This document shows positions 1-64,000 of a stretch of 64,000 nt of DNA, in pieces. Every line of letters starts with the position of its first letter. Positions within the stretch are counted from its first letter, which is position 1. Both the position numbers and the translations under genes were made by a program. This stretch comes from Cytophagaceae bacterium (GTDB taxonomy: Bacteria; Bacteroidota; Bacteroidia; Cytophagales; Cyclobacteriaceae). Below the pieces are notes generated by a model. The model searched no databases, was not told where the DNA came from, and was given only the letters and a program-made list of their open reading frames with translations. Location of the stretch: positions 1,833,234-1,897,233 of the forward strand of contig CP030886.1 of NCBI GenBank assembly GCA_006969745.1, read 5' to 3'.

Positions 1-1320
1 AATTTTGGGGAATCTCGCCATTAAGCGGGGCATTATACCAATTTCATCTATAACAAAAGTTGGATCAGCTTTTTGAAAAAGCATAAAGATATTGCCGGCA
101 GATCCATAAAAATCCAGGCCTTGGAATGCTCGAATGGCCAGATGTTGGTTGAAACAAGGCGTATTAATCTTGTGATCCAGATAATAATTCAAATTGCTAT
201 CTAATACCATTGTGCCTTCTGTTGTTTCTTCCTTTTCTATGACCTTTAAGGATTCGGTATAATTTTGATAAACATAGGTCGAGTAGAACAAGAGACCAAA
301 AATCAAGAGACCCGGCATTATCATCTGAAATATTCGTCTTCTAACCAAAATAAAATAGTGCGTCCAGAAGTATGCAATGACTGGGACAATGAATGCCAGC
401 TCTAAAAGAGTTTTTTCATTGGACAAAAAGAAAGTGGCAATACCTCCAAAAAACATCAGCCAAATGACCTGTTGGATTTTCTGCTGAAAATTGGTAAGCC
501 TTGCGGAACCAAATGTCTTCAATACAGAAAGGAAAAATATTGTGACCAATCCAGCTGAAATAATGGACATCTCGCTAATTGACAGTGCGGACCTGCTTTC
601 CATTAGCAAATTCTGAATCAAATACATATCTACAAAAACCAGGAAGTCACCTCGCCAGTAGAAGTAAAGCGCACACATTGAAAATGCCAGCAAAAAACTA
701 AATAAATACAAAGTCAGCCTTCTCGTAGCAGCGGTAGAAAACAAAATCAAAGCAAAAAGAAAAACGAGGAAAAATACCATAGACGGCAAGTAGATCATGG
801 TTGCTACACCTATGTATATCCCGGAGTTTAGGAACAACTCATCGGTCACTTGATTGTCGATTCGGCGTAGCACATTTCGAAGTGCCAAAAGGATGAAGGT
901 CAGACTCAGAAGCTGTGGTGAGAGAGTCATGAAATCAGGAACTGACACCATCAAAATCATGTATAAAAAAGCGGGCAAATAGCTATTTTCATCGTATGCT
1001 TTATTCTTAAGCAATAGCTGATTGAAAATGCCTGCTTGAAAAATAATAAGTATCGAACTAAGGCCGTAGTGAACAAATGCGCTTCGTCCGAAAATGAGCG
1101 TGAGGTACTTATAAATGAATACAGCAATTGGACCTGTATAATCAAAGGTTTCACTATACATTGTAAATCCCTGGTTCAGCCACTCGCCCAATAGGAGCCA
1201 TTTCAGCTCATAATAAGACGTCCCATCCATGAAAAAACTCTGAGTAATGCGGATAATCACCATCAAAACAAATATGATGGCCAGTCTGTACGGATCGTTT
1301 ATTCTAAAAAAACGTAACAA
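1..1320 (-). CDS. Multi-pass membrane protein, GT-C/DUF6427-like (3' end outside window)
   Basis: The reverse strand reads open for 440 codons from position 1320 to the window edge. The first codon is TTG, directly preceded by an in-frame TAA, so TTG is the likely start; the N-terminus reads (M)LRFFRINDPYRLA. The protein has about nine to ten hydrophobic segments. An early loop (about residues 30-50) carries YELKWLLLGEWLNQG and DYTGPIAVFIYK, which resembles the first extracytoplasmic loop of GT-C type membrane glycosyltransferases and of the Bacteroidota DUF6427 family. No catalytic residues can be proven from sequence alone. The C-terminal part visible here is soluble (about residues 375-440) and the end lies beyond the window. 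It is divergent from rbfA with only 92 bases between the two starts. Family naming is from memory; membrane topology is the safe part. Confidence 0.7.
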   Translation of the reverse strand, partial: MLRFFRINDPYRLAIIFVLMVIIRITQSFFMDGTSYYELKWLLLGEWLNQGFTMYSETFDYTGPIAVFIYKYLTLIFGRSAFVHYGLSSILIIFQAGIFNQLLLKNKAYDENSYLPAFLYMILMVSVPDFMTLSPQLLSLTFILLALRNVLRRIDNQVTDELFLNSGIYIGVATMIYLPSMVFFLVFLFALILFSTAATRRLTLYLFSFLLAFSMCALYFYWRGDFLVFVDMYLIQNLLMESRSALSISEMSIISAGLVTIFFLSVLKTFGSARLTNFQQKIQQVIWLMFFGGIATFFLSNEKTLLELAFIVPVIAYFWTHYFILVRRRIFQMIMPGLLIFGLLFYSTYVYQNYTESLKVIEKEETTEGTMVLDSNLNYYLDHKINTPCFNQHLAIRAFQGLDFYGSAGNIFMLFQKADPTFVIDEIGIMPRLMARFPKI

Positions 1321-1412
1321 TTAATGTTGATTATCAGGGTTTATTTCAGATTAACTCGAAATTAGATTATTTGGTCAAACCCCTTACAGATTATCTTAGG
1401 ATATTTGCAGAT

Positions 1413-1775
1413 ATGGAAAGTAAGCGGCAGATAAAATACGGAAAACAACTTCAAAAAGACCTTGCCGGAATATTTCAGCAAGATCCAACACACTATTTTG
1501 GATCTACACTGGGTACAATTACAGGAGTTACGGTCTCGCCAGACCTGGGTTTGGCACGCGTGCATCTCAGTATTTTTCCCATCAGCAAGGCAGAGGAGGT
1601 TTTCGAACACCTGAATTCGATCAAAAGTGAAATACGATTGAAGCTGGGGAAAAAGATTGGAAGCCAGGTGCGAATCATCCCTGAGCTGGCTTTCTTTCAC
1701 GACGATACAGAAGAAAAAGCCTCAAAAATTGACACCCTGATCAATAAACTAAATATTCCGCCCGAAGAAGAATGA
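1413..1775 (+). CDS. rbfA: 30S ribosome-binding factor RbfA
   Basis: The product is about 120 residues and starts MESKRQIKYGKQLQKDL, the usual RbfA N-terminus. An upstream in-frame TTG at 1371 would add 14 residues that do not fit the family, so ATG 1413 is preferred. The central KH-like fold is recognisable through ITGVTVSPDLGLARVHLSIF and the later QVRIIPELAFFHDDTEEKASKID, matching the family pattern of a Pro-x-Leu-x-Phe-x-x-Asp strand followed by a helix. RbfA binds the 30S subunit during late maturation and cold adaptation. It overlaps the next gene by four bases (ATGA), so the two are probably co-translated. That rbfA sits next to an FtsX/LolE-type permease in many Bacteroidota is recalled knowledge. 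Confidence 0.95.
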   Translation: MESKRQIKYGKQLQKDLAGIFQQDPTHYFGSTLGTITGVTVSPDLGLARVHLSIFPISKAEEVFEHLNSIKSEIRLKLGKKIGSQVRIIPELAFFHDDTEEKASKIDTLINKLNIPPEEE

Positions 1776-2998
1776 ACTTCCCTTTCTTCATAGCGCGCAA
1801 ATATTTTCTCTCAGGTAAGAAGAAAAATTTCATTAATGTCATTTCGATCATATCTATGGTGGTGGTGGCAATAGGTACAATGTGCTTAATAATTGCCTTG
1901 TCGGTATTCAATGGCCTGGAAGGGCTTCTTCGGTCGATGTATGGACATTTTGATCCTGATATTGTAATCACACCAGCCACAGGCAAATCATTCGAATTAG
2001 ATTCTTCTTACGTGCTAAAAATACGCGAAACCGAAGGTGTTTTAGGCGTATCAGAGGTCGTGGAAGACAATGTATTGGTCCAATATAAAGATGCCCAGCG
2101 ATTAGTGAGAATGAAAGGTGTAAGTAGAGATTTTGATGAATTTAGTGGTATCCGAAATGTGATGGTAGCCGGCCAATTTCCATTGGTTCGTGATAGCATC
2201 GGCTATGCGCTGATTGGTCGAGGTGTTCAATATGATCTTTCGCTAAGCTTAAAAAATGATTTCTACGTACTGCAGATGTACTATCCAAAAGATGTAGGGC
2301 CAGGTGTAGTAAACCCCTCACGGATGTATAATATACTAAACATAAATCCGGGCGGGATATTCGCAATCGAAAAGTACTATGATGACAATTATGTTTTTGT
2401 CCCGGTAGAATTTGCCAAAAATCTACTTAGCTATGGAAATAGGATTACGTCTTTTGATGTTTACCTCACCCAAGATGCAAATCCCGGGGATGTAAAAGAA
2501 ATACTTCAATCTTCCTTAGGTACAAGCTTCAATGTACGCCTTGGTGAGGAATTACATAGCGATTTATATAAGGTGCTAAAAGTAGAAAAGCTATTCGTTT
2601 TTCTGATCCTTGTAGCGATTATAGGTATTGCTTCTATTAACATTTTCTTTTCCTTGACAATGCTCGTAATTGAAAAGAAAAAAGACATTTCAGTGCTATT
2701 CGCACAAGGTGCCTCATCTCAGCTCATTCGTAATATCTTTCTGTATGAGGGCTGCATCGTAGCCTTCACCGGAGCAGCTGTTGGGTTAATATTGGGTGTA
2801 GGTTTAAGTCTTATTCAGGAGCATTTTGGACTTGTTGGCATGGGGATGAATTCTGCTATTGTCAATAGCTATCCTGTTGAAATAGTCTTCAGTGATGTAC
2901 TATTCACAGTTATTGCCATAATTATCATTACGCTACTGGCATCAATAAAACCGGCGATTAAGGCTGCAAAATCATTTTCTACACATACTTTACAATAA
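1772..2998 (+). CDS. LolC/LolE-type ABC transporter permease (FtsX/MacB family)
   Basis: A 408-residue inner-membrane protein with the four-helix LolC/E layout. It has a short cytoplasmic N-terminus (MNFPFFIARKYFLSGKKK), TM1 at about residues 20-46, and a periplasmic domain to about residue 265. TM2-4 at about 268-400 contain the FtsX-type stretch VIEKKKDISVLFAQGASS. Family members extract lipoproteins from the inner membrane or act as mechanotransmission permeases together with a LolD-type ATPase. No ATPase is encoded beside it, which is common in Bacteroidota where the partner is unlinked. The start ATG overlaps the rbfA stop by four bases. Which LolC or LolE role it plays cannot be decided here. 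Confidence 0.88.
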   Translation: MNFPFFIARKYFLSGKKKNFINVISIISMVVVAIGTMCLIIALSVFNGLEGLLRSMYGHFDPDIVITPATGKSFELDSSYVLKIRETEGVLGVSEVVEDNVLVQYKDAQRLVRMKGVSRDFDEFSGIRNVMVAGQFPLVRDSIGYALIGRGVQYDLSLSLKNDFYVLQMYYPKDVGPGVVNPSRMYNILNINPGGIFAIEKYYDDNYVFVPVEFAKNLLSYGNRITSFDVYLTQDANPGDVKEILQSSLGTSFNVRLGEELHSDLYKVLKVEKLFVFLILVAIIGIASINIFFSLTMLVIEKKKDISVLFAQGASSQLIRNIFLYEGCIVAFTGAAVGLILGVGLSLIQEHFGLVGMGMNSAIVNSYPVEIVFSDVLFTVIAIIIITLLASIKPAIKAAKSFSTHTLQ

Positions 2999-3020
2999 GA
3001 CCACAAACTCTTCACATTTC

Positions 3021-3054
3021 TTGCCATCAGGCAGTCATATTTTTACTATTTTCG
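3021..3054 (+). promoter_or_regulatory. Possible Bacteroidota-type promoter for the SNF2 gene
   Basis: A TTG at 3021-3023 and TATTTTCG at 3047-3054 are 23 bases apart. They resemble the -33 TTG / -7 TAnnTTTG pair with one mismatch in the -7 box. The GTG start lies 25 bases downstream. The match is weak and could be chance. Confidence 0.3.
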
Positions 3055-3078
3055 AAGTTTACCTGATTTCAAAAATCT

Positions 3079-5991
3079 GTGAAAGTTTCACCAGACCAGC
3101 CATTTCAACTAATCTACTCGCTGTACGAACACGAGTACCTGGGATTTCTAATCGAATCGTTTGTTGTACAACTCAACGACAAAGGACAGCTTAGCTACTC
3201 GCATCAAAACATTTCTTCCAAGAACGCAGAGGAGTTTAGTTCCGGGCTTGACGATAACGACTACAAGATCATCAAGCACATGGATCAAATTCAACAAGAT
3301 CAGGTCGCTCATCACTTTCAAAAGAAGAAGCAAAAGCCTGAAGAATTTTTTCTTAAAACTTTTGATAAAGAGACCGGCGATAAAGTACTTCAAGGTGAAA
3401 TAGAAGCATACATAGAGAGGCGAAGGTCACAAATACTTTCCTTGATTAATGGAAAAAGGCTATTCGAAATGGGCAAGGACGGTGAACCTGCGTGGAAAGA
3501 AATAGAGGTAGTGGATGAAAAGGCTACGATTCTTTTCCACTTCAGAAAAAATGAAGACAACACGCATTACTTTCCTACCATTAAGTTAAAAGGGGAAAAG
3601 GTAGAGTTTATTAATAATGACAGCTACTTGCTTTGTAAAGAGCCCGCCTGGTTAGTGGCCAACAATCAGTTGTTTACATTTAAAAAGCCTGTAAATGGCG
3701 GCAAGCTGAAGCCGTTTCTAAAAAAGAAATTCATTCTAATACCCAAGGATATAGAAGAGACTTACTACAAAAAATTTGTAGGTCCGCTTATCTCCGAATT
3801 TGATGTCTATGCCAAGGGGTTTGATATTGTCACTCACAAGCCAAAGCCTACCCCGAAGATTACCGTGAGTGAATTGCAGACCAGCAGGGCGACCACACTC
3901 TTTGATGATGGCGGCAATGCTCCGGCAGTGGAAAACGACAAATTGTTACTGGAGCTGTCCTTTGACTATGGCAAGCACAACTTCAATGCAGATAAGCTCA
4001 GCAAAGTGAGTGTATCAATGGAAAAAGAAGATGATACCTATACTTTTCATCGCATCAGCAGGGATCATGAGGGGGAGAAAGGAATCATTCAGCAACTAGC
4101 TAGCAATGGGCTTCAGCTTAGAAACTCCAGGGTAACACTACCGAAGACAACCGCATTTGATTGGATAGGTCGAAACAGTGATCTGCTCGAAGATTTCATT
4201 ATCAAACAAAACCAACAAGGAAAGAAATTCTTTGTAGGAGAATCTACCATCGATTTGGAAGTAAGCGAAGGAGTAGACTGGTTTGATCTTAAGGCCAAAA
4301 TTCGCTTTGGAGAATTTGAGGTCCCTTTCGAGGAGATTAGAAAATGCATCTTGAAGGGCAAAACGGAGGTGATGTTGCCCAATGGTGAGATCGGTGTGAT
4401 TCCTGAATCATGGATTACCAGATATAAAGACCTTTTTGCTTTTTCTTCTCAAAATGAAGATGGCATAACACTTAGTAAAATCCATGTATCGCTGGTTCAA
4501 GAGCTTAAAGAAGGAGAGCTCGCCAAGGTGACAATGGATAGAAAGCTGGAAAAACTTCTTTCATTTGAGAAGATGGAAGACTATCAAGTGCCTGGCTCAT
4601 TTAAGGGTGATTTGCGGCCATACCAGCTGGCTGGTTACAATTGGCTCAGGTTTTTGGAGGACTACAATTTTGGAGGTTGCCTTGCAGATGATATGGGTCT
4701 GGGTAAAACCATTCAGGCATTGGCATTATTGCAGCATCAAAAAAATGAAAACCCCGGAAGTACGAGTTTACTGGTAATGCCAACTTCTTTGCTTTACAAC
4801 TGGGAGATGGAAGCACAAAAATTTACTCCGGAACTTAAAATCCTCAACTATACCGGAATCAACCGGGTGAAAGACCACACACAGTTTTCGAAGTATGATA
4901 TCGTTATTACCAGTTATGGAACTACGCGTGTAGATTCAGAGATTTTGGCTGATTTTTACTTTAACTACATAATACTGGATGAATCACAGGCAATCAAAAA
5001 CCCCGACTCGCTGATATCCAAAAAAGTGAGGGAGCTCAAATCCCGCAGGAAGTTAATTCTTACGGGTACGCCTATAGAAAACAGCACACTAGATCTATGG
5101 TCTCAGATGAGCTTTCTCAATCCAGGACTTCTGGGAAATGAGGCATACTTCAAAAAGGCCTACCTCAAACCTATCGAGAAACAAAAAGATGAGCTTAAAA
5201 CCCGAAAGCTCAATTCGCTGATTAAGCCATTTTTGCTGAGGCGTGAAAAAAGCCAGGTTGCGGATGATCTTCCGGAAAAAGTGATCAATATCAGATACTG
5301 CGATATGTCTGACGAGCAGCGAGCAGTTTACGAGAAAGAAAAGAATGCATTCAGAAGCAAGATCATGGATGTGATTGAAACAGATGGTGTAAGTAAGTCT
5401 CACATGATATTATTGCAGGGATTGACCCAATTGAGGCAAATAGCCAATCATCCAAAAATGGTGGAACCAGAGTACGGAGATGGTTCCGGCAAGCTTGAAG
5501 CGGTAACCTATATGCTTGAAGATTCTATTTCCAAAGGGCATAAGGTTCTTATTTTTAGTCAGTTCGTAAAGCACTTGAAAATTGTTTCCGAATACCTTGA
5601 AGGACAAAGCTTGCCTTTTGCATATCTCGACGGATCTACAAAAGACCGACAGCATCAGGTGGAGCGATTTCAAAATGATCCTGAGGTATCCATATTTCTT
5701 ATTTCACTAAAAGCAGGTGGAACCGGACTTAATCTTACCAAAGCAGATTATGTATTCCTGCTGGATCCATGGTGGAATCCGGCCGTTGAGGCGCAGGCCA
5801 TCGATAGGGCTCACCGAATAGGACAGACCAAGAAGGTGTTTGCATATAAGTTTGTGAGTAGAGATACCATAGAAGAAAAGATCATCAAACTGCAACAACA
5901 CAAGCAGCAGTTGGCCTCAGATTTAATCTCAGTAGAAGAAAGTTTCGTAAAAAGCCTCTCACAAAGCGACATTCAAGATCTGTTTGACTAA
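3079..5991 (+). CDS. SNF2-family DEAD/DEAH-box helicase (RapA/HepA-like)
   Basis: A 970-residue SNF2/Swi2 ATPase read from a GTG start; no ATG start of suitable length exists upstream. The N-terminal ~500 residues are a lysine-rich, poorly conserved region typical of bacterial SNF2 proteins. The helicase core follows: motif I DDMGLGKT at 537-544, motif II DESQ at 634-637 (in place of DEAH, common in bacterial SNF2), motif III LTGTPIEN nearby, and motif VI AHRIGQ at 911-916 in the C-terminal RecA lobe. Such proteins translocate on double-stranded DNA and remodel protein-DNA complexes such as stalled RNA polymerase. The exact target is unknown. The gene stands alone, between the permease and an exported protease. 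There is no adjacent methylase or nuclease to suggest a defence system. Confidence 0.93.
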   Translation: MKVSPDQPFQLIYSLYEHEYLGFLIESFVVQLNDKGQLSYSHQNISSKNAEEFSSGLDDNDYKIIKHMDQIQQDQVAHHFQKKKQKPEEFFLKTFDKETGDKVLQGEIEAYIERRRSQILSLINGKRLFEMGKDGEPAWKEIEVVDEKATILFHFRKNEDNTHYFPTIKLKGEKVEFINNDSYLLCKEPAWLVANNQLFTFKKPVNGGKLKPFLKKKFILIPKDIEETYYKKFVGPLISEFDVYAKGFDIVTHKPKPTPKITVSELQTSRATTLFDDGGNAPAVENDKLLLELSFDYGKHNFNADKLSKVSVSMEKEDDTYTFHRISRDHEGEKGIIQQLASNGLQLRNSRVTLPKTTAFDWIGRNSDLLEDFIIKQNQQGKKFFVGESTIDLEVSEGVDWFDLKAKIRFGEFEVPFEEIRKCILKGKTEVMLPNGEIGVIPESWITRYKDLFAFSSQNEDGITLSKIHVSLVQELKEGELAKVTMDRKLEKLLSFEKMEDYQVPGSFKGDLRPYQLAGYNWLRFLEDYNFGGCLADDMGLGKTIQALALLQHQKNENPGSTSLLVMPTSLLYNWEMEAQKFTPELKILNYTGINRVKDHTQFSKYDIVITSYGTTRVDSEILADFYFNYIILDESQAIKNPDSLISKKVRELKSRRKLILTGTPIENSTLDLWSQMSFLNPGLLGNEAYFKKAYLKPIEKQKDELKTRKLNSLIKPFLLRREKSQVADDLPEKVINIRYCDMSDEQRAVYEKEKNAFRSKIMDVIETDGVSKSHMILLQGLTQLRQIANHPKMVEPEYGDGSGKLEAVTYMLEDSISKGHKVLIFSQFVKHLKIVSEYLEGQSLPFAYLDGSTKDRQHQVERFQNDPEVSIFLISLKAGGTGLNLTKADYVFLLDPWWNPAVEAQAIDRAHRIGQTKKVFAYKFVSRDTIEEKIIKLQQHKQQLASDLISVEESFVKSLSQSDIQDLFD

Positions 5992-6068
5992 TTTTTATTG
6001 TTCAAATAAGGGTTGGATTTTATCCATGTTGTTAGATGAGTGTAATTCATTACATAAGAGACTTTCCA

Positions 6069-7313
6069 ATGCGAAATCCGATAATAAGTCTGATTGCTTT
6101 CATCTTGGTTATTAATACCTGCCTTTGCTCTACCGCCTCCGGACAGAAGGAATTTGGATTTAAAATGCCTCCAAAGACCCGGAAAATTGAAATTCCTTTC
6201 GAGCAGCACAATAATTTGATCGTAATACCGGTAACCATTAACCGATTTCTTACGCTCAAATTCATTCTCGATACGGGTGTAGAAAATGCAATCCTTACAG
6301 AGCGGCTTTATGCTGATATACTTGAGCTAAACTACATTCGAGAAATAACGATAGATGGCCCTGGGCTCATCGATTCTGTTCAAGCTCTTATTGCAAATCA
6401 GGTGACCTTTGGGCTTCCCGGTGGGATAATCGGCCAAAATATGAACGTGCTGGTGCTCAAAGAGGATTACCTTAAACTTTCTGAAAACATTGGTGAAAAT
6501 GTCTATGGCATCATAGGCTATGATATCTTCTCAAGGTTCGTTGTAGAGATCAATTACGACAATAACATTCTTACCTTATACGATCCGGATAGATTTAAGC
6601 CAAACAAGAAGCAAGTAGAATTACCATTGCACATTAGAGGTTCTAAGCCGTTTATGAGTGCAACTATCAAGCAAGGGGAAGAGACTGCTTCACTAGATGT
6701 AATGGTGGACACCGGAGCCAGTCACGCTGCTCTCATTGATTATAATTATCTAAATGGGATTTCACTGCCAGATAAAACAATTGAAACAAGACTTGGCAGG
6801 GGAATTGCTGGCGATATACCCGGCTATCTTGGACGAATCGATCAGGTGACTATTGACAATTTTGATTTCAATGAAATGTTGGTTTCTGCACCCTTTGATG
6901 GAGCGTATAATAAAGTCATTAAAAGAGGTGCCAGGGTAGGTACATTTGGAGGAGAGCTTTTAAATAGATTCAATGTGACTTTCGACTACAAAAGACAGAA
7001 GGTTTATCTATCCGAAGGACATAGGTTTAGAGAGTCATTTGAATACGATATGAGCGGCATGTCATTAAATGCTGTAGGTGACGATTTGGATACTTTGAAA
7101 GTAGTGAATGTTCAAAAAGACGGACCTGCATACAAAGCCGATATCCACAAAGGAGATATCATTCACTCTATAAATGGTAAAAGCCTAAGGTATCATTCAC
7201 TTTCGGATATTTATGAAATACTCCAGGCAAGAGATGGAAAGATGATCAAGCTCAAGGTCCTCCGAGATGGAAAAAAAGAGAGTGTAAAATTTCGCTTAAA
7301 AAAGATAATCTAG
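6069..7313 (+). CDS. Exported aspartyl (retropepsin-like) protease with C-terminal PDZ domain
   Basis: About 414 residues. An ATG at 6036 is also in frame, but the one at 6069 directly precedes a clean signal peptide (MRNPIISLIAFILVINTCLC), so it is preferred. Two Asp-Thr-Gly motifs, DTGVENAIL (Asp ~68) and DTGASHAAL (Asp ~214), give the two lobes of a single-chain pepsin/retropepsin-like enzyme. The second matches the active-site consensus DTGAS well; the first has Val-Glu after DTG, less usual but still with the catalytic Asp. A PDZ domain (about 333-414, with DGPAYKADIHKGDIIHSING) ends the protein. Comparable aspartyl protease-PDZ proteins are frequent in Bacteroidota. Location is probably periplasmic or outer-membrane associated. 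Substrate unknown. Confidence 0.85.
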   Translation: MRNPIISLIAFILVINTCLCSTASGQKEFGFKMPPKTRKIEIPFEQHNNLIVIPVTINRFLTLKFILDTGVENAILTERLYADILELNYIREITIDGPGLIDSVQALIANQVTFGLPGGIIGQNMNVLVLKEDYLKLSENIGENVYGIIGYDIFSRFVVEINYDNNILTLYDPDRFKPNKKQVELPLHIRGSKPFMSATIKQGEETASLDVMVDTGASHAALIDYNYLNGISLPDKTIETRLGRGIAGDIPGYLGRIDQVTIDNFDFNEMLVSAPFDGAYNKVIKRGARVGTFGGELLNRFNVTFDYKRQKVYLSEGHRFRESFEYDMSGMSLNAVGDDLDTLKVVNVQKDGPAYKADIHKGDIIHSINGKSLRYHSLSDIYEILQARDGKMIKLKVLRDGKKESVKFRLKKII

Positions 7314-7329
7314 CGTTTGATTTGGCCAA

Positions 7330-7358
7330 TAAAATAAGGGGTGACTCTCGCCACCCCT
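7330..7358 (-). terminator. Hairpin terminator downstream of the giant surface-protein gene
   Basis: A perfect 7-base stem (7337-7343 with 7352-7358, aggggtg/cacccct) encloses an 8-base loop. Read on the minus strand, the stem is followed by TTATTTTATT, a weak U-tract. This fits termination of the giant gene, which ends at 7378. On the plus strand no T-run follows. Confidence 0.55.
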
Positions 7359-7377
7359 CCGATTAAGTGATTAGGAA

Positions 7378-10300
7378 TTAATCTTTAACCATCACCCGGA
7401 AGCTAACCACATTATCCTGTGGGCTTTCGCGATCATAGAACCTTAGTATATAGATACCCTCTTCAAAATCTGTTACATCAATTCTTAGCTGTCCGTCAAA
7501 TCCGTTTCGTAAATCTTCAGACCATTTGGTGTTTCCTGCCAGATCAACAAGCTGGGCAGTTACATCTCCGGATTTTAAATGACGGTATCTGATATTCAAA
7601 TACTCGCTGGATGGATTTGGATATATCTCCAGATCTTTGAAATACTCAAGTATCACACCAAGCACAGCTTCAATACTTATTTCAATGCCGTCTTCCGTTG
7701 CAAAAGCCTGCAATTTGAAATCTGTATCGCTAACACCAGCTTCGCCCACCTCAAACTCAACAAAAGACGAATCGTCTAATGGAATACCTGGATATTCTAC
7801 GAAGAATCTGTAGGTACCTTGAGGCAGGAATCCAAACTGGAACTCTCCATTGTCGTCAGTTTCACCGTACGCTATGAGTTCAAATTCATCATCATTTTGA
7901 CCTGTTCTTCCACCTGATCTTTTTCTTCTAAGTCCACATTTTCTTTTTGCAGCCCTTCTTCTTGCATCTACTCTACCCGCATCATCACCAAAATCCTCTT
8001 CTATCAACACATCGAGGTTACCATCTCCGTCTCCCGGTCCAAGCACTGGAGGAACCTCTGTCATTCTAATAGTGAGCAATGAGTCATTTCGCAATAAAAT
8101 AACCTCGGCTTCTTCCCACTGAAACGCATCTCCAAAATATGTTGGGATAAACGCATCTCCATTTTCAGGGTCGATACCACACAGGTAGTCCCCAAGCACC
8201 ACATTCGTAAATACGAACTCACCGGAAACATTGGCTGCACTTTCGAGGGTATCATATCCTTGAGTTCTTCTTATAGCCTCTAACAAGGCACCATCGAACG
8301 ACTCGTTGGTTAGAAGCACATCATCAGAATCTGTAAGCCTCATGACAATGTCTGCAACAGCCAAAACATCTTGCGCGTCAATGTCAATCGTAAGGCCCGG
8401 AACAAGCGAGCTGGTAACTTCCGCTCGGAATGTTCCCATATTGTCATAGTCAATAGCCAATATTACGTTGGTGGCACCATTTACTATAAAATCGTCTCCT
8501 GAAGCTATTTGTGAGTCATTTCTGAACCATGTATAGACATTATTGCTTCCTCCTGTGGATACCGATAAGGTGTAGTCTGTATTATATCGAACCTCTGTTG
8601 CTTGAGCTTCAGCTTCGTTAAACTGAACGCTCGCTTGATTTGAATAATCTAAAGTGGTAATTCCAACCAAAGGCTCCAAATCATCAAACTCCAGCTGGTT
8701 GGCGCTCACATTCAAATCGTTGATTGTGGTAGCAGAGTAATCCATCAAACCAGTGATGTCATTATTTGAAACGTTCATCTGAAGCAAGTTGGTAAGACCG
8801 CCAACAGCTCCAGCTGTAAATGGATTGGGCATATCTCCTGCTGCACTTGTGCCGTTAATGTCCACCACTTCTACTCTTGTCCTATTTGCGGCATCCAGAT
8901 TCACACCTATCCAATCTCGTAATCTATCTGTCTCCCAATTCAGACTTTGAGGATTTATAGCATCATAGATTTGACGAAGAGCAACAGAATCTGCCAGTGT
9001 TTCGGCATCAACTATCGTTTTAACAACTGTCGTGTTAGAATTAGCTGAAACTTGTGAGGAGGTATTTACCAACCTAACTCGGTAATAGTACTCCGATGAG
9101 AAGTCAAGGTTGTCAACTGTGATACTTGTCGCCACAATTTGAGTGCCTTGGAAGCCTGAGACAAACGTAGAAAAATCAGCTACTGTAGATACATCGATCT
9201 GATAGGTTTGAACGTCTAACCCTTCACTCCAACGTGCCGTAAAGCTTGTTGAAGTTATATCTTCAGCAGGCAGCGTCACTACAGTTTGGCTGATGATCAA
9301 TTCATCCGACGTGCCATCAGTGCCAATATTTCCAGATTGGTCGGTGGCTGTCGCAATTACGTCATAAGTCGCATCAGCAAGACTTGTAATCTGACCTGCA
9401 GCAAGTGTCCAGGTACCATCTGCATTATTGGTAGCTGCATAGTTGCTGCCATCTACTTCAATGTCGATGGTCGCGTTCGCATCATCTATCGTTCCAGTCA
9501 GTTGCGGGCTAGTAATGGAAGTAGCGTATGTATCAATTGTGATTGTTGGATTCTCCGTATCAATGTTAAATACATCTGCTGCATCGTAAGTACTCATGAG
9601 ATTTCCGGCAGCATCCTGTGCATCATTTACTCGCACATCAATATTTGACAACAATTCATCCACATCGCTTATGAGGTAAGAACCCGTAAAGTTGAGGTTA
9701 TCATCCCACAAGCCTCCACTATATGTAAGGGTGTTTGAAGGATCTTCTACAGGGAACGATATGGTTGGATCAATACCTGTATCCATCGCCTCATCAAATG
9801 TAATAGTGATATCAAGCTGTGTATCTCCATCTATAATTGTTCCTAGACTTGGAGACAAGTTGGTAACATTTGGAGGTGTGATATCAGCACCGGTCGTTGT
9901 GAAATTGATCGGGTTATTGGTTTCAGTAGAAACATTGTATAGCTCCGATCCTGGATTCCCATAAAACTCAACCGCTGCAACAGTATATTGGGAGGATGAG
10001 TTTAATCCTGTGACTGAAACTGAGGTACCGGTACCTACATATACGACATGCCAACCTCCTCCAATGTCATCTCCAGCTCCGAATACAGTATTAGCTATAT
10101 AAGTGGTGTTGTCGATAGGAGCTGGGAACGGATCGGTCCCCTCATACATCGCAACTACTGTTCCCCATCCATTTCCAAAGGTCCATGATAAATCAACAGA
10201 ATTGTCCATGATGTTGGAAGCAATGATGTTTGAGGCTTGCTGAGAAGGAGCCGCGGGTATTCCTACGCCCGTCACATCGAAGGTATAAAAACCTTCATCC

Positions 10301-13300
10301 GCATCATCGCTGTTTATTTGAACCTCAGAGTTGAAGGTATTTTCCGCAGGTGCTGTAAATACAATCGTGAAAGTAGTACTTCCACCAGCTGATACAACCG
10401 CATCAGGCTGGAGGCCTACTTCGAAGGCTGTATCCCCAGAAGCGCTTACTGCATCAGTGCCCAAATTGAGGTCAGCAGTACCTATGTTATTGATCGTATA
10501 CGTCTTTGTAACCGGGTGAGAAACACCACCATTTCCAAAATCTGTATCATCTGCCAAATCCGGAGTATTATCGCCTGAGACAATCTCTACGCCTAAGCCT
10601 GTTACTTCTATTTCTGGAGCTGACGCTCCCGTGGTAGTAAAATTGACAGGATTATCTACATCAGCGCCAGAATTATACGCCTCAAATGTTGGCGGTCCAT
10701 TTACTTCCAGAACGGCAATTGTGTAATCGGTACCGGCTGTCAGACCATTTACTGTGGTGGAATTTCCATATCCATTGTATACTGCATACCATGCTCCATC
10801 CACAATGTCTCCACCACCGAAATTGGCATCTGCATGGAAATATAGGTTATCAGATGGAATTGGCATTTCTGTCTCAATGCCTTCAAACATGGCAACAATC
10901 CGTCTCTGTCCATCACCATTGGTCCAGGATATATCCACTGAATTGTCCATGATGTTTGAAGGAGAGATGTTAGTTGCCTGTACGGATGAAGCCAAAGCTC
11001 CAGAATGGTCAAATGCCGCAGAACTTACAAAATTCGAGGCAGCTCCTGTTAGAGCAAATCCATTCAAGGTTCCATCCAGCGCGCTGCTTGATTGATCAAA
11101 TACTGCTGTCTCTCCGGAATTGTTTCCACCCGGATCACCTTGGTTGAAGTTGTAGTGGAGGACAAGGTTTCCAACACTTGGGTGACCAGAGAGGTTGTCC
11201 GAATAAAGGTGTGCTCGAATGTCATTACCTGATACCACATCATTCCATATTCTCACCTCATCGATTGAACCGTCAAAGAAGTCTCCGTCTACAGTTCCGG
11301 TGTTAAATGAAGAGCCAATTCTATTAAACTCATGATAAAAGGCGTCATAGGTGATGTTACCTGTTATGTCGAGAATACCATCAACATAAATATTCACATC
11401 ACCAGTACTTTGTTCGTGCGTTGCGGCTATGTGGTGCCACGTATTGTCATTAACTATTGCGTTTCCTTGCACGGTATTCCAGGACGAGCCATCAAAGTGA
11501 TTAAAAACCACTCGGCCATCGGTAATTCCAAATGAAAGGCCAACATCATTATTTACATCTCCAATTACGCTCAGAGCTGCATTCCCTGTATAATTTGATA
11601 CCGCATCAGTTGATGATGTCTGAATCCATGCTTCAAAGGTGAGTCCCGTTGGCAACTGCGTTCTTGTAACGCTTACATAGTCATTATCACCAGCAAAATT
11701 GAGTGCGTTTTCGTTTGTATTGAGAACCCATTGTGAAGTACCAGTATTAATACCATGAATGGCATTGACACTTTGATCCACGGTCTCATTGCCCGACCCT
11801 TCGTCAAATGGATAATAGGCTACTAATCCAGTTTCATTACCGTTTAGTTTGAGGTTACTATTGTTCTGAATCTCTGTTTGCGTTCGGGCGTAGTTCCAAA
11901 AGCGAACCTCATCCATTTGCCCTTGTGCCCAGCCACCACCAATGTTAGCATTACCTCCTAATCCAAGAGTTTTTGTAGCGGCAAACATGGTTCCATGAGC
12001 ACCAACTGTGATGCCCGAAGCTTCAAGAATTCCATCCACATAGATTTCCAGTGAATTTCCATTTCTTACTACGGCTATGTGATGCCAATTTGAATCTGTA
12101 ATGGTGTTAGCAGGAGTATTGAGTTGAGCTCCATTGTCACCGGCAGTAAAATAGACAAAGCTCAAATTTTTGATATTTCCATCTGCATTGTTATCGTAGC
12201 TAAGAAGGAATTGACGATTACCAGATCCGGCTCCTTCATCCTTGTTTATAAGTCCTCTAAAGCCATCAAAGTTGGGGTCATTTACTTTGTACCAGGTTTC
12301 GATTGTAAAGTCACCGGCTCCAAAATCTACCTCGGATGGATCTCCCAGATCAATCTCATTATCCTGAGTTGTAAAATCCAAAGCATAGCCAGGAAAAGCT
12401 GATGTAGTTGCAAATTCTGTTGAAGAAACACTTGTAGCATCTTCCGCTCCGTTTGTGGCTGTTAAACGATAAAACTTACTGATATCCGTCCCAATATTTT
12501 CTGTGGTGGTTACGGCATCTGCAGCGATAGTGGCATTGACCGTTTGAACGTTTGTGGTAAATGCAAAATCATCCGCGCTCTCCAATAAGAAACCTGTCTC
12601 ATCCGAAGCATTGTCAGTCCATTCAAACGTCACATCGGTTGCTGATGAAGCATAGGCAACGAAATTACTTGGGGCATTGGGTGGGGTTAATGGGTTAGTT
12701 AATGCACCCGAAGCGACCCAGTCTGTATTTTCATCCATGTTGATAAGTGTCCCATCATTGTTTGAGAATACATCTTCCACTGCGGTTGACCCAGTTCCAT
12801 CATCAAATTTGTAGTAGGCCAGCATATCAGAATAGTTCGGATGGGCTGAAATGTCGGTTGTGTTTGCGAAAGCAATAATATCACCAGCTGTAAGTGATGC
12901 ATTCCAAATCCTAAACTCATCAATTAATCCAAGCCAATACATGCTGTCCCCATCTGTATCATCAGAGATCAAAAAGTTTGCTGAGGATAGGTCTGGTGCA
13001 GAAGTAGGAACTGTCCCATTGTAAGTAAGGCTCACTTCTACTCCGTCTATGTAGACTTTCATCCTGTCAGCATTTGTCGCACCATTTCCATCAAATACCA
13101 TCGCGAAATGGAACCAACCATTGGCTGTCACCACAGTGGAATAATCGAAGGCCGCATTGAAAGTTGATGCATTATGAAGATATACATACATGTTTCCATC
13201 TGACCATGTTCTAGCCCTTATCTGATTACTTGCATCTGTCCGCATGATGAACATTCCACGTGTTTGATCAAGTGTTGTTTGGTTAAACCATCCTTCAATC

Positions 13301-16300
13301 GTAAATGCATCTGTTTCCGATAATGAAGAAATATTTCCTAAATCAATCTGATCATCAGTGCCATCAAAATCTAGCGCAGAACCCGGATCCGCAGCGCTTA
13401 AGATAGGATATGAGCTCGGTGGATTAAGTGTCGCTGTTGTAAACTCGCCTGGCGCCACATTGTAAGCGTAAACTGAATCAGTAGTCGGATCGGAATTGAT
13501 CAAGCCAGATACACGTTCCCATCCACCTACTGGTGCATTGTCCGTGGCATCCTTTCGATAAAGAATTCTCCTGTTCGTATCTGGCGACCCGCCATTGTTG
13601 TAATCCATACGCACATCTACCTTGGGGTTACCTGGAGCAAAAACTCCATAGTATCTAGTCTGATCAAGCGCATTGAATCCATTTGCAGCTGTCTGATCTG
13701 GGGCTCCACCAATCAAATATCCGTGAACCCCTTGTGATGCATCGTCAACATTCAGAATGATATCCTCCCCGAATGCCGATGTGCTAAGTTTTGCTGGACC
13801 CGCAACGTAGGAATAAATGCTTCCCTGACCTTGAGGTGCGCCAGAAATCACTCTGGTTGCACCGGTAATTACACCATCATTAGAGCCAGCAAGGTCAAAG
13901 GCAGTATTCGGATCACCATCATCAAACTTATATGCTGACACCAAACTTGCAAATGCTGGCACATCCGGATCTATTCTACCGATCATGTGGTCTCGGATCT
14001 CAGTTTCGCTGAGAGCTGTGCTCCAGATGCGTACTTCATCTAGTTCTCCAATAAGCTGACCAGTAGCATTTGGAAAGTTCTTTCCAAGAGAAACATCTGT
14101 GTTATAACCTCCACTTGATCCAACAGCTATATTTTGTGCTACTTGAATTCCATCGACATATAAGGTCATTGTGTTAACGCCATCATAAACACCCGTTGCA
14201 TGATGCCATTGGTCATCATTGAAAGTTCCTGTTGAAAGGATTACTGTTCCTCCCGAACCTGCAGGAGGTTCTCTTAAAACAAAACGAACCTGTCCGGCAT
14301 TCAAATTAAGTAAGGCATAAGTATTGGTAAGGCTACCATTCTCATTTAATACTACCAAGTACGGTGAAACTTCAGCTGTTTTAAACCATGTTTCGATCGT
14401 AAATGCTCCACCAGAAAGGTCAACACCATTAATGAGTACATCATCATTTCCATCAAAGCTTAGTGCACTTCCACCATCAATTTCAACAGGATATGGAGAA
14501 TTTGATGTGGCTGTTACATATTGAGCACTCCCACTAAGAACTCGACTAATCATTTGATCATCTTGAACTTCTGTACCAAGAAAACCGCTTGCTGCCACCC
14601 ATGCAGGATCTGTCAGATCAGCTCGTGATAGAATTCTTCTATCAGATGTAACCCCAATGATGGAATAACGAGCCTGATATGTCTGTCCTGGAGAGAAAAC
14701 ACCGTAATAAGCTACATCATCAATCGCATTGAAGCCTGACGCCGAATTGTTAGCTGGTGTCTGATTGACCTGGTAGATATGTAAAGGAAGGTTGGCCGTA
14801 CCTAGATTTTGAGCAAAGAAATCACCTAAATTCCTGCCTGATCCAGCAGTGTATGTGTACTCGTAAAAGCTTGCATCACCTAAGTGTGCCCCGGAGCTTT
14901 GTAATAGGGCTCCTCCAATTTCGGCACCAGTCAATCCGCCAGTGAAATTATTTATTGCAGATGGTGCAGCATCGTCAAATCGATAATAAGCAGCCAAATT
15001 TCCAAATTCAGGATGTGTATTGGTCACCTTTTTAGCGAGCCATTCTCTAATTGTTGATTCAGTCAACTCAGTATTCCAAATACGAACTTCATCAATTCCT
15101 CCAGTAAAATATTCTTCCGGATTTCCAGCGTCATTAGACCATCCAATTGATAGAGGTAAGCCTGCAACTGGGTTTTCTATTGTTGTTCCTGTAAGTGTTC
15201 CAGCGAATTCACCATCAATATAGATTAGTGTATTTACTGCTTCGAAAACAAAAGCTACATGGTGCCATTCACCTTGAGTAAACGTATAATTGACTGTTCT
15301 GAATGGGTCTATTCCATTAGCCAATCCAATTTCATCCAAAGCATCATTAATGTGTAGGCTATATCGAACGGTGGTACCATTCCTGACTGAGATTATTGCA
15401 GGATTCGCGCTGTTTGAGCCCGCAAGCCAATTTGGCTGTATCCACATCTCTACAGAACTGCCCGTGTTCAGATCATACGCGCCATCAGGAGGGAAAGAGA
15501 TATAATCATCGATTCCATCGAGAGATAGAGCTGTACCTGCGCCCTCTGCAACAGGATATGCAAATGAAAACTGCTGAGAGATTGAGAATTCAGAGGTTCC
15601 ATCCGTAGCGTTGGTTGTTGTAGCTACTACTTCTTCTCCATTGGTAAGTGAGAGTGTTCCAATACTCCACGTTCCTCCCGATACTGTTGCTGATCCGAGA
15701 TAGGTGTCTCCTTGTCCGGTACCATCAGATAAATAAAGATCAATCTCATCTCCATCTGTTCCTGTGCCTGTTACGGTAGAGGCACTTGCTATTGGATCTA
15801 TTGATGGCGGAGCGATCCCGTTTTGAGCACCGGAATTAATCGCGATCCCACTAGTAGAGTTTAAGAAAATCGAATTTCGTCTAACCTCATTTCCATTACT
15901 TGCAGCTGCGTCTATTATTATTCCTGTGTTGATGCTATTTGCAATGATGTTGCCATCTCCAGTATTGGTTGACGATCCAATGATATTACCATCCGATTCT
16001 CCTGCATTGACAAAGAAAATACCATTGTTATTTCCAAAGGCTGTGAACCCATCTGAAGCAACCCCTATGTTGTTTCTAATAATTGTATTGTTGTTCGAGC
16101 TATTTATTCGAATACCTGAGGTATGACCTCCAATTACGTTTTGTTCTACCGTACTGTTATTGGATGGAGTAAAATTCACTCCATTCGCTGCACCGGCCGG
16201 AGCGGATTCGTCAGGTGTAAGACCAAGGATGTTTCCTTGAATGATAGCAAAATCCGCATTTGATAAGCTTATTTCTGAGGTTGTATTGTTTGAAATCACA

Positions 16301-19300
16301 TTACCTTCTCCTGCTCCCAAGCCTCCAATTTGAACATTGTCTCCGTTGGTTCCCAGGCTTATACCGTTTTGATTGGCCATGCCAGCAACTGTTCCATCTG
16401 GCAGAATTCCTATATAATTGGATTGAATGGCCCCTCCACCCGTATATGTGAGAATCTGTATTCCTGCTGATCCATTTCCTGTAATGATGTTTCCTTTCCC
16501 GGGGGCACCAAAGGTGTATCCATTGGATTCGGTTCCTAACAGGTTATACATGATTCCTCTGACATTAAAGTCACTGATGTGAAGACCATAAACTTCTACA
16601 AAATTCTCAGTAAAGTTTAGCCCATTATTAATTGATGCATTTCCAATAATCCGAGGGATATTAGCGGTAGAAATATCCCAGAAAGGCTGAGTAGTTGCAT
16701 CTATAATGGTCCCTTCTCCTGCAATGTCAGGTAGATCGGTAGCTAGTGTGATGTTCCATGGTCCAGACCCTGGTATGTTGAAATAAATGCTCGCGCCCGG
16801 ATACATATTTGCAGAATCTATTGCTGCTCTAAATGATCCAGTGCCTGTATCGTTGGTATTGGTTACCATTACAAAGTTGGCGAAGTATGGTGAGGAGAAT
16901 TCTGAGAATCCATTGAGATCTTCCACTAATGCCACATAATGTGCACTGGGTGCAAAACCGCCACTTATAACTGCCTGTCCACCTGCAACCAATCCAGCAC
17001 CCACGAAAGCTACTCCCTGATTGTTGCTACATCCATCGTCGGCAATGTATACATAAACAGAACTTCCATCTGCCGCAGCTGTAGTGACTGAAGCTGTGGT
17101 AAAATCAACATCGTCAATGGTAGCTCCTGGAGTTAGTGGTCCTGAACCATAACCGATGCCACCTAATTGATTACAACTAAATATGTTGGTGCCTAATGCT
17201 GTGTTTGAAGAGGTGTTTCCATCATATACAATTCCATATTCAACATTTTCTGCGATTATATTTTGACTATTGGTGCCAATGTTTATGTTAGTAGCTGTTC
17301 CATTTATTCTTATACCAGAACCTCCATTGCCTAGGGCTGTAGAACCATCAGACTGAAGGCCTATATAGTTACCATCAATGTCAAAGGTGTTACCTGCTTG
17401 AATGATGATTCCGTGATCTGCATTTCCGGAAATAATGTTGAGGTCACCGGGAGAAGGTCCTCCTATCGTAATAGCGGAATTAGTACCGAGTATATTAATT
17501 CCTCCCAACGTGTTAGGCATCGTGCCGTTTGTGGCCTCATTTGTTCCAATCTTATTGCCTCGAATGGTTACGTTGGATAACCCCGAACCCCCTGAACCAA
17601 ATAGGTTCATACCATATCTATTTGCAGGTGCGCCTGAAATAAGGTTCCCTTCCCCTGTAAAGAAGTCTCCTCCAATCGTTAGTGTTGTAACTTCATTTGT
17701 CGTTGCAATTCCGTGATCACCGATGGCAGAAAGATTAGTTCCATCCAAGGTTCCAATCCTGTTCCCTTGAATCGTTGCGTTATCTCCGTTAACAATGTAG
17801 ATGGCATTTCCTCCAATAGTTCCATGAATGATGTTTCCTTTATTGGCAGCACCAATGATAGCGTTATCTGCCGCATCTGACGCCACATAAACAGCACCGT
17901 TACTAATGTTTCCATCGAAGGCGGTAAAGATTAGACCATATACCTCTACATCGGCCGCATTGATATTGATTCCATTGGCGTTCCCCCCAATTCCGGACCC
18001 GTTTAAGGTCACCATGGTTGCTGCACTTCCAAAAGCCCAGACCGGAAGAGTTGTTCCATCAATAATGGTATTGGCAGCTGTGATTTGTGGAAGAGCACTG
18101 GCGAGATTAATCACATAAGGCGCCGAAGGGATATCAAAAGTGATAGTTGTCCCAGGATTTGCATTGGCATAGGTAATTGCATCTCGTAAAGAGCCTGCAC
18201 CAACATCGTTGGTATTTGTTACCAAAGAAGGAGGGATACTCGCTGCAATTGAAAATGCTGAAGTGCCATCTGCAGCATCAGTTGCGGTAGCAACCACCTC
18301 GTCTGTTACGAGTAATGAGAGACCAGTAACATTCCAGCTTCCGCCTGAAACAAGTGCACTGTCTAGAAATACCTGCCCTTGTCCTGCACCATCTCCCTGA
18401 TAAAGATGAATCCAATCACCGTCTAATCCCGTACCTGAAACACTCGAAGTAGTAACCGCATCAATTGTTGGAGGAGCTATGCTATTATTAGCACCAACAG
18501 CCAGCACAATACCGGAAAGGTTATCATATATTTCGTTGGTAACGAATGAATTGCCTGTAGAAGTTGCCGTAAGGTCAATAGCTGGACCTGCATTGTTAGC
18601 AATAACATTCGGATTATCCTTATAACCGAATCTATTATTTGTGCCTGATCCATTGTCAATGACGATACCTGCTGCGTTTGGTCTTGAATTTGTTAGCGTC
18701 TGATCAAATCCAATGATGTTGTTGATGATATCTACATTGCCAAAACCTGTATTTGAAGTAATTCCTTCACCACCATTGCTTGAAATAATATTGCCATCGA
18801 CGACTACACCCGCAGAAGTGGTGTTGAGAATAATTCCCGGCCCTCCATTGCCCAGAGAAGCTGTTCCATCTGAAGCCAACCCAACGATGTTATTGACAAT
18901 GGAACCGGTTGGAGCCGTTCCGATGATTACCCCCACTGCGTTTGCATCTGTATTATTACCGGAAATGATATTCTCTTGCCCAGCGGTAGAACCTCCCAGA
19001 AGGAAGGAGATCGCACCTCCAATATCAACACCACCGGCTTCATTATGTAGAGAAGCCGTACCCGTTATATCAGTACCAATTAAATTTCCCTGTATTACAA
19101 AATTGGCTCCTTGTGCAATACTAACGATCCCACGTCTGCCGTTTCCAGCTCCTGAAATCTGATTTCCCTCACCACTACCTGAATTACCTCCGATCAATAC
19201 ATTATCTGTAGTCCCGGACAAGTAAATACCGTGCTTTCCTATTTCTGATCTAGTCGTACCATCGAGTGTTCCAAATCTGTTGGACTGAATTGTCACAAAA

Positions 19301-22300
19301 TCAGCGTGATTAATAGCAATTCCTGAGGAATTCATATTATGAAATATGTTCCCCATCGTTGGAGCTCCAATGATTACATTATCTGCCCCATCTCCCGAAA
19401 CCTCAATAGCACCAACAGCTACTGTAGAAGAGGTGAATCCGGATAAGATCAACCCGTAAATTTCTACATTGGCGACATTATTAATTAGTAATCCAGCCTC
19501 ATTAAGGCCCAGAGAAGAACCATTGATTTCAACCATGTTAGCTGCATCACCAAAGGAGGTCCATGAAGGAAGTGTAGTCCCATCAATAATGGTTCCTGCA
19601 GCAGTAATATCCGGTAAGGCTGTTGCCAGGTTAATCAGGTAGGGTCCGGTTGGTATGTTAAATGAAATGGTTGTCCCCGGATTTGCATTTGCATAGTTTA
19701 TTGCTTCTCTCAACGAGCCCGGTCCAGCATCACTTGTATTGGCTACAACTTCATCGGTTGAGATATCTGAAACTACCCAATCTGACCCTACGGCAAAATC
19801 AAATCCAGCTAATGATCCATCATTGGTATTGGAAGTGCGATCTACCGCAAAAGTTCCTGCACCTTCATCCAGTGGGAAGTAAGCGACCAGATTAGGTTGT
19901 GCGACACCCAAGTTTACAGAGGCAAATCGATCAGAGAAATCTGATTTTACTATGTCCCAAACTTTAACCTCATCAATAGTGGAAGTTGCATAAAGACTAT
20001 TGGTAACAAAGCCTCCAATTGTGGCGGTTCCTCCTAGCACTGTGTTTGTGGCAGGTGAACTGGTATTGTCAGCTACTCCATCAAGATACATTTGATACGT
20101 AGCTCCGTCGTATGATATAGCCACATGGTGCCAGCCATCATTAATAACTATTGATGAGGTGAAACTTTGACCGTTTTGAGTGAATAATAATCTGCCACTT
20201 GTATCAAATCCCATTGCAAAAATTTGATTGGCGGCATTGGTACCGTAAGAAAAGAAGTAGGTATTTGCTCCTTGCTGGGTTCCATTCACCCACATTTCTA
20301 CCGTTCGAGAACTGGTGCCAGATGGCAGATTTGCATCGCCAAAGGTCACGATATCATTTATCCCATCAAACTGCAATGCGTTAGCAGGAAAGCTCTCGGT
20401 GGTGGCGAACTCAATGGTAGATTGGCTAGATGCATCTTCATTACCATTGATGGCCGTAACTCTGAAAAAATATCCTTGATCGGCTCCAATACCGACAACC
20501 GCCCCAACCGCATTAGCCGCCCCGACAAGATTACTCCCTGCAATATTTGGGTCGAAGTTGTCATAGCTCGTCGACCACTCGACTAGATAGTCAGTATTAT
20601 CTGTGGCGACATCATTCCATTCTAAATCCACACTTGTAGCATCTCGGTAATAGGCAATTAGGTTGGTAGGTGCTAGTGGCGGCGTTATAGTGGTTACATC
20701 AAAAAAGGTATTACTATTCTGAACATTTGGAGAACCTTCGTCATCCTGTGCTACAACATATAGATCATAGTCGGTTCCAGAAGCCAATCCTGATGGACTT
20801 AAAACAAAATCAGTTGATGGAGTAGTGACATTTATATTCCCTGCTGCCACCTGCCCGGTTCCTCCAAAGCCAGTTCCCGCTCTGACGTCATCTACATTAG
20901 GAGCGGTTGCTCCATCGGGAACAACTACATAAAAGTATGTTCCAGGTTCATTTAGCTGAACCGTGATGTCAAATCCAGTTGTAGTGATGTTATCAACTAA
21001 AGGATAGCCCCCAAGAAAAACTGGAGCGAAAACATCATTATCAAAAGCCGTTGAGGTTACCCAGTTGGAAGTAAGGCCACTCAAAGTGAATGGACCATTT
21101 AAAATTCCGTCATTTGTATTGACCGTCAGATCTGTTAAGGTGGTAATTCCTGAATTATCACTTCCAGGAACACCTAAATTAAAGTCGTAGGAAGCTACAA
21201 GTCCTGTTCCGGCAGCAAGTGTCGTGTATGCATCTGCATTGATCTGCTCTTGTGTTCGTCCTACACTCCAATACCTAACTTCATCTACTTCGCCATCAAG
21301 CTGCGTGCCTGCCTGAGGCCCTGAAACATTCCAATGGGTTCCAATTAAAAACTTGTCTCTATCAGAATAGTCATTTGATGCATCGAAAATAGCTGTTCCT
21401 AGAGAGCTCCCCACTTCCTGTCCGTCTAAATACAACCTATAGTCAGCTCCTGTTTTTGATGCTGCAATATGGTACCATTGGCTTATTGCCAGTCCTGGAT
21501 GGGTTATGCTTACAAAATTTGTTGCGTTTTCACTTGACCTGACCGTCCATCGTAATTCACCTGAGGCCGTAACACTGACCATGGAGGAAGGTTCCACTGA
21601 ACCTGGCTCATCACCATTGACTCCAAAAAGTCCTTGAGATCTCGAATTATCATTTAGATAAACCCATCCTTCAAACGTGTAGTCGTCTATTTCATCGTTA
21701 GGTAGAAATGATGGCGCGTCAACCTGAACATAATCGTCCGCACCATCAAAACTCAGCGCATTCTCAATGTCAATCGTAACATTGCCACTTACGGACCCTT
21801 CGTTCTCGGTCTGATCAACTGCGTAAATGTTGACCGTATATGGAGCTTCTCCCCCAAAGTTGGGATCTACAGCCATATCATATTCCCAACTTCCATCGCC
21901 ATTATTGGTGGCGGGAGTTCGAGTTGTTCCTCCATCAAGAGAAACTTCAATAGTAGCAAAATTATCGTCGATGGTTCCCCCGATGACTGTTGTCCCTATC
22001 GTTTGAAGATCTTCGGCAAAAGTGAGTATTGGAGGCGTTGCATCGGCTGGCGCCAGACCCGTGCCTCCCGATGCCCAGTTACCTGTTGCACCAGTCAGAT
22101 CCATGTTAGTCAATGTACCGTTCCTTGAACTAACCAGTTCAGTTAAGGTAGACCCGGCAGCATCGTTAAAATCATAATATGCAACCAACCCAGTTTGGGA
22201 ACCACTTAATTCTTCATCATAAAGAGCGCCAATCTGTACAGCACTTCGTGCATAGTTCCATACCCGCACTTCATCAAGCATCCCTCTATTGTGGTTAAGG

Positions 22301-24786
22301 CTTGGGGCAACACCCTCCATGGCACCAATCTTCAGGTCTAAATTATCGCCTGTGAATATCACATCATTGGCACCTAGTGAAGCATTGGTTGCTACCTCTA
22401 CTCCATCTAAATAAAGTCGCATGGTCGTGCCATCATATGTTCCTGCTACATGATACCAGGTATTGAGGTTTAAAGTGACCAGGTGCTGAACCACCTCTGT
22501 ATCAAATGAGCTGAATTGGCCAAGGGCTATTGCAAGACCTCCGCCCAGATCGCCATATAGTAATGTATATCCATTCCGATTTAAGCCGCCATCTGAAATC
22601 AGAGTTCCTTTCGAAACAAAAGTAAATGACTCAGAGCCTGTGGGAAGTGCTGAAATGTTTACCCAGGCTTCTACCGAATAATTCTGATTTTCGAACGCAG
22701 CGTCTGTGGGAACCCGCACATAATCATCAATTCCATCAAAGCTAAGTGCCGATTGATCGACCAGACTCGTTTCATTTGCATCCTGAGTTACGGACATCAC
22801 ATTACCAACACCGTCATAAACCGAAGTTGCAATAGGTGTGACATCAACAACCTCTGCTCCATCAGGCAAGCCACTAATAGTGATATCAAACTCTACTTCT
22901 GATGGACTCAATACATTGAGAGAATTTATAATAACAGAAGCTGCTCCACCAGTTGTATTAACAGAAAAATCACCAACATCAACAGGAGTTGAACCATCCG
23001 CAGCACCATACACACCTTCATTAAATTCTACAAATATTCTATTCCGTAAAGCCGAAAGAGTAGTAGCTTGAATTACAGGTGGTGTAACGTCATATGTAAT
23101 ACTGAATGAATTTGATGGATTATTGAAATTTCCAGTTAAATCCGTAAGCATAGATCCGGAAACATCTACTTGCACCAGTCCACCTCCGGATGGAGTGATA
23201 TCCGCAGTAAATACAATGTTGTCTGCAGTATTAAGATTGCTTGGTGAACCATTGATAACGTCTATGTCTGAAAGGTCAAATCCAACCACTTCTTCAGAAA
23301 AGGTGATCGTAATTGGAAGTGGATTGGCAGCTGTAGGATCGGTTTCAGAAGATGTAATTGAAACATCCGGATTTCCAGTGTCTAATGGACCGGCAGGTGA
23401 TAACCCATGAGATGCTGCAATCCAGTCAGTGGCTGCATCCATGCTAGTGAGAAGTCCGGGGCTTCCTCCTTTCAAATCGCTTACTGTGCTTGTATTAGGT
23501 CCATCTGAAAGGTCATAATATGCAAACAGTCCTGGCATTAGCGCATTGACCTCTTGGTCTTTAAACGCATTGATCTGCGATTCCGAACGAGCCAAATTCC
23601 AGACTCTAACCTCATCGATCTGGCCTTGAAAAAACTCTCCTGCCGGAGCTCCGGTGTTTCCGCCGAATGTCACATTACCGCCATCGCCTGAAAGCACCCC
23701 ACCCGAGTAGCTGGCAATGCCATCTTGAACACCATTAATAAAAACTCTTATGTCTGTCCCATCCCAGGTACCTGCAATATGTGTCCAGGTGTTTATTGGC
23801 ACATCAGTTGACCCTAATGCATTTGCAAATGCTGCGATATCCGAATCGACAAAGAAGGAGACTTTGTTGTTATCAATTCGAAGCAAGAATTGTAGGAGAC
23901 TGTTGTAGTTTCCTACTACGGTATGAAAAGTCTTATCGGCTGTTCGATAGACCCAGGCCTCAACGGTAATGGACGGAAGCCCAACCAGGTTATCTCTAAG
24001 GCCAGTACCAAAATCAACATATTGATCCGTAGCATCAAAATCGAGCGCATAATTATTCTCTTGAATAGGTGCTCCCCCAATATATCCGATAGAACCGGCA
24101 GCTACCGATCCGTCTTGAAAAAGGTTGACAAAAGCATCATCATCTAGGTTATTTTCAAAACGAAGGTAAACGTCCAGCCCTGCTTCATTTCCTATTAATT
24201 CTTGATTGTAATCCCCAGCAATTGCCGCTCCATCTCTGGCTATGTTCCAAATTCTAACCTCGTCGTAGTAAATGGGATCACCTTCTATTGTTCCGTCAGC
24301 TCTATTCCCAATTCTAATTTGACCATCGTTGGTAGCTGTTCCTACGTTATAGTTGGAAGTAGTCACAGCAGTAGATACTCCATCTATAAATAATTGTCCT
24401 TCAGTACCTACTGAAGAAGGGTCATAAACAATTGCAACGTGGTGCCAGGTATCCGCTACAATTGTACCCGCCCCTGACAAGCCTTCGATCGAACTTACAT
24501 CATCACCTATCCAGAAAGATATTTGTCCTGTAGGAGTAACATAGGCATCTAATGGACGGGCTGTGTTGCTATTGGTTTGATTGACTAGTGAAGTAATCTG
24601 AGTAATAGCCGTTGGAATATAAATCCATTGCTCCACGGTAAAGCCACCCGTATTCAAACTATAGGTGACATTTACTTCATTACCGGCACCTGACATGTCA
24701 AGGGCTTGATTTTGAGCATTTGTGGAAAAAACGAGGAATAGAATTAGAGTAACTAAGGCAGTCTTTCTAAAGGTACTCGGTAGCAT
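7378..24786 (-). CDS. Giant T9SS-secreted modular surface protein (LamG, beta-helix, Ig/Fn3 modules)
   Basis: One uninterrupted frame of about 5,802 codons. ATG at 24786 is preferred over 24822 because it starts a signal peptide (MLPSTFRKTALVTLILFLVF, then STNAQ). Ten LamG/concanavalin-like modules begin near residues 23, 244, 678, 1008, 1466, 3083, 3436, 3800, 4135 and 4360. Each has an ALxFDGxDDYV-like opening, WHHVA, YLDGV and DEVRVW. Three right-handed beta-helix modules (about 1677-2118, 2185-2590, 2640-2996) each open with a TNTNDxGxGSLRxAI motif. Ig-like and Fn3 modules lie between LamGs and from 4600 to 5270, followed by a leucine-rich-like stretch, two SdrB/CNA-B-like folds, an Arg/Lys-rich patch (~5603-5628) and a type A T9SS sorting domain (~5718-5802, starting YPNPSSEYLNI). 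It is probably secreted through T9SS and anchored or released at the surface, with a role in adhesion or polysaccharide binding (inference). Open frames on the opposite strand are shadows of its biased codons. Confidence 0.93.
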   Translation of the reverse strand: MLPSTFRKTALVTLILFLVFSTNAQNQALDMSGAGNEVNVTYSLNTGGFTVEQWIYIPTAITQITSLVNQTNSNTARPLDAYVTPTGQISFWIGDDVSSIEGLSGAGTIVADTWHHVAIVYDPSSVGTEGQLFIDGVSTAVTTSNYNVGTATNDGQIRIGNRADGTIEGDPIYYDEVRIWNIARDGAAIAGDYNQELIGNEAGLDVYLRFENNLDDDAFVNLFQDGSVAAGSIGYIGGAPIQENNYALDFDATDQYVDFGTGLRDNLVGLPSITVEAWVYRTADKTFHTVVGNYNSLLQFLLRIDNNKVSFFVDSDIAAFANALGSTDVPINTWTHIAGTWDGTDIRVFINGVQDGIASYSGGVLSGDGGNVTFGGNTGAPAGEFFQGQIDEVRVWNLARSESQINAFKDQEVNALMPGLFAYYDLSDGPNTSTVSDLKGGSPGLLTSMDAATDWIAASHGLSPAGPLDTGNPDVSITSSETDPTAANPLPITITFSEEVVGFDLSDIDVINGSPSNLNTADNIVFTADITPSGGGLVQVDVSGSMLTDLTGNFNNPSNSFSITYDVTPPVIQATTLSALRNRIFVEFNEGVYGAADGSTPVDVGDFSVNTTGGAASVIINSLNVLSPSEVEFDITISGLPDGAEVVDVTPIATSVYDGVGNVMSVTQDANETSLVDQSALSFDGIDDYVRVPTDAAFENQNYSVEAWVNISALPTGSESFTFVSKGTLISDGGLNRNGYTLLYGDLGGGLAIALGQFSSFDTEVVQHLVTLNLNTWYHVAGTYDGTTMRLYLDGVEVATNASLGANDVIFTGDNLDLKIGAMEGVAPSLNHNRGMLDEVRVWNYARSAVQIGALYDEELSGSQTGLVAYYDFNDAAGSTLTELVSSRNGTLTNMDLTGATGNWASGGTGLAPADATPPILTFAEDLQTIGTTVIGGTIDDNFATIEVSLDGGTTRTPATNNGDGSWEYDMAVDPNFGGEAPYTVNIYAVDQTENEGSVSGNVTIDIENALSFDGADDYVQVDAPSFLPNDEIDDYTFEGWVYLNDNSRSQGLFGVNGDEPGSVEPSSMVSVTASGELRWTVRSSENATNFVSITHPGLAISQWYHIAASKTGADYRLYLDGQEVGSSLGTAIFDASNDYSDRDKFLIGTHWNVSGPQAGTQLDGEVDEVRYWSVGRTQEQINADAYTTLAAGTGLVASYDFNLGVPGSDNSGITTLTDLTVNTNDGILNGPFTLSGLTSNWVTSTAFDNDVFAPVFLGGYPLVDNITTTGFDITVQLNEPGTYFYVVVPDGATAPNVDDVRAGTGFGGTGQVAAGNINVTTPSTDFVLSPSGLASGTDYDLYVVAQDDEGSPNVQNSNTFFDVTTITPPLAPTNLIAYYRDATSVDLEWNDVATDNTDYLVEWSTSYDNFDPNIAGSNLVGAANAVGAVVGIGADQGYFFRVTAINGNEDASSQSTIEFATTESFPANALQFDGINDIVTFGDANLPSGTSSRTVEMWVNGTQQGANTYFFSYGTNAANQIFAMGFDTSGRLLFTQNGQSFTSSIVINDGWHHVAISYDGATYQMYLDGVADNTSSPATNTVLGGTATIGGFVTNSLYATSTIDEVKVWDIVKSDFSDRFASVNLGVAQPNLVAYFPLDEGAGTFAVDRTSNTNDGSLAGFDFAVGSDWVVSDISTDEVVANTSDAGPGSLREAINYANANPGTTISFNIPTGPYLINLATALPDITAAGTIIDGTTLPSWTSFGDAANMVEINGSSLGLNEAGLLINNVANVEIYGLILSGFTSSTVAVGAIEVSGDGADNVIIGAPTMGNIFHNMNSSGIAINHADFVTIQSNRFGTLDGTTRSEIGKHGIYLSGTTDNVLIGGNSGSGEGNQISGAGNGRRGIVSIAQGANFVIQGNLIGTDITGTASLHNEAGGVDIGGAISFLLGGSTAGQENIISGNNTDANAVGVIIGTAPTGSIVNNIVGLASDGTASLGNGGPGIILNTTSAGVVVDGNIISSNGGEGITSNTGFGNVDIINNIIGFDQTLTNSRPNAAGIVIDNGSGTNNRFGYKDNPNVIANNAGPAIDLTATSTGNSFVTNEIYDNLSGIVLAVGANNSIAPPTIDAVTTSSVSGTGLDGDWIHLYQGDGAGQGQVFLDSALVSGGSWNVTGLSLLVTDEVVATATDAADGTSAFSIAASIPPSLVTNTNDVGAGSLRDAITYANANPGTTITFDIPSAPYVINLASALPQITAANTIIDGTTLPVWAFGSAATMVTLNGSGIGGNANGININAADVEVYGLIFTAFDGNISNGAVYVASDAADNAIIGAANKGNIIHGTIGGNAIYIVNGDNATIQGNRIGTLDGTNLSAIGDHGIATTNEVTTLTIGGDFFTGEGNLISGAPANRYGMNLFGSGGSGLSNVTIRGNKIGTNEATNGTMPNTLGGINILGTNSAITIGGPSPGDLNIISGNADHGIIIQAGNTFDIDGNYIGLQSDGSTALGNGGSGIRINGTATNINIGTNSQNIIAENVEYGIVYDGNTSSNTALGTNIFSCNQLGGIGYGSGPLTPGATIDDVDFTTASVTTAAADGSSVYVYIADDGCSNNQGVAFVGAGLVAGGQAVISGGFAPSAHYVALVEDLNGFSEFSSPYFANFVMVTNTNDTGTGSFRAAIDSANMYPGASIYFNIPGSGPWNITLATDLPDIAGEGTIIDATTQPFWDISTANIPRIIGNASINNGLNFTENFVEVYGLHISDFNVRGIMYNLLGTESNGYTFGAPGKGNIITGNGSAGIQILTYTGGGAIQSNYIGILPDGTVAGMANQNGISLGTNGDNVQIGGLGAGEGNVISNNTTSEISLSNADFAIIQGNILGLTPDESAPAGAANGVNFTPSNNSTVEQNVIGGHTSGIRINSSNNNTIIRNNIGVASDGFTAFGNNNGIFFVNAGESDGNIIGSSTNTGDGNIIANSINTGIIIDAAASNGNEVRRNSIFLNSTSGIAINSGAQNGIAPPSIDPIASASTVTGTGTDGDEIDLYLSDGTGQGDTYLGSATVSGGTWSIGTLSLTNGEEVVATTTNATDGTSEFSISQQFSFAYPVAEGAGTALSLDGIDDYISFPPDGAYDLNTGSSVEMWIQPNWLAGSNSANPAIISVRNGTTVRYSLHINDALDEIGLANGIDPFRTVNYTFTQGEWHHVAFVFEAVNTLIYIDGEFAGTLTGTTIENPVAGLPLSIGWSNDAGNPEEYFTGGIDEVRIWNTELTESTIREWLAKKVTNTHPEFGNLAAYYRFDDAAPSAINNFTGGLTGAEIGGALLQSSGAHLGDASFYEYTYTAGSGRNLGDFFAQNLGTANLPLHIYQVNQTPANNSASGFNAIDDVAYYGVFSPGQTYQARYSIIGVTSDRRILSRADLTDPAWVAASGFLGTEVQDDQMISRVLSGSAQYVTATSNSPYPVEIDGGSALSFDGNDDVLINGVDLSGGAFTIETWFKTAEVSPYLVVLNENGSLTNTYALLNLNAGQVRFVLREPPAGSGGTVILSTGTFNDDQWHHATGVYDGVNTMTLYVDGIQVAQNIAVGSSGGYNTDVSLGKNFPNATGQLIGELDEVRIWSTALSETEIRDHMIGRIDPDVPAFASLVSAYKFDDGDPNTAFDLAGSNDGVITGATRVISGAPQGQGSIYSYVAGPAKLSTSAFGEDIILNVDDASQGVHGYLIGGAPDQTAANGFNALDQTRYYGVFAPGNPKVDVRMDYNNGGSPDTNRRILYRKDATDNAPVGGWERVSGLINSDPTTDSVYAYNVAPGEFTTATLNPPSSYPILSAADPGSALDFDGTDDQIDLGNISSLSETDAFTIEGWFNQTTLDQTRGMFIMRTDASNQIRARTWSDGNMYVYLHNASTFNAAFDYSTVVTANGWFHFAMVFDGNGATNADRMKVYIDGVEVSLTYNGTVPTSAPDLSSANFLISDDTDGDSMYWLGLIDEFRIWNASLTAGDIIAFANTTDISAHPNYSDMLAYYKFDDGTGSTAVEDVFSNNDGTLINMDENTDWVASGALTNPLTPPNAPSNFVAYASSATDVTFEWTDNASDETGFLLESADDFAFTTNVQTVNATIAADAVTTTENIGTDISKFYRLTATNGAEDATSVSSTEFATTSAFPGYALDFTTQDNEIDLGDPSEVDFGAGDFTIETWYKVNDPNFDGFRGLINKDEGAGSGNRQFLLSYDNNADGNIKNLSFVYFTAGDNGAQLNTPANTITDSNWHHIAVVRNGNSLEIYVDGILEASGITVGAHGTMFAATKTLGLGGNANIGGGWAQGQMDEVRFWNYARTQTEIQNNSNLKLNGNETGLVAYYPFDEGSGNETVDQSVNAIHGINTGTSQWVLNTNENALNFAGDNDYVSVTRTQLPTGLTFEAWIQTSSTDAVSNYTGNAALSVIGDVNNDVGLSFGITDGRVVFNHFDGSSWNTVQGNAIVNDNTWHHIAATHEQSTGDVNIYVDGILDITGNITYDAFYHEFNRIGSSFNTGTVDGDFFDGSIDEVRIWNDVVSGNDIRAHLYSDNLSGHPSVGNLVLHYNFNQGDPGGNNSGETAVFDQSSSALDGTLNGFALTGAASNFVSSAAFDHSGALASSVQATNISPSNIMDNSVDISWTNGDGQRRIVAMFEGIETEMPIPSDNLYFHADANFGGGDIVDGAWYAVYNGYGNSTTVNGLTAGTDYTIAVLEVNGPPTFEAYNSGADVDNPVNFTTTGASAPEIEVTGLGVEIVSGDNTPDLADDTDFGNGGVSHPVTKTYTINNIGTADLNLGTDAVSASGDTAFEVGLQPDAVVSAGGSTTFTIVFTAPAENTFNSEVQINSDDADEGFYTFDVTGVGIPAAPSQQASNIIASNIMDNSVDLSWTFGNGWGTVVAMYEGTDPFPAPIDNTTYIANTVFGAGDDIGGGWHVVYVGTGTSVSVTGLNSSSQYTVAAVEFYGNPGSELYNVSTETNNPINFTTTGADITPPNVTNLSPSLGTIIDGDTQLDITITFDEAMDTGIDPTISFPVEDPSNTLTYSGGLWDDNLNFTGSYLISDVDELLSNIDVRVNDAQDAAGNLMSTYDAADVFNIDTENPTITIDTYATSITSPQLTGTIDDANATIDIEVDGSNYAATNNADGTWTLAAGQITSLADATYDVIATATDQSGNIGTDGTSDELIISQTVVTLPAEDITSTSFTARWSEGLDVQTYQIDVSTVADFSTFVSGFQGTQIVATSITVDNLDFSSEYYYRVRLVNTSSQVSANSNTTVVKTIVDAETLADSVALRQIYDAINPQSLNWETDRLRDWIGVNLDAANRTRVEVVDINGTSAAGDMPNPFTAGAVGGLTNLLQMNVSNNDITGLMDYSATTINDLNVSANQLEFDDLEPLVGITTLDYSNQASVQFNEAEAQATEVRYNTDYTLSVSTGGSNNVYTWFRNDSQIASGDDFIVNGATNVILAIDYDNMGTFRAEVTSSLVPGLTIDIDAQDVLAVADIVMRLTDSDDVLLTNESFDGALLEAIRRTQGYDTLESAANVSGEFVFTNVVLGDYLCGIDPENGDAFIPTYFGDAFQWEEAEVILLRNDSLLTIRMTEVPPVLGPGDGDGNLDVLIEEDFGDDAGRVDARRRAAKRKCGLRRKRSGGRTGQNDDEFELIAYGETDDNGEFQFGFLPQGTYRFFVEYPGIPLDDSSFVEFEVGEAGVSDTDFKLQAFATEDGIEISIEAVLGVILEYFKDLEIYPNPSSEYLNIRYRHLKSGDVTAQLVDLAGNTKWSEDLRNGFDGQLRIDVTDFEEGIYILRFYDRESPQDNVVSFRVMVKD

Positions 24787-25064
24787 GATGTTGACTTTAG
24801 GTGGTAGTATTAAAGTGGCCAATTTAGACCGTTTGAAAATGACTTCAAATACCCCATTCTTGGTATTTCATCATTTTACCAACACTAAAATAAGGCCTCT
24901 ACCACCATTTATTTTTCAACAAATCGTTATTTCGATCAACTTTCAACCACCATCCACGAACAGTATTATATTAGGTATTGAGATGCACTATCTTTAACTT
25001 CTATAAGCTTTTGCATTTTCTAATGTCCTTAAGGCTTGCTTTCTTAGTACTAAAATCACTACCA

Positions 25065-28000
25065 ATGAAACTTCTACAAACAGCTTTATTAATAGCAATT
25101 TGTACCTCCGCTTTTTCCCAGTATGCTTTCGACAACAAAAAGGCTGAAAAGCTATATTATAAACTCGATGATGCCTATCTGGACTATGATTACAACACCA
25201 TTCTTGATGAAGAAGAGACCATAAAGGAAGTCTTTTTGACTAAAGAAGATACCGTAGCTGCAAACCTCTATTCGTACCTTGGAGAAGCCTATTATTTTGA
25301 ATTGAATGAGCTTCAGAAAGCATTGGAATTTTACAATCTGGAACTCAAATTAAGATCCAAAATTCAACCGAATGAAGCAAATAAGGATTTGCTATTCAGC
25401 ATCGCCAATATTCAAACAGAGCTGGGGTACTTTTCTCAAGCTGAAGGCTTGCTAAAACAAGTCAGAAAATCTGATGAAGAAGAGTTTGGTAAAAACAGCC
25501 AGGAATACTTTGAATCAACCACGGCGCTTATTGAATTGTACCTACAGACAGAGCAGGTCCAGAAAGGATTGGAAACCACGAAGGAGCTTCAAAAAGAGGT
25601 GGCAAAAAACAGTGTAGAAGAAGGTGTTTCTTACAAATGGACTGGTGACGCGTATGCAATAGAAGGTTCATTCAAAAAAGCTGAAAAGAACCTGATAAGG
25701 GGCGTTCGAACTTTCGAAGAAAATGGTCTAGAAGCCACTTTTGAATACGCCTCCACTTTGAATAGTTTAGGCGTCTTGTACATGGAAAAAGGCAAGTTGC
25801 CGGAAGCTGAGGAAATATTTAATGAGGCGTTAAGTGTTTTCAACCGTATGCAGGGAGACAATGAGGATGCCATTTCTGGTGTTCAAAACAACCTTGCCCT
25901 CGTTTACTTCAACCTTGGAGACTATGAGCGAACGAAAGAGCTCCAACGCCAAATTCTCGAGCAGGACAAAGAGTTTTATGGTGAAGGTTCATTCACTTAC
26001 GGATTAAGTCTTTTGAATTTAGGCTTGACACTACTTTACAATGGTGAATATGTAGAGGCTGAGAGGTTGCACCTGGAAGCCATGGAAGTGTTCGCAGAAA
26101 GTGCCGGTGAAGAAGGTATTGACTATGGTCGGGTTCAAAACAACCTGAGCTTACTCAATAGCAAAAGAGGATACGTCGATGAAGCAATAGATTACGGTCA
26201 GAAGGCAATCACCACCTATGAAAATTCGCTTGGAGAAGATCATCCTGAGACTGCCTTCCCATATTTCAACCTGGCCAATGCTTACCTAGGATACGAAGAA
26301 ATTGAAAAAGCCCTGCCACTAGCTAAGCGAGCGTATGACATTAGGAAAAAATCGCTTGGAGAGAAACATCCACAGTTTGCCCAGAGTGCAAATCAACTCG
26401 CCATCATCAACTGGAAGCTAGGAAATACGGACGCAGCGATGGGCTTTTACAAAGAAACTTTTGATAACTATTTCAACCAGATCAATACCTTTTTCCCGGT
26501 ATTGACGGAGGAAGAAAAAGCAACTTTCTATTATACAAAACTCAAGCCTGGGTTTGAACAATACATTTCTTTCATTGAGGAAACTTCCCGCGAGGATAAA
26601 GAGATAATCGGCGAAATCTATAATTATCAATTGGCATTGAAAGGATTGATAATGTACGCTACATCAAAAGTGCGCGAAAGTATTCTGTCCAGTGGGGATG
26701 ATGGTTTAATAGAAAAATATGAAAACTGGGTAAGTCAAAAAGAGCAATTGGCAAAACTTTTCAGTGTTACTGATATATCGCTAGCCCAGCGAAACAAAAA
26801 AATTGATTCCTTAACCAACATCTCAAATGCCCTTGAGGAGGAACTTAGCAATGAATCTAAAGTATTTGGAAAAAACTTCGCTAATAGAAAGCTAACCTGG
26901 CAAGATGTGCAGGCTACGCTTAAGCCAGGAGAAGCAGCTATTGAGGTGGTGAGGTATCGTGATTTCACTGCTGACTCAGCAGGAGTTTTTACGGATGAAG
27001 TTCACTATGCAGCATTAATCATAAAGGCGGATACAGAGGATTTTCCTGAAATGGTGATCATGCGAAATGGAGCGCAGATGGAAACAAAGTACCTGGCAAA
27101 CTACCGAAATGCAATCAGGTATAAGATGGCAGAAAACTACAGTTACAGATTGTTTTGGAGACCAATTGCCAATCGTTTGGGTGATGTGAAAAAACTCTAC
27201 TTCTCCCCGGACGGAGTATATAATCAGGTAAGCATATATACCCTTAGAAATCCACAGACCAAAGAATATCTGATCAATGAAATTGATCTTTCAATCATGA
27301 CCAACACGAAAGATTTAGTGACTGAAACTGAAGCCAATAATGGGACTGGAAGTATCTTCTTTGGATACCCAAATTACAACATGGGATCAGATGAAGGAGC
27401 GCAAGAGAAGAAAGAAAGCGGAGGGAGAGGAATGCGTAGTGGAGGTTCCGGCACACTTGAGAGAGGTGCCACTATCCCAAGGGGAATCAGAGGAAATCTG
27501 GTTCGGTATATGCGATCATTCAATGGATTGGGAATGCTGCCGGGCACCAAAAAAGAGGTGCAATTGATCGATAGCCTATATGCTACAAAATCAATCCAAG
27601 CGGAAGTATACCTACTGGAAGAAGCCGTTGAAAACAAGCTCAAGGAAATCAAAAACCCAACCACTTTGCACATAGCTACACACGGCTTCTTTTTGGAGTT
27701 GGATCCCGATGATGCTACGACTGATAAGTATGTAGAGAATCCTCTTCTCAGATCCGGGTTAGTCTTGGCAGGTGCCAATAGTTTTATCCGTTCCGGAGAG
27801 TTAGACGAGAGACAAGGATCTGACGATGGAATCCTCACGGCCTTTGAGGCAATGAACCTCAACCTGGATGAGACAGACATAGTTGTGTTATCGGCATGCG
27901 AAACCGGCCTGGGAGAAATCAAGAATGGAGAAGGTGTTTATGGATTGCAACGTGCGTTTCAAATCGCAGGTGCAGATGCCATCATCATGTCCATGTGGAC

Positions 28001-28160
28001 GGTAGATGATGCAGCCACGCAAGAATTAATGACTAATTTTTACGAAGAATGGCTCACTCATGGTGACAAACGAAGAGCTTTTAATACGGCTCAAAAAAGA
28101 TTGAAAGAGAAGTATGACAGGCCTTATTACTGGGGTGCATTTATTATGGTAGGAGAGTAA
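25065..28160 (+). CDS. Exported TPR-CHAT protein (caspase-like protease)
   Basis: About 1,031 residues from ATG 25065, which precedes a signal peptide (MKLLQTALLIAICTSAFSQ); an upstream in-frame ATG at 24978 would mask it. Tetratricopeptide repeats fill about residues 30-480, for example the units with LxNLGLTLLYNGEYVEAE and YFNLANAYLGYEEIEKALP. A helical linker follows, then a CHAT domain (about 690-1030). The CHAT catalytic dyad is visible: His873 in HIATHGFF and Cys945 in LSACETGLG, followed by GLQRAFQIAGADAIIMSMW, a classic CHAT signature. CHAT proteases are caspase/separase-like cysteine peptidases. The Gly/Arg-rich segment at about 785-805 (GGRGMRSGGSGTLERG) lies between the linker and the active site and could be a flexible or processing loop. 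The gene is divergent from the giant T9SS protein across about 280 bases. Substrate unknown. Confidence 0.9.
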   Translation: MKLLQTALLIAICTSAFSQYAFDNKKAEKLYYKLDDAYLDYDYNTILDEEETIKEVFLTKEDTVAANLYSYLGEAYYFELNELQKALEFYNLELKLRSKIQPNEANKDLLFSIANIQTELGYFSQAEGLLKQVRKSDEEEFGKNSQEYFESTTALIELYLQTEQVQKGLETTKELQKEVAKNSVEEGVSYKWTGDAYAIEGSFKKAEKNLIRGVRTFEENGLEATFEYASTLNSLGVLYMEKGKLPEAEEIFNEALSVFNRMQGDNEDAISGVQNNLALVYFNLGDYERTKELQRQILEQDKEFYGEGSFTYGLSLLNLGLTLLYNGEYVEAERLHLEAMEVFAESAGEEGIDYGRVQNNLSLLNSKRGYVDEAIDYGQKAITTYENSLGEDHPETAFPYFNLANAYLGYEEIEKALPLAKRAYDIRKKSLGEKHPQFAQSANQLAIINWKLGNTDAAMGFYKETFDNYFNQINTFFPVLTEEEKATFYYTKLKPGFEQYISFIEETSREDKEIIGEIYNYQLALKGLIMYATSKVRESILSSGDDGLIEKYENWVSQKEQLAKLFSVTDISLAQRNKKIDSLTNISNALEEELSNESKVFGKNFANRKLTWQDVQATLKPGEAAIEVVRYRDFTADSAGVFTDEVHYAALIIKADTEDFPEMVIMRNGAQMETKYLANYRNAIRYKMAENYSYRLFWRPIANRLGDVKKLYFSPDGVYNQVSIYTLRNPQTKEYLINEIDLSIMTNTKDLVTETEANNGTGSIFFGYPNYNMGSDEGAQEKKESGGRGMRSGGSGTLERGATIPRGIRGNLVRYMRSFNGLGMLPGTKKEVQLIDSLYATKSIQAEVYLLEEAVENKLKEIKNPTTLHIATHGFFLELDPDDATTDKYVENPLLRSGLVLAGANSFIRSGELDERQGSDDGILTAFEAMNLNLDETDIVVLSACETGLGEIKNGEGVYGLQRAFQIAGADAIIMSMWTVDDAATQELMTNFYEEWLTHGDKRRAFNTAQKRLKEKYDRPYYWGAFIMVGE

Positions 28161-28176
28161 GTTGTTTCAGAAAACC

Positions 28177-28206
28177 AAAAAGGGAAGGCTAGCGCTTTCC
28201 CTTTTT
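28177..28206. terminator. Bidirectional hairpin terminator holding a stop codon in its loop
   Basis: A 13-base-pair stem (28177-28189 with 28194-28206, including one G-T pair) has a four-base loop tagc. A-run and T-run flanks make it terminator-like on both strands. It lies 17 bases after the CHAT gene stop. The minus-strand PD40 gene ends here, its TAG stop occupying 28191-28189 at the top of the hairpin. Confidence 0.8.
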
Positions 28207-29226
28207 CTTTTCCCATTTCTGCAGATCCAGAATTAAAATGCCACGTCCCTTGCCAGCAGGATCTTCCACATGTGCGTACTGAAATGCCATGTATCTTCCA
28301 TCATCACTAATAACTCCATTGGACGCTTTGTATTCCGGGTTATCGTTAAAAAATGTGATACGTTCAACTTCACCGGACTCGTCCAGTTTCATTTTATATA
28401 GATCCAATGTAAGGAACTCTTTCATTCCCTTATATTTCGGCCTGTGACGGTTGCTTTCTATCAAAATACTTAACCCATCCGGGAAGGTACCTTCTGCTTC
28501 ATCATAGGTTTTTTCGCTTTTTGAATAATCCACAAATGCCCTTTTCTCCATATCATAGCCAAGCACTTCTGCCTGAAAGCCAAACGTGCCTCCGAAGGCA
28601 TAAAAAATCAATTCATTTTCTTTCTGCGGCCTAAAGTTTTGAGTCTCCAAATCCCAGCCCTTGGCCGGAGACGGCAATTCAGAGGATTGGAACAAAGGCT
28701 TCCAGTTTTTAAGCTTAGGCTTGCCTCCTTCATACTCAATCTCACCTGCATAGATGGTGGACCCAAGAGCCCACGCAATGTTCATTTTAGTTCGCGAAAC
28801 AGCAGGGCCTTCTTTACAATGTACACCTAAAGGCGTCGGAGAAGATTTTAAATCTTTCTTAAGCACCCAAAGCTCTGTATTTCGGGCATCTCTGCTTTTC
28901 CAGGGATCATTGGAGTCAAAGTTTTTAGAACCGGAAAGGAGAATGTCTCCATTCGCCAAATACAGTGCCCGCACAAAACCTTCGTGAAAAAAATGATGCG
29001 TCATTGGGCGTATCTTTCCTGTAGCCACTTCCACCTCAAAAACGTCTCCAAAGGTTTTCTCTATGAACAATATTCGTTCTCCATCATGCGACCAATCCGC
29101 TCGCTGCCCAAAATAGGTCACCTGGCTGATGTAATCAGGTAAATCCTCCATCGGGGATTTATTATTTTGTGCCAATGAAGAAAAAAGCGTAACAATAAAG
29201 AATAAAAACAGGTATAAATGCTTCAT
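28189..29226 (-). CDS. Exported PD40/WD40-like beta-propeller protein (TolB-like)
   Basis: A 345-residue protein with a signal peptide (MKHLYLFLFFIVTLFSSLAQ). It contains repeated propeller blades recognisable as PD40: ADWSHDGERILFIEKTFGDV near residues 43-62, ALYLANGDILLSG near 91-103, and ISDDGRYMAFQYAHVEDPAG near 310-329. Such proteins are periplasmic or surface-exposed binding proteins related to the TolB propeller; no catalytic motif is visible. The last residues (KKKGKR) are basic because the gene's 3' end doubles as one arm of a terminator hairpin. It is divergent from a small lipoprotein gene, and a good -7 box for this gene lies at 29247-29254. Function unknown. Confidence 0.8.
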   Translation of the reverse strand: MKHLYLFLFFIVTLFSSLAQNNKSPMEDLPDYISQVTYFGQRADWSHDGERILFIEKTFGDVFEVEVATGKIRPMTHHFFHEGFVRALYLANGDILLSGSKNFDSNDPWKSRDARNTELWVLKKDLKSSPTPLGVHCKEGPAVSRTKMNIAWALGSTIYAGEIEYEGGKPKLKNWKPLFQSSELPSPAKGWDLETQNFRPQKENELIFYAFGGTFGFQAEVLGYDMEKRAFVDYSKSEKTYDEAEGTFPDGLSILIESNRHRPKYKGMKEFLTLDLYKMKLDESGEVERITFFNDNPEYKASNGVISDDGRYMAFQYAHVEDPAGKGRGILILDLQKWEKKKGKR

Positions 29227-29246
29227 ACAATTAGGGTGATTTGGTT

Positions 29247-29254
29247 CAAAGATA
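29247..29254 (-). promoter_or_regulatory. -7 promoter element for the PD40 gene
   Basis: On the minus strand this reads TATCTTTG, a perfect TAnnTTTG, 20 bases before the PD40 start codon. No clear -33 TTG is seen. It occupies almost the whole 30-base gap to the divergent lipoprotein gene. Confidence 0.45.
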
Positions 29255-29256
29255 AA

Positions 29257-29706
29257 ATGAAACTACTCTCCACATTCATTCTACTGATAATAGCCTTTGG
29301 ATGTTCCTTAAAAGAAGCGGCTCCAATTTCCGAATTGCACAAAGCCATCCAAACTTTTAATGAGGCTTTTGTAGCAGGCGATACGTTGGTCTTGGCAGAT
29401 ATGATTACAGAAAACTATGTTCACACCAACAGCTCCTGGAAATCATTTGGAAAGGAAAAATGGCTGTCCTATATGGTGTCTAGAAGAGAAAAAATTGATT
29501 CTGGAGTTCTTGAAGTTCGCACCTATGAAATGGATGAATATTCCATTGAGCAATATGAAAATACAGCAATAGTAACAGCCAGAATATCAAGCGCCGGAAC
29601 TGAAAACGGAATTGAATTCGACAAACAATTCCGTGTGACTAACCTTTGGATATATGATGGAAGCCGCTGGCTCAGAGCAGGCTTCCATGATACTCCAATT
29701 CAGTAA
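29257..29706 (+). CDS. SnoaL/DUF4440-like (NTF2 fold) lipoprotein
   Basis: About 149 residues from ATG 29257. An upstream in-frame start at 29218 would overlap the divergent gene and displace the lipobox. The N-terminus MKLLSTFILLIIAFGCSLKEA has a lipobox with Cys16. The mature part has the NTF2/DUF4440 pattern: an N-terminal helix (ELHKAIQTFNEAFVAGDT), a LADMITENYVHTNSSW segment, and a beta-sheet ending in VTNLWIYDGSRWLRAGFHDT. Members of this fold include delta-5-ketosteroid-isomerase-like and polyketide-cyclase-like enzymes, and many have no known activity. The stop codon (29704-29706) directly abuts the stop of the convergent gene, with zero spacing. Confidence 0.8.
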   Translation: MKLLSTFILLIIAFGCSLKEAAPISELHKAIQTFNEAFVAGDTLVLADMITENYVHTNSSWKSFGKEKWLSYMVSRREKIDSGVLEVRTYEMDEYSIEQYENTAIVTARISSAGTENGIEFDKQFRVTNLWIYDGSRWLRAGFHDTPIQ

Positions 29707-30501
29707 TTACATATTCTCCGCATTGTTTAATGGTGCAATCGTTGCTCCTGCAGGCATTTCAAACAATGATTCTTCAGGTGCTTCTGTTGAAAGTGCTATA
29801 TTTTCAAAAATAGTGGCTTCACCTCTCGGCTCTCCGACTGTTGATCCATCGAAGTTGTACCACTGTATAGATGTAGGGAGCAACAGGTCGCTGAAAGTAT
29901 CCCAATTTTCATATCTGATGAGCTTATAATTGTTGGTAGCTTCACCCGTACGGAAGGTCACAGTATACATTAACCACTCCATTTTATTGGTGTCCGGATT
30001 CACCCAAATAATGTAGTTATCATCCGGCGCGTCACCTACATTTTCGCCGTAGGAAATCTTTATTCCATTGTAGGTTGTACCGTTGAGTTCACGAGGAGCA
30101 ACTTCCTCGTAATAAGCTCCCGGGTCACCAACAACAAATGGCATAGCGTAGAAATAGAAATACAGGTTATGATAAAAACGTGTTCTTTCAGTATCCACAG
30201 AGTCCGGCGTTACCCAAACGTCGGTTCCATCAAAACCAATGGTTTGTTTGGGAGACTCAAGTCTGATTTTTCGATTTTGAAGATTGGTTATTGTTGATTC
30301 ATCTCCTTTCATATAGGAAAGTGACTTCATTTTAGTCCATTGTTCATAGCCGCCATGTGCGTCCAACACTCTGGTGAGGTATTCTGAATGATGATCAGGT
30401 TTTTGATAAGCCGGAGCTTCTTGCTCCGTCGATTCATTTTGAGTTGCAGGTTGGCATGCCACAATAAAAGCCAATGTTGTCAGGTAGATTAAGTGCTTCA
30501 T
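29707..30501 (-). CDS. DUF6503-like lipoprotein of unknown function
   Basis: A 264-residue protein with a lipoprotein signal peptide (MKHLIYLTTLAFIVACQPAT, Cys16). The mature part begins with a Glu/Gln-rich linker and then HSEYLTRVLDAHGGYEQWTK, a pattern typical of the DUF6503 group of Bacteroidota lipoproteins (from memory). That group resembles LolA/LolB-like half-barrels. Later segments KIRLESPKQTIGFDGTDVWV and PDDNYIIWVNPDTNKMEWLM match alternating beta strands with substrate-facing aromatic residues. No catalytic residues are recognisable. A perfect -7 box for this gene lies at 30522-30529. A role in handling lipids or lipoproteins would be speculation. Confidence 0.7.
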   Translation of the reverse strand: MKHLIYLTTLAFIVACQPATQNESTEQEAPAYQKPDHHSEYLTRVLDAHGGYEQWTKMKSLSYMKGDESTITNLQNRKIRLESPKQTIGFDGTDVWVTPDSVDTERTRFYHNLYFYFYAMPFVVGDPGAYYEEVAPRELNGTTYNGIKISYGENVGDAPDDNYIIWVNPDTNKMEWLMYTVTFRTGEATNNYKLIRYENWDTFSDLLLPTSIQWYNFDGSTVGEPRGEATIFENIALSTEAPEESLFEMPAGATIAPLNNAENM

Positions 30502-30521
30502 TTATACTTTTTGTTTTAATG

Positions 30522-30529
30522 CAAAAGTA
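30522..30529 (-). promoter_or_regulatory. -7 promoter element for the DUF6503-like gene
   Basis: On the minus strand this reads TACTTTTG, a perfect TAnnTTTG, 20 bases upstream of the start codon at 30501. No convincing -33 element is visible. Confidence 0.45.
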
Positions 30530-30625
30530 TTCGATTTACTGACCGCAGAGGCCTTTTTTTAGGAATACCTGACCAAACGTAGTGCCCATTACATTTAAAA
30601 ATATTATCAAAAACGAAACATTAAA

Positions 30626-30666
30626 ACTACAATTAAGGTATAAGATCTTTATTATTACTACATTTG
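30626..30666 (+). promoter_or_regulatory. Promoter and candidate operator of the first PadR-permease operon
   Basis: TACATTTG at 30659-30666 is a perfect TAnnTTTG -7 box, 17 bases before the PadR start at 30684. ACTACA occurs at 30626-30631 and again at 30657-30662, overlapping the -7 box. Both copies continue into an A/T stretch and GGTA. A repressor binding the direct repeat would block this promoter (inference; autoregulation is usual for PadR). Confidence 0.4.
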
Positions 30667-30683
30667 AGGTAAATATCAACAAA

Positions 30684-31019
30684 ATGGGAAAACATCAACT
30701 AGGAGAATTCGAAGAAGTGGTGATGCTAACAGTCGCCATTCTTACCGATGATGCTTATGGTTTCGCCATCATCGAGGAGATGGAGCAGCGCTTAAACCGA
30801 AAGGTCAGCATTGGGGCACTTCAAACGGTGCTTCGCAGGCTCGAGAAAAAAGGATACCTATCTTCTGAAATGGGGGAAGCCACTAAGGTACGAGGTGGCA
30901 AACGCAAGCGTTTCTTTCACTTGACATCAGCTGGCAAAAACATCCTGCAAGAAACAAAGGAGCAGCGACTGGGACTATGGAATGCTGTACCTGAATTCGT
31001 TGTAAAATTCAGCTACTAA
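30684..31019 (+). CDS. PadR-family transcriptional regulator (first copy)
   Basis: A 111-residue winged-helix protein starting MGKHQLGEFEEVVMLTVAIL. An in-frame ATG at 30582 would add 34 residues not seen in the family, and the -7 box lies between the two, so 30684 is chosen. The helix-turn-helix and wing are visible in AYGFAIIEEMEQRLNRKVSIG, then LQTVLRRLEKKGYLSSEMGE and the basic wing KVRGGKRKRFFHLTSAGKNIL. PadR proteins are usually repressors that bind their own promoters. This type, lacking the long C-terminal dimerisation domain, commonly precedes prefix-domain permeases (compare the Acidobacteria PadR/ADOP pairs). Three bases separate it from the first permease, so they are almost certainly one operon. 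Confidence 0.92.
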   Translation: MGKHQLGEFEEVVMLTVAILTDDAYGFAIIEEMEQRLNRKVSIGALQTVLRRLEKKGYLSSEMGEATKVRGGKRKRFFHLTSAGKNILQETKEQRLGLWNAVPEFVVKFSY

Positions 31020-31022
31020 CAG

Positions 31023-33620
31023 TTGGCGAAAAGAAAATCCATATCGCCACCACAGTGGGCCCTGCGGTTTTTCCGCTGGTTCTGTGACCCGGAATGTGCC
31101 GAGGACATTGAAGGTGACTTGTTTGAGCGCTTTGAAAAAAGGACTAATGAAAATAAATCAGCCAGGTGGCTCTTTGCTCTGGATGTACTAAAACTTTTTC
31201 GTCCGGGAATTATTAAACCGCTTTCTGGCAGTCAAAAACTAAACTACTACGGCATGTTTAAGCACAATCTGTTAATCTCATTACGAAGCTTCAAGAGGTA
31301 CAAAACCACCTTCTTGATTAATATACTGGGACTATCTACAGCTTTCGCAACTGTTCTTCTGATACATCTGTGGATAGAAAATGAGCGCTCTGTGGATGCA
31401 TTTAACACCAATGATCAGGTGCTCTATCGTGCGATGACACACTTCCAGCTGCCAGCAAAGAAAGTAACCTGGGAGTATACTTCAGGTAGGTTGGCAGAAT
31501 CTATGCTGAAAGAATACCCTGAAGTGATTCAAAGCACCCGCGTAAACAACAAGTTCTTTATCCCAAGAGGTATTGTCACCTCAAATGATCGTCATCAGGA
31601 GGTACAAGGCCAATTTGCAGACCCCAATATTTTCTCAGTGCTATCCTACAAGCTGATAATTGGTGACCCAAAAAATGCAATTCAAAACAAAGAGTCTGCG
31701 ATCATTTCAGAAAACTTGGCGAAAAAGCTTTTCGATGACTCTCAAAGTGCAATTGGCAAAACTATTGAATGGAACTGCTCTTTGTTTGATCGTTCATTCA
31801 CGATTACTGGTGTTTACGCCTCCCCGCCAAAAAATGCCACCCGTCAGTTTGATTTGATGATCAACTATGAGGTCTTGGTTGATGCCGATGCATGGGCAGA
31901 CCACTGGAAAGGTGGTTACGCCGAAACATATTTAGTGCTCAACAAAAATGTAGACTTAGCAGCTTTCAACAGAAAAATTACACATCACATTGACGATAAA
32001 ATTGGAAACGAAAAATTCACACTTTTTCTGCAGAAGTACTCAGATCGATACCTCTATGGCCAATTTGAAGATGGTGAGCTGGTAGGTGGTCGCATTGCAA
32101 ATGTGAGGCTATTCTCATATATAGCCTTATTCATAATTCTCATCGCGGTAATAAACTTTATAAATCTTTCTACCGCACAAGCTTCAACCAAGCTGAAGGA
32201 GATAGGTGTTAAGAAGGCTATGGGTGGAAACAAAAAGCAGCTGGTCTTTCAATTTCTGACAGAATCTACACTTATGTCTCTTTTCTCGATGGTGGGATCA
32301 ATCATACTGTTTTATGCTTTCCTTCCCTACTTTAACCAGCTTATTGATCAGCATCTTTCTTTTGCGATCCTTGACGTCATCCCTACCTTGCTGCTAGCAG
32401 TCATAGGCTTGGGTCTGATTGCCGGCTTGTATCCTGCATTTTACTTGTCCTCATTCAAGCCTATATCAATCATGAAGGGGAAACTCCCTTCAATGGTCGG
32501 AGAAAAATGGATGAGGCAAGGGCTTGTCATTACTCAGTTTAGCTTATCGGTGATATTTATTATCGGAATGATAGTTGTCAATGGCCAGCTAAGTTTCATT
32601 GAAAACAAACCATTGGGCTATAACCGCACAAACTTGCTAACCTTCGAGGGGAAAGGGTCGGATCAGGTAAACCCAAAAATCCTGATATCAGAAATCGAAA
32701 AAATACCTGGGGTCAAGAATGCCACAAGTATGGCTGGGCCATTTTTATGGGGAAATGACAATGGAAGTGGATTTCAGTGGGGAGGTGATCCCGCCAATCG
32801 AAATTACTTATTCAAATCACCAAAAATTGGTTACAACACCATCGAAACATTGGAGCTTAAACTAATAAGTGGAAGATCCTACAACCCTGCCTTCAATGAC
32901 GACAGAACCAAGGTGATTATAAACGAATCAGCGCTTCAAATGATGGGATTGAAGGAACCAATAGGTTTCAAATTGAAATACGGTGATGAAGAGTATCGGG
33001 AGATCATCGGTGTGGTGGAAGACTTTCAATATGGCTCTCTCCATCAACCCATCGAACCATTAATCTTTCGATTCAGAGATTGGGGTCAAAATTATATGGT
33101 AAGGATAGCTCCGGGTTCTGAATTAAGGGTAATTGAGGAAATCGAAAAGCTTTATAAAGGGGTGTATCCAAACTTCATGTTTGAATCTCAATTTTTAAAT
33201 GATGAGTATGAATTGCTCTATGCAGCTGAGCAAAGAATTGGTAGCCTTTCAGGTTATTTTGCATTGTTTGCAATCATTATTTCCTCTCTGGGCCTCCTTG
33301 GTTTGGTGACTTTCACCACGGAAAGACGTATCAAGGAGATTGGAATCAGAAAAGTGCTCGGCTGCTCTGTAGCTAAAATCGTTCTTTTACTATCTGCTGA
33401 CTTTACTAAACTCGTACTCATTGCCATCCTAATCGCAGTTCCCGTCAGCTACCTGAGTGCAAAGGAATGGCTTCAAAACTTTGCTTATCATATAGAGGTA
33501 GAGTGGTGGTATTTTGCTTCAGGCGCTGCTCTTGCATTGGTAATAGCTTGGGTTATTATCAGCACAAAAACCATCAGAGCAGCCACAGTTAACCCAGTAG
33601 ATTCATTAAAAGATGAATAG
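31023..33620 (+). CDS. ABC transporter permease with N-terminal prefix domain (permease 1, subgroup A)
   Basis: 865 residues from a TTG start three bases after the PadR stop; no in-frame ATG lies near. The layout is a cytoplasmic prefix (1-90, with FRWFCDPECAEDIEGDLFER), TM1 (~97-118), periplasmic MacB-like domain, TM2-4 (~361-485, with KLKEIGVKKAMGGNKKQLV), TM5 (~498-522), a second periplasmic domain, and TM6-8 (~740-855, with RIKEIGIRKVLGCS). It is therefore an internally duplicated FtsX/MacB permease. It ends in NPVDSLKDE, and its last eight bases contain the start of the next gene. No ATPase domain is present. Family members of this kind probably export or extrude amphiphilic or peptide compounds, but the substrate is unknown. 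Confidence 0.88.
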   Translation: MAKRKSISPPQWALRFFRWFCDPECAEDIEGDLFERFEKRTNENKSARWLFALDVLKLFRPGIIKPLSGSQKLNYYGMFKHNLLISLRSFKRYKTTFLINILGLSTAFATVLLIHLWIENERSVDAFNTNDQVLYRAMTHFQLPAKKVTWEYTSGRLAESMLKEYPEVIQSTRVNNKFFIPRGIVTSNDRHQEVQGQFADPNIFSVLSYKLIIGDPKNAIQNKESAIISENLAKKLFDDSQSAIGKTIEWNCSLFDRSFTITGVYASPPKNATRQFDLMINYEVLVDADAWADHWKGGYAETYLVLNKNVDLAAFNRKITHHIDDKIGNEKFTLFLQKYSDRYLYGQFEDGELVGGRIANVRLFSYIALFIILIAVINFINLSTAQASTKLKEIGVKKAMGGNKKQLVFQFLTESTLMSLFSMVGSIILFYAFLPYFNQLIDQHLSFAILDVIPTLLLAVIGLGLIAGLYPAFYLSSFKPISIMKGKLPSMVGEKWMRQGLVITQFSLSVIFIIGMIVVNGQLSFIENKPLGYNRTNLLTFEGKGSDQVNPKILISEIEKIPGVKNATSMAGPFLWGNDNGSGFQWGGDPANRNYLFKSPKIGYNTIETLELKLISGRSYNPAFNDDRTKVIINESALQMMGLKEPIGFKLKYGDEEYREIIGVVEDFQYGSLHQPIEPLIFRFRDWGQNYMVRIAPGSELRVIEEIEKLYKGVYPNFMFESQFLNDEYELLYAAEQRIGSLSGYFALFAIIISSLGLLGLVTFTTERRIKEIGIRKVLGCSVAKIVLLLSADFTKLVLIAILIAVPVSYLSAKEWLQNFAYHIEVEWWYFASGAALALVIAWVIISTKTIRAATVNPVDSLKDE

Positions 33621-36243
33621 ACAACCACCAAAACATTTTTTGCAATTCTTCCGGTGGTTTTGTAACCCTGATTATGTGGAAGATATCGAAGGTGACCTAT
33701 TTGAGCGCTTCCAAAAAAGGACTATTGAAAATAAATACGCCAAGTGGCTCTTTACTCTGGATGTACTAAAACTGTTTCGTCCGGGGATTATAAGACCATT
33801 TACTGGCAGTCAAAAACTAAACAACTACGGCATGATCTCTAACTATTACAAAGTGAGTATGCGCAACATACTCCGCAATAAGACATTCTCGTTTCTCAAC
33901 ATTTCAGGATTAAGTGTTGGCATTGCGAGCTGCATTTTGATTCTCATTTATGTCAACAACGAGTTGTCATACGATACCTACAACAGCAACTACGAGAATA
34001 CTTACCGGGTAATCCATTACTATGGGCAGCAAGGTGAGGAACTTGACTATGCCACATTGCCTACGAAAGAATATCAGGTTTGGGGAAATGCACCAGTAGC
34101 TCCTGCAATGCAAGACTTTTTCCCTGAGGTAGAGAAGGTATTTCGATTTACAAGCGATGCGCCTTGGCTATTCTCTTATAATGGAATAACCCACTCCGAA
34201 TCCGATGTTTTATTCGCAGACTCAACTGCTTTCGATTTATTTGACTGGAAAGTTTTAGCTGGAAACCCCGAAACAGCCCTGGTGCATCCAAACACTGTTG
34301 TTCTTACCTCAGCGCTTGCGAAGAAGTATTTCGGAGATGAAAATCCCATAGGCAAATCCATTATTATGGACAATGCTGATCCGTATGAAGTAACGGCTGT
34401 AGTTGAGATTCCAACCAATTCACATTTTAAGTTTAATGGACTAATCTCGATGAGTACCTTTAGAAGGTCGCGTCCAGGCATTTTTGATTCCTGGGGGTAT
34501 GTCGATTTCTACACCTATTTTACACTAAAGCCGGGTACCAGCATAGAGCAATTGAAAGAGAAAGTGCCTGACTTCCTGGATGCCAAGTTCACCAATCAGT
34601 TCAATTACCACCTCGCCTTCGAGCCACTTTCCGATGCCTATCTTCATTCGGATGCAGGTCGCCAGCCGGGTCCGGTTGGAAGTATGGGTGACATTTACAT
34701 TTTTACCTCAGTGGCCATATTTATTCTCCTTATAGCATGTATCAATTTCATGAACCTGTCTACCGCCCGGTCTGTGGAACGAGCCAAAGAAGTTGCAATA
34801 AGAAAAACCATAGGCTCACAGCGAAGCGCTTTGATCCATCAATTCCTAATTGAGGCGGTTCTTGTCACGTTTATTGCTTCTTTGCTGGCGGCTTTACTGG
34901 TTTTCTTTGGACACAATTTGCTAGAATTAGTTTCGGGAAAAACACTACCTATTGATTGGCTCTTTACTGCGCCCAATGCTCTGCTGGCATTTGTCGGTAT
35001 ACTCATCATTGGTATCATAGCAGGCAGCTATCCTGCTTTCGTCCTTTCTACGTTCAGACCCATTACGGTTCTTAAAGGTTCATTTAAAACTTCCTCGAGA
35101 GGCATTTGGCTTAGAAAATCTTTGGTAGTACTCCAGTTTGCTTTGTCTATTATCCTTTTGGCAGGAGCCGCTGTGGTTTCGTCTCAGCTAGATTTTCTTC
35201 AAAAGTATGATCTGGGTTTTGATTCAGAGCAAGTCTTGGTTATTGACTTTGGTTATGACAGTGAGGTGCAGCGCAAACGAGAGTACCTGAAACAGCAGTT
35301 TTTGAATCATCCTGATGTGGATATGGTCTCTGTGTCTCGCGCAACACCAGGAGATTTCTTTCCAAATGCCGGAACCGGAGTGGCCGATCCTGTTTCAGGC
35401 GAAATCACCTATAAAGGACCGGCAATCTACGAAGTGGACGAGGACTTCATACCCACCTACCAAATGAACATGGTAGCAGGAAGAAATTTCTCTGAGGATT
35501 TCCCATTAGATTCCGCTAATGCCCTGATCCTTAATGAATCTGCGGCCAAACTTTATGGTTATCCAAATCCGCAAGACGTTATTGGTAAGTCTTTCGAACA
35601 ATGGGGAAGAGAAGGTAAAGTCATAGGCGTTGTAGAAGACTTTAATTACGTGTCACTTCATGAAGACGTGGAGCCTCTTTCAATACGGTTTGGCACTCAG
35701 TACAATGTCTCGGTCATTTCTTTGAAGCTGAATAGCCAAGATTATTCAAAAACCTTGTCAGAGTTGGAGAACATATGGAATGGGGTAGTTCCTCATAGGC
35801 CATTCGACACACGGTTTGCAGATCAAAACTTTGACGCTCAATACGATGCAGATGAACGCTTTGGGATGATTTTTTCAATCTTTTCCACACTGGCAATTTT
35901 CGTTGCATGCCTTGGTCTCTTCGGACTTACCATCTATAGCACAACACAGCGCAACAAGGAAATTGGTGTAAGAAAAGTGCTTGGCGCATCTACTAGCAGA
36001 ATTATTGCACTGCTTTCCAAAGACTTTCTGGCTTTATTCCTTATCGCCTTGATCATTGCCATCCCTCTTTCCTGGTACGTTATGAATAGCTGGCTAGACG
36101 GTTTTGCTTATCGCATATCATTGGGCTTTGAAGTGTTTGCAATATCTGCACTTGTGACACTTGTTGTCGCCTTCATTACCATGAGCTTCAAGACAGTAAA
36201 TGCTGCTCTTGCCAACCCGGTAGATTCATTGAGAGATGAATAA
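33613..36243 (+). CDS. ABC transporter permease with N-terminal prefix domain (permease 2, subgroup A)
   Basis: 876 residues; the start ATG lies inside the last codons of permease 1 (8-base overlap), indicating translational coupling. The prefix (FRWFCNPDYVEDIEGDLFER) is very close to that of permease 1 even at DNA level, with about 20 differences in roughly 155 bases. TM1 (~97-120) and the duplicated TM2-4/TM5/TM6-8 plan follow, with FtsX-type loops VERAKEVAIRKTIGSQRSAL and NKEIGVRKVLGAS. The periplasmic domains share little with permease 1, suggesting a different cargo or partner. It ends NPVDSLRDE and again overlaps the next gene by eight bases. Confidence 0.88.
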   Translation: MNRQPPKHFLQFFRWFCNPDYVEDIEGDLFERFQKRTIENKYAKWLFTLDVLKLFRPGIIRPFTGSQKLNNYGMISNYYKVSMRNILRNKTFSFLNISGLSVGIASCILILIYVNNELSYDTYNSNYENTYRVIHYYGQQGEELDYATLPTKEYQVWGNAPVAPAMQDFFPEVEKVFRFTSDAPWLFSYNGITHSESDVLFADSTAFDLFDWKVLAGNPETALVHPNTVVLTSALAKKYFGDENPIGKSIIMDNADPYEVTAVVEIPTNSHFKFNGLISMSTFRRSRPGIFDSWGYVDFYTYFTLKPGTSIEQLKEKVPDFLDAKFTNQFNYHLAFEPLSDAYLHSDAGRQPGPVGSMGDIYIFTSVAIFILLIACINFMNLSTARSVERAKEVAIRKTIGSQRSALIHQFLIEAVLVTFIASLLAALLVFFGHNLLELVSGKTLPIDWLFTAPNALLAFVGILIIGIIAGSYPAFVLSTFRPITVLKGSFKTSSRGIWLRKSLVVLQFALSIILLAGAAVVSSQLDFLQKYDLGFDSEQVLVIDFGYDSEVQRKREYLKQQFLNHPDVDMVSVSRATPGDFFPNAGTGVADPVSGEITYKGPAIYEVDEDFIPTYQMNMVAGRNFSEDFPLDSANALILNESAAKLYGYPNPQDVIGKSFEQWGREGKVIGVVEDFNYVSLHEDVEPLSIRFGTQYNVSVISLKLNSQDYSKTLSELENIWNGVVPHRPFDTRFADQNFDAQYDADERFGMIFSIFSTLAIFVACLGLFGLTIYSTTQRNKEIGVRKVLGASTSRIIALLSKDFLALFLIALIIAIPLSWYVMNSWLDGFAYRISLGFEVFAISALVTLVVAFITMSFKTVNAALANPVDSLRDE

Positions 36244-38845
36244 AAGACCTCCAAAATATCCGCTTCGCTTCTTTCGCTGGTTCTGCAACCCGGACTATGT
36301 GGAAGATATTGAAGGAGATCTTTTGGAGCGCTTTGAAAAAAGGACTAATGAAAATTCGGCAGCTAAATGGCTACTTACACTGGACGTATTAAGGCTTTTT
36401 AGGCCCGGTATCATCAAAAATTTTGGTGGCACTCAAAAACTCAACAATTACGGCATGTTAAAACATTATTTAATTATCTCATGGAGAAGCCTGCTAAAGC
36501 AGAAGCTTTATGCCACCATAAATATTGGTGGATTGTCAATTGGTCTTACGTGTTTTATTCTGATATTTCTATATGTTCAGCATGAACTTTCCTACGATCA
36601 GTTTTTAGAAAATTCAAAGGATATTTATCGTGTCTATAATCATCAACCAGGCAATTCCTATATTGGTAGTGACAAATTTGCCGTCACACCTGCAGGATTG
36701 GCTACAGCACTGAAAGATCAATATCCGGAGGTAGTTTCGTCCACATCTCTAGATCACTACCGGGCATTGCTCAAAAAGGAAAATGGCTCCAGCTTTTGGG
36801 AATACGGCGTATTTGCCGATAGAAATTTCTTTCAGGTATTCCCTTATAAGTTTTTAGCAGGAGATCCTAAAACAGCGTTGAAAGAACGCCACAACCTTGT
36901 TATTACCGAATCCTTCGCCTTAAAAGTGTTTGGCCAAACGTCAGTTGTTGGTCAGACCATGATTCACAACGAAAAAAACTTAACCATTACAGGCATTTTA
37001 GAAGATCTGCCTTCCACCGCATCGGTGCAATTCGCTTTCATTGGAAATATAGAATCCAATATGTGGTACCAGGATGCCTTAGAAAAGGAAAAATGGAAAA
37101 GTAATTCTTACCAAACCTTTTTTACAATCAACCAATCTTCGGACATAAAGGCACTTGAGAAAAAGATGCCACAGCTTATAGAAAAGTATTGGGTAGATAC
37201 TGAAAAATATCCGCAGAGGTATGTTTTCGAACCCTATAGTTCGCTGCACTTACAAACTGATTTAAATTTTGATATTGGGACGAAAGGGAGCGTAAAACAG
37301 TTGGTTCTATTTTCTACAGTCGCCATTTTGATTTTGATCTTGGCGAGCATAAACTATACTAATTTAGCTATTGCCCGATCTATGGGCAGGGCCAAAGAAG
37401 TAGGCCTAAGAAAAGTAATTGGCGCTCGAAAAAGTCAGCTAACGTTTCAATTTTTGAGTGAATCCGTCCTCTTATCAATTATTGCTTTCGCAATCTCAAT
37501 GGGACTTACTTCAGTATTTCTTCCTGCATTCGGTGAGCTTGTAGGACGAGCATTGACCTTGAGTCTTGCTCAACATCAATATATAATTCCAGTGCTGCTT
37601 CTACTGGTTGTACTCTTGGGCCTTTTGTCTGGTTCTTATCCAGCCATGTATATGTCTGCCCTGATGCCGGTCAATGTGTTGAAAGGTAAGTTGGCAGGCC
37701 GGGTGTCCGGTATAAATCTGCAACAAATTTTAGTCATCGCGCAATACACCGTCTCGATTGTGATGATTATCTGCAGCTTATTAATTTATCAACAGTTTGA
37801 GTTTATCAAAAACAAAGAACTTGGTTTTGAGAAAGATCATATCCTCACAATAAGAGCGCGAAGCTCAGAGTTGAGGGAAAATCTTGAGCTTATAAAAAAT
37901 GAATGGAGAAGTAACCCCAATATTTTGGCCATCTCTGGCTCACAGAACCTACCAACAAACATCCAGCAAAGTACAATTGTAAATGATAATGAAGGAGGAG
38001 ATCCCACTGACGACCTACCCATCTATCAACTCAGAGCAGATTACGATTTCCTTGAAACATTCAAAATAGAACTTTTATCCGGGAGGTATTTTTCCAGGGA
38101 TTATGCCGATAGCATCAATTCAATTCTTATCAATGAGACCGCTTTGAAAGCCATGGGATGGACTCCGGAAGAAGCCATTGGAAATGAGTTTACGGAAGAT
38201 TGGGAGATAGGCAGTAGAAAGATCATCGGGGTATTCAAAGATTTTCACATGCACTCAATGCACATGCCCATTGCTCCGCTTTTTATTGAGCTAAGGGGTT
38301 ATAAAAATCACAGCAGATACATTTCCGTTCGAATTAGACCCGAAAAAGTAAAAGAGACAGTAGCCTACATTGAGGAAACCGTAAAGAGCTATTCTCCATA
38401 TCCTTTTGAGAGCATGTTTATTGAAGACCATTTTGATCAACTTTATCGAGAAGATCAAGAACAAGCAGAAGTCTTTAGTTTTTTTACAGTTTTATCCATA
38501 CTTATTGCCTCGCTTGGACTTTTTGGATTAGCTGCTTTCAACATTCATCAAAGAGTAAAGGAAGTGGGTATTCGTAAAACTTTAGGCGCTTCTGTCACAA
38601 GTATTGTATCTCTGGTTTCATGGGACTTCATCAAAATGGTGCTGATCGGATTTGCTATTGCAATACCAATTGCCTGGTATGCTGTGAGTTACTGGCTGAG
38701 GGATTTTGCATACCACACACCAATGGAATGGTGGGTTTTTGGAGTGGCAGGAATTTTTGCTTTGCTAATAGCATTTATTACAATAAGCTCCCAATCCTTT
38801 AAAGCTGCTCATTCAAATCCGGTAGACTGCTTAAGAGATGAGTAA
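36236..38845 (+). CDS. ABC transporter permease with N-terminal prefix domain (permease 3, subgroup A)
   Basis: 869 residues; starts within the end of permease 2 (8-base overlap). The prefix FRWFCNPDYVEDIEGDLLER is followed by NENSAAKWLLTLDVLRLFRP, the same block as in permeases 1 and 2. The duplicated MacB/FtsX plan is present, with GRAKEVGLRKVIGARKSQL after TM2 and RVKEVGIRKTLGASVTSI near the end. It closes with NPVDCLRDE. This is the last gene of the first operon; the 136 bases up to the next PadR gene show no strong hairpin terminator, only a T-run near 38863. Confidence 0.88.
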   Translation: MNKRPPKYPLRFFRWFCNPDYVEDIEGDLLERFEKRTNENSAAKWLLTLDVLRLFRPGIIKNFGGTQKLNNYGMLKHYLIISWRSLLKQKLYATINIGGLSIGLTCFILIFLYVQHELSYDQFLENSKDIYRVYNHQPGNSYIGSDKFAVTPAGLATALKDQYPEVVSSTSLDHYRALLKKENGSSFWEYGVFADRNFFQVFPYKFLAGDPKTALKERHNLVITESFALKVFGQTSVVGQTMIHNEKNLTITGILEDLPSTASVQFAFIGNIESNMWYQDALEKEKWKSNSYQTFFTINQSSDIKALEKKMPQLIEKYWVDTEKYPQRYVFEPYSSLHLQTDLNFDIGTKGSVKQLVLFSTVAILILILASINYTNLAIARSMGRAKEVGLRKVIGARKSQLTFQFLSESVLLSIIAFAISMGLTSVFLPAFGELVGRALTLSLAQHQYIIPVLLLLVVLLGLLSGSYPAMYMSALMPVNVLKGKLAGRVSGINLQQILVIAQYTVSIVMIICSLLIYQQFEFIKNKELGFEKDHILTIRARSSELRENLELIKNEWRSNPNILAISGSQNLPTNIQQSTIVNDNEGGDPTDDLPIYQLRADYDFLETFKIELLSGRYFSRDYADSINSILINETALKAMGWTPEEAIGNEFTEDWEIGSRKIIGVFKDFHMHSMHMPIAPLFIELRGYKNHSRYISVRIRPEKVKETVAYIEETVKSYSPYPFESMFIEDHFDQLYREDQEQAEVFSFFTVLSILIASLGLFGLAAFNIHQRVKEVGIRKTLGASVTSIVSLVSWDFIKMVLIGFAIAIPIAWYAVSYWLRDFAYHTPMEWWVFGVAGIFALLIAFITISSQSFKAAHSNPVDCLRDE

Positions 38846-38927
38846 AATGAATCCTCCATATTTTTTTTGAATCTGACAGTAGTTTATAACGAAAGCATAC
38901 CACGGAACAGCTCCCCAATTTAATTTC

Positions 38928-38975
38928 TTTTACAACTTAAATAGAAATAGCCCGTATATTTGTTTTACAAATTCA
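38928..38975 (+). promoter_or_regulatory. Promoter and candidate operator of the second PadR operon
   Basis: TATATTTG at 38955-38962 is a perfect -7 box, 20 bases before the PadR start. A direct repeat, TTTTACAA followed by an A/T stretch ending AATA, occurs at 38928 and 38963, 35 bases apart and on either side of the -7 box. It may bind PadR (inference). Confidence 0.4.
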
Positions 38976-38981
38976 ATAATA

Positions 38982-39317
38982 ATGGGCAGAACAAATTTTT
39001 TAGGCGAGTTCGAAGAGCTAATTCTTACTATGGTTTTGATTCTGGATGATGATGCCTACGGCAACACCATAGTGAAGGCCATCAAAGAACATCAAAACAG
39101 GGAAGTAAATCTGAGCTCAGTACATATCACCATGTATCGGCTAGAAGAAAAAGGATTTTTAGAGTCGTACATGGGTGGCGCCACAAATGAAAGAGGTGGT
39201 AGAAAGAAGCGCTATTTCAAAATCACCAATGCCGGAAAAGCATTACTCAAAGAAATGAAAGACGCCCGAACGAATCTATGGAAACTTACTCCTCAGCTAA
39301 ATTTTAATAGAATATAA
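38982..39317 (+). CDS. PadR-family transcriptional regulator (second copy)
   Basis: 111 residues starting MGRTNFLGEFEELILTMVL. It shares the LGEFEE motif and the winged-helix pattern of the other two PadR proteins in the window: AYGNTIVKAIKEHQNREVNL for the DNA-reading region, SSVHITMYRLEEKGFLESYM, and the basic wing NERGGRKKRYFKITNAGKAL. It is more diverged from the first and third copies than they are from each other, matching the divergent permease behind it. It lies 63 bases before permease 4, and this gap is occupied by a palindromic repeat pair. Confidence 0.92.
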   Translation: MGRTNFLGEFEELILTMVLILDDDAYGNTIVKAIKEHQNREVNLSSVHITMYRLEEKGFLESYMGGATNERGGRKKRYFKITNAGKALLKEMKDARTNLWKLTPQLNFNRI

Positions 39318-39324
39318 TTGAATT

Positions 39325-39385
39325 GTCACCCTGAACTTGATTCAGGGTCTATTTATGCAAGATTCTGAAACAAGTTCAGAATGAC
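39325..39385. repeat. Paired 26-base palindromic repeat (convergent pair) between PadR and permease 4
   Basis: Unit 1 (39325-39350) begins gtcaccctgaacttg and ends ttcagggtct. Unit 2 (39360-39385) is an inverted, slightly different copy ending ttcagaatgac. The spacer is nine bases. Each unit is itself a near-palindrome, and the pair can fold into one long hairpin. The last bases of unit 2 (atgac) contain the ATG of permease 4. Related pairs lie at 44661-44717 and 52256-52343. Confidence 0.85.
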
Positions 39386-42053
39386 TAAAGAAAACAAAAC
39401 ACCATATTGGCCAACTCGCTTCTTCGAATGGTATTGCAATCCTAGGTTGCAAGAGCAAATTCTTGGTGACCTGAACGAACAGTTTGAAGAGGATCTCAAG
39501 AATTACGGAGCACGCAAAGCGAAAGGAAGATTTGCCTGGACCGTAATTCGATTTTTTAGAAAAGACATCATAAAACCCTTCAGCGGGGGACAAAAACTCA
39601 ACTACTACGGCATGTTTAAAAACTATTTCATCACTTCTATTCGATTTATCAAACGAGAAAAAGTATTCGCTTTGATGAATATTTCAGGACTGGCACTAGG
39701 AATTGCATGTGCCCTTGTCATCTACAAAATCCTTGATCACGAATTCAGCTTTGATAAGCATCATGAAAATTATGATCGAATCTATCGGGTAAATAATGAA
39801 GACATAACCAGTCGAGGGAAAATACTATGGAAAGGCCAGGCACATCCATTGGGGCAGGCTCTACGTACCGAATTTCCCAACATCAATGCTGCGATGACTT
39901 TCTACGATGAAGACGGTCTTATCGCAGTAGAGGATGAAAGCGGTGACTTAAAGCGATTTCAGGAAGACAAAGGAGTTGCTTTCGTCGAACCACAATTTTT
40001 AGACCTTTTCACTTTAAAGTTTTTAGCCGGAGATACTGAACATGCGCTCGATGAGCGAGGTAAAGTGATTTTAACCGAATCCAAGGCGAAGAAATATTTT
40101 GGATTAACCTCCAGCACACTATCCGAGGCTATTGGCAAGTCAGTAATTCTTGAAAATGAACAAACATCCTACGTTTCAGCGGTCATCGAAGACATGCCTA
40201 AAACATCCGACTTCCCCTTTGAAGTAATCTTTCATTATAAGGATCAAGGAGCCGCAAATCCGTGGTTTTATGATGGTGAAGACTGGGGAGAATACAATAG
40301 CGCCACAAACTGCTTTATCCTGCTAAATGATGCAACAAGTCCACAAAAGTTTGAAATGCAATTGGAATCTATTGTTACAAAATACTTGCCTCCTCAAATG
40401 GCTGAAAGCAGAACCTATCGCCTTCAGGCACTCTCCGATCTACACTATAGCGATCAAATTAGAAAAACATATGCGGGCATTACTGCTACCAAAGAAGAGC
40501 TCATTGTTCTGGGATTAGTAGGTTTATTTCTCATTATCACAGCATGTATCAACTTTGTCAATTTATCTACCGCGCAAGCAGTAAAGCGATCGAAAGAAGT
40601 GGGAGTACGAAAAACTATGGGAAGCAGCAAAAGCCAACTTGTGGTTCAATTCCTTTGTGAGACGCTAGTCATCACCTTTTTGGCAACCGTAGCTGGATTT
40701 TTTATGGCTACTTTTATTGGCAATCAGGTTGAAGTCATTTTCAATGATCAAATGACCATTGACCTGCTTTCTGATTATAGCATAATTTACTTTCTGATCT
40801 CCATGGTCGTTGGAGTGACTTTGATTGCTGGCCTTTATCCTTCATTCATTCTAGCAAGAATGAATCCTGTAATGGCCATAAAAAATAATCTCAACATTAA
40901 GCAAACGTCAGGATTTCTTTCCTTGCGACGGGCGCTAGTTATTTTTCAGTTTGCCATTTCTCAGGTTCTAATCATTGGTATACTGATACTCAATGCGCAG
41001 ATGAGTTACTTTCAAAATAAAGACCTGGGATTCAATGATGACTCGATTGTGGTTGTAAAACTTCCTGAAAATGACTCTACCAATCTTAGCATACTCAAAA
41101 ATGAACTTCTGGCCCACTCATCAATTGAGCAAGTGAGTTTTAGCAGCTCAGGACCAATGGCCTCCTGGAGATCTACCAATCCAATTTTTCACCCAAATAT
41201 CGAAGGGCAAGACCTGATGGGGAACTTAAAGACTGTGGACGAAAATTACTTCGACTTGTACGAAATGGAAATTATTGCCGGAGAATCCTTCAAGTCAAAT
41301 GATCCGCGAAATCACGCGGTTGTAAACCGAAGGGTTACAGAAATTCTAGGTTTCAAAGAACCGGAAAATGCACTTGGTGAACGGATCAAATACGGACGAG
41401 GATCACTCGAATTTATCGTTGTAGGAGTGGTCGAGGACTTCCATGCCGCTTCGCTTCATCAAGATCTTGATAATGTCTTTATGGCTAACGTGTCCTGGAA
41501 CATTTTTCAGGCAGGGATAAAATTAAAGTCGAATGGGTCGTCCTTTTCTGAAATGAAAGAAACCCTAATCCACATTGAAGAATCATGGGAAAATCGATTC
41601 CCCGAACATGTTTTCGATTTACAATTTTATGACGAGACTGTCGCAAGCATGTACAGTCTGGAAGAAAGTGTATCTCAGATTTTCCGCATATTCGTCATCA
41701 TTGCAATCATAATAGGTGCGTTGGGGCTTTATGGCTTGGTTTCTTTTATGGCAAATCAAAAGACCAAGGAGATTGGCATCAGAAAAGTAATGGGAGCTTC
41801 AGAATTGGCTATTTGGAACATCTTCTCCAAAGAGCTTATATCACTAATGATGATGGCTTTTCTTATATCAGGCCCCGTTGCTTACTTTGTGATGCGGGCG
41901 TTTCTGGACACCTATGCATATAGAATCACCCTTGGCCCTGGCTTTTTTGTTATAGCAATTGTTGCCAGCTTGATAATCGCGGGGCTTACCGTAGGGTATA
42001 AGTCTTTGAAAGTGGCAAAAGCCAATCCTATATTGTCTTTGAGGGATGAGTAG
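39381..42053 (+). CDS. ABC transporter permease with N-terminal prefix domain (permease 4, divergent)
   Basis: 890 residues. The ATG at 39381 lies within the terminal five bases of a palindromic repeat. The N-terminus (MTKENKTPYWPTRFFEWYCN) has the same distance to the FFxW motif as its relatives, so this start is plausible. The prefix (NPRLQEQILGDLNEQFEEDL) differs from both other subgroups but keeps the GDL core and RKDIIKPFSGGQKLNYYGMF. The duplicated FtsX plan follows, with AVKRSKEVGVRKTMGSSKSQ and KTKEIGIRKVMGASELA. It ends NPILSLRDE. A membrane-bound LytTR regulator follows 62 bases later on the same strand. Confidence 0.88.
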   Translation: MTKENKTPYWPTRFFEWYCNPRLQEQILGDLNEQFEEDLKNYGARKAKGRFAWTVIRFFRKDIIKPFSGGQKLNYYGMFKNYFITSIRFIKREKVFALMNISGLALGIACALVIYKILDHEFSFDKHHENYDRIYRVNNEDITSRGKILWKGQAHPLGQALRTEFPNINAAMTFYDEDGLIAVEDESGDLKRFQEDKGVAFVEPQFLDLFTLKFLAGDTEHALDERGKVILTESKAKKYFGLTSSTLSEAIGKSVILENEQTSYVSAVIEDMPKTSDFPFEVIFHYKDQGAANPWFYDGEDWGEYNSATNCFILLNDATSPQKFEMQLESIVTKYLPPQMAESRTYRLQALSDLHYSDQIRKTYAGITATKEELIVLGLVGLFLIITACINFVNLSTAQAVKRSKEVGVRKTMGSSKSQLVVQFLCETLVITFLATVAGFFMATFIGNQVEVIFNDQMTIDLLSDYSIIYFLISMVVGVTLIAGLYPSFILARMNPVMAIKNNLNIKQTSGFLSLRRALVIFQFAISQVLIIGILILNAQMSYFQNKDLGFNDDSIVVVKLPENDSTNLSILKNELLAHSSIEQVSFSSSGPMASWRSTNPIFHPNIEGQDLMGNLKTVDENYFDLYEMEIIAGESFKSNDPRNHAVVNRRVTEILGFKEPENALGERIKYGRGSLEFIVVGVVEDFHAASLHQDLDNVFMANVSWNIFQAGIKLKSNGSSFSEMKETLIHIEESWENRFPEHVFDLQFYDETVASMYSLEESVSQIFRIFVIIAIIIGALGLYGLVSFMANQKTKEIGIRKVMGASELAIWNIFSKELISLMMMAFLISGPVAYFVMRAFLDTYAYRITLGPGFFVIAIVASLIIAGLTVGYKSLKVAKANPILSLRDE

Positions 42054-42085
42054 TCCTTGGCTATAGATCTAAAAAATAGTATCCT

Positions 42086-42093
42086 TAATTTTG
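42086..42093 (+). promoter_or_regulatory. -7 promoter element for the LytTR gene
   Basis: TAATTTTG, a perfect TAnnTTTG, lies 22 bases before the LytTR start codon. It suggests the regulator can be transcribed separately from permease 4. No good -33 element at the usual spacing is seen. Confidence 0.4.
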
Positions 42094-42115
42094 ATCAGAG
42101 GCCAATGAACATCGC

Positions 42116-42943
42116 ATGCAACTTAGAGAAGGCGCCATTAAAAGAGTTTTTCAGCCAATAATATTAGGGAGCCTGTCCAACATCATTGTTAATTATGTTT
42201 TTGATCCGGAGAACCCTGATTTTTTGGTTAGTGAATTCATTGTGGCCATCCTACTCGCATTGCCTGTCACTGAGCTGAATCATTACATTGATAGAAGATT
42301 AGAAGCTCACTTTAGCTGGACCAAATCATTCAAAAAAAGGTTCATCATGCATCTTGGACTGCTGTCCATTAGTGTATTGCTTGTATTCAATATTTCGGGC
42401 AGCTTGTATGTCATGGTTACCAGTGACGAATTCCTTTCACTGAAAGAAATTATAATTATCAATCTGGTACTCTTTGGCGTACTTTTCCTCATCTCTTTCT
42501 TCAACTGGGCCTATTTCTTCTATCAGGGCTGGAAAAAAACAGAAAGCAAACTTGAGTTGTCCAGAGAAAAGATTAAAACACTCCACACAAACTACCATCA
42601 ATCCACCAAGGACATTTCACTCATCAAAGGAAAAAGTCAATTGATCATTCCAGCAAATGAGCTCCGTTTTGCCAAAAGCGAAGCTGGAATAGTTTGGGTA
42701 AAATCGAGTGACACAACAGCCATTTATTCCGGCACTTTGCAAAGTTTAATGGATGAACTCCCGGATCATCTGTTTTTTTTGGCAACAAGAGGTATTATTC
42801 TTCATCGAGAGGTGATTAAATCCATATCTCCATCTTCGTATGGTAAGATTGATCTGACTGTTGATGGTCTTAATAATGAAGTGACTGTGAGTATACAAAA
42901 AGCCGCAGCATTCAGAAAGTGGTATCATAGCACTTCATCCTAA
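42116..42943 (+). CDS. Membrane-anchored LytTR DNA-binding regulator
   Basis: 275 residues. Four hydrophobic segments (about 12-30, 38-57, 76-100 and 110-135) are followed by a short charged coil (KTESKLELSREKIKTLHTNY) and a C-terminal LytTR domain (about 165-272). The LytTR features are SQLIIPANELRFAKSEAGIV, the TTAIYSGTLQSLMDELPDHL segment and the FLATRGIILHREVIKSISPS block, which in LytTR proteins is the Arg-Ser-x-hydrophobic stretch leading to the DNA-binding strands. No receiver or kinase domain is present. Such proteins regulate nearby membrane genes in Bacteroidota. Here the neighbours are permease 4 and a serine hydrolase; direct control is inference. Confidence 0.82.
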   Translation: MQLREGAIKRVFQPIILGSLSNIIVNYVFDPENPDFLVSEFIVAILLALPVTELNHYIDRRLEAHFSWTKSFKKRFIMHLGLLSISVLLVFNISGSLYVMVTSDEFLSLKEIIIINLVLFGVLFLISFFNWAYFFYQGWKKTESKLELSREKIKTLHTNYHQSTKDISLIKGKSQLIIPANELRFAKSEAGIVWVKSSDTTAIYSGTLQSLMDELPDHLFFLATRGIILHREVIKSISPSSYGKIDLTVDGLNNEVTVSIQKAAAFRKWYHSTSS

Positions 42944-43029
42944 AATCAATAGCACTTCGCCAGAATTTTAACTTTCACTGCAGGATTTACTTTCATCCAG
43001 GTCCTCTTTTGCTTTCAAAAACAAGGACA

Positions 43030-44145
43030 ATGAAAATATCTCTCCAACTAGGACTTCTACTATTACTCTCATCTTCGGCATTCGCTCAAGAAGGAAAGCT
43101 CAAAAAAATTCAGAAATACATAGACAAAGCTACTGACGACAACCTCACAGGTGTAATGGTTTATATCAAAAGCCCAAAGTTGGGCGAATGGGTTGGGACG
43201 TCCGGGTTTTCGAATAGTGAACAGAGTATATTGATGAAGCCGGACGATGTAATCGGGCTGGCAAGTATTGGTAAAATGTACAACGCAACTGCAGCTGTGA
43301 AACTGGCGCAGGAAGGCAAATTTGGCCTGGACGACAAAATAAGCCAATACCTTCCATCAGAGATCATTGATCACCTGCCAAATGCAGATAAAGTAACTAT
43401 CCGTCATCTGCTCATGCACACTTCTGGTTTTACCAATTACAACACGGACACACTGCTCAATCGATTGTACTTGACAGGTAAATTGAGACTTGATACGCTA
43501 AGTCACCTTGAAGCTCTTCAAAGATACCTTTATGGAAAACCATCATTAGGAAATCCGGGAGAGTCATTTAATTACAGCAGCACAAACTACCTGCTGCTCA
43601 CCATGATTATGGATCAGGTGACTGAGAAAGGGCATGAAGAATATTTAAGGTCGATGCTTTCAGCACTCAATCTGAACAATACTTGGTATAAAGAGACTCC
43701 TCTAAATCTTATTGATCACTACGGAGATCTAAACAAGGACGGTATTTCTGAGAACTTGACAGCCCAAACCATTGAAACTACCAATTGGTACAGTGGTGAT
43801 GATGGGATTTATGCATCACCTAAAGACGCAGGGATCTTTCTGGAAAAATTAGTGAAGGGAGAAATACTAAACCAAGAATTTCTAAACGAAATGAGATCAT
43901 GGGACAAAGAAAAGAATCCTGACTATGGACTTGGCTTAATGGTAGATACCGGCTTTCCATACCGAATTACCTATGGTCATTCCGGAAGTGGCATAGGCAT
44001 GCGAACAGATCTTTACTATTTTCCGAAGAAAGATTTAATTCTCGGCATTTTTTCTAACTCTGGCCTGAGATCTGCCTCTCGAGAATACGCCAAAACCTAT
44101 TACAGAATGCGAAATAAAATAGCACTTAAACTATTCGTGTTCTAA
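43030..44145 (+). CDS. Exported serine hydrolase, beta-lactamase/DD-peptidase fold
   Basis: 371 residues from ATG 43030 (an upstream in-frame TTG at 43009 is less likely). The signal peptide is MKISLQLGLLLLLSSSAFAQ. The catalytic motifs of class C beta-lactamases and related esterases/peptidases are present: SxxK as Ser79-Ile-Gly-Lys82, a YxN-like motif as Tyr182-Ser-Ser (Asn replaced by Ser, as in many family members), and HSG at 317-319 in YGHSGSGIGMRTDL. The enzyme is probably periplasmic or secreted. The family includes D-alanyl peptidases, esterases and beta-lactamases, and the substrate cannot be assigned. It follows the LytTR gene by 86 bases. Confidence 0.85.
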   Translation: MKISLQLGLLLLLSSSAFAQEGKLKKIQKYIDKATDDNLTGVMVYIKSPKLGEWVGTSGFSNSEQSILMKPDDVIGLASIGKMYNATAAVKLAQEGKFGLDDKISQYLPSEIIDHLPNADKVTIRHLLMHTSGFTNYNTDTLLNRLYLTGKLRLDTLSHLEALQRYLYGKPSLGNPGESFNYSSTNYLLLTMIMDQVTEKGHEEYLRSMLSALNLNNTWYKETPLNLIDHYGDLNKDGISENLTAQTIETTNWYSGDDGIYASPKDAGIFLEKLVKGEILNQEFLNEMRSWDKEKNPDYGLGLMVDTGFPYRITYGHSGSGIGMRTDLYYFPKKDLILGIFSNSGLRSASREYAKTYYRMRNKIALKLFVF

Positions 44146-44155
44146 TGCCGCCAAA

Positions 44156-44626
44156 CTATAGCCGCATTAGCTCGGTCTGATAATCAGCCTGTAAATCTTC
44201 ATGCAGGCCTGACAAGGCCTTGTTTACCCGCTTAATTTCCCGATGATAGAGATTATTGATAGTCGTATGGCGTTCGATAGCAATGCCAGCGCCCTTTATG
44301 CACTTACAAAAATACATGCGCACTTCTACCTCTGTTTGTTTTTGACCGGAATACCTCAAAGATTTGTTTAAAGTTCGGACGATTTTCTGCAGCCCTTTCT
44401 TCACATAATAAAGGTGGTCCATATTGATTTCATCCATCATGTCGTCAATATCCTCTTTCAAAAGCTGAATGTAGGATGTCTCGTCTCCAGCTTCGAAAAG
44501 TAAATAAGTCAAGAGCTCTTTGTTATCCTTTTTAAACCGTCCGAGTCGGAGGCAGATTGCCAACAGCTCCTCAGGCGTTCGCTCTTTCAACTCGTGTTTT
44601 ATATCTGCAAGGGAAGCTGCATTCAT
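44156..44626 (-). CDS. Conserved hypothetical helical protein
   Basis: 156 residues, almost entirely helical with many charged residues; it begins MNAASLADIKHELKERTPEE. The LLTYLLFEAGDETSYIQLLK segment recurs in hypothetical proteins of Cytophagales that I recall, but no domain or function is known to me. The C-terminal part has the short run RMYFCKCIKGAGI with two cysteines, which is not a recognisable metal site. It has no signal peptide and is predicted to be cytoplasmic. It is convergent with the serine hydrolase gene, ending 10 bases from its stop codon. Palindromic repeats lie 34 bases upstream of its start. Confidence 0.75.
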   Translation of the reverse strand: MNAASLADIKHELKERTPEELLAICLRLGRFKKDNKELLTYLLFEAGDETSYIQLLKEDIDDMMDEINMDHLYYVKKGLQKIVRTLNKSLRYSGQKQTEVEVRMYFCKCIKGAGIAIERHTTINNLYHREIKRVNKALSGLHEDLQADYQTELMRL

Positions 44627-44660
44627 TTTCTACTATTAAATGCCTCAAATATAAAGCATG

Positions 44661-44717
44661 GTCATGCTGAACTTGATTCAGCATCTTATGAAGACCCTGA
44701 ATCAAGTTCAGGGTGAC
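44661..44717. repeat. Paired 26-base palindromic repeat (convergent pair)
   Basis: Unit 1 (44661-44686) reads gtcatgctgaacttg then ttcagcatct. Unit 2 (44692-44717) is an inverted copy reading agaccctgaatcaag then ttcagggtgac. A five-base spacer separates them, so the pair forms a 57-base near-perfect hairpin. It belongs to the same family as the pairs at 39325 and 52256. The core ctgaac/ttcag is constant and flanking bases vary in compensating fashion. Confidence 0.9.
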
Positions 44718-44737
44718 TTGCAGCTTAAATTAATTTT

Positions 44738-44806
44738 ACTACAAATAGGAATTTATAACCAAATTTATTTTTCTTCGTAAATACTGCAAATAGGAATTAA
44801 TTATAA
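44738..44806 (+). promoter_or_regulatory. Candidate PadR operator: direct repeat upstream of the third PadR gene
   Basis: ACTACAAATAGGAATT (44738-44753) recurs as ACTGCAAATAGGAATT (44783-44798). The copies are 45 bases apart, and each is followed by TATAA within a few bases. They lie 90-155 bases upstream of the third PadR start. The core resembles the ACTACA elements before the first PadR gene. A repressor-binding role is inference. Confidence 0.4.
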
Positions 44807-44893
44807 GCGTGCCGCTTAACCCAATCCTTGAGAATAGTAACTTTAAGAAAATCAAATGGGTAGCAAAGCGCTCATTTTGAAACTTTTAAAAAA

Positions 44894-45247
44894 ATGAAAA
44901 AATTTCAATTAGGTGAATTCGAAGAGATCGTGATGCTCACGGTGGCCATTCTATATGACGATGCCTATGGTGTTTCCATCAAAAAGGAAATAGAAAACCG
45001 GCTAGGCAGAAATGTGAGCGTGGGAGCATTGCAATCGGCTTTACGTCGACTTGAGGACAAAGATTACCTGGCTTCACATGATAAAGACGCCACTCAGGAA
45101 AGAGCAGGTCGCCCTAAACGCTATTACAAAATTACCTCTCTGGGAAAGCAAGCCATGCAATACACCAAAGAGACCAGAAACTCTTTGTGGGACGCTATTC
45201 CTTCAGTTTCTCTTGATGTAAAGTTTGCCAAGTTATTCAATGCATAA
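44894..45247 (+). CDS. PadR-family transcriptional regulator (third copy)
   Basis: 117 residues starting MKKFQLGEFEEIVMLTVAIL, nearly the same opening as the first copy. The winged helix is visible as AYGVSIKKEIENRLGRNVSV, GALQSALRRLEDKDYLASH and the basic wing ERAGRPKRYYKITSLGKQAM. The C-terminus is slightly longer than in the other copies, ending KLFNA. Its final eight bases overlap the start of permease 5 (ATG at 45240), so regulator and transporter are translationally coupled. It probably represses its own operon in the absence of an unknown inducer (family knowledge). Confidence 0.92.
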   Translation: MKKFQLGEFEEIVMLTVAILYDDAYGVSIKKEIENRLGRNVSVGALQSALRRLEDKDYLASHDKDATQERAGRPKRYYKITSLGKQAMQYTKETRNSLWDAIPSVSLDVKFAKLFNA

Positions 45248-47897
45248 TCCTCCCAAACTTTTTCTCAAATTTTTCCGGTGGTATTGCCACCCACGGTTGG
45301 TCAAACCAATTGAAGGTGACCTCATGGAATTATACGAAGAAAGAGTGCAAGAGCTGGGAAAGAAAAAAGCTGATTTACAATTTATAAAGGACACGCTCCT
45401 GCTGTTTAGAAAGGACATAATTAAACCGGCAGAGGGAACACGAAAACTCAATCATTACGGCATGTTTAAAAACTATTTTAAAGTAGGGATTAGAAATATC
45501 CTGAAGTACAAAACCTTCTCATTTATCAATGTATTCGGGCTCGCTGTTGCCATGTCGGTCTGCATGTTGATCATCCTTATGCTCGCTGATCAAAAAAGTT
45601 ATGATCAGTTCCACTCAAAGAAAGACACGATCTATCGTGTTTTGGGTACACCCGAAATTGGCAGTTGGCCTTTTGCCACAGTGCCAATGCCTGTAGCTGA
45701 AACGCTCGAAGAAGAATACCCATTTATTGAAGAGGCCATCTATTTGCGAAGAGGAGTTGGCGGAGATGCGTCTATCAATCAGAAAACGGTCGAATTGAAA
45801 GGGTACTTTACCAACAGCTCTTTCTTCAGCGTATTCTCATTTCCACTCGTCGAGGGAGATAAATCGACAGCTCTTACAGCTCCTAACTCAATAGTTATCA
45901 CTAAAGAAAAGGCCTACCAGCTGTTCAACGATAAAAGTCCGTTGGGTCAGCAAGTCAAATTCGAAGATCGCGGACTACATATTTTAGACATTGAGTCAGG
46001 TAACCCTCCAGTAGATTGGGGTACATATACAGTCACGGGTGTGATTGATTTAAGTGCATACAAAACACACATAAAATTTGATGCGCTGGTTTCCTCCTCT
46101 ACTTTACCAAGACTTTACCAGGATAGCCTCATTGCCGATGTTTCAGAAAACTGGGAATATTATTGGGGAGTCTATTCCTATTTTAAAGTTGCCGAGGGCA
46201 CTTCTCATGATCAAGTGCAAAAAGCCTTATCCGATCTCTCGCTTAGGAAATATGCCGAATCAGAGGAGCTTTCTGAGTTTCAGCTTTCCGGTCAGCGACT
46301 GACCGAAATTACTCCCGGAATTCCAGTAAACAACGAAGCAACTTTCAGACTTCCTGAAATCGCCTATTATATCTTGTCAATTCTCGCGCTTGTCATCATG
46401 GTGATGGCATGCCTCAACTATACCAACCTGTCAATCGCTCGAGCCATCACTCGAATGAAAGAAATCGGGGTGAGGAAAGTAAACGGCGCAACTAGAAAAA
46501 ATCTGATTTTCCAGTTTTTGACAGAATCCGTCATCACCGTTATCATAGCACTGCTACTGGCTGCAGTTATTCTCTACTTCACCAAGGAGGCATTCATGAA
46601 CCTGTGGTTTAATAAGTACCTGAACTTTGAGCTAACCACCTCATTGCCTGTAATCGCTCAGTTTCTAGTTTTTGCAGTCATCGTAGGCTTAATCGCCGGA
46701 ACTTATCCCGCATTATTCCTTTCGAAAAGGAATCCGATCAATGCACTGAAAAGTAAAGACCTATCCAAAGGAAAGTGGGGCCTTCAAAAAGTACTTAACG
46801 TTTCTCAGTTTGTTGTATCGCTGATTTTCATCGTCACCTCAATGGTGATTTACAATCAGTTCAAACATTACACTGAGTTTGAATATGGATTTAATTCCGA
46901 AAATATAATAAACATGCCTCTCCAGGGTAATGATTACGATCTGGTCGTAAATGAACTTAGTCAGATCTCCGGTATAACTAACATTTCCGCTGTGGATTAC
47001 ATCCCTGCCACAGGTATCACCAATGTCATTGAGCTTCAAAACCAAAAAGAAGATGAAGAGCCACTGGTCTTGCTGAATTATTATGTGGATGAAAATTTCA
47101 TTGAAAACCTTGATCTAAAATTACTCCATGGCGAATCAATAACATCTTCCAGAGAAGATGGAAGATACATTCTCATAAATGAGTCTGCGGTTGAAAAACT
47201 GGGATATGACAGTCCACAAGAAGCACTTGGACAAATATGGAAATTAGACAATGATGAATCTTCAGTTCAGATCATTGGCATAGTTGAAAACTTCAGAGCC
47301 TCCCTGCTGATAAATGGTCATGAAATCAGACCAATGTCTTTAAGCACAGGAAAGGACAAATTAAACTATCTCAACGTCAGAATTTCTGAAGGAAACCCAC
47401 TGAAGACTATTGCAGACATCCAAGATCGGTGGAAGGAAATAGATCCCATTCATGAGTTCAAATATGACTTTTATGACAATGAGCTGTCGAATACCAACCT
47501 GGCCATATTTGATGTAGTCACGATAATCGGCTATATCTCCTTTCTGGCAATTTTGATTGCGTGCCTAGGGCTACTCGGGATGGCTACCTATGCGACCGAG
47601 CGAAAGACCAAAGAGGTCGGAATCCGTAAGGTGCTGGGAGCAGCTGAACTCAAGCTGGTTCTAATCCTTTCAAAATCATTCCTGACGTTGCTGGGTATGT
47701 CCATTTTGATTGCGGCACCATTGAGTTACTTCATCAATAAGCTCTGGTTGGACAATCTACCAAACAGAGTAGACTTTGGCTTTGAAACAGTCATTATTGG
47801 ATCGCTATTGATGCTCGGTCTGGGACTGTTAACGATAGGATCACAAACATTGAGAGCAGCCAGACAAAACCCGGTTGAATCACTAAAAGATGAATAG
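45240..47897 (+). CDS. ABC transporter permease with N-terminal prefix domain (permease 5, subgroup B)
   Basis: 885 residues. ATG 45240 overlaps the PadR stop by eight bases and places MHNPPKLFLKFFRWYC in register with the other permeases; the longer in-frame start at 45225 is less likely. The prefix HPRLVKPIEGDLMELYEERV, then ELGKKKADLQFIKD and RKDIIKPAEGTRKLNHYGMF, defines subgroup B with permease 6. The duplicated FtsX plan shows RMKEIGVRKVNGATRKNL and KTKEVGIRKVLGAAELKL. It ends NPVESLKDE and overlaps the next gene by eight bases. No ATPase partner is nearby. Confidence 0.88.
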   Translation: MHNPPKLFLKFFRWYCHPRLVKPIEGDLMELYEERVQELGKKKADLQFIKDTLLLFRKDIIKPAEGTRKLNHYGMFKNYFKVGIRNILKYKTFSFINVFGLAVAMSVCMLIILMLADQKSYDQFHSKKDTIYRVLGTPEIGSWPFATVPMPVAETLEEEYPFIEEAIYLRRGVGGDASINQKTVELKGYFTNSSFFSVFSFPLVEGDKSTALTAPNSIVITKEKAYQLFNDKSPLGQQVKFEDRGLHILDIESGNPPVDWGTYTVTGVIDLSAYKTHIKFDALVSSSTLPRLYQDSLIADVSENWEYYWGVYSYFKVAEGTSHDQVQKALSDLSLRKYAESEELSEFQLSGQRLTEITPGIPVNNEATFRLPEIAYYILSILALVIMVMACLNYTNLSIARAITRMKEIGVRKVNGATRKNLIFQFLTESVITVIIALLLAAVILYFTKEAFMNLWFNKYLNFELTTSLPVIAQFLVFAVIVGLIAGTYPALFLSKRNPINALKSKDLSKGKWGLQKVLNVSQFVVSLIFIVTSMVIYNQFKHYTEFEYGFNSENIINMPLQGNDYDLVVNELSQISGITNISAVDYIPATGITNVIELQNQKEDEEPLVLLNYYVDENFIENLDLKLLHGESITSSREDGRYILINESAVEKLGYDSPQEALGQIWKLDNDESSVQIIGIVENFRASLLINGHEIRPMSLSTGKDKLNYLNVRISEGNPLKTIADIQDRWKEIDPIHEFKYDFYDNELSNTNLAIFDVVTIIGYISFLAILIACLGLLGMATYATERKTKEVGIRKVLGAAELKLVLILSKSFLTLLGMSILIAAPLSYFINKLWLDNLPNRVDFGFETVIIGSLLMLGLGLLTIGSQTLRAARQNPVESLKDE

Positions 47898-50538
47898 TCA
47901 GCCACCAAAGTTTTTCCTTCGATTCTTCCGATGGTTTTGCCATCCACGTTTGGTAAAGCCCATTGAAGGAGACCTCTTGGAGCTCTATGACGAACGCGTA
48001 TTAGAGCTTGGAAAGAGAAAAGCAGATTTAAAATTTATAAAGGATGTTCTCCTCCTGTTTAGGAAAGACATCATTAAGCCATCAGACGGCACTCACAGAA
48101 TTAACACTTACGGTATGTTCAAAAATCATCTTAAAATCTCCTTTAGAAACCTGATTAAACAAAAAGGATTCACAGCAATAAACGTTTTTGGCCTTACAAT
48201 GAGTATGGCTATTACAATGCTGATTATCCTCTTCATTTTTGATCAGGATCGGCAAGACGAGCACAACCCAAATGCAGCCAAAATCTATCGCGTACTCACC
48301 GTAATCAATGATGTTGATGAAGATAAGATTCGCTCATATGGCACCTCTCCTTTTGAAATCAACCAATTGGTCCCATTCAATGTGGAGTCAGTATCTGCAT
48401 CGGCACAACTAGTCAAAACTTCCGGGCTATTGACAATAGATGAGAATGAATTTCAATTCAGCGGATTGTTTGCCTCTCCAAATTTCCTGAACTTCTTCCA
48501 TTTCGATCTGGAGCAAGGAAACAAGATGAGTGCCCTGGATGGAGAGAATAGTCTGATTATTTCCAAAGAAATGTCAATCAAAATGTTTGGAGAAAATGAT
48601 CCGCTTGGAGAAATAATTACGATTGAACGTTTGGGAGACTTTATTGTATCAGGAGTCATCGACAAGCGTAAATACAAAACGCACCTGACGTATGATTTGG
48701 TGATCCCTATCAGTGCATTCTCAAACAATGCAGAAAATGAATATTTGGTGTCCGACTGGGAAGAAGGAGCCAAAGTATTCTACAATTATTTCCACTTAAA
48801 GGGTGAATCAGACCAAATGCTTAAAAGCTACCTTTCCAGCCTAGACATCAAAATACCCGACGCGAAAAAGGGCCTTTATCGCTTTGAAACGCAGAGACTA
48901 GACCAAATAAACCTTGGGTCGCTGATCCGTAATGAAATAGGCACCACAACCCCTAATTTTGTAGCCTACTTCTTTGGCGTTCTTGGTCTGGTACTCATTC
49001 TTTCTGCCAGCTTTAACTATATGAATATGGCCATCGCGCGAGGATTAAAGCGCGCCAGAGAGGTCGGAGTTAGAAAAGTGTTAGGTGCTAATAGAAAACA
49101 GGTAATCGCCCAGTTTTTAGTAGAAGCACAACTTGTAATATTTATTTCTCTTTTATGTGCTTTTTTCCTCCTTCAGGTTTTGGTTCCGATCTTCAATGGT
49201 CTTAAGATTCTACGTGATATTGACGGTGCTATTACGATGAATTTCAATAGCGATTTTTATGTCTATATCTCATTTATCGCCTTTGCAATAATCATTGGAA
49301 TTGTTTCCGGTGTTTATCCTGCATTGTACCTTTCTTCATTTAGATCACTTTCGGTTTTAAAAGGATCGAACGGTTCCGGCAGGTCACCTTCCTTTCTGCT
49401 TAGAAAAGTGCTTGTGTTCTTTCAATATGCTTTCTCGGTGATATTCATCATCACTACAATCATCCTATACCAGCAGGCAAAGGTTTTTGATACTACTGAC
49501 TATGGATTTGAACATTCCAACATCATCAATGTACCCAAGAAGAAAAGTATTCCGTATGAGACGTTTCGAAATGAGTTGTTGAAGAAACCTCAGGTTGCAG
49601 GAGTTTCTGCCGTGTCGAACCTCCCGGTTCTATCATTTTTTGAAGATGTAGAAATAACCAACCGTTCTTCTGAGCGAGAAAATATCAAGGCTTCCATATT
49701 TTCCATAGACGCATATGTCATTGAAAACTTAGGAATTGAAATGATCGCTGGAAAGAATTTTTCATCTCGCCCACAATATGAAGTAGACCATATTATAATT
49801 AACGAAAAAGCAATGGATGCCATGGGATATCAAAATCCAATGGATGTTTTAAATAAAACAGTAGAAATACAATCAATTGATAAGAACACACGAGAAGCAA
49901 ACACTGAAAAGAAGAAGGTAATTGGTGTGGTACGGGACTTTAACTACCAATTCGTATTCATTGAAAGTGGCGCCCTAATTATGCAATATGATCCAGAATC
50001 TCTTACCACAATCAACATAAAAATCGCTGGAATTTCACCAAAGCAAGGTGCAGAAATTGTGGAATCTGTATGGAATGAATTCGACAATAATCATACAATG
50101 GATTATGAAACATATCAGTATGGAATGGAGGATATCAATGCTGAATTTTCAGAGTTGGTAAATATTGTTGGCATTGTGGGATTCATAGCAATTTTGATTG
50201 CGTGCCTTGGCCAGTTTAGCATGGTCGTGCATCATGTGGAGCTCAAGACAAAAGAAATAGGTATCCGAAAAGTCTTGGGTTCAGGCCTAAGCAGCCTGAT
50301 GGTTGGTTTATCCAAGGGCTTCATTTGGGTCATTTTAGTTGCAATTATTCTGGCTACACCATTAGCCGTTCTGATCAATATTGCCTGGACCAGCAGGGTT
50401 TATAATGCACCGGAAATTTCCGTTTATAATATCTCCTTGGGAATTGGGATTATTCTGATACTTGCTGTGGGAACGATTTACATCTTTGTATCTAAAGCAG
50501 TTCGTGCAAACCCTGTGGATTCCCTGAAGTATGAATAA
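47890..50538 (+). CDS. ABC transporter permease with N-terminal prefix domain (permease 6, subgroup B)
   Basis: 882 residues, starting inside the end of permease 5. The prefix HPRLVKPIEGDLLELYDERV and ELGKRKADLKFIKD is nearly identical to that of permease 5, while the periplasmic domains are clearly different. FtsX-type loops are RAREVGVRKVLGANRKQV and KTKEIGIRKVLGSGLSSL. The C-terminus is NPVDSLKYE, departing from the DE ending of the other five; it is the last gene of its operon and so has no downstream start to encode in its tail. A hairpin terminator follows at 50561-50583. Confidence 0.88.
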   Translation: MNSQPPKFFLRFFRWFCHPRLVKPIEGDLLELYDERVLELGKRKADLKFIKDVLLLFRKDIIKPSDGTHRINTYGMFKNHLKISFRNLIKQKGFTAINVFGLTMSMAITMLIILFIFDQDRQDEHNPNAAKIYRVLTVINDVDEDKIRSYGTSPFEINQLVPFNVESVSASAQLVKTSGLLTIDENEFQFSGLFASPNFLNFFHFDLEQGNKMSALDGENSLIISKEMSIKMFGENDPLGEIITIERLGDFIVSGVIDKRKYKTHLTYDLVIPISAFSNNAENEYLVSDWEEGAKVFYNYFHLKGESDQMLKSYLSSLDIKIPDAKKGLYRFETQRLDQINLGSLIRNEIGTTTPNFVAYFFGVLGLVLILSASFNYMNMAIARGLKRAREVGVRKVLGANRKQVIAQFLVEAQLVIFISLLCAFFLLQVLVPIFNGLKILRDIDGAITMNFNSDFYVYISFIAFAIIIGIVSGVYPALYLSSFRSLSVLKGSNGSGRSPSFLLRKVLVFFQYAFSVIFIITTIILYQQAKVFDTTDYGFEHSNIINVPKKKSIPYETFRNELLKKPQVAGVSAVSNLPVLSFFEDVEITNRSSERENIKASIFSIDAYVIENLGIEMIAGKNFSSRPQYEVDHIIINEKAMDAMGYQNPMDVLNKTVEIQSIDKNTREANTEKKKVIGVVRDFNYQFVFIESGALIMQYDPESLTTINIKIAGISPKQGAEIVESVWNEFDNNHTMDYETYQYGMEDINAEFSELVNIVGIVGFIAILIACLGQFSMVVHHVELKTKEIGIRKVLGSGLSSLMVGLSKGFIWVILVAIILATPLAVLINIAWTSRVYNAPEISVYNISLGIGIILILAVGTIYIFVSKAVRANPVDSLKYE

Positions 50539-50560
50539 CTGCATATTCAGGCAACTCGAC

Positions 50561-50583
50561 ATACCCTATTTTGGGTATTTTTT
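50561..50583 (+). terminator. Rho-independent terminator after permease 6
   Basis: A 6-base stem (ataccc 50561-50566 with gggtat 50573-50578), a six-base loop and a run of six T. It lies 23 bases after the permease stop and fits the end of the third PadR operon. Confidence 0.7.
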
Positions 50584-50665
50584 GATCTGGCAGGAAAATT
50601 GTAACAGTCTACCTGAAACATTTTGAGTGTTTCGACATTATATTTATAACATAAACCGCCAATCA

Positions 50666-50884
50666 ATGACTAACGCATTACTTATCAAAGATGAAGGGTA
50701 CATGTTATCCATCTCTTTCCCGTCACGTACTACACTTCTCGATTTTCTTGATTCAGATTTGAAGTACAGTAAATCTCACGTTGACCATAAAGTCAACATC
50801 TATCCAGATCAGTTAGATTCTTTCAGATCATGGGCCAATCAAAAAGGACTTGAGATGTTGGAATATCAATCGCAAGTAGCTTAA
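50666..50884 (+). CDS. Small conserved-looking hypothetical protein (72 residues)
   Basis: Read from ATG 50666 (MTNALLIKDEGYMLSISFP). An upstream in-frame ATG at 50627 would add 13 residues with no gain in plausibility. The protein has a beta-beta-alpha look: ALLIKDEGYMLSISFPSRTT, LLDFLDSDLKYSKS, then NIYPDQLDSFRSWANQKGLE. No signal peptide or membrane segment is present. I do not recognise the family. The reading frame has normal codon use, and a TATATTTA stretch about 25 bases upstream of ATG may be a weak -7 box. Whether it is expressed is uncertain. Confidence 0.55.
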   Translation: MTNALLIKDEGYMLSISFPSRTTLLDFLDSDLKYSKSHVDHKVNIYPDQLDSFRSWANQKGLEMLEYQSQVA

Positions 50885-51053
50885 GAAAGAACCTTAAGCA
50901 TCACTTATTCGACGGAATAACGCCTCCCAAAGCGGCCACATCTTTTCATTTCAATTGAAAGGATGAGTGATTTTATGAAAATGCTTCATTGGCTATAATC
51001 TAGTTGAGCAATTTTTGCATAATTGCAGACACATAACTTAAAACACAACAAGC

Positions 51054-51599
51054 ATGAAGAAAATTACCATATCAAGCTTGGCTATAATTATTGCCATTAC
51101 ATCATTTTCACAAGAAGCTACTAAACAAGGAAACATCTTATTTGAGGTAGGGACTACGGCTTTTGGAGAAAATCTGATAAAGCACGGTGCCTCAACAGGA
51201 TTTAATATTTTATCAACCGATGGATCTACATTATTCTCAATAGGTGCAGAAGGCGGCTACTTCATCCAGGACAATACTGCGCTCAAGTTTGGTCTTGGTT
51301 ATACGGATCTGGATTTCACAAAATTCCTGACCTACAAATTCGGATTCAAGCATTATGCTGGAGGAAATGTTCCGGTTCAGCTAGATGTAACTGGAGCTAC
51401 CAACGAAGATCAGAATTCAGGCTTTGGATCGGTGGATGTTCCCGACCCACTCTGGCTAGGCTTGCAAGTCGGCTATGCAGCTTTTTTAGCTGATAACATC
51501 TCATTTGAGCCAACCTTTAGGTACAATGCCAGCCTTAATAAAGATTACACAGACGAAAATATTATTGAAGTCAGATTCAACTTCGTCATATTTTTCTAG
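51054..51599 (+). CDS. Outer-membrane beta-barrel protein, small
   Basis: 181 residues with a signal peptide (MKKITISSLAIIIAITSFSQ). The mature protein alternates polar and aromatic/hydrophobic residues in about eight strands (STLFSIGAEGGYFIQDNTAL, FGLGYTDLDF, WLGLQVGYAAFLADNISFEP) and ends with VRFNFVIFF. A C-terminal phenylalanine is the usual barrel-assembly signal. It resembles small OmpW/OmpX-like barrels (DUF-type) without a recognisable ligand site. Its stop codon shares the CTAG palindrome with the convergent nth gene. Confidence 0.75.
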   Translation: MKKITISSLAIIIAITSFSQEATKQGNILFEVGTTAFGENLIKHGASTGFNILSTDGSTLFSIGAEGGYFIQDNTALKFGLGYTDLDFTKFLTYKFGFKHYAGGNVPVQLDVTGATNEDQNSGFGSVDVPDPLWLGLQVGYAAFLADNISFEPTFRYNASLNKDYTDENIIEVRFNFVIFF

Positions 51600-52237
51600 T
51601 AGTTTTTCTCAAAGTACTTACAGAAATGTGTGATCTCACATTTGTCGCATTTAGGGGTTCGCGCAAGGCATACATAGCGTCCATGCAAGATCAACCAATG
51701 ATGCGCTCGTGAGATATATTCTTCTGGAATATGTCTCACCAGTTGTTTTTCCACTTCCAATGGAGTCTTAGCCGTTTGTGTCACCAGACCCAATCGCTTG
51801 GATACGCGAAACACATGTGTATCTACGGCCATCGCTGGTTGATTATAAAGTACCGAGACAATGACATTGGCCGTCTTGCGACCTACACCTTGAAGAGAGG
51901 TAAGTTCTTTTATAGTGGTTGGAATCTCAGAATTAAATTCCTCCACCAAACGCTTACTTAGCGAAAGCAGGTGCTTAGTTTTATTGTTGGGATATGAGAC
52001 GCTCCGGATATACGGAAACAACTCGTCAAAGTGACTGGCCGCCATATGTTCAGGAGTAGGAAAATCCCTAAATAGCGCAGGCGTAACCTTGTTGATCCTC
52101 GCATCTGTACATTGTGCACTTAGCACTACAGCAACAAGTAGCTCAAACGGATTCGAATATTGTAATTCTGTTTCCGGTTGTGGATAAGATTCTGAAAAGT
52201 ATCCGACGAACGCTTCAAACCGCTCTTTTTTAGTCAT
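51596..52237 (-). CDS. nth: Endonuclease III (DNA glycosylase/AP lyase)
   Basis: 213 residues. All hallmarks of Nth are present: the helix-hairpin-helix LTSLQGVGRKTANVIVS with catalytic Lys121, the catalytic Asp139 in AVDTHVFRVSKRLGL, and a [4Fe-4S] cluster with Cys190, Cys197, Cys200 and Cys206 in the expected C-x6-C-x2-C-x5-C spacing. The enzyme removes oxidised pyrimidines and cleaves AP sites. The gene is convergent with, and overlaps by four bases, the small barrel protein gene. Paired palindromic repeats lie upstream of its start. Confidence 0.96.
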   Translation of the reverse strand: MTKKERFEAFVGYFSESYPQPETELQYSNPFELLVAVVLSAQCTDARINKVTPALFRDFPTPEHMAASHFDELFPYIRSVSYPNNKTKHLLSLSKRLVEEFNSEIPTTIKELTSLQGVGRKTANVIVSVLYNQPAMAVDTHVFRVSKRLGLVTQTAKTPLEVEKQLVRHIPEEYISRAHHWLILHGRYVCLARTPKCDKCEITHFCKYFEKNY

Positions 52238-52255
52238 TGCCTAAAATTAGAGGAT

Positions 52256-52343
52256 AGATTCTGAAACAAGTTCAGAATGACATTAGAAAAAAGAATCGTC
52301 ACCCTGAACCTGTCTGCCGAAAGGCAAGTTTAATTCAGGGTCT
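52256..52343. repeat. Palindromic repeat pair (divergent orientation, with an insertion in one unit)
   Basis: The first unit (52256-52281) reads agattctgaaacaag then ttcagaatgac. The second (52298-52343) starts gtcaccctgaac and ends ttcagggtct, but its centre is expanded by a second small hairpin (gccgaaaggc). The order here is inverted unit then forward unit, opposite to the pairs at 39325 and 44661. It sits between nth and the small sigma-partner gene, and the T-run after the second unit may also help transcription end. Confidence 0.8.
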
Positions 52344-52366
52344 TTTTCTGATTTCCAACTCCTACT

Positions 52367-52594
52367 TTAAGCAGACTCTAGGTTTTTCGAAGCATAAAGA
52401 ATTCTCGAAACAACATCTGCAGGTGCTTTCATTGTAAAAACATCCAAAGCAGATTTTGCTTCCTCCAATTCATCCAGTTTTGTTCGGAGTTCCATGTCAG
52501 CACTTAGCGATTCTTTCATCTCTAATCGCTCGTCCTCATTTAGCTCGTCGTATAGAAATCTCAATAGGTCATTTTCTGTAAAGGTTTTTGTCAT
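52367..52594 (-). CDS. Small acidic protein, possible anti-sigma partner of the ECF sigma factor
   Basis: About 75 residues from ATG 52594 (MTKTFTENDLLRFLYDELNE); the ATG at 52615 is possible. The sequence is acidic and helical (DELNEDERLEMKESL, ELRTKLDELEEAKSALDVFT) and lacks a membrane segment. It resembles the cytoplasmic N-terminal anti-sigma region of transmembrane anti-sigma factors. It overlaps the end of the sigma gene by 26 bases on the same strand, so co-translation is likely. A role in holding the sigma factor is inferred from order and overlap only. Confidence 0.65.
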   Translation of the reverse strand: MTKTFTENDLLRFLYDELNEDERLEMKESLSADMELRTKLDELEEAKSALDVFTMKAPADVVSRILYASKNLESA

Positions 52595-53168
52595 ACGCGT
52601 TTTGGGTTTGCTCAAATTTCTTTTTCAAGTTTATCAAAGCATACCTCATTCTCCCAAGTGCCGTATTGATGCTTACATCGGTAGCATCGGCAATTTCCTG
52701 AAAGCTCATCTTCATGTAGTGCCGCATTACCAGCACTTCTCGCTGAGATTCGGGTAGGTCTTTAATAAAAGCCTTCAAAAGATTGTAGGTATCCTGTTTT
52801 ATGTGTTCTTCTTCAATAGACGATTCGGAGAAATCAAGTGTGTTAAAAACGCTGCTCCCATCCTCCATCACGATCATCGGATAGCGTTTTGCTTTTCTGA
52901 AGTGGTCTATGGACAGGTTATGTGCGATCCTGAGAATCCACGGAAGGAACTTTCCCTCCTCGTTATACCTGCCGGATTTGATGGTACGAATTGCTTTTAT
53001 GAAAACCTCTTGCATGAGATCTTCTGCAGTGTACCTGTCTTTTACGATTAAATAGATGGTTGTAAAAACCCTGTCCTTATGACGATTGAGGAGTTCCTCA
53101 AATGCCTCTTCGTTTCCTCCGATATAGAGGGATAGCAATTCGCTATCATTCAAACTTGTCTTATTCAT
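52569..53168 (-). CDS. RNA polymerase ECF sigma factor (RpoE-like)
   Basis: About 199 residues from ATG 53168; the in-frame ATG at 53177 adds three residues and cannot be excluded. Region 2 is clear (YTAEDLMQEVFIKAIRTI, then FLPWILRIAHNLSIDHFRKA), as is region 4 (LPESQREVLVMRHYMKMSFQ followed by EIADATDVSINTALGRMRYA). The protein is a two-domain ECF sigma factor. The linked small acidic protein could modulate it. Target promoters are not visible in the window. Confidence 0.93.
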   Translation of the reverse strand: MNKTSLNDSELLSLYIGGNEEAFEELLNRHKDRVFTTIYLIVKDRYTAEDLMQEVFIKAIRTIKSGRYNEEGKFLPWILRIAHNLSIDHFRKAKRYPMIVMEDGSSVFNTLDFSESSIEEEHIKQDTYNLLKAFIKDLPESQREVLVMRHYMKMSFQEIADATDVSINTALGRMRYALINLKKKFEQTQNAYDKNLYRK

Positions 53169-53282
53169 GTACTTCACCTGTTTGTTAACGTAGAGGTCTA
53201 TATCATATTGTATTGTTTAGGGTTTATAAAATTTTAGCGGACAAGAATATAAAAATTCAACAACTTGGAAAAGTAAGCACCT

Positions 53283-53290
53283 TATTTTTG
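53283..53290 (+). promoter_or_regulatory. -7 promoter element for the metallo-beta-lactamase/uvrA operon
   Basis: TATTTTTG, a perfect TAnnTTTG, lies 56 bases before the start of the metallo-beta-lactamase gene. A TTG at 53265-53267 is only 15 bases upstream, closer than usual for a -33 element. Confidence 0.4.
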
Positions 53291-53345
53291 CGGCACTCGA
53301 ACCGAATTCCCTTGTTAGTGTTTCATAGACATACAAACCCCTAAA

Positions 53346-54098
53346 ATGGTTGGATTTTTTCGCAAAACTCTCTCTGTAGTCTCCGCTCTTTTGCTCCTTT
53401 TTTCATGCGGAAAAAGAAGTGAATCCCTGCTATTTGATAGCCCCAATTTAAAAATTCAACAGCTCACGGATAATGTTTTTCTACATGTCTCATACATTGA
53501 AACCAATGATTTTGGAAGAGTTAAATGCAATGGCGCAATCTTTAGAAATAGTAACGAGGTAGTAATCTTAGATACCCCAACCAACGATATCGCCTCAATG
53601 GAATTAATCCAGTGGATTAAGCAAGAAATGAAGTCTGAAATCGTCAGCGTTGTCCCTACCCATCACCACGATGACTGTTTAGGTGGTATTGCTGCATTTG
53701 ACCGGAATGGCATAAAATCTTATGCGCACAAAAAGACAATTCAACTAGCACAAGAGGATAGCATTTTACTTACAAGCGTGGCATTTGATGATCAAATCAC
53801 ATTCAAAATTGGCCAAGAGGAAATATTGGTTTCATTTTTTGGACAAGGTCACACCTATGACAATGTTGTTGCTTACTATCCATCAGAAAAAACACTTTTT
53901 GGTGGATGTCTGGTAAAATCAGTCGGCGCAGGAAAGGGCTTCCTTGGAGACGCAGATACCTTGTCATGGTCCACAACCGTACAATCAATTCAATCTGCAT
54001 ATAAAGACATTAGTTTGGTGATCCCCGGTCATGGAAAACCAGGCAATAAGGAACTATTGGATTATACTTCCACTATGTTTGAAACAGGGAGCGAATGA
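53346..54098 (+). CDS. Subclass B1 metallo-beta-lactamase, lipoprotein-type
   Basis: 250 residues with a lipobox (SALLLLFSC, Cys21), so membrane-anchored. The full B1 zinc-ligand set is present: His106, His108 and Asp110 in THHHDDCLGG, His169 in GHTYDNVVAYYP, Cys188 in LFGGCLVKS and His229 in VIPGHG. The Cys188 position separates B1 enzymes from B2/B3 and from general MBL hydrolases. B1 enzymes hydrolyse most beta-lactams including carbapenems; chromosomal B1 genes are known in several Bacteroidota. Activity is inferred from motifs, not shown. The gene overlaps uvrA by four bases, so the two are probably cotranscribed. Confidence 0.9.
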   Translation: MVGFFRKTLSVVSALLLLFSCGKRSESLLFDSPNLKIQQLTDNVFLHVSYIETNDFGRVKCNGAIFRNSNEVVILDTPTNDIASMELIQWIKQEMKSEIVSVVPTHHHDDCLGGIAAFDRNGIKSYAHKKTIQLAQEDSILLTSVAFDDQITFKIGQEEILVSFFGQGHTYDNVVAYYPSEKTLFGGCLVKSVGAGKGFLGDADTLSWSTTVQSIQSAYKDISLVIPGHGKPGNKELLDYTSTMFETGSE

Positions 54099-56890
54099 TG
54101 GGAAAAAATATTGACAAACTAGATCCTAAAGAATACATCATCATTAAAGGTGCTCGGGTGAATAACCTAAAGAACCTCGATGTAGCAATACCACGTGATC
54201 AGCTCGTGGTAATCACCGGGCTGTCCGGATCCGGCAAATCTTCACTGGCCTTTGACACTCTCTTTGCAGAGGGCCAACGGAAGTATGTAGAAAGCCTGAG
54301 CTCCTATGCCCGTCAGTTTCTGGGACGGATGGAAAAGCCGGAAGTTGACTACATCAAAGGTGTGGCACCTGCAATTGCCATTGAACAAAAGGTTTCTTCC
54401 AGAAATCCACGCTCTACAGTAGGAACAACTACTGAGATTTATGATTACCTCAAGCTTCTATTTGCTAGAATAGGAAAAACCATTTCACCTGTTTCTGGCA
54501 AAGAAGTAAAAAAAGATACCGTCACCGACGTAGTTGACTACATCCTATCGCATGAGGAAGGCGCTAAGCTGATGATTACTACACCACTTAAGCAAAAGGA
54601 AAAGCGCTCGCTCGCAAAAGAGCTGGAAATTCTGATGAGCAAGGGTTATACACGTATCCTCATTGGTGAGGAGGTAGCGTTCATTGAAGACATACTTAAA
54701 TCGAAAGAGAAGCCCAAGCAAGAAATCGAAATCCTAATTGATCGAGCAGTAGTACAAAACGACGAAGCAACTCAATTCAGACTCGCAGACTCGGTACAGA
54801 CCGCCTTTTTTGAAGGTGAAGGCGATTGCTTTGTGACAATAGTAGGTAAGGGTAAGAAGAATTTTTCTGACCGATTTGAGCTAGATGATATCCTATTCGA
54901 AGAGCCCTCTGTCAATTTCTTTAGCTTCAACAATCCATATGGTGCTTGTCGGAAGTGTGAGGGCTTTGGAAGGGTTTTGGGGATTGACCCGGACCTTGTA
55001 ATTCCTGATCGAAACCTATCGGTATACGAAGGGGCTATCGCCCCATGGAAAGGCGAAACCATGAAAAAATGGGCTGAGCCTTTATTGCGTGATGGCATCC
55101 GGTTTGACTTTCCAATCCACCGTCCTATTGCTGAGCTGACGCAGAAAGAATACGCTCTCCTCTGGACAGGAAATGAATATTTTGAGGGACTAAATGCCTT
55201 CTTCTCGCATTTGGAATCCAAACTTCACAAGATTCAATACCGCGTGATGCTATCGCGATACCGTGGGAAAACAACCTGTCCTGATTGTCGTGGTACAAAG
55301 CTGAGGAAAGATGCCAGTTATGTAAAAGTGGCTAATCACTCCATTACTGATTTGGTGCTGATGCCGGTAAAAAAATTAAGACCTTTTTTTGAAAAGGTTA
55401 AGCTCAATAAGCATGATGAAAAAGTTGCTAAACGGATTCTTGAGGAGATAAAAAACCGCCTTTCTTACCTGGATCAGGTGGGACTTGGATATTTAACGCT
55501 CAATCGACTAACCAGCACACTTTCGGGCGGGGAATTTCAACGAATCAAATTGGCTACTTCACTGGGAAGTGCACTGGTTGGGTCAATGTACATTCTGGAT
55601 GAGCCCAGTATAGGTCTTCACCCAAGAGATACGGATCGATTAATTGACGTTTTGAAAACACTACGCGATGTAGGAAATACCGTGATCGTAGTAGAGCATG
55701 AGGAGAAAGTAATGGAAGCGGCGGACCAGATTATCGATATTGGGCCTGACGCGGGAGTATTTGGAGGTGAGCTGGTTTTTCAGGGAAAAACTTCTGATAT
55801 GAATGGGGAAACCAATTCGTATACATCCAAATACCTTCAAGGTAAGGAAACGATACCTGTGCCAGAAAGAAGAAGGCCATGGAGGTCTTCTGTGCTAATA
55901 GAAGGTGCACGCGAAAACAACCTGAAGGATTTAAATGTAGAAGTACCTCTTGGAGTGCTTACTGTTGTTACGGGAGTCAGCGGCTCTGGCAAGTCCACTC
56001 TTGTCCGTAAAATCATCCACCCGGCCATTGGTAAGCAGCTAGGATTGATTGGTGAGGCTTCCGGAAAATTCACCAACCTTACCGGAAATTATAAGAAAAT
56101 CACCCAGGTTGAGTTCGTGGATCAAAACCCAATTGGTAAAAGTTCTCGATCCAATCCCGTGACCTATGTAAAAGCCTACGATGCTATTCGTCAGCTCTTT
56201 TCAGAACAGCCACTTTCTAAAACCAACGGCTTTAAACCAGCACATTTCTCATTCAATGTGGACGGTGGACGATGCGAGGTTTGCGAAGGTGAAGGAACAG
56301 TGAAAATCGAAATGCAGTTTATGGCAGACCTCCACCTGACGTGTGAAAACTGTGGAGGCCAGCGCTTTAAAAAAGAAATTCTGGAAGTCAAATACAATGA
56401 GAAAAATATTGCTAATGTATTAGACCTTTCTGTTGAACAGGCAATCGAGTTTTTTGAAGGAAACAACGCCATCACAAATAAGCTTCAACCACTTTTCGAC
56501 GTTGGCCTGGGATATGTAAAGCTTGGTCAAGGGTCTAACTCGTTGAGTGGAGGCGAAGCGCAGCGTGTCAAACTTGCCAGCTTTCTTTCTAAAGGCAGCA
56601 AAGCCAGTAACACCGATCATATACTCTTCATATTTGACGAGCCAACTACCGGGCTTCACTTCCATGACATCAAGAAACTGCTTGATGCCATCAATGCACT
56701 TGTAGATGCAGGAAATTCGGTTGTAATCATCGAGCACAACACTGAAGTGATTAAAAACGCCGACTGGATAATCGATCTGGGTCCAGAAGGAGGAGAAGAA
56801 GGAGGCACAGTATGTTTCGCTGGATTGCCTGAGGATATGATCAAACTGAAAGACAACTATACGGCTCAGTACCTCAAGGAGAAGCTCTAG
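54095..56890 (+). CDS. uvrA: Excinuclease ABC subunit A (UvrA)
   Basis: 931 residues, standard length. Two ABC ATPase modules are visible: GLSGSGKSSLAFDTLFAEGQ for the first Walker A and GVSGSGKSTL for the second, with signature LSGGE in each half. Zinc-finger cysteines are present (CRKCEGFGRV; CPDCRGTKL; and the CEVCEGEGTVK ... CENCGGQRF pair). The start is ATG 54095, overlapping the metallo-beta-lactamase stop; the next codon is also ATG. The protein initiates nucleotide excision repair with UvrB and UvrC. Its stop codon shares the CTAG with the convergent TerB-like gene. Confidence 0.97.
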   Translation: MMGKNIDKLDPKEYIIIKGARVNNLKNLDVAIPRDQLVVITGLSGSGKSSLAFDTLFAEGQRKYVESLSSYARQFLGRMEKPEVDYIKGVAPAIAIEQKVSSRNPRSTVGTTTEIYDYLKLLFARIGKTISPVSGKEVKKDTVTDVVDYILSHEEGAKLMITTPLKQKEKRSLAKELEILMSKGYTRILIGEEVAFIEDILKSKEKPKQEIEILIDRAVVQNDEATQFRLADSVQTAFFEGEGDCFVTIVGKGKKNFSDRFELDDILFEEPSVNFFSFNNPYGACRKCEGFGRVLGIDPDLVIPDRNLSVYEGAIAPWKGETMKKWAEPLLRDGIRFDFPIHRPIAELTQKEYALLWTGNEYFEGLNAFFSHLESKLHKIQYRVMLSRYRGKTTCPDCRGTKLRKDASYVKVANHSITDLVLMPVKKLRPFFEKVKLNKHDEKVAKRILEEIKNRLSYLDQVGLGYLTLNRLTSTLSGGEFQRIKLATSLGSALVGSMYILDEPSIGLHPRDTDRLIDVLKTLRDVGNTVIVVEHEEKVMEAADQIIDIGPDAGVFGGELVFQGKTSDMNGETNSYTSKYLQGKETIPVPERRRPWRSSVLIEGARENNLKDLNVEVPLGVLTVVTGVSGSGKSTLVRKIIHPAIGKQLGLIGEASGKFTNLTGNYKKITQVEFVDQNPIGKSSRSNPVTYVKAYDAIRQLFSEQPLSKTNGFKPAHFSFNVDGGRCEVCEGEGTVKIEMQFMADLHLTCENCGGQRFKKEILEVKYNEKNIANVLDLSVEQAIEFFEGNNAITNKLQPLFDVGLGYVKLGQGSNSLSGGEAQRVKLASFLSKGSKASNTDHILFIFDEPTTGLHFHDIKKLLDAINALVDAGNSVVIIEHNTEVIKNADWIIDLGPEGGEEGGTVCFAGLPEDMIKLKDNYTAQYLKEKL

Positions 56891-57303
56891 TAGTCGTCAT
56901 CAGCCCCAACCAGATACTTTCTCATGCGGTGATTGATGCTTCCTAAATTTGGTGTGTCATTGGGATTGCCTTCGATAATCCCGGATAAAAACCCAATCGC
57001 TTTTTCTTCGAAACCAAGTGCCTTAGCCACCTTTTCACTAAACTTGATTTCGCTGAGCAATACTTTGCCATCAATCTTCATCAGCTTTACCATGTAAATA
57101 AGAATATCAACTTTGTCATCAAAAGTTAATTCCTTCACTAAGCTTCCGGTTTTCTCAGCACTTTTAAGAAGCTCTTTTAGCTCTTTCATTGACAATCCTT
57201 CGAGTTCAGCCAAGTGACGGATAAACTCTTTTTCAGAACTATCAAAATCTCCATCAGCTTGCGCAATACCTACCAGCGCTCTGAATTTTACAACATCTTT
57301 CAT
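56887..57303 (-). CDS. TerB-like protein
   Basis: 138 residues, predominantly helical. It contains the TerB-type pattern of two repeated acidic loops: FRALVGIAQADGDFDSSEKE at the start and VKLMKIDGKVLLSEIKFSEK in the middle. In TerB family proteins these loops can bind metal and the fold is a bundle of seven helices. Here the acidic residues are in place. No tellurite-resistance operon surrounds it, so a general stress or regulatory role is the most that can be said. It is convergent with and overlaps uvrA by four bases. Confidence 0.75.
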   Translation of the reverse strand: MKDVVKFRALVGIAQADGDFDSSEKEFIRHLAELEGLSMKELKELLKSAEKTGSLVKELTFDDKVDILIYMVKLMKIDGKVLLSEIKFSEKVAKALGFEEKAIGFLSGIIEGNPNDTPNLGSINHRMRKYLVGADDDY

Positions 57304-57322
57304 GGTTTACAAAGTGTTTGAT

Positions 57323-57378
57323 TCAACAAGATGTTGAGAATCCATTTATTATCATCAATATCTGATTCATAAATGGAT
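57323..57378. promoter_or_regulatory. Two inverted repeats between the ABC ATPase and TerB-like genes
   Basis: TCAACA-aga-TGTTGA (57323-57337) is a perfect 6-base hairpin. ATCCATTTAT (57340-57349) pairs with ATAAATGGAT (57369-57378) across a 19-base loop. The region is downstream of the ATPase gene and upstream of the TerB-like gene, both on the minus strand. The function may be termination, a regulator site or RNA processing; undetermined. Confidence 0.4.
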
Positions 57379-57420
57379 GAGTTGTAGCCTTGCTTCGATT
57401 AATGGCACTGACTTGCTTTA

Positions 57421-58110
57421 CTAGTTATCAAAGTATTCCCCAAGCTTCCTCATGCTTTCTTCATTAACTTCCACATCATACTTCACAATACCTGCTTCAA
57501 TTAGGATTACTCTATCGCAAGACTCTGCAATATTTTGCAGGTTGTGACTAGAAACAATCACACACCTTCCTTCTTCTTTTTGCGCACGAATAAGTTTTCG
57601 AAGTTTCGCCTGTGAAGTTGGATCTAAATGAGCAAATGGCTCATCCATGATCATATATTTCGGATCTCCAGCCAAGAGTGAGAGGACACCTATCCTTACC
57701 TTCGTTCCGGTAGATAAGTCACGGATGTACTTCTTGTTTTCATCAATGTCTTTGTTTGAAAAATCAGCATAGCTGCTGAGAAGCTCCTCCACATCGAACT
57801 GTGAATTTTTCATCTTTAGGATGAAGGTCAAATACTCTTTTGGCTTTAAAAACTCAATAAGGAAAGACTCATCAATAAATGCATTCAGGTGATTCTGCCA
57901 ATCGGCTGAAATATTTACATGGACATTTTCAACTGAAACAAATCCAGTATCCGGCTTGATGAGATCAAGCACAGATTTAAAAAAGGTAGTTTTCCCGGCT
58001 CCATTGTTACCCACAATGCCTATGCACTCACCAGGATTGATTTCCAAATCTTCAATATTAAGCGCAGGCACTCCATTAAACGATTTTCTAAGGTTCTGAA
58101 TCTTAATCAT
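57421..58110 (-). CDS. ABC transporter ATP-binding protein (partner of DUF5687-like permease)
   Basis: 229 residues. Walker A is GNNGAGKT with Lys40, the signature motif is LSTGT (132-136) instead of LSGGQ, Walker B is YMIMDEP (152-158), and the H-loop His lies near residue 189 in VIVSSHNLQNI. The LSTGT/LSTGM form is seen in ATPases of the Bacteroidota DUF5687 exporter type and is not evidence of a broken enzyme. It overlaps the upstream permease gene by four bases (ATGA) on the minus strand. The pair is a plausible half-exporter of unknown substrate. Confidence 0.9.
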   Translation of the reverse strand: MIKIQNLRKSFNGVPALNIEDLEINPGECIGIVGNNGAGKTTFFKSVLDLIKPDTGFVSVENVHVNISADWQNHLNAFIDESFLIEFLKPKEYLTFILKMKNSQFDVEELLSSYADFSNKDIDENKKYIRDLSTGTKVRIGVLSLLAGDPKYMIMDEPFAHLDPTSQAKLRKLIRAQKEEGRCVIVSSHNLQNIAESCDRVILIEAGIVKYDVEVNEESMRKLGEYFDN

Positions 58111-59495
58111 GCTTTAAAGCTTTGAGATAAATGATATTTTCTTGAATGATATTTTTTAGCAATCAGATTAGTTAATGGTTTAAATGCCAATAAGCCCAAA
58201 ACTCCCATCAACCCGAGCAGATACACTGCATTTTGCCCAATTACCGACTGTCCCAATCCATAAATGAAGAGTGGTAATAATGTTACCAGGAAACTACTCA
58301 CGAAGATGGGCCCGGTCATCATGCCATTGTAATTCATAAATGAGTTTTCAGTCAAAATGATTTTAGTGCTATTCAAAGTGGAGCGATAGAGTACCAGCGG
58401 TATGGTCACTCCAACGTTATATAGAAAAAGCATGAACAAGCTAGCCCAACTCAGCCCATTGATCATGGTAGGAATAGACGCCAGTATTAACCCAATTGTA
58501 CAAGTCCCTGCATAAAACAAATACCTCGTTTTAATGAATACTTGTGGAGATATATTAGTAATCAAAAAATCAAAGTAGCTGCCTTCCCAGCCTAGCGAAT
58601 ACACGCCATGTTGTATGATGAAGAAGCCTGTAGTTATAAAAAAGATCAGCGTGCCTATCATCCACTCTGTTTCACCGTCTACGAGAAAAGGTAGTATCAG
58701 CACACTTACCAAACCCAACAATAGATTGCTTCTGGTACGTTTATTTCTAACCAAAAGCGCCCATTCCAATTGGAAGACAGGATTCTTAAAGCTCAATACA
58801 GGAAGCGCCTCTAAAAACCCTGACTTACCTCCTTCTTCGTAAACCTCTCTTTCATCGATGGACTTACGTACCATTCGATACGCTGCAACTACACTTATTA
58901 TTAGTAAACCCCCACTCAGTAAAGGATTCATCAATTGTGATCCAATATTCAGTGATGGAATAAGCCATTGAATAAAAAGCGTCAAGACCAATAGCAGTGC
59001 GATGAACCTCTTGATGTTTTTATGAGCAAATTGAGCAACAAGTCCAAAGAAGTGATTGGCAAACCACCAGAGAACCACAGCTAGCATGGGCCACAGCCCC
59101 AACCATTCATTTGCCTTAAAGGCTATCGTCAGCATTGAAATCAAAAGAATAAATGGCATTATGCCAAATAGAGAAGTAAACAAATACTGAGTAGCAATCC
59201 CTTTGGAAGCATTGCTCCATAAAACGTAGTATTTAAGCTTTGGTAGCGGTCTTCGAAATACCAGCCGAACAGTTAAATCCGTAAAAACATAGAGCATCAA
59301 AAAGAGCATGTAGTTTGTTTCACCCTGATGAAAGAAATTACTTGTTGCTTGAGCAAATGATTCCAGTTGATCGTAGGTCAAAGAAATTGAGCTACCGAAT
59401 AAAATCGCCAAAACAAAAAAAGCAAACACCTCACCATCAAAAGAGGTACTTCTTACGATTGACTGGTAATGATGTCTTAAGTAGAAAAAATTCAT
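58107..59495 (-). CDS. DUF5687-like multi-pass membrane protein (ABC exporter permease)
   Basis: 462 residues with about 11 to 12 hydrophobic segments. It begins MNFFYLRHHYQSIVRSTSFD and has a central cytoplasmic loop with SFKNPVFQLEWALLVRNKRT. This loop and the adjacent ATPase match the DUF5687 family of Bacteroidota ABC-2-like exporters (from memory). The substrate is unknown. Start ATG 59495 is 69 bases from the divergent tpiA start. Confidence 0.82.
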   Translation of the reverse strand: MNFFYLRHHYQSIVRSTSFDGEVFAFFVLAILFGSSISLTYDQLESFAQATSNFFHQGETNYMLFLMLYVFTDLTVRLVFRRPLPKLKYYVLWSNASKGIATQYLFTSLFGIMPFILLISMLTIAFKANEWLGLWPMLAVVLWWFANHFFGLVAQFAHKNIKRFIALLLVLTLFIQWLIPSLNIGSQLMNPLLSGGLLIISVVAAYRMVRKSIDEREVYEEGGKSGFLEALPVLSFKNPVFQLEWALLVRNKRTRSNLLLGLVSVLILPFLVDGETEWMIGTLIFFITTGFFIIQHGVYSLGWEGSYFDFLITNISPQVFIKTRYLFYAGTCTIGLILASIPTMINGLSWASLFMLFLYNVGVTIPLVLYRSTLNSTKIILTENSFMNYNGMMTGPIFVSSFLVTLLPLFIYGLGQSVIGQNAVYLLGLMGVLGLLAFKPLTNLIAKKYHSRKYHLSQSFKA

Positions 59496-59506
59496 TCAGA
59501 ATAGGT

Positions 59507-59541
59507 TTTGAAGCGATAATGCTTCACCGTTAGTATCATTG
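59507..59541 (+). promoter_or_regulatory. Possible promoter for tpiA
   Basis: TTTG at 59507-59510 and TATCATTG at 59534-59541 are 23 bases apart. They match the Bacteroidota -33/-7 pair with one mismatch. The tpiA start lies 23 bases downstream. Confidence 0.35.
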
Positions 59542-59564
59542 CACTCTTAAAACTTACAAAGTAG

Positions 59565-60326
59565 ATGAGAAAAAATATTGTAGCTGGAAATTGGAAAATG
59601 AATTGCACTATTCCCGAAGGCAAAAAACTGGCTTCAGAAGTAATTCACATGGTAGAAGATGAGGTAAATAATGACGCTGAAGTGATCCTGATTCCTCCTT
59701 TTGTACACTTAACCAGTATTCACAGCCTCATAGGTTCTTCAAAAGTATTGCTTGGAGCTCAAAACTGTCATCAAAATCAAAGTGGAGCTTTCACTGGTGA
59801 AGTATCTGCTGCTATGCTGGTTTCATCTGGTGCTACACATGTAATCTTAGGTCATAGTGAAAGACGGGAATATTTTGGGGAAACAGAGGAGCTACTTGAA
59901 GAAAAAGTGAAGTTTGCCCTAGAAAATAACCTGACTCCAATATTCTGCTGTGGCGAAAAGCTAGACGTACGTGAATCAAATGGGCATGAAAAACTTGTAG
60001 GAGAACAAATAGAAAAAGCCTTATTCCGCCTTTCTGCCGATCAAATCAAAAAAGTTGTGATTGCATATGAGCCGGTATGGGCCATAGGTACAGGAGTTAC
60101 GGCCTCAGCTGAACAAGCTCAGGAAATGCATGCCTTTATCAGAAAAAGAATTGCAGACAAATACAATGAAGCAGTAGCAAATGAAATATCCATTCTTTAC
60201 GGCGGAAGTGTAAAGCCTGATAATGCCAAAGAGATTTTCTCGCAGCCTGACGTGGACGGAGGCCTGATTGGAGGTGCCAGTCTAAAGTCTCGCGACTTCA
60301 CAAATATTGTAAAAGCATTCGAATGA
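59565..60326 (+). CDS. tpiA: Triosephosphate isomerase
   Basis: 253 residues, standard length. The active-site residues are all present: Lys11 in GNWKMN, His97 in LGHSERR and catalytic Glu169 in [11 protein letters not shown], with the phosphate-binding loop [11 protein letters not shown] near the C-terminus. It interconverts dihydroxyacetone phosphate and glyceraldehyde 3-phosphate in glycolysis. The stop overlaps the prmA start by four bases. Confidence 0.98.
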
Positions 60327-61150
60327 TGGAATTCATAACCATCAAAGTCAGCTGTCCATCTGAGCTTACAGATATATTGATTGCAGAACTTTTCGAGCTC
60401 GGCTTTGACTCTTTTCAGGAGTTTGATGAAGGATTTGAGGGGAGCTGTGATCAATCACAGTTTGATGAAAAAAAGGTTGCCTCAATTTTCAAAACCCATC
60501 CAGCTGCTTCGTTCTCTATCAAGGAGCAGGAGAAAGTAAACTGGAATGAAGAGTGGGAGAAAAACTACGATCCAATTATCGTCGGAGATAAGTGCATTGT
60601 CAGAGCGTCTTTCCATGACCCACAACCACAATTTCCGTATGAAATAATTGTCACCCCAAAAATGTCCTTTGGGACTGGTCATCATGCCACTACCTATCAA
60701 ATAATTGATTACCAAATGACGCTAGATCACGATGGAAAAAAAGTGATGGACGTTGGTACAGGAACGGGCATTTTGGCAATCATGGCACATAAGAGAGGAG
60801 CAGATTCATTGGTTGCCACAGATATAGATGAGTGGTGTATAGAAAATAGTGAAGAGAATTTCGCGTTAAATGCAGTAAGAGATGTGAGATTAATCAAAGG
60901 GCAGATTACCGAAGTGGACGCATCAGATTTTGATATCATTATCGCCAACATCAATAAAAATGTGCTATTGGATCAAATTGGTGAATATGCTTCCCGTCTG
61001 GTTACGGGTGGACAGCTTATTTTGAGTGGATTTTATGAAGATGACATCAATGATCTAGAAGTGGTGGCTGAGAAAAATGGACTGAAAAAATTGAAAACAA
61101 CCACCCGAGATAAGTGGGCAATGCTCGTATTGAATAAACTCTCCGTCTAA
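60323..61150 (+). CDS. prmA: Ribosomal protein L11 methyltransferase
   Basis: 275 residues. An N-terminal alpha/beta recognition domain is followed by a class I SAM-dependent methyltransferase: motif [15 protein letters not shown], the acidic residue in [17 protein letters not shown] and the [11 protein letters not shown] motif corresponding to the NANINR-type catalytic loop. PrmA trimethylates L11. The gene order tpiA-prmA recurs in Bacteroidota (recalled). The start overlaps the tpiA stop; ATG 60323 or 60326 are equivalent. Confidence 0.95.
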
Positions 61151-61163
61151 AACAAACGTCTTA

Positions 61164-61197
61164 TTGACGGTACAGTGAGTACTTATAAATATCTTTA
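61164..61197 (+). promoter_or_regulatory. Possible promoter for the large exported protein
   Basis: TTG at 61164-61166 and TATCTTTA at 61190-61197 are 23 bases apart, matching the -33/-7 pair with one mismatch. The ATG is only eight bases past the -7 box, so a transcript from here would be nearly leaderless. The call is weak. Confidence 0.3.
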
Positions 61198-61204
61198 ACG
61201 CTCT

Positions 61205-64000
61205 ATGCGCTCGCTTTTAATTTCAGTTTTAGCAATTGTGGCTGCCATATCATCGGCACAAGCACAACGATTTTCTGAAGACAAAACAGAATTTCGACAA
61301 GAGGCTATTGCTAAGCTTAAATCAATAGGCACCGAGTCTGCAAACAAAATAGCGTTCGATTTTCAGAACGCCTGGGACGGGAAGTTCACTGCCGGTCAGC
61401 AGGATAAAGCTCATCAGATAGCCCTCACCATGCAGAAGAAGGGATATAAGTTCTATCCTTATTTCTATCATTTTTTCACATATCTCGCCTATTCGGTGAC
61501 CCAGGAAAATCTCCAAAGAGATCAGTTAGACAAAGTACTTGAGATCAATGAACAGGTAGTACAAACCTTGAGCAAGTCAGAGTATCGAGAATTTTTGTTT
61601 GGCTTAAATATCTACTTCGCCAGACGTTACCTTAGCTTAGACAAAAACCTCGCTGTACAAGCCGCAGAAGGATCATATGAGTTCAAACTTTTGGATGATT
61701 ACATAGATCTGGAGCCTGAAGAAGCTCTTAAAGAGGAAGAAGCAATAAATGAAGACTCGATCGTCTTGATCGCAGAAGATGAGATGCCGGAAATCATTGA
61801 TGAACCATCAGACGACTCCTGGGGGAATGACTCTTGGGGAGATAGCAATGATAGTTGGGGTGATACAAATGACCCATGGGATACCAGCGACGATCCATGG
61901 GCCAATAATTCCTCAGATGATTCATGGGGGGACTCAAATGATTCTTGGGGAAACAACGACTCCTGGGGAGATAGTAACGATAGCTGGGGCAGCGAATCTC
62001 AAGCTGCTGTAGAAAAACCAAAGGCAGTCAGACCAAGTTATACGCCGACGGTTGCAGATTATCTTACATTAAAGAAATATCAGTACGTTCATCCAGAGCT
62101 TGAAGGCCCAGTTATTGAGATCATAGATGCCAGAACAATTTTAGCAACCCCTTATGATTCACTACGAATCAAAAGTGTAAAAGGCAGCTTCCTTTTGAAG
62201 AACCGTACACTAGTAGCTTCCCAAGGCTCACTTGATTGGCCGGGGCGAAATGAGAAGTTCAGGGGGGCCGTTGTACAGTTAAAAGAATTTCACCTGAAGA
62301 AAGACAGGTCTGATTTCTGGACACCAAATGCTTCTTTACAATTTGATCAGTTGACCGGAGCAGGAAATATAGAAGGTGTGTTTGAGTTTAAGAGCACGCC
62401 TAGACGTCCTAGAACACGAAACAACTATCCAATTTTCACCTCCAACAATGCGGATGTATCTGTAAAGCTCAATGATGACAAGCTAAGCTACACTGGTGGC
62501 GTCCAACTTCGGGGAAACAGGCTGTTTGGAAAATCTGTTTCAAGAGAGCCGGGAATTCTGAAAATTCTGGATGGTAGAGGAAATACAGTTGTGTTGAAGT
62601 CTCGTGAATTTGATCTTGGAGATTCCCTTGTATCAATGAATTCAGGTACTATTTCAATACAGCATGGAAGCGATTCAATCGTCCATAAATCTGTTAGAGC
62701 CAAATTTGACATCACCACAAGGGAACTAAAAGTGCTCCGAAACAACGCGCTTACACCTTACAAATCTTCCTACTTTGATGTGAGTATGAATGTAGATCTT
62801 GTCACCTGGAACATGGAAATAGACTCCATTTCCATGGAGATTATGAATGGAAAAGATCTGCTACCGGCAACATTTGAATCTGCAGATTTTTTCGACCTCA
62901 TTCGCTACAAAAAGATGGGCAGGTTTCTGGATTTTCACCCGATCAATGCTGCCGTTTATTACGCAAGAAAATATGATCTAACAGAATTCTACATTGGTGA
63001 GCTGGCCGTGGAGTATGAAATAAATGAAAAGTTTGCAAAAGGTGCAGCTAAACTTCTCTCACAGTATGGGTTTGCCGACTATAATTCTTCGACAGGCCTT
63101 TTGAAATTACACCCAAAGGCATTTCTCTACTACGATGCCTCCGCTGAAGCTGTAGACTTTGACAATCTAATGGTTCCATCCAAAATACAAGATGGAGCCA
63201 ATGCTTATATTCAACTCGATAGTGGAAAGCTAAATGTTAGGGGGGTTTCGAGATTTTATCTTACTACAGACTTTAAAATTTACGGCGAACCTCAAGATAG
63301 CACTTTAACACTCCTAAAAGGTAGAAATCTGGAGTTCGACGGTATGATTCACGCAGGTGATTTTCAATACAAAGGAATTGGTCACCAATTTGATTACGAA
63401 GAATTCATCGTAAACATGCCTCAAATAGATTCCATGCGGCTGACAGTACCATTGAGAGATTCAACAAATGCTGATGCCGGACTTCAAACTACAACGCTCC
63501 AAAACGAACTAACCGAAACTTCGGGAACACTCCACATCAATAGTAGTGACAATAAATCTGGCATAATCGAAAACAGGCGATATCCATACTTCAATTCCGA
63601 CAGTGAGGCCATTGTATATTTCGATGGTAAAGAAGTATTAAATGGAGCGTACGATAAATCAGTAAGGTTTATTATCCCGCCTTTCGAAGTTGATAGCCTC
63701 GAACGAAAAGACGGGGAAAGCATAAGCTTTGAAGGAACATTTAATTCTGGCGGCATTTTCCCAACCTTTCCAGAAACATTACACATCCAAGAGGATCGAT
63801 CTCTGGGTTTTAAACATCAAATACCCGCTGAGGGCTACAATCTGTATGGTACCGAAGCAAAAACCTATGAAGAAATAAGACTGAGTAATAAGGGAATGCG
63901 AGGCTACGGACAAATAGACTTCCTTACCACAACAATCTACTCCGACGACTTTATCTACTATCCCGATTCAGTAACTACTGATGGCACTGGTGGAGTTATT
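61205..64000 (+). CDS. Large exported protein with Asp/Ser/Trp/Gly repeat (3' end outside window)
   Basis: The frame is open for 932 codons from ATG 61205 to the window edge. The N-terminus MRSLLISVLAIVAAISSAQA is a signal peptide. Residues about 25-200 are helical. A low-complexity run at about 203-262 (DSWG/DSNDSWG units) holds nine tryptophans in 60 residues, mostly as D-S-W-G. The remaining ~670 residues are beta-rich, with repeated strand-turn patterns (for example GVFEFKSTPRRPR, LQFDQLTGAGNIEG, LEFDGMIHAGDFQYKG) reminiscent of large Bacteroidota outer-surface proteins. I do not recognise a named family. Acidic/Trp runs may bind metal, polysaccharide or a protein partner; undetermined. 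Confidence 0.8.
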   Translation, partial: MRSLLISVLAIVAAISSAQAQRFSEDKTEFRQEAIAKLKSIGTESANKIAFDFQNAWDGKFTAGQQDKAHQIALTMQKKGYKFYPYFYHFFTYLAYSVTQENLQRDQLDKVLEINEQVVQTLSKSEYREFLFGLNIYFARRYLSLDKNLAVQAAEGSYEFKLLDDYIDLEPEEALKEEEAINEDSIVLIAEDEMPEIIDEPSDDSWGNDSWGDSNDSWGDTNDPWDTSDDPWANNSSDDSWGDSNDSWGNNDSWGDSNDSWGSESQAAVEKPKAVRPSYTPTVADYLTLKKYQYVHPELEGPVIEIIDARTILATPYDSLRIKSVKGSFLLKNRTLVASQGSLDWPGRNEKFRGAVVQLKEFHLKKDRSDFWTPNASLQFDQLTGAGNIEGVFEFKSTPRRPRTRNNYPIFTSNNADVSVKLNDDKLSYTGGVQLRGNRLFGKSVSREPGILKILDGRGNTVVLKSREFDLGDSLVSMNSGTISIQHGSDSIVHKSVRAKFDITTRELKVLRNNALTPYKSSYFDVSMNVDLVTWNMEIDSISMEIMNGKDLLPATFESADFFDLIRYKKMGRFLDFHPINAAVYYARKYDLTEFYIGELAVEYEINEKFAKGAAKLLSQYGFADYNSSTGLLKLHPKAFLYYDASAEAVDFDNLMVPSKIQDGANAYIQLDSGKLNVRGVSRFYLTTDFKIYGEPQDSTLTLLKGRNLEFDGMIHAGDFQYKGIGHQFDYEEFIVNMPQIDSMRLTVPLRDSTNADAGLQTTTLQNELTETSGTLHINSSDNKSGIIENRRYPYFNSDSEAIVYFDGKEVLNGAYDKSVRFIIPPFEVDSLERKDGESISFEGTFNSGGIFPTFPETLHIQEDRSLGFKHQIPAEGYNLYGTEAKTYEEIRLSNKGMRGYGQIDFLTTTIYSDDFIYYPDSVTTDGTGGVI
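61811..61990 (+). repeat. In-gene tandem repeat coding for D-S-W-G units
   Basis: About 60 codons made of variable-length units built on GAY-TCN/AGY-TGG-GGN, with intervening Asn/Asp/Ser. Units are not identical at DNA level; synonymous codons differ between copies, so the amino-acid pattern rather than the DNA is conserved. Confidence 0.8.

Follow-up and report, generated by a model that had tools for sequence, protein, structure and literature searches.

The window analysed here is a stretch of 64,000 nucleotides from the genome of a marine bacterium, which consists of a single closed contig of 4.17 Mb. It contains an island on the plus strand, in which one PadR gene is followed by three permease genes, a second PadR gene by one and a third by two (Table 1). 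The tandem permease genes of the island overlap by a few bases. The start of permease 3a was assigned to the ATG at 45240, within the open reading frame beginning at 45225. All three PadRs passed the PF03551 cut-off of 27 bits. MacB_PCD and two FtsX domains were detected in all six permeases; five of them have two MacB_PCD stretches, and in the permease at 31023 only one was above threshold. Furthermore, the six proteins reached 43-61 bits with the prefix model NF038404 (perm_prefix_2), above its curated cut-off of 35 bits. The initial annotation had described three PadR-headed modules with three, one and two duplicated permeases, each permease with an N-terminal prefix. Modules and coordinates were correct, and the prefix with its GDL core is real.

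Table 1 Genes of the island, genes between its modules and prefix-2 proteins other than permeases (positions in the window or, where named, in the locus)
Feature	Position	Strand	Remarks
PadR 1, short class	30684..31019	+	head of module 1; PF03551 45.3 bits; short-class HMM
Permease 1a, duplicated, prefix 2	31023..33620	+	NF038404 61 bits; MacB_PCD and two FtsX
Permease 1b, duplicated, prefix 2	33613..36243	+	NF038404 47 bits
Permease 1c, duplicated, prefix 2	36236..38845	+	NF038404 54 bits; AlphaFold2 model
PadR 2	38982..39317	+	head of module 2; PF03551 39.7 bits
Permease 2a, duplicated, prefix 2	39381..42053	+	NF038404 57 bits
LytTR regulator	42116-42943		follows module 2; unrelated to the system
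Beta-lactamase-fold hydrolase	43009-44145		follows module 2; unrelated to the system; Pfam-checked
Small ORF	44156-44626		precedes module 3; unrelated to the system
PadR 3	44894..45247	+	head of module 3; PF03551 47.1 bits
Permease 3a, duplicated, prefix 2	45240..47897	+	NF038404 43 bits
Permease 3b, duplicated, prefix 2	47890..50538	+	NF038404 49 bits
174-aa prefix-2 protein with PadR	L069 1147-2004		short PadR immediately ahead; 174-aa protein 1480-2004
174-aa prefix-2 protein with PadR	L309 1148-2004		short PadR immediately ahead; 174-aa protein 1480-2004

An ABC ATPase domain (PF00005) was not found inside the island permeases. Within the island, no gene for an ABC ATPase, an adaptor, TolC or another outer-membrane component was detected either, as had been claimed. 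The ABC ATPase genes closest to the island are that of UvrA (54095-56890) and that of an ABC-2-like ATPase, which overlaps the gene of its own permease (57421-59495). The latter ATPase (57421-58110) was considered as a partner of the island and rejected, since its PF00005 match is weaker (73 bits) and it has a membrane protein gene of its own overlapping it. Beta-lactamase-fold serine hydrolases recur beside prefix-2 modules, at 43009-44145 of the window and in two further loci (L304 1-914, L310 2213-3171). This might reflect a functional relation or chance; the Pfam assignment refers to the window copy only. Elsewhere in the window, an open frame of 5814 aa on the minus strand (7378-24822) contains, as judged by eye, many repeated LamG-like and parallel-beta-type stretches; its C-terminus is similar to a sorting signal for type IX secretion. 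At 24978-28160 on the plus strand lies the gene of a TPR protein whose C-terminal region, likewise judged by eye, is CHAT-like (caspase-fold).

In the whole genome 36 prefix-2 permeases were counted, compared to zero in 14 control genomes. Together with four duplicated permeases with HAAS- or prefix-1-like N-termini and 21 without prefix, about 61 duplicated permeases are present, and the assumption that one cell carries many such systems was borne out. The expected diversity was found as well: the island permeases, for which at least three subgroups had been proposed, have bodies which are only about 27-37% identical and are scattered over the permease tree. No MacB/LolD-type ATPase adjoins any of the 61 duplicated permeases. 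The only ATPases close to them are a Mla-like one by the permease at 241584 and a convergent fused exporter by that at 3625328. One prefix-2 permease gene (1923477-1926102, L009), which follows an intact PadR gene, is interrupted by a frameshift and represents either a pseudogene or a sequencing error, and one short-class PadR (618566-618895, L028) has no permease neighbour.

An AlphaFold2 model was obtained for permease 1c (36236-38842) with a pLDDT of 91.9 and a pTM of 0.88. It shows a prefix of three helices (aa 7-16, 19-39 and 43-54), followed by one further helix and by eight TM-length helices in two halves with two periplasmic-type domains. Two short coupling-type helices (aa 386-395 and 774-782) correspond to the ATPase-coupling helices of the MacB/LolCDE class. 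The best full-length fold match was E. coli YbbP (YbbAP, PDB 9ge6), followed by MacB halves and LolCDE. YbbAP and MacAB-TolC have the type-VII ABC architecture in common with the island permeases, but their ATPase is linked or fused and neither prefix nor PadR is present. MacB consists of an ATPase fused to a half permease with four TM helices, whereas the model comprises both halves and no PF00005 domain.

In 19 prefixes compared, G27, D28 and E31 of the GDL core are invariant. In the known dyad of HAAS and PadR-like wHTH, membrane proteins, among them FtsX/MacB_PCD permeases, likewise carry an N-terminal helical domain in the cytosol, and this HAAS domain always adjoins a stand-alone PadR-like wHTH (PMC11237479). 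The logic proposed for that dyad is the same as for prefix 2 and PadR. Nevertheless, an assignment of prefix 2 to the HAAS domain was not supported. Prefix 2, with three predicted helices, lacks the GxP motif in its consensus and is combined with another class of PadR. When it was compared by HHalign with prefix 1, the HAAS-like prefix of this genome, the probability was 0.6%. A fold search with the prefix only, for which a low-confidence model was used as query, resulted in no significant PDB match.

Prefixes and bodies were compared for 27 tandem modules from 16 genomes. Permeases with a common PadR showed 74% identity in the prefix and 34% in the body. For permeases of other modules of the same genome with equal body divergence, prefix identity was 33-45% (about 36%). 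The nearest prefix was that of a module mate for 54 of 59 tandem permeases; the nearest body belonged to a module mate for 23 of 59, with about 18.5 expected by chance. Of the 21 testable modules, 20 showed the same trend. In module 1 of the window, prefixes are 68-77% and bodies 30-34% identical (1a and 1b: 70% and 30%), and for permeases 3a and 3b the values are 82% and 32%.

A tree of 96 permease bodies, calculated without the prefix, was used to follow the prefix label. Prefix-2 and prefix-less permeases are interleaved on it, with at least 13 label changes forced by well-supported branches and 23-25 changes in the best tree. For all 41 prefix-bearing permeases of the tree a stand-alone PadR neighbour, as in the HAAS-PadR dyad, was found in the operon. 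This was the case for only one of the 55 permeases labelled as prefix-less, and this exception (680512-683157, L003) has an unrecognised HAAS-like N-terminus. PadR changed together with the prefix in 12 of 12 informative independent contrasts (p=0.0005). Where PadR lies directly upstream, prefix 2 goes with the short PadR class (80/80) and prefix 1 with classical PadR (17/17).

The distances of PadRs and prefixes are correlated in a mirror-tree comparison with r=0.70, or 0.66 when controlled for body similarity. For distant bodies r was 0.51-0.55 between PadR and prefix and about 0 between PadR and body. Along the protein the correlation to PadR amounts to 0.54-0.58 in the prefix and drops to 0.2-0.35 just beyond it. 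Within the own genome only, the correlation between PadR and prefix is weak (r 0.32). Using 93 pairs of foreign genomes for partner matching, the own prefix reached a mean rank of 9.1 of 30 (p<0.0005); the own body, with a mean rank of 14.8 of 30 (p=0.32), was not recovered. No significant common operator dyad was detected upstream of 32 PadR genes, and no natural PadR-prefix fusions were found in the loci searched.

Prefix 2 was also identified on non-permease proteins of 174 aa from two further families within the class (G130 and G406; Table 1). Judged by eye they contain about three hydrophobic helices, and the protein of L069 has a weak DUF6804 match. The occurrence of prefix 2 behind PadR on non-permeases characterises it as a portable PadR partner. 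It is the prefix, and not the permease body, that travels with PadR, a finding which is new here and had escaped the initial annotation. Very probably, the prefix is the cognate partner of PadR. From computed pairing and co-evolution we infer both physical contact between prefix and PadR and autoregulation.

In Acidobacteria, ADOP (TIGR03434) with padR_acidobact (TIGR03433) likewise represents large paralogous sets of duplicated FtsX/MacB_PCD permeases with adjoining PadR and no linked ATPase. The initial annotation had drawn this parallel, and the kind of system was recognised correctly: paired FtsX/MacB_PCD units per chain (a single MacB_PCD in 31023) and no adjacent ABC ATPase are found here, too. 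However, ADOP membership by curated cut-off did not hold. In the suggested HMM check the permeases matched the MacB_PCD, FtsX, prefix and ADOP models, the last with long matches of 212-300 bits, below the TIGR03434 cut-off of 622. This cut-off is exceeded by a protein in only one of 196 genomes of the family. The island PadRs scored 35-41 bits with TIGR03433 (cut-off 101.8). Hence, the permeases are described as ADOP-like. Different from ADOP, they originate from Bacteroidota and carry prefix 2, and a candidate for a shared ATPase operon was identified.

This candidate is an operon of a DarC-like adaptor, a DarD-like ATPase (2903890) and TolC at 2902587-2906011 of the genome, with no permease beside it. 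Its adaptor is the sole DarC-like adaptor detected in the genome. The 30 nearest orthologues kept the adaptor-ATPase pair, in most cases together with TolC, and showed no permease; wider stretches bore this out for Ekhidna, Marinoscillum, Reichenbachiella and Imperialibacter relatives. The order is adaptor-ATPase-permease(-permease) in the orthologous operon of most of the remaining family, and likewise in that of Chitinophaga, Dyadobacter, Emticicia and Saprospiraceae. Such permease-bearing operons are often divergent from a two-component pair, identified in L285 as sigma-54 regulator and kinase. The own hub ATPase belongs to the sister clade of the permease-linked ATPases. On the body tree, an ATPase-linked permease is the nearest relative of several prefix-2 permeases (e.g. 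L175 for 31023 of the window, L168 for 1179702 and L170 for 2132852). In Runella limosa (L285) one strand carries, in succession, the adaptor, the ATPase and a permease, then a gene of 197 aa, PadR and a permease with prefix 2. A second DarD-like ATPase stands alone in the genome studied (1662580-1663242, L031); in L163, L164, L165 and L169 its relatives adjoin TolC genes in the vicinity of the DarC/DarD operon.

Permeases and hub together resemble the darobactin exporter DarB/DarC/DarD with TolC (NF038008, NF038010, NF038007), in which the duplicated permease is likewise one chain and ATPase and adaptor are separate proteins. DarD is the best family for the hub ATPase and DarC for the hub adaptor, but all scores are below the equivalog cut-offs (DarB 104-172 of 700 bits, DarC 202 of 450, DarD 279 of 375). 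In contrast to the darobactin exporter, the permeases are unlinked from the hub, and dozens of them occur per hub. One ATPase module for many membrane subunits is known from multitask importer ATPases, e.g. MsmK (PMC7658222, PMC4519317), and from ECF transporters. Here, by contrast, the permeases are of the export type and each set has a specific repressor.

Co-occurrence was examined in 177 genomes of at least 90% completeness. A DarC-like adaptor was present in all 87 near-complete genomes bearing prefix-2 permeases, and these permeases occurred in none of 31 adaptor-less genomes (p=5e-11, a value which overstates independence because the genomes are related). For ADOP-type permeases and adaptor, 143 genomes had both, three the adaptor only, two near-complete genomes (G183, G213) the permeases without a detected DarC-like adaptor, and 29 neither, an association which is partly expected because many adaptor operons include their own permease. 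In a congener (G250) the adaptor, prefix permeases and strong ADOP matches are all absent. Genomes with a near-orthologue had a median of 21 prefix-2 permeases among the matches listed, and other adaptor-bearing genomes a median of one. The unlinked, permease-less DarC-like/DarD-like/TolC operon is likely the missing motor, which is new here, and it probably energises most of these permeases. Thus, the earlier idea of a common unlinked ATPase gained strong circumstantial support and a named DarD-like candidate; physical use of this ATPase, energising by the shared hub and the direction of export are what we infer.

The hub is not unique, as the genome contains further unlinked MacB/LolD-type ATPases (1662580, 2563830 and LolD 695084). 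It is unlikely that one of these, with or without the DarC adaptor, acts as the shared motor. They are of the right subfamily (1662580 DarD-like, 2563830 MacB-like) and unlinked to permeases, and relatives of 1662580 adjoin TolC genes. At the loci examined, however, these relatives lie beside TolC or alone and never beside a duplicated permease, whereas orthologues of 2903890 adjoin duplicated permeases in dozens of genomes. Alternatively, the orphan permeases could be membrane sensors without ATPase and transport, which detect periplasmic ligands or stress and signal to PadR through the prefix. We regard this as quite unlikely. The coupling helices are the most conserved stretches of the permeases (entropy of 1.21 and 0.87 bits vs 1.6-2.7 elsewhere), and their consensus is common to prefix-2, prefix-less orphan and ATPase-linked permeases, which favours retention of an ATPase over a role as pure sensor. 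The same holds for the absence of prefix-2 permeases from near-complete genomes without an adaptor-ATPase operon. Consistent with a sensor are the lack of a dedicated ATPase beside all 61 duplicated permeases and the small membrane protein with prefix 2 behind PadR. The periplasmic domains are the most variable part of the permeases, and different cargo for different permeases is plausible.

The match of prefix and PadR could also originate solely at the DNA level, if cassettes were exchanged or genes converted at operon 5' ends without functional recognition. Prefix and PadR are neighbours in the DNA, and identical prefix residues within a module use the same codon with a frequency of 0.50 (own) to 0.59 (all), compared to 0.35-0.37 at random. 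This excess indicates a younger common ancestry of the prefixes than of the bodies; exchange or conversion has contributed, and gene conversion could be a partial source of the matching within operons. As the whole explanation it is very unlikely. In several prefix pairs, 77-82% of the amino acids are identical while the choice of synonymous codons is close to random (0.46 vs 0.37-0.38), suggesting selection for matching prefixes. Moreover, the two prefix classes pair with the two PadR classes without exception, and PadR-linked prefix 2 occurs on unrelated proteins.

We favour, as moderately probable from the sequence comparisons, self-reporting exporter sets, in which a prefix tag matched to PadR is combined with permeases powered by one shared hub. 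A module would consist of a short PadR repressor and one or more single-chain duplicated type-VII ABC permeases (MacB/YbbP/DarB-like), with the N-terminal cytosolic three-helix prefix as cognate binding tag for the own PadR. The permeases, without an ATPase of their own, would most likely be powered by the DarC-like/DarD-like/TolC hub. Access to the prefix would probably change when the periplasmic domains sense cargo or membrane state, or when the hub ATPase docks; PadR would then be captured or released and the expression of that permease set tuned. Tentatively, and with some doubt, we suggest that PadR represses its own module and is relieved via the prefix once the permease is engaged; the reverse sign is possible. 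It is quite possible that export is addressable, with one ATPase-adaptor-TolC hub, about 60 interchangeable permeases and a tag which insulates about 30 parallel PadR circuits. In that case each permease set would report to, and obey, only its own repressor, and the system would correspond, on the export side, to group II ECF transporters, with a barcode for regulation built in.

Orphan duplicated permeases (ADOP), their PadR neighbours and the dyad of HAAS-PadR with membrane domains are already known. For two Dyadobacter species, 28 and 33 copies of duplicated orphan permeases were reported (PMC11573002). In the literature searched, a permease prefix domain was not named, duplicated orphan permeases were mentioned in one paper, and PadR, orphan and FtsX-like permease were not joined. 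As far as this search shows, neither a swappable prefix 2 matched within operons nor a hub without permease has been described.

Both Acidobacteria and Bacteroidota possess large families of orphan duplicated permeases. For these, a named ATPase-adaptor-TolC operon and a specific swappable repressor tag are now available as targets. If the proposed working is true, it would explain how tens of parallel one-component circuits stay uncrossed in one cell. Permease repertoires could expand without new motors, and the prefix would provide a modular tag for engineering.
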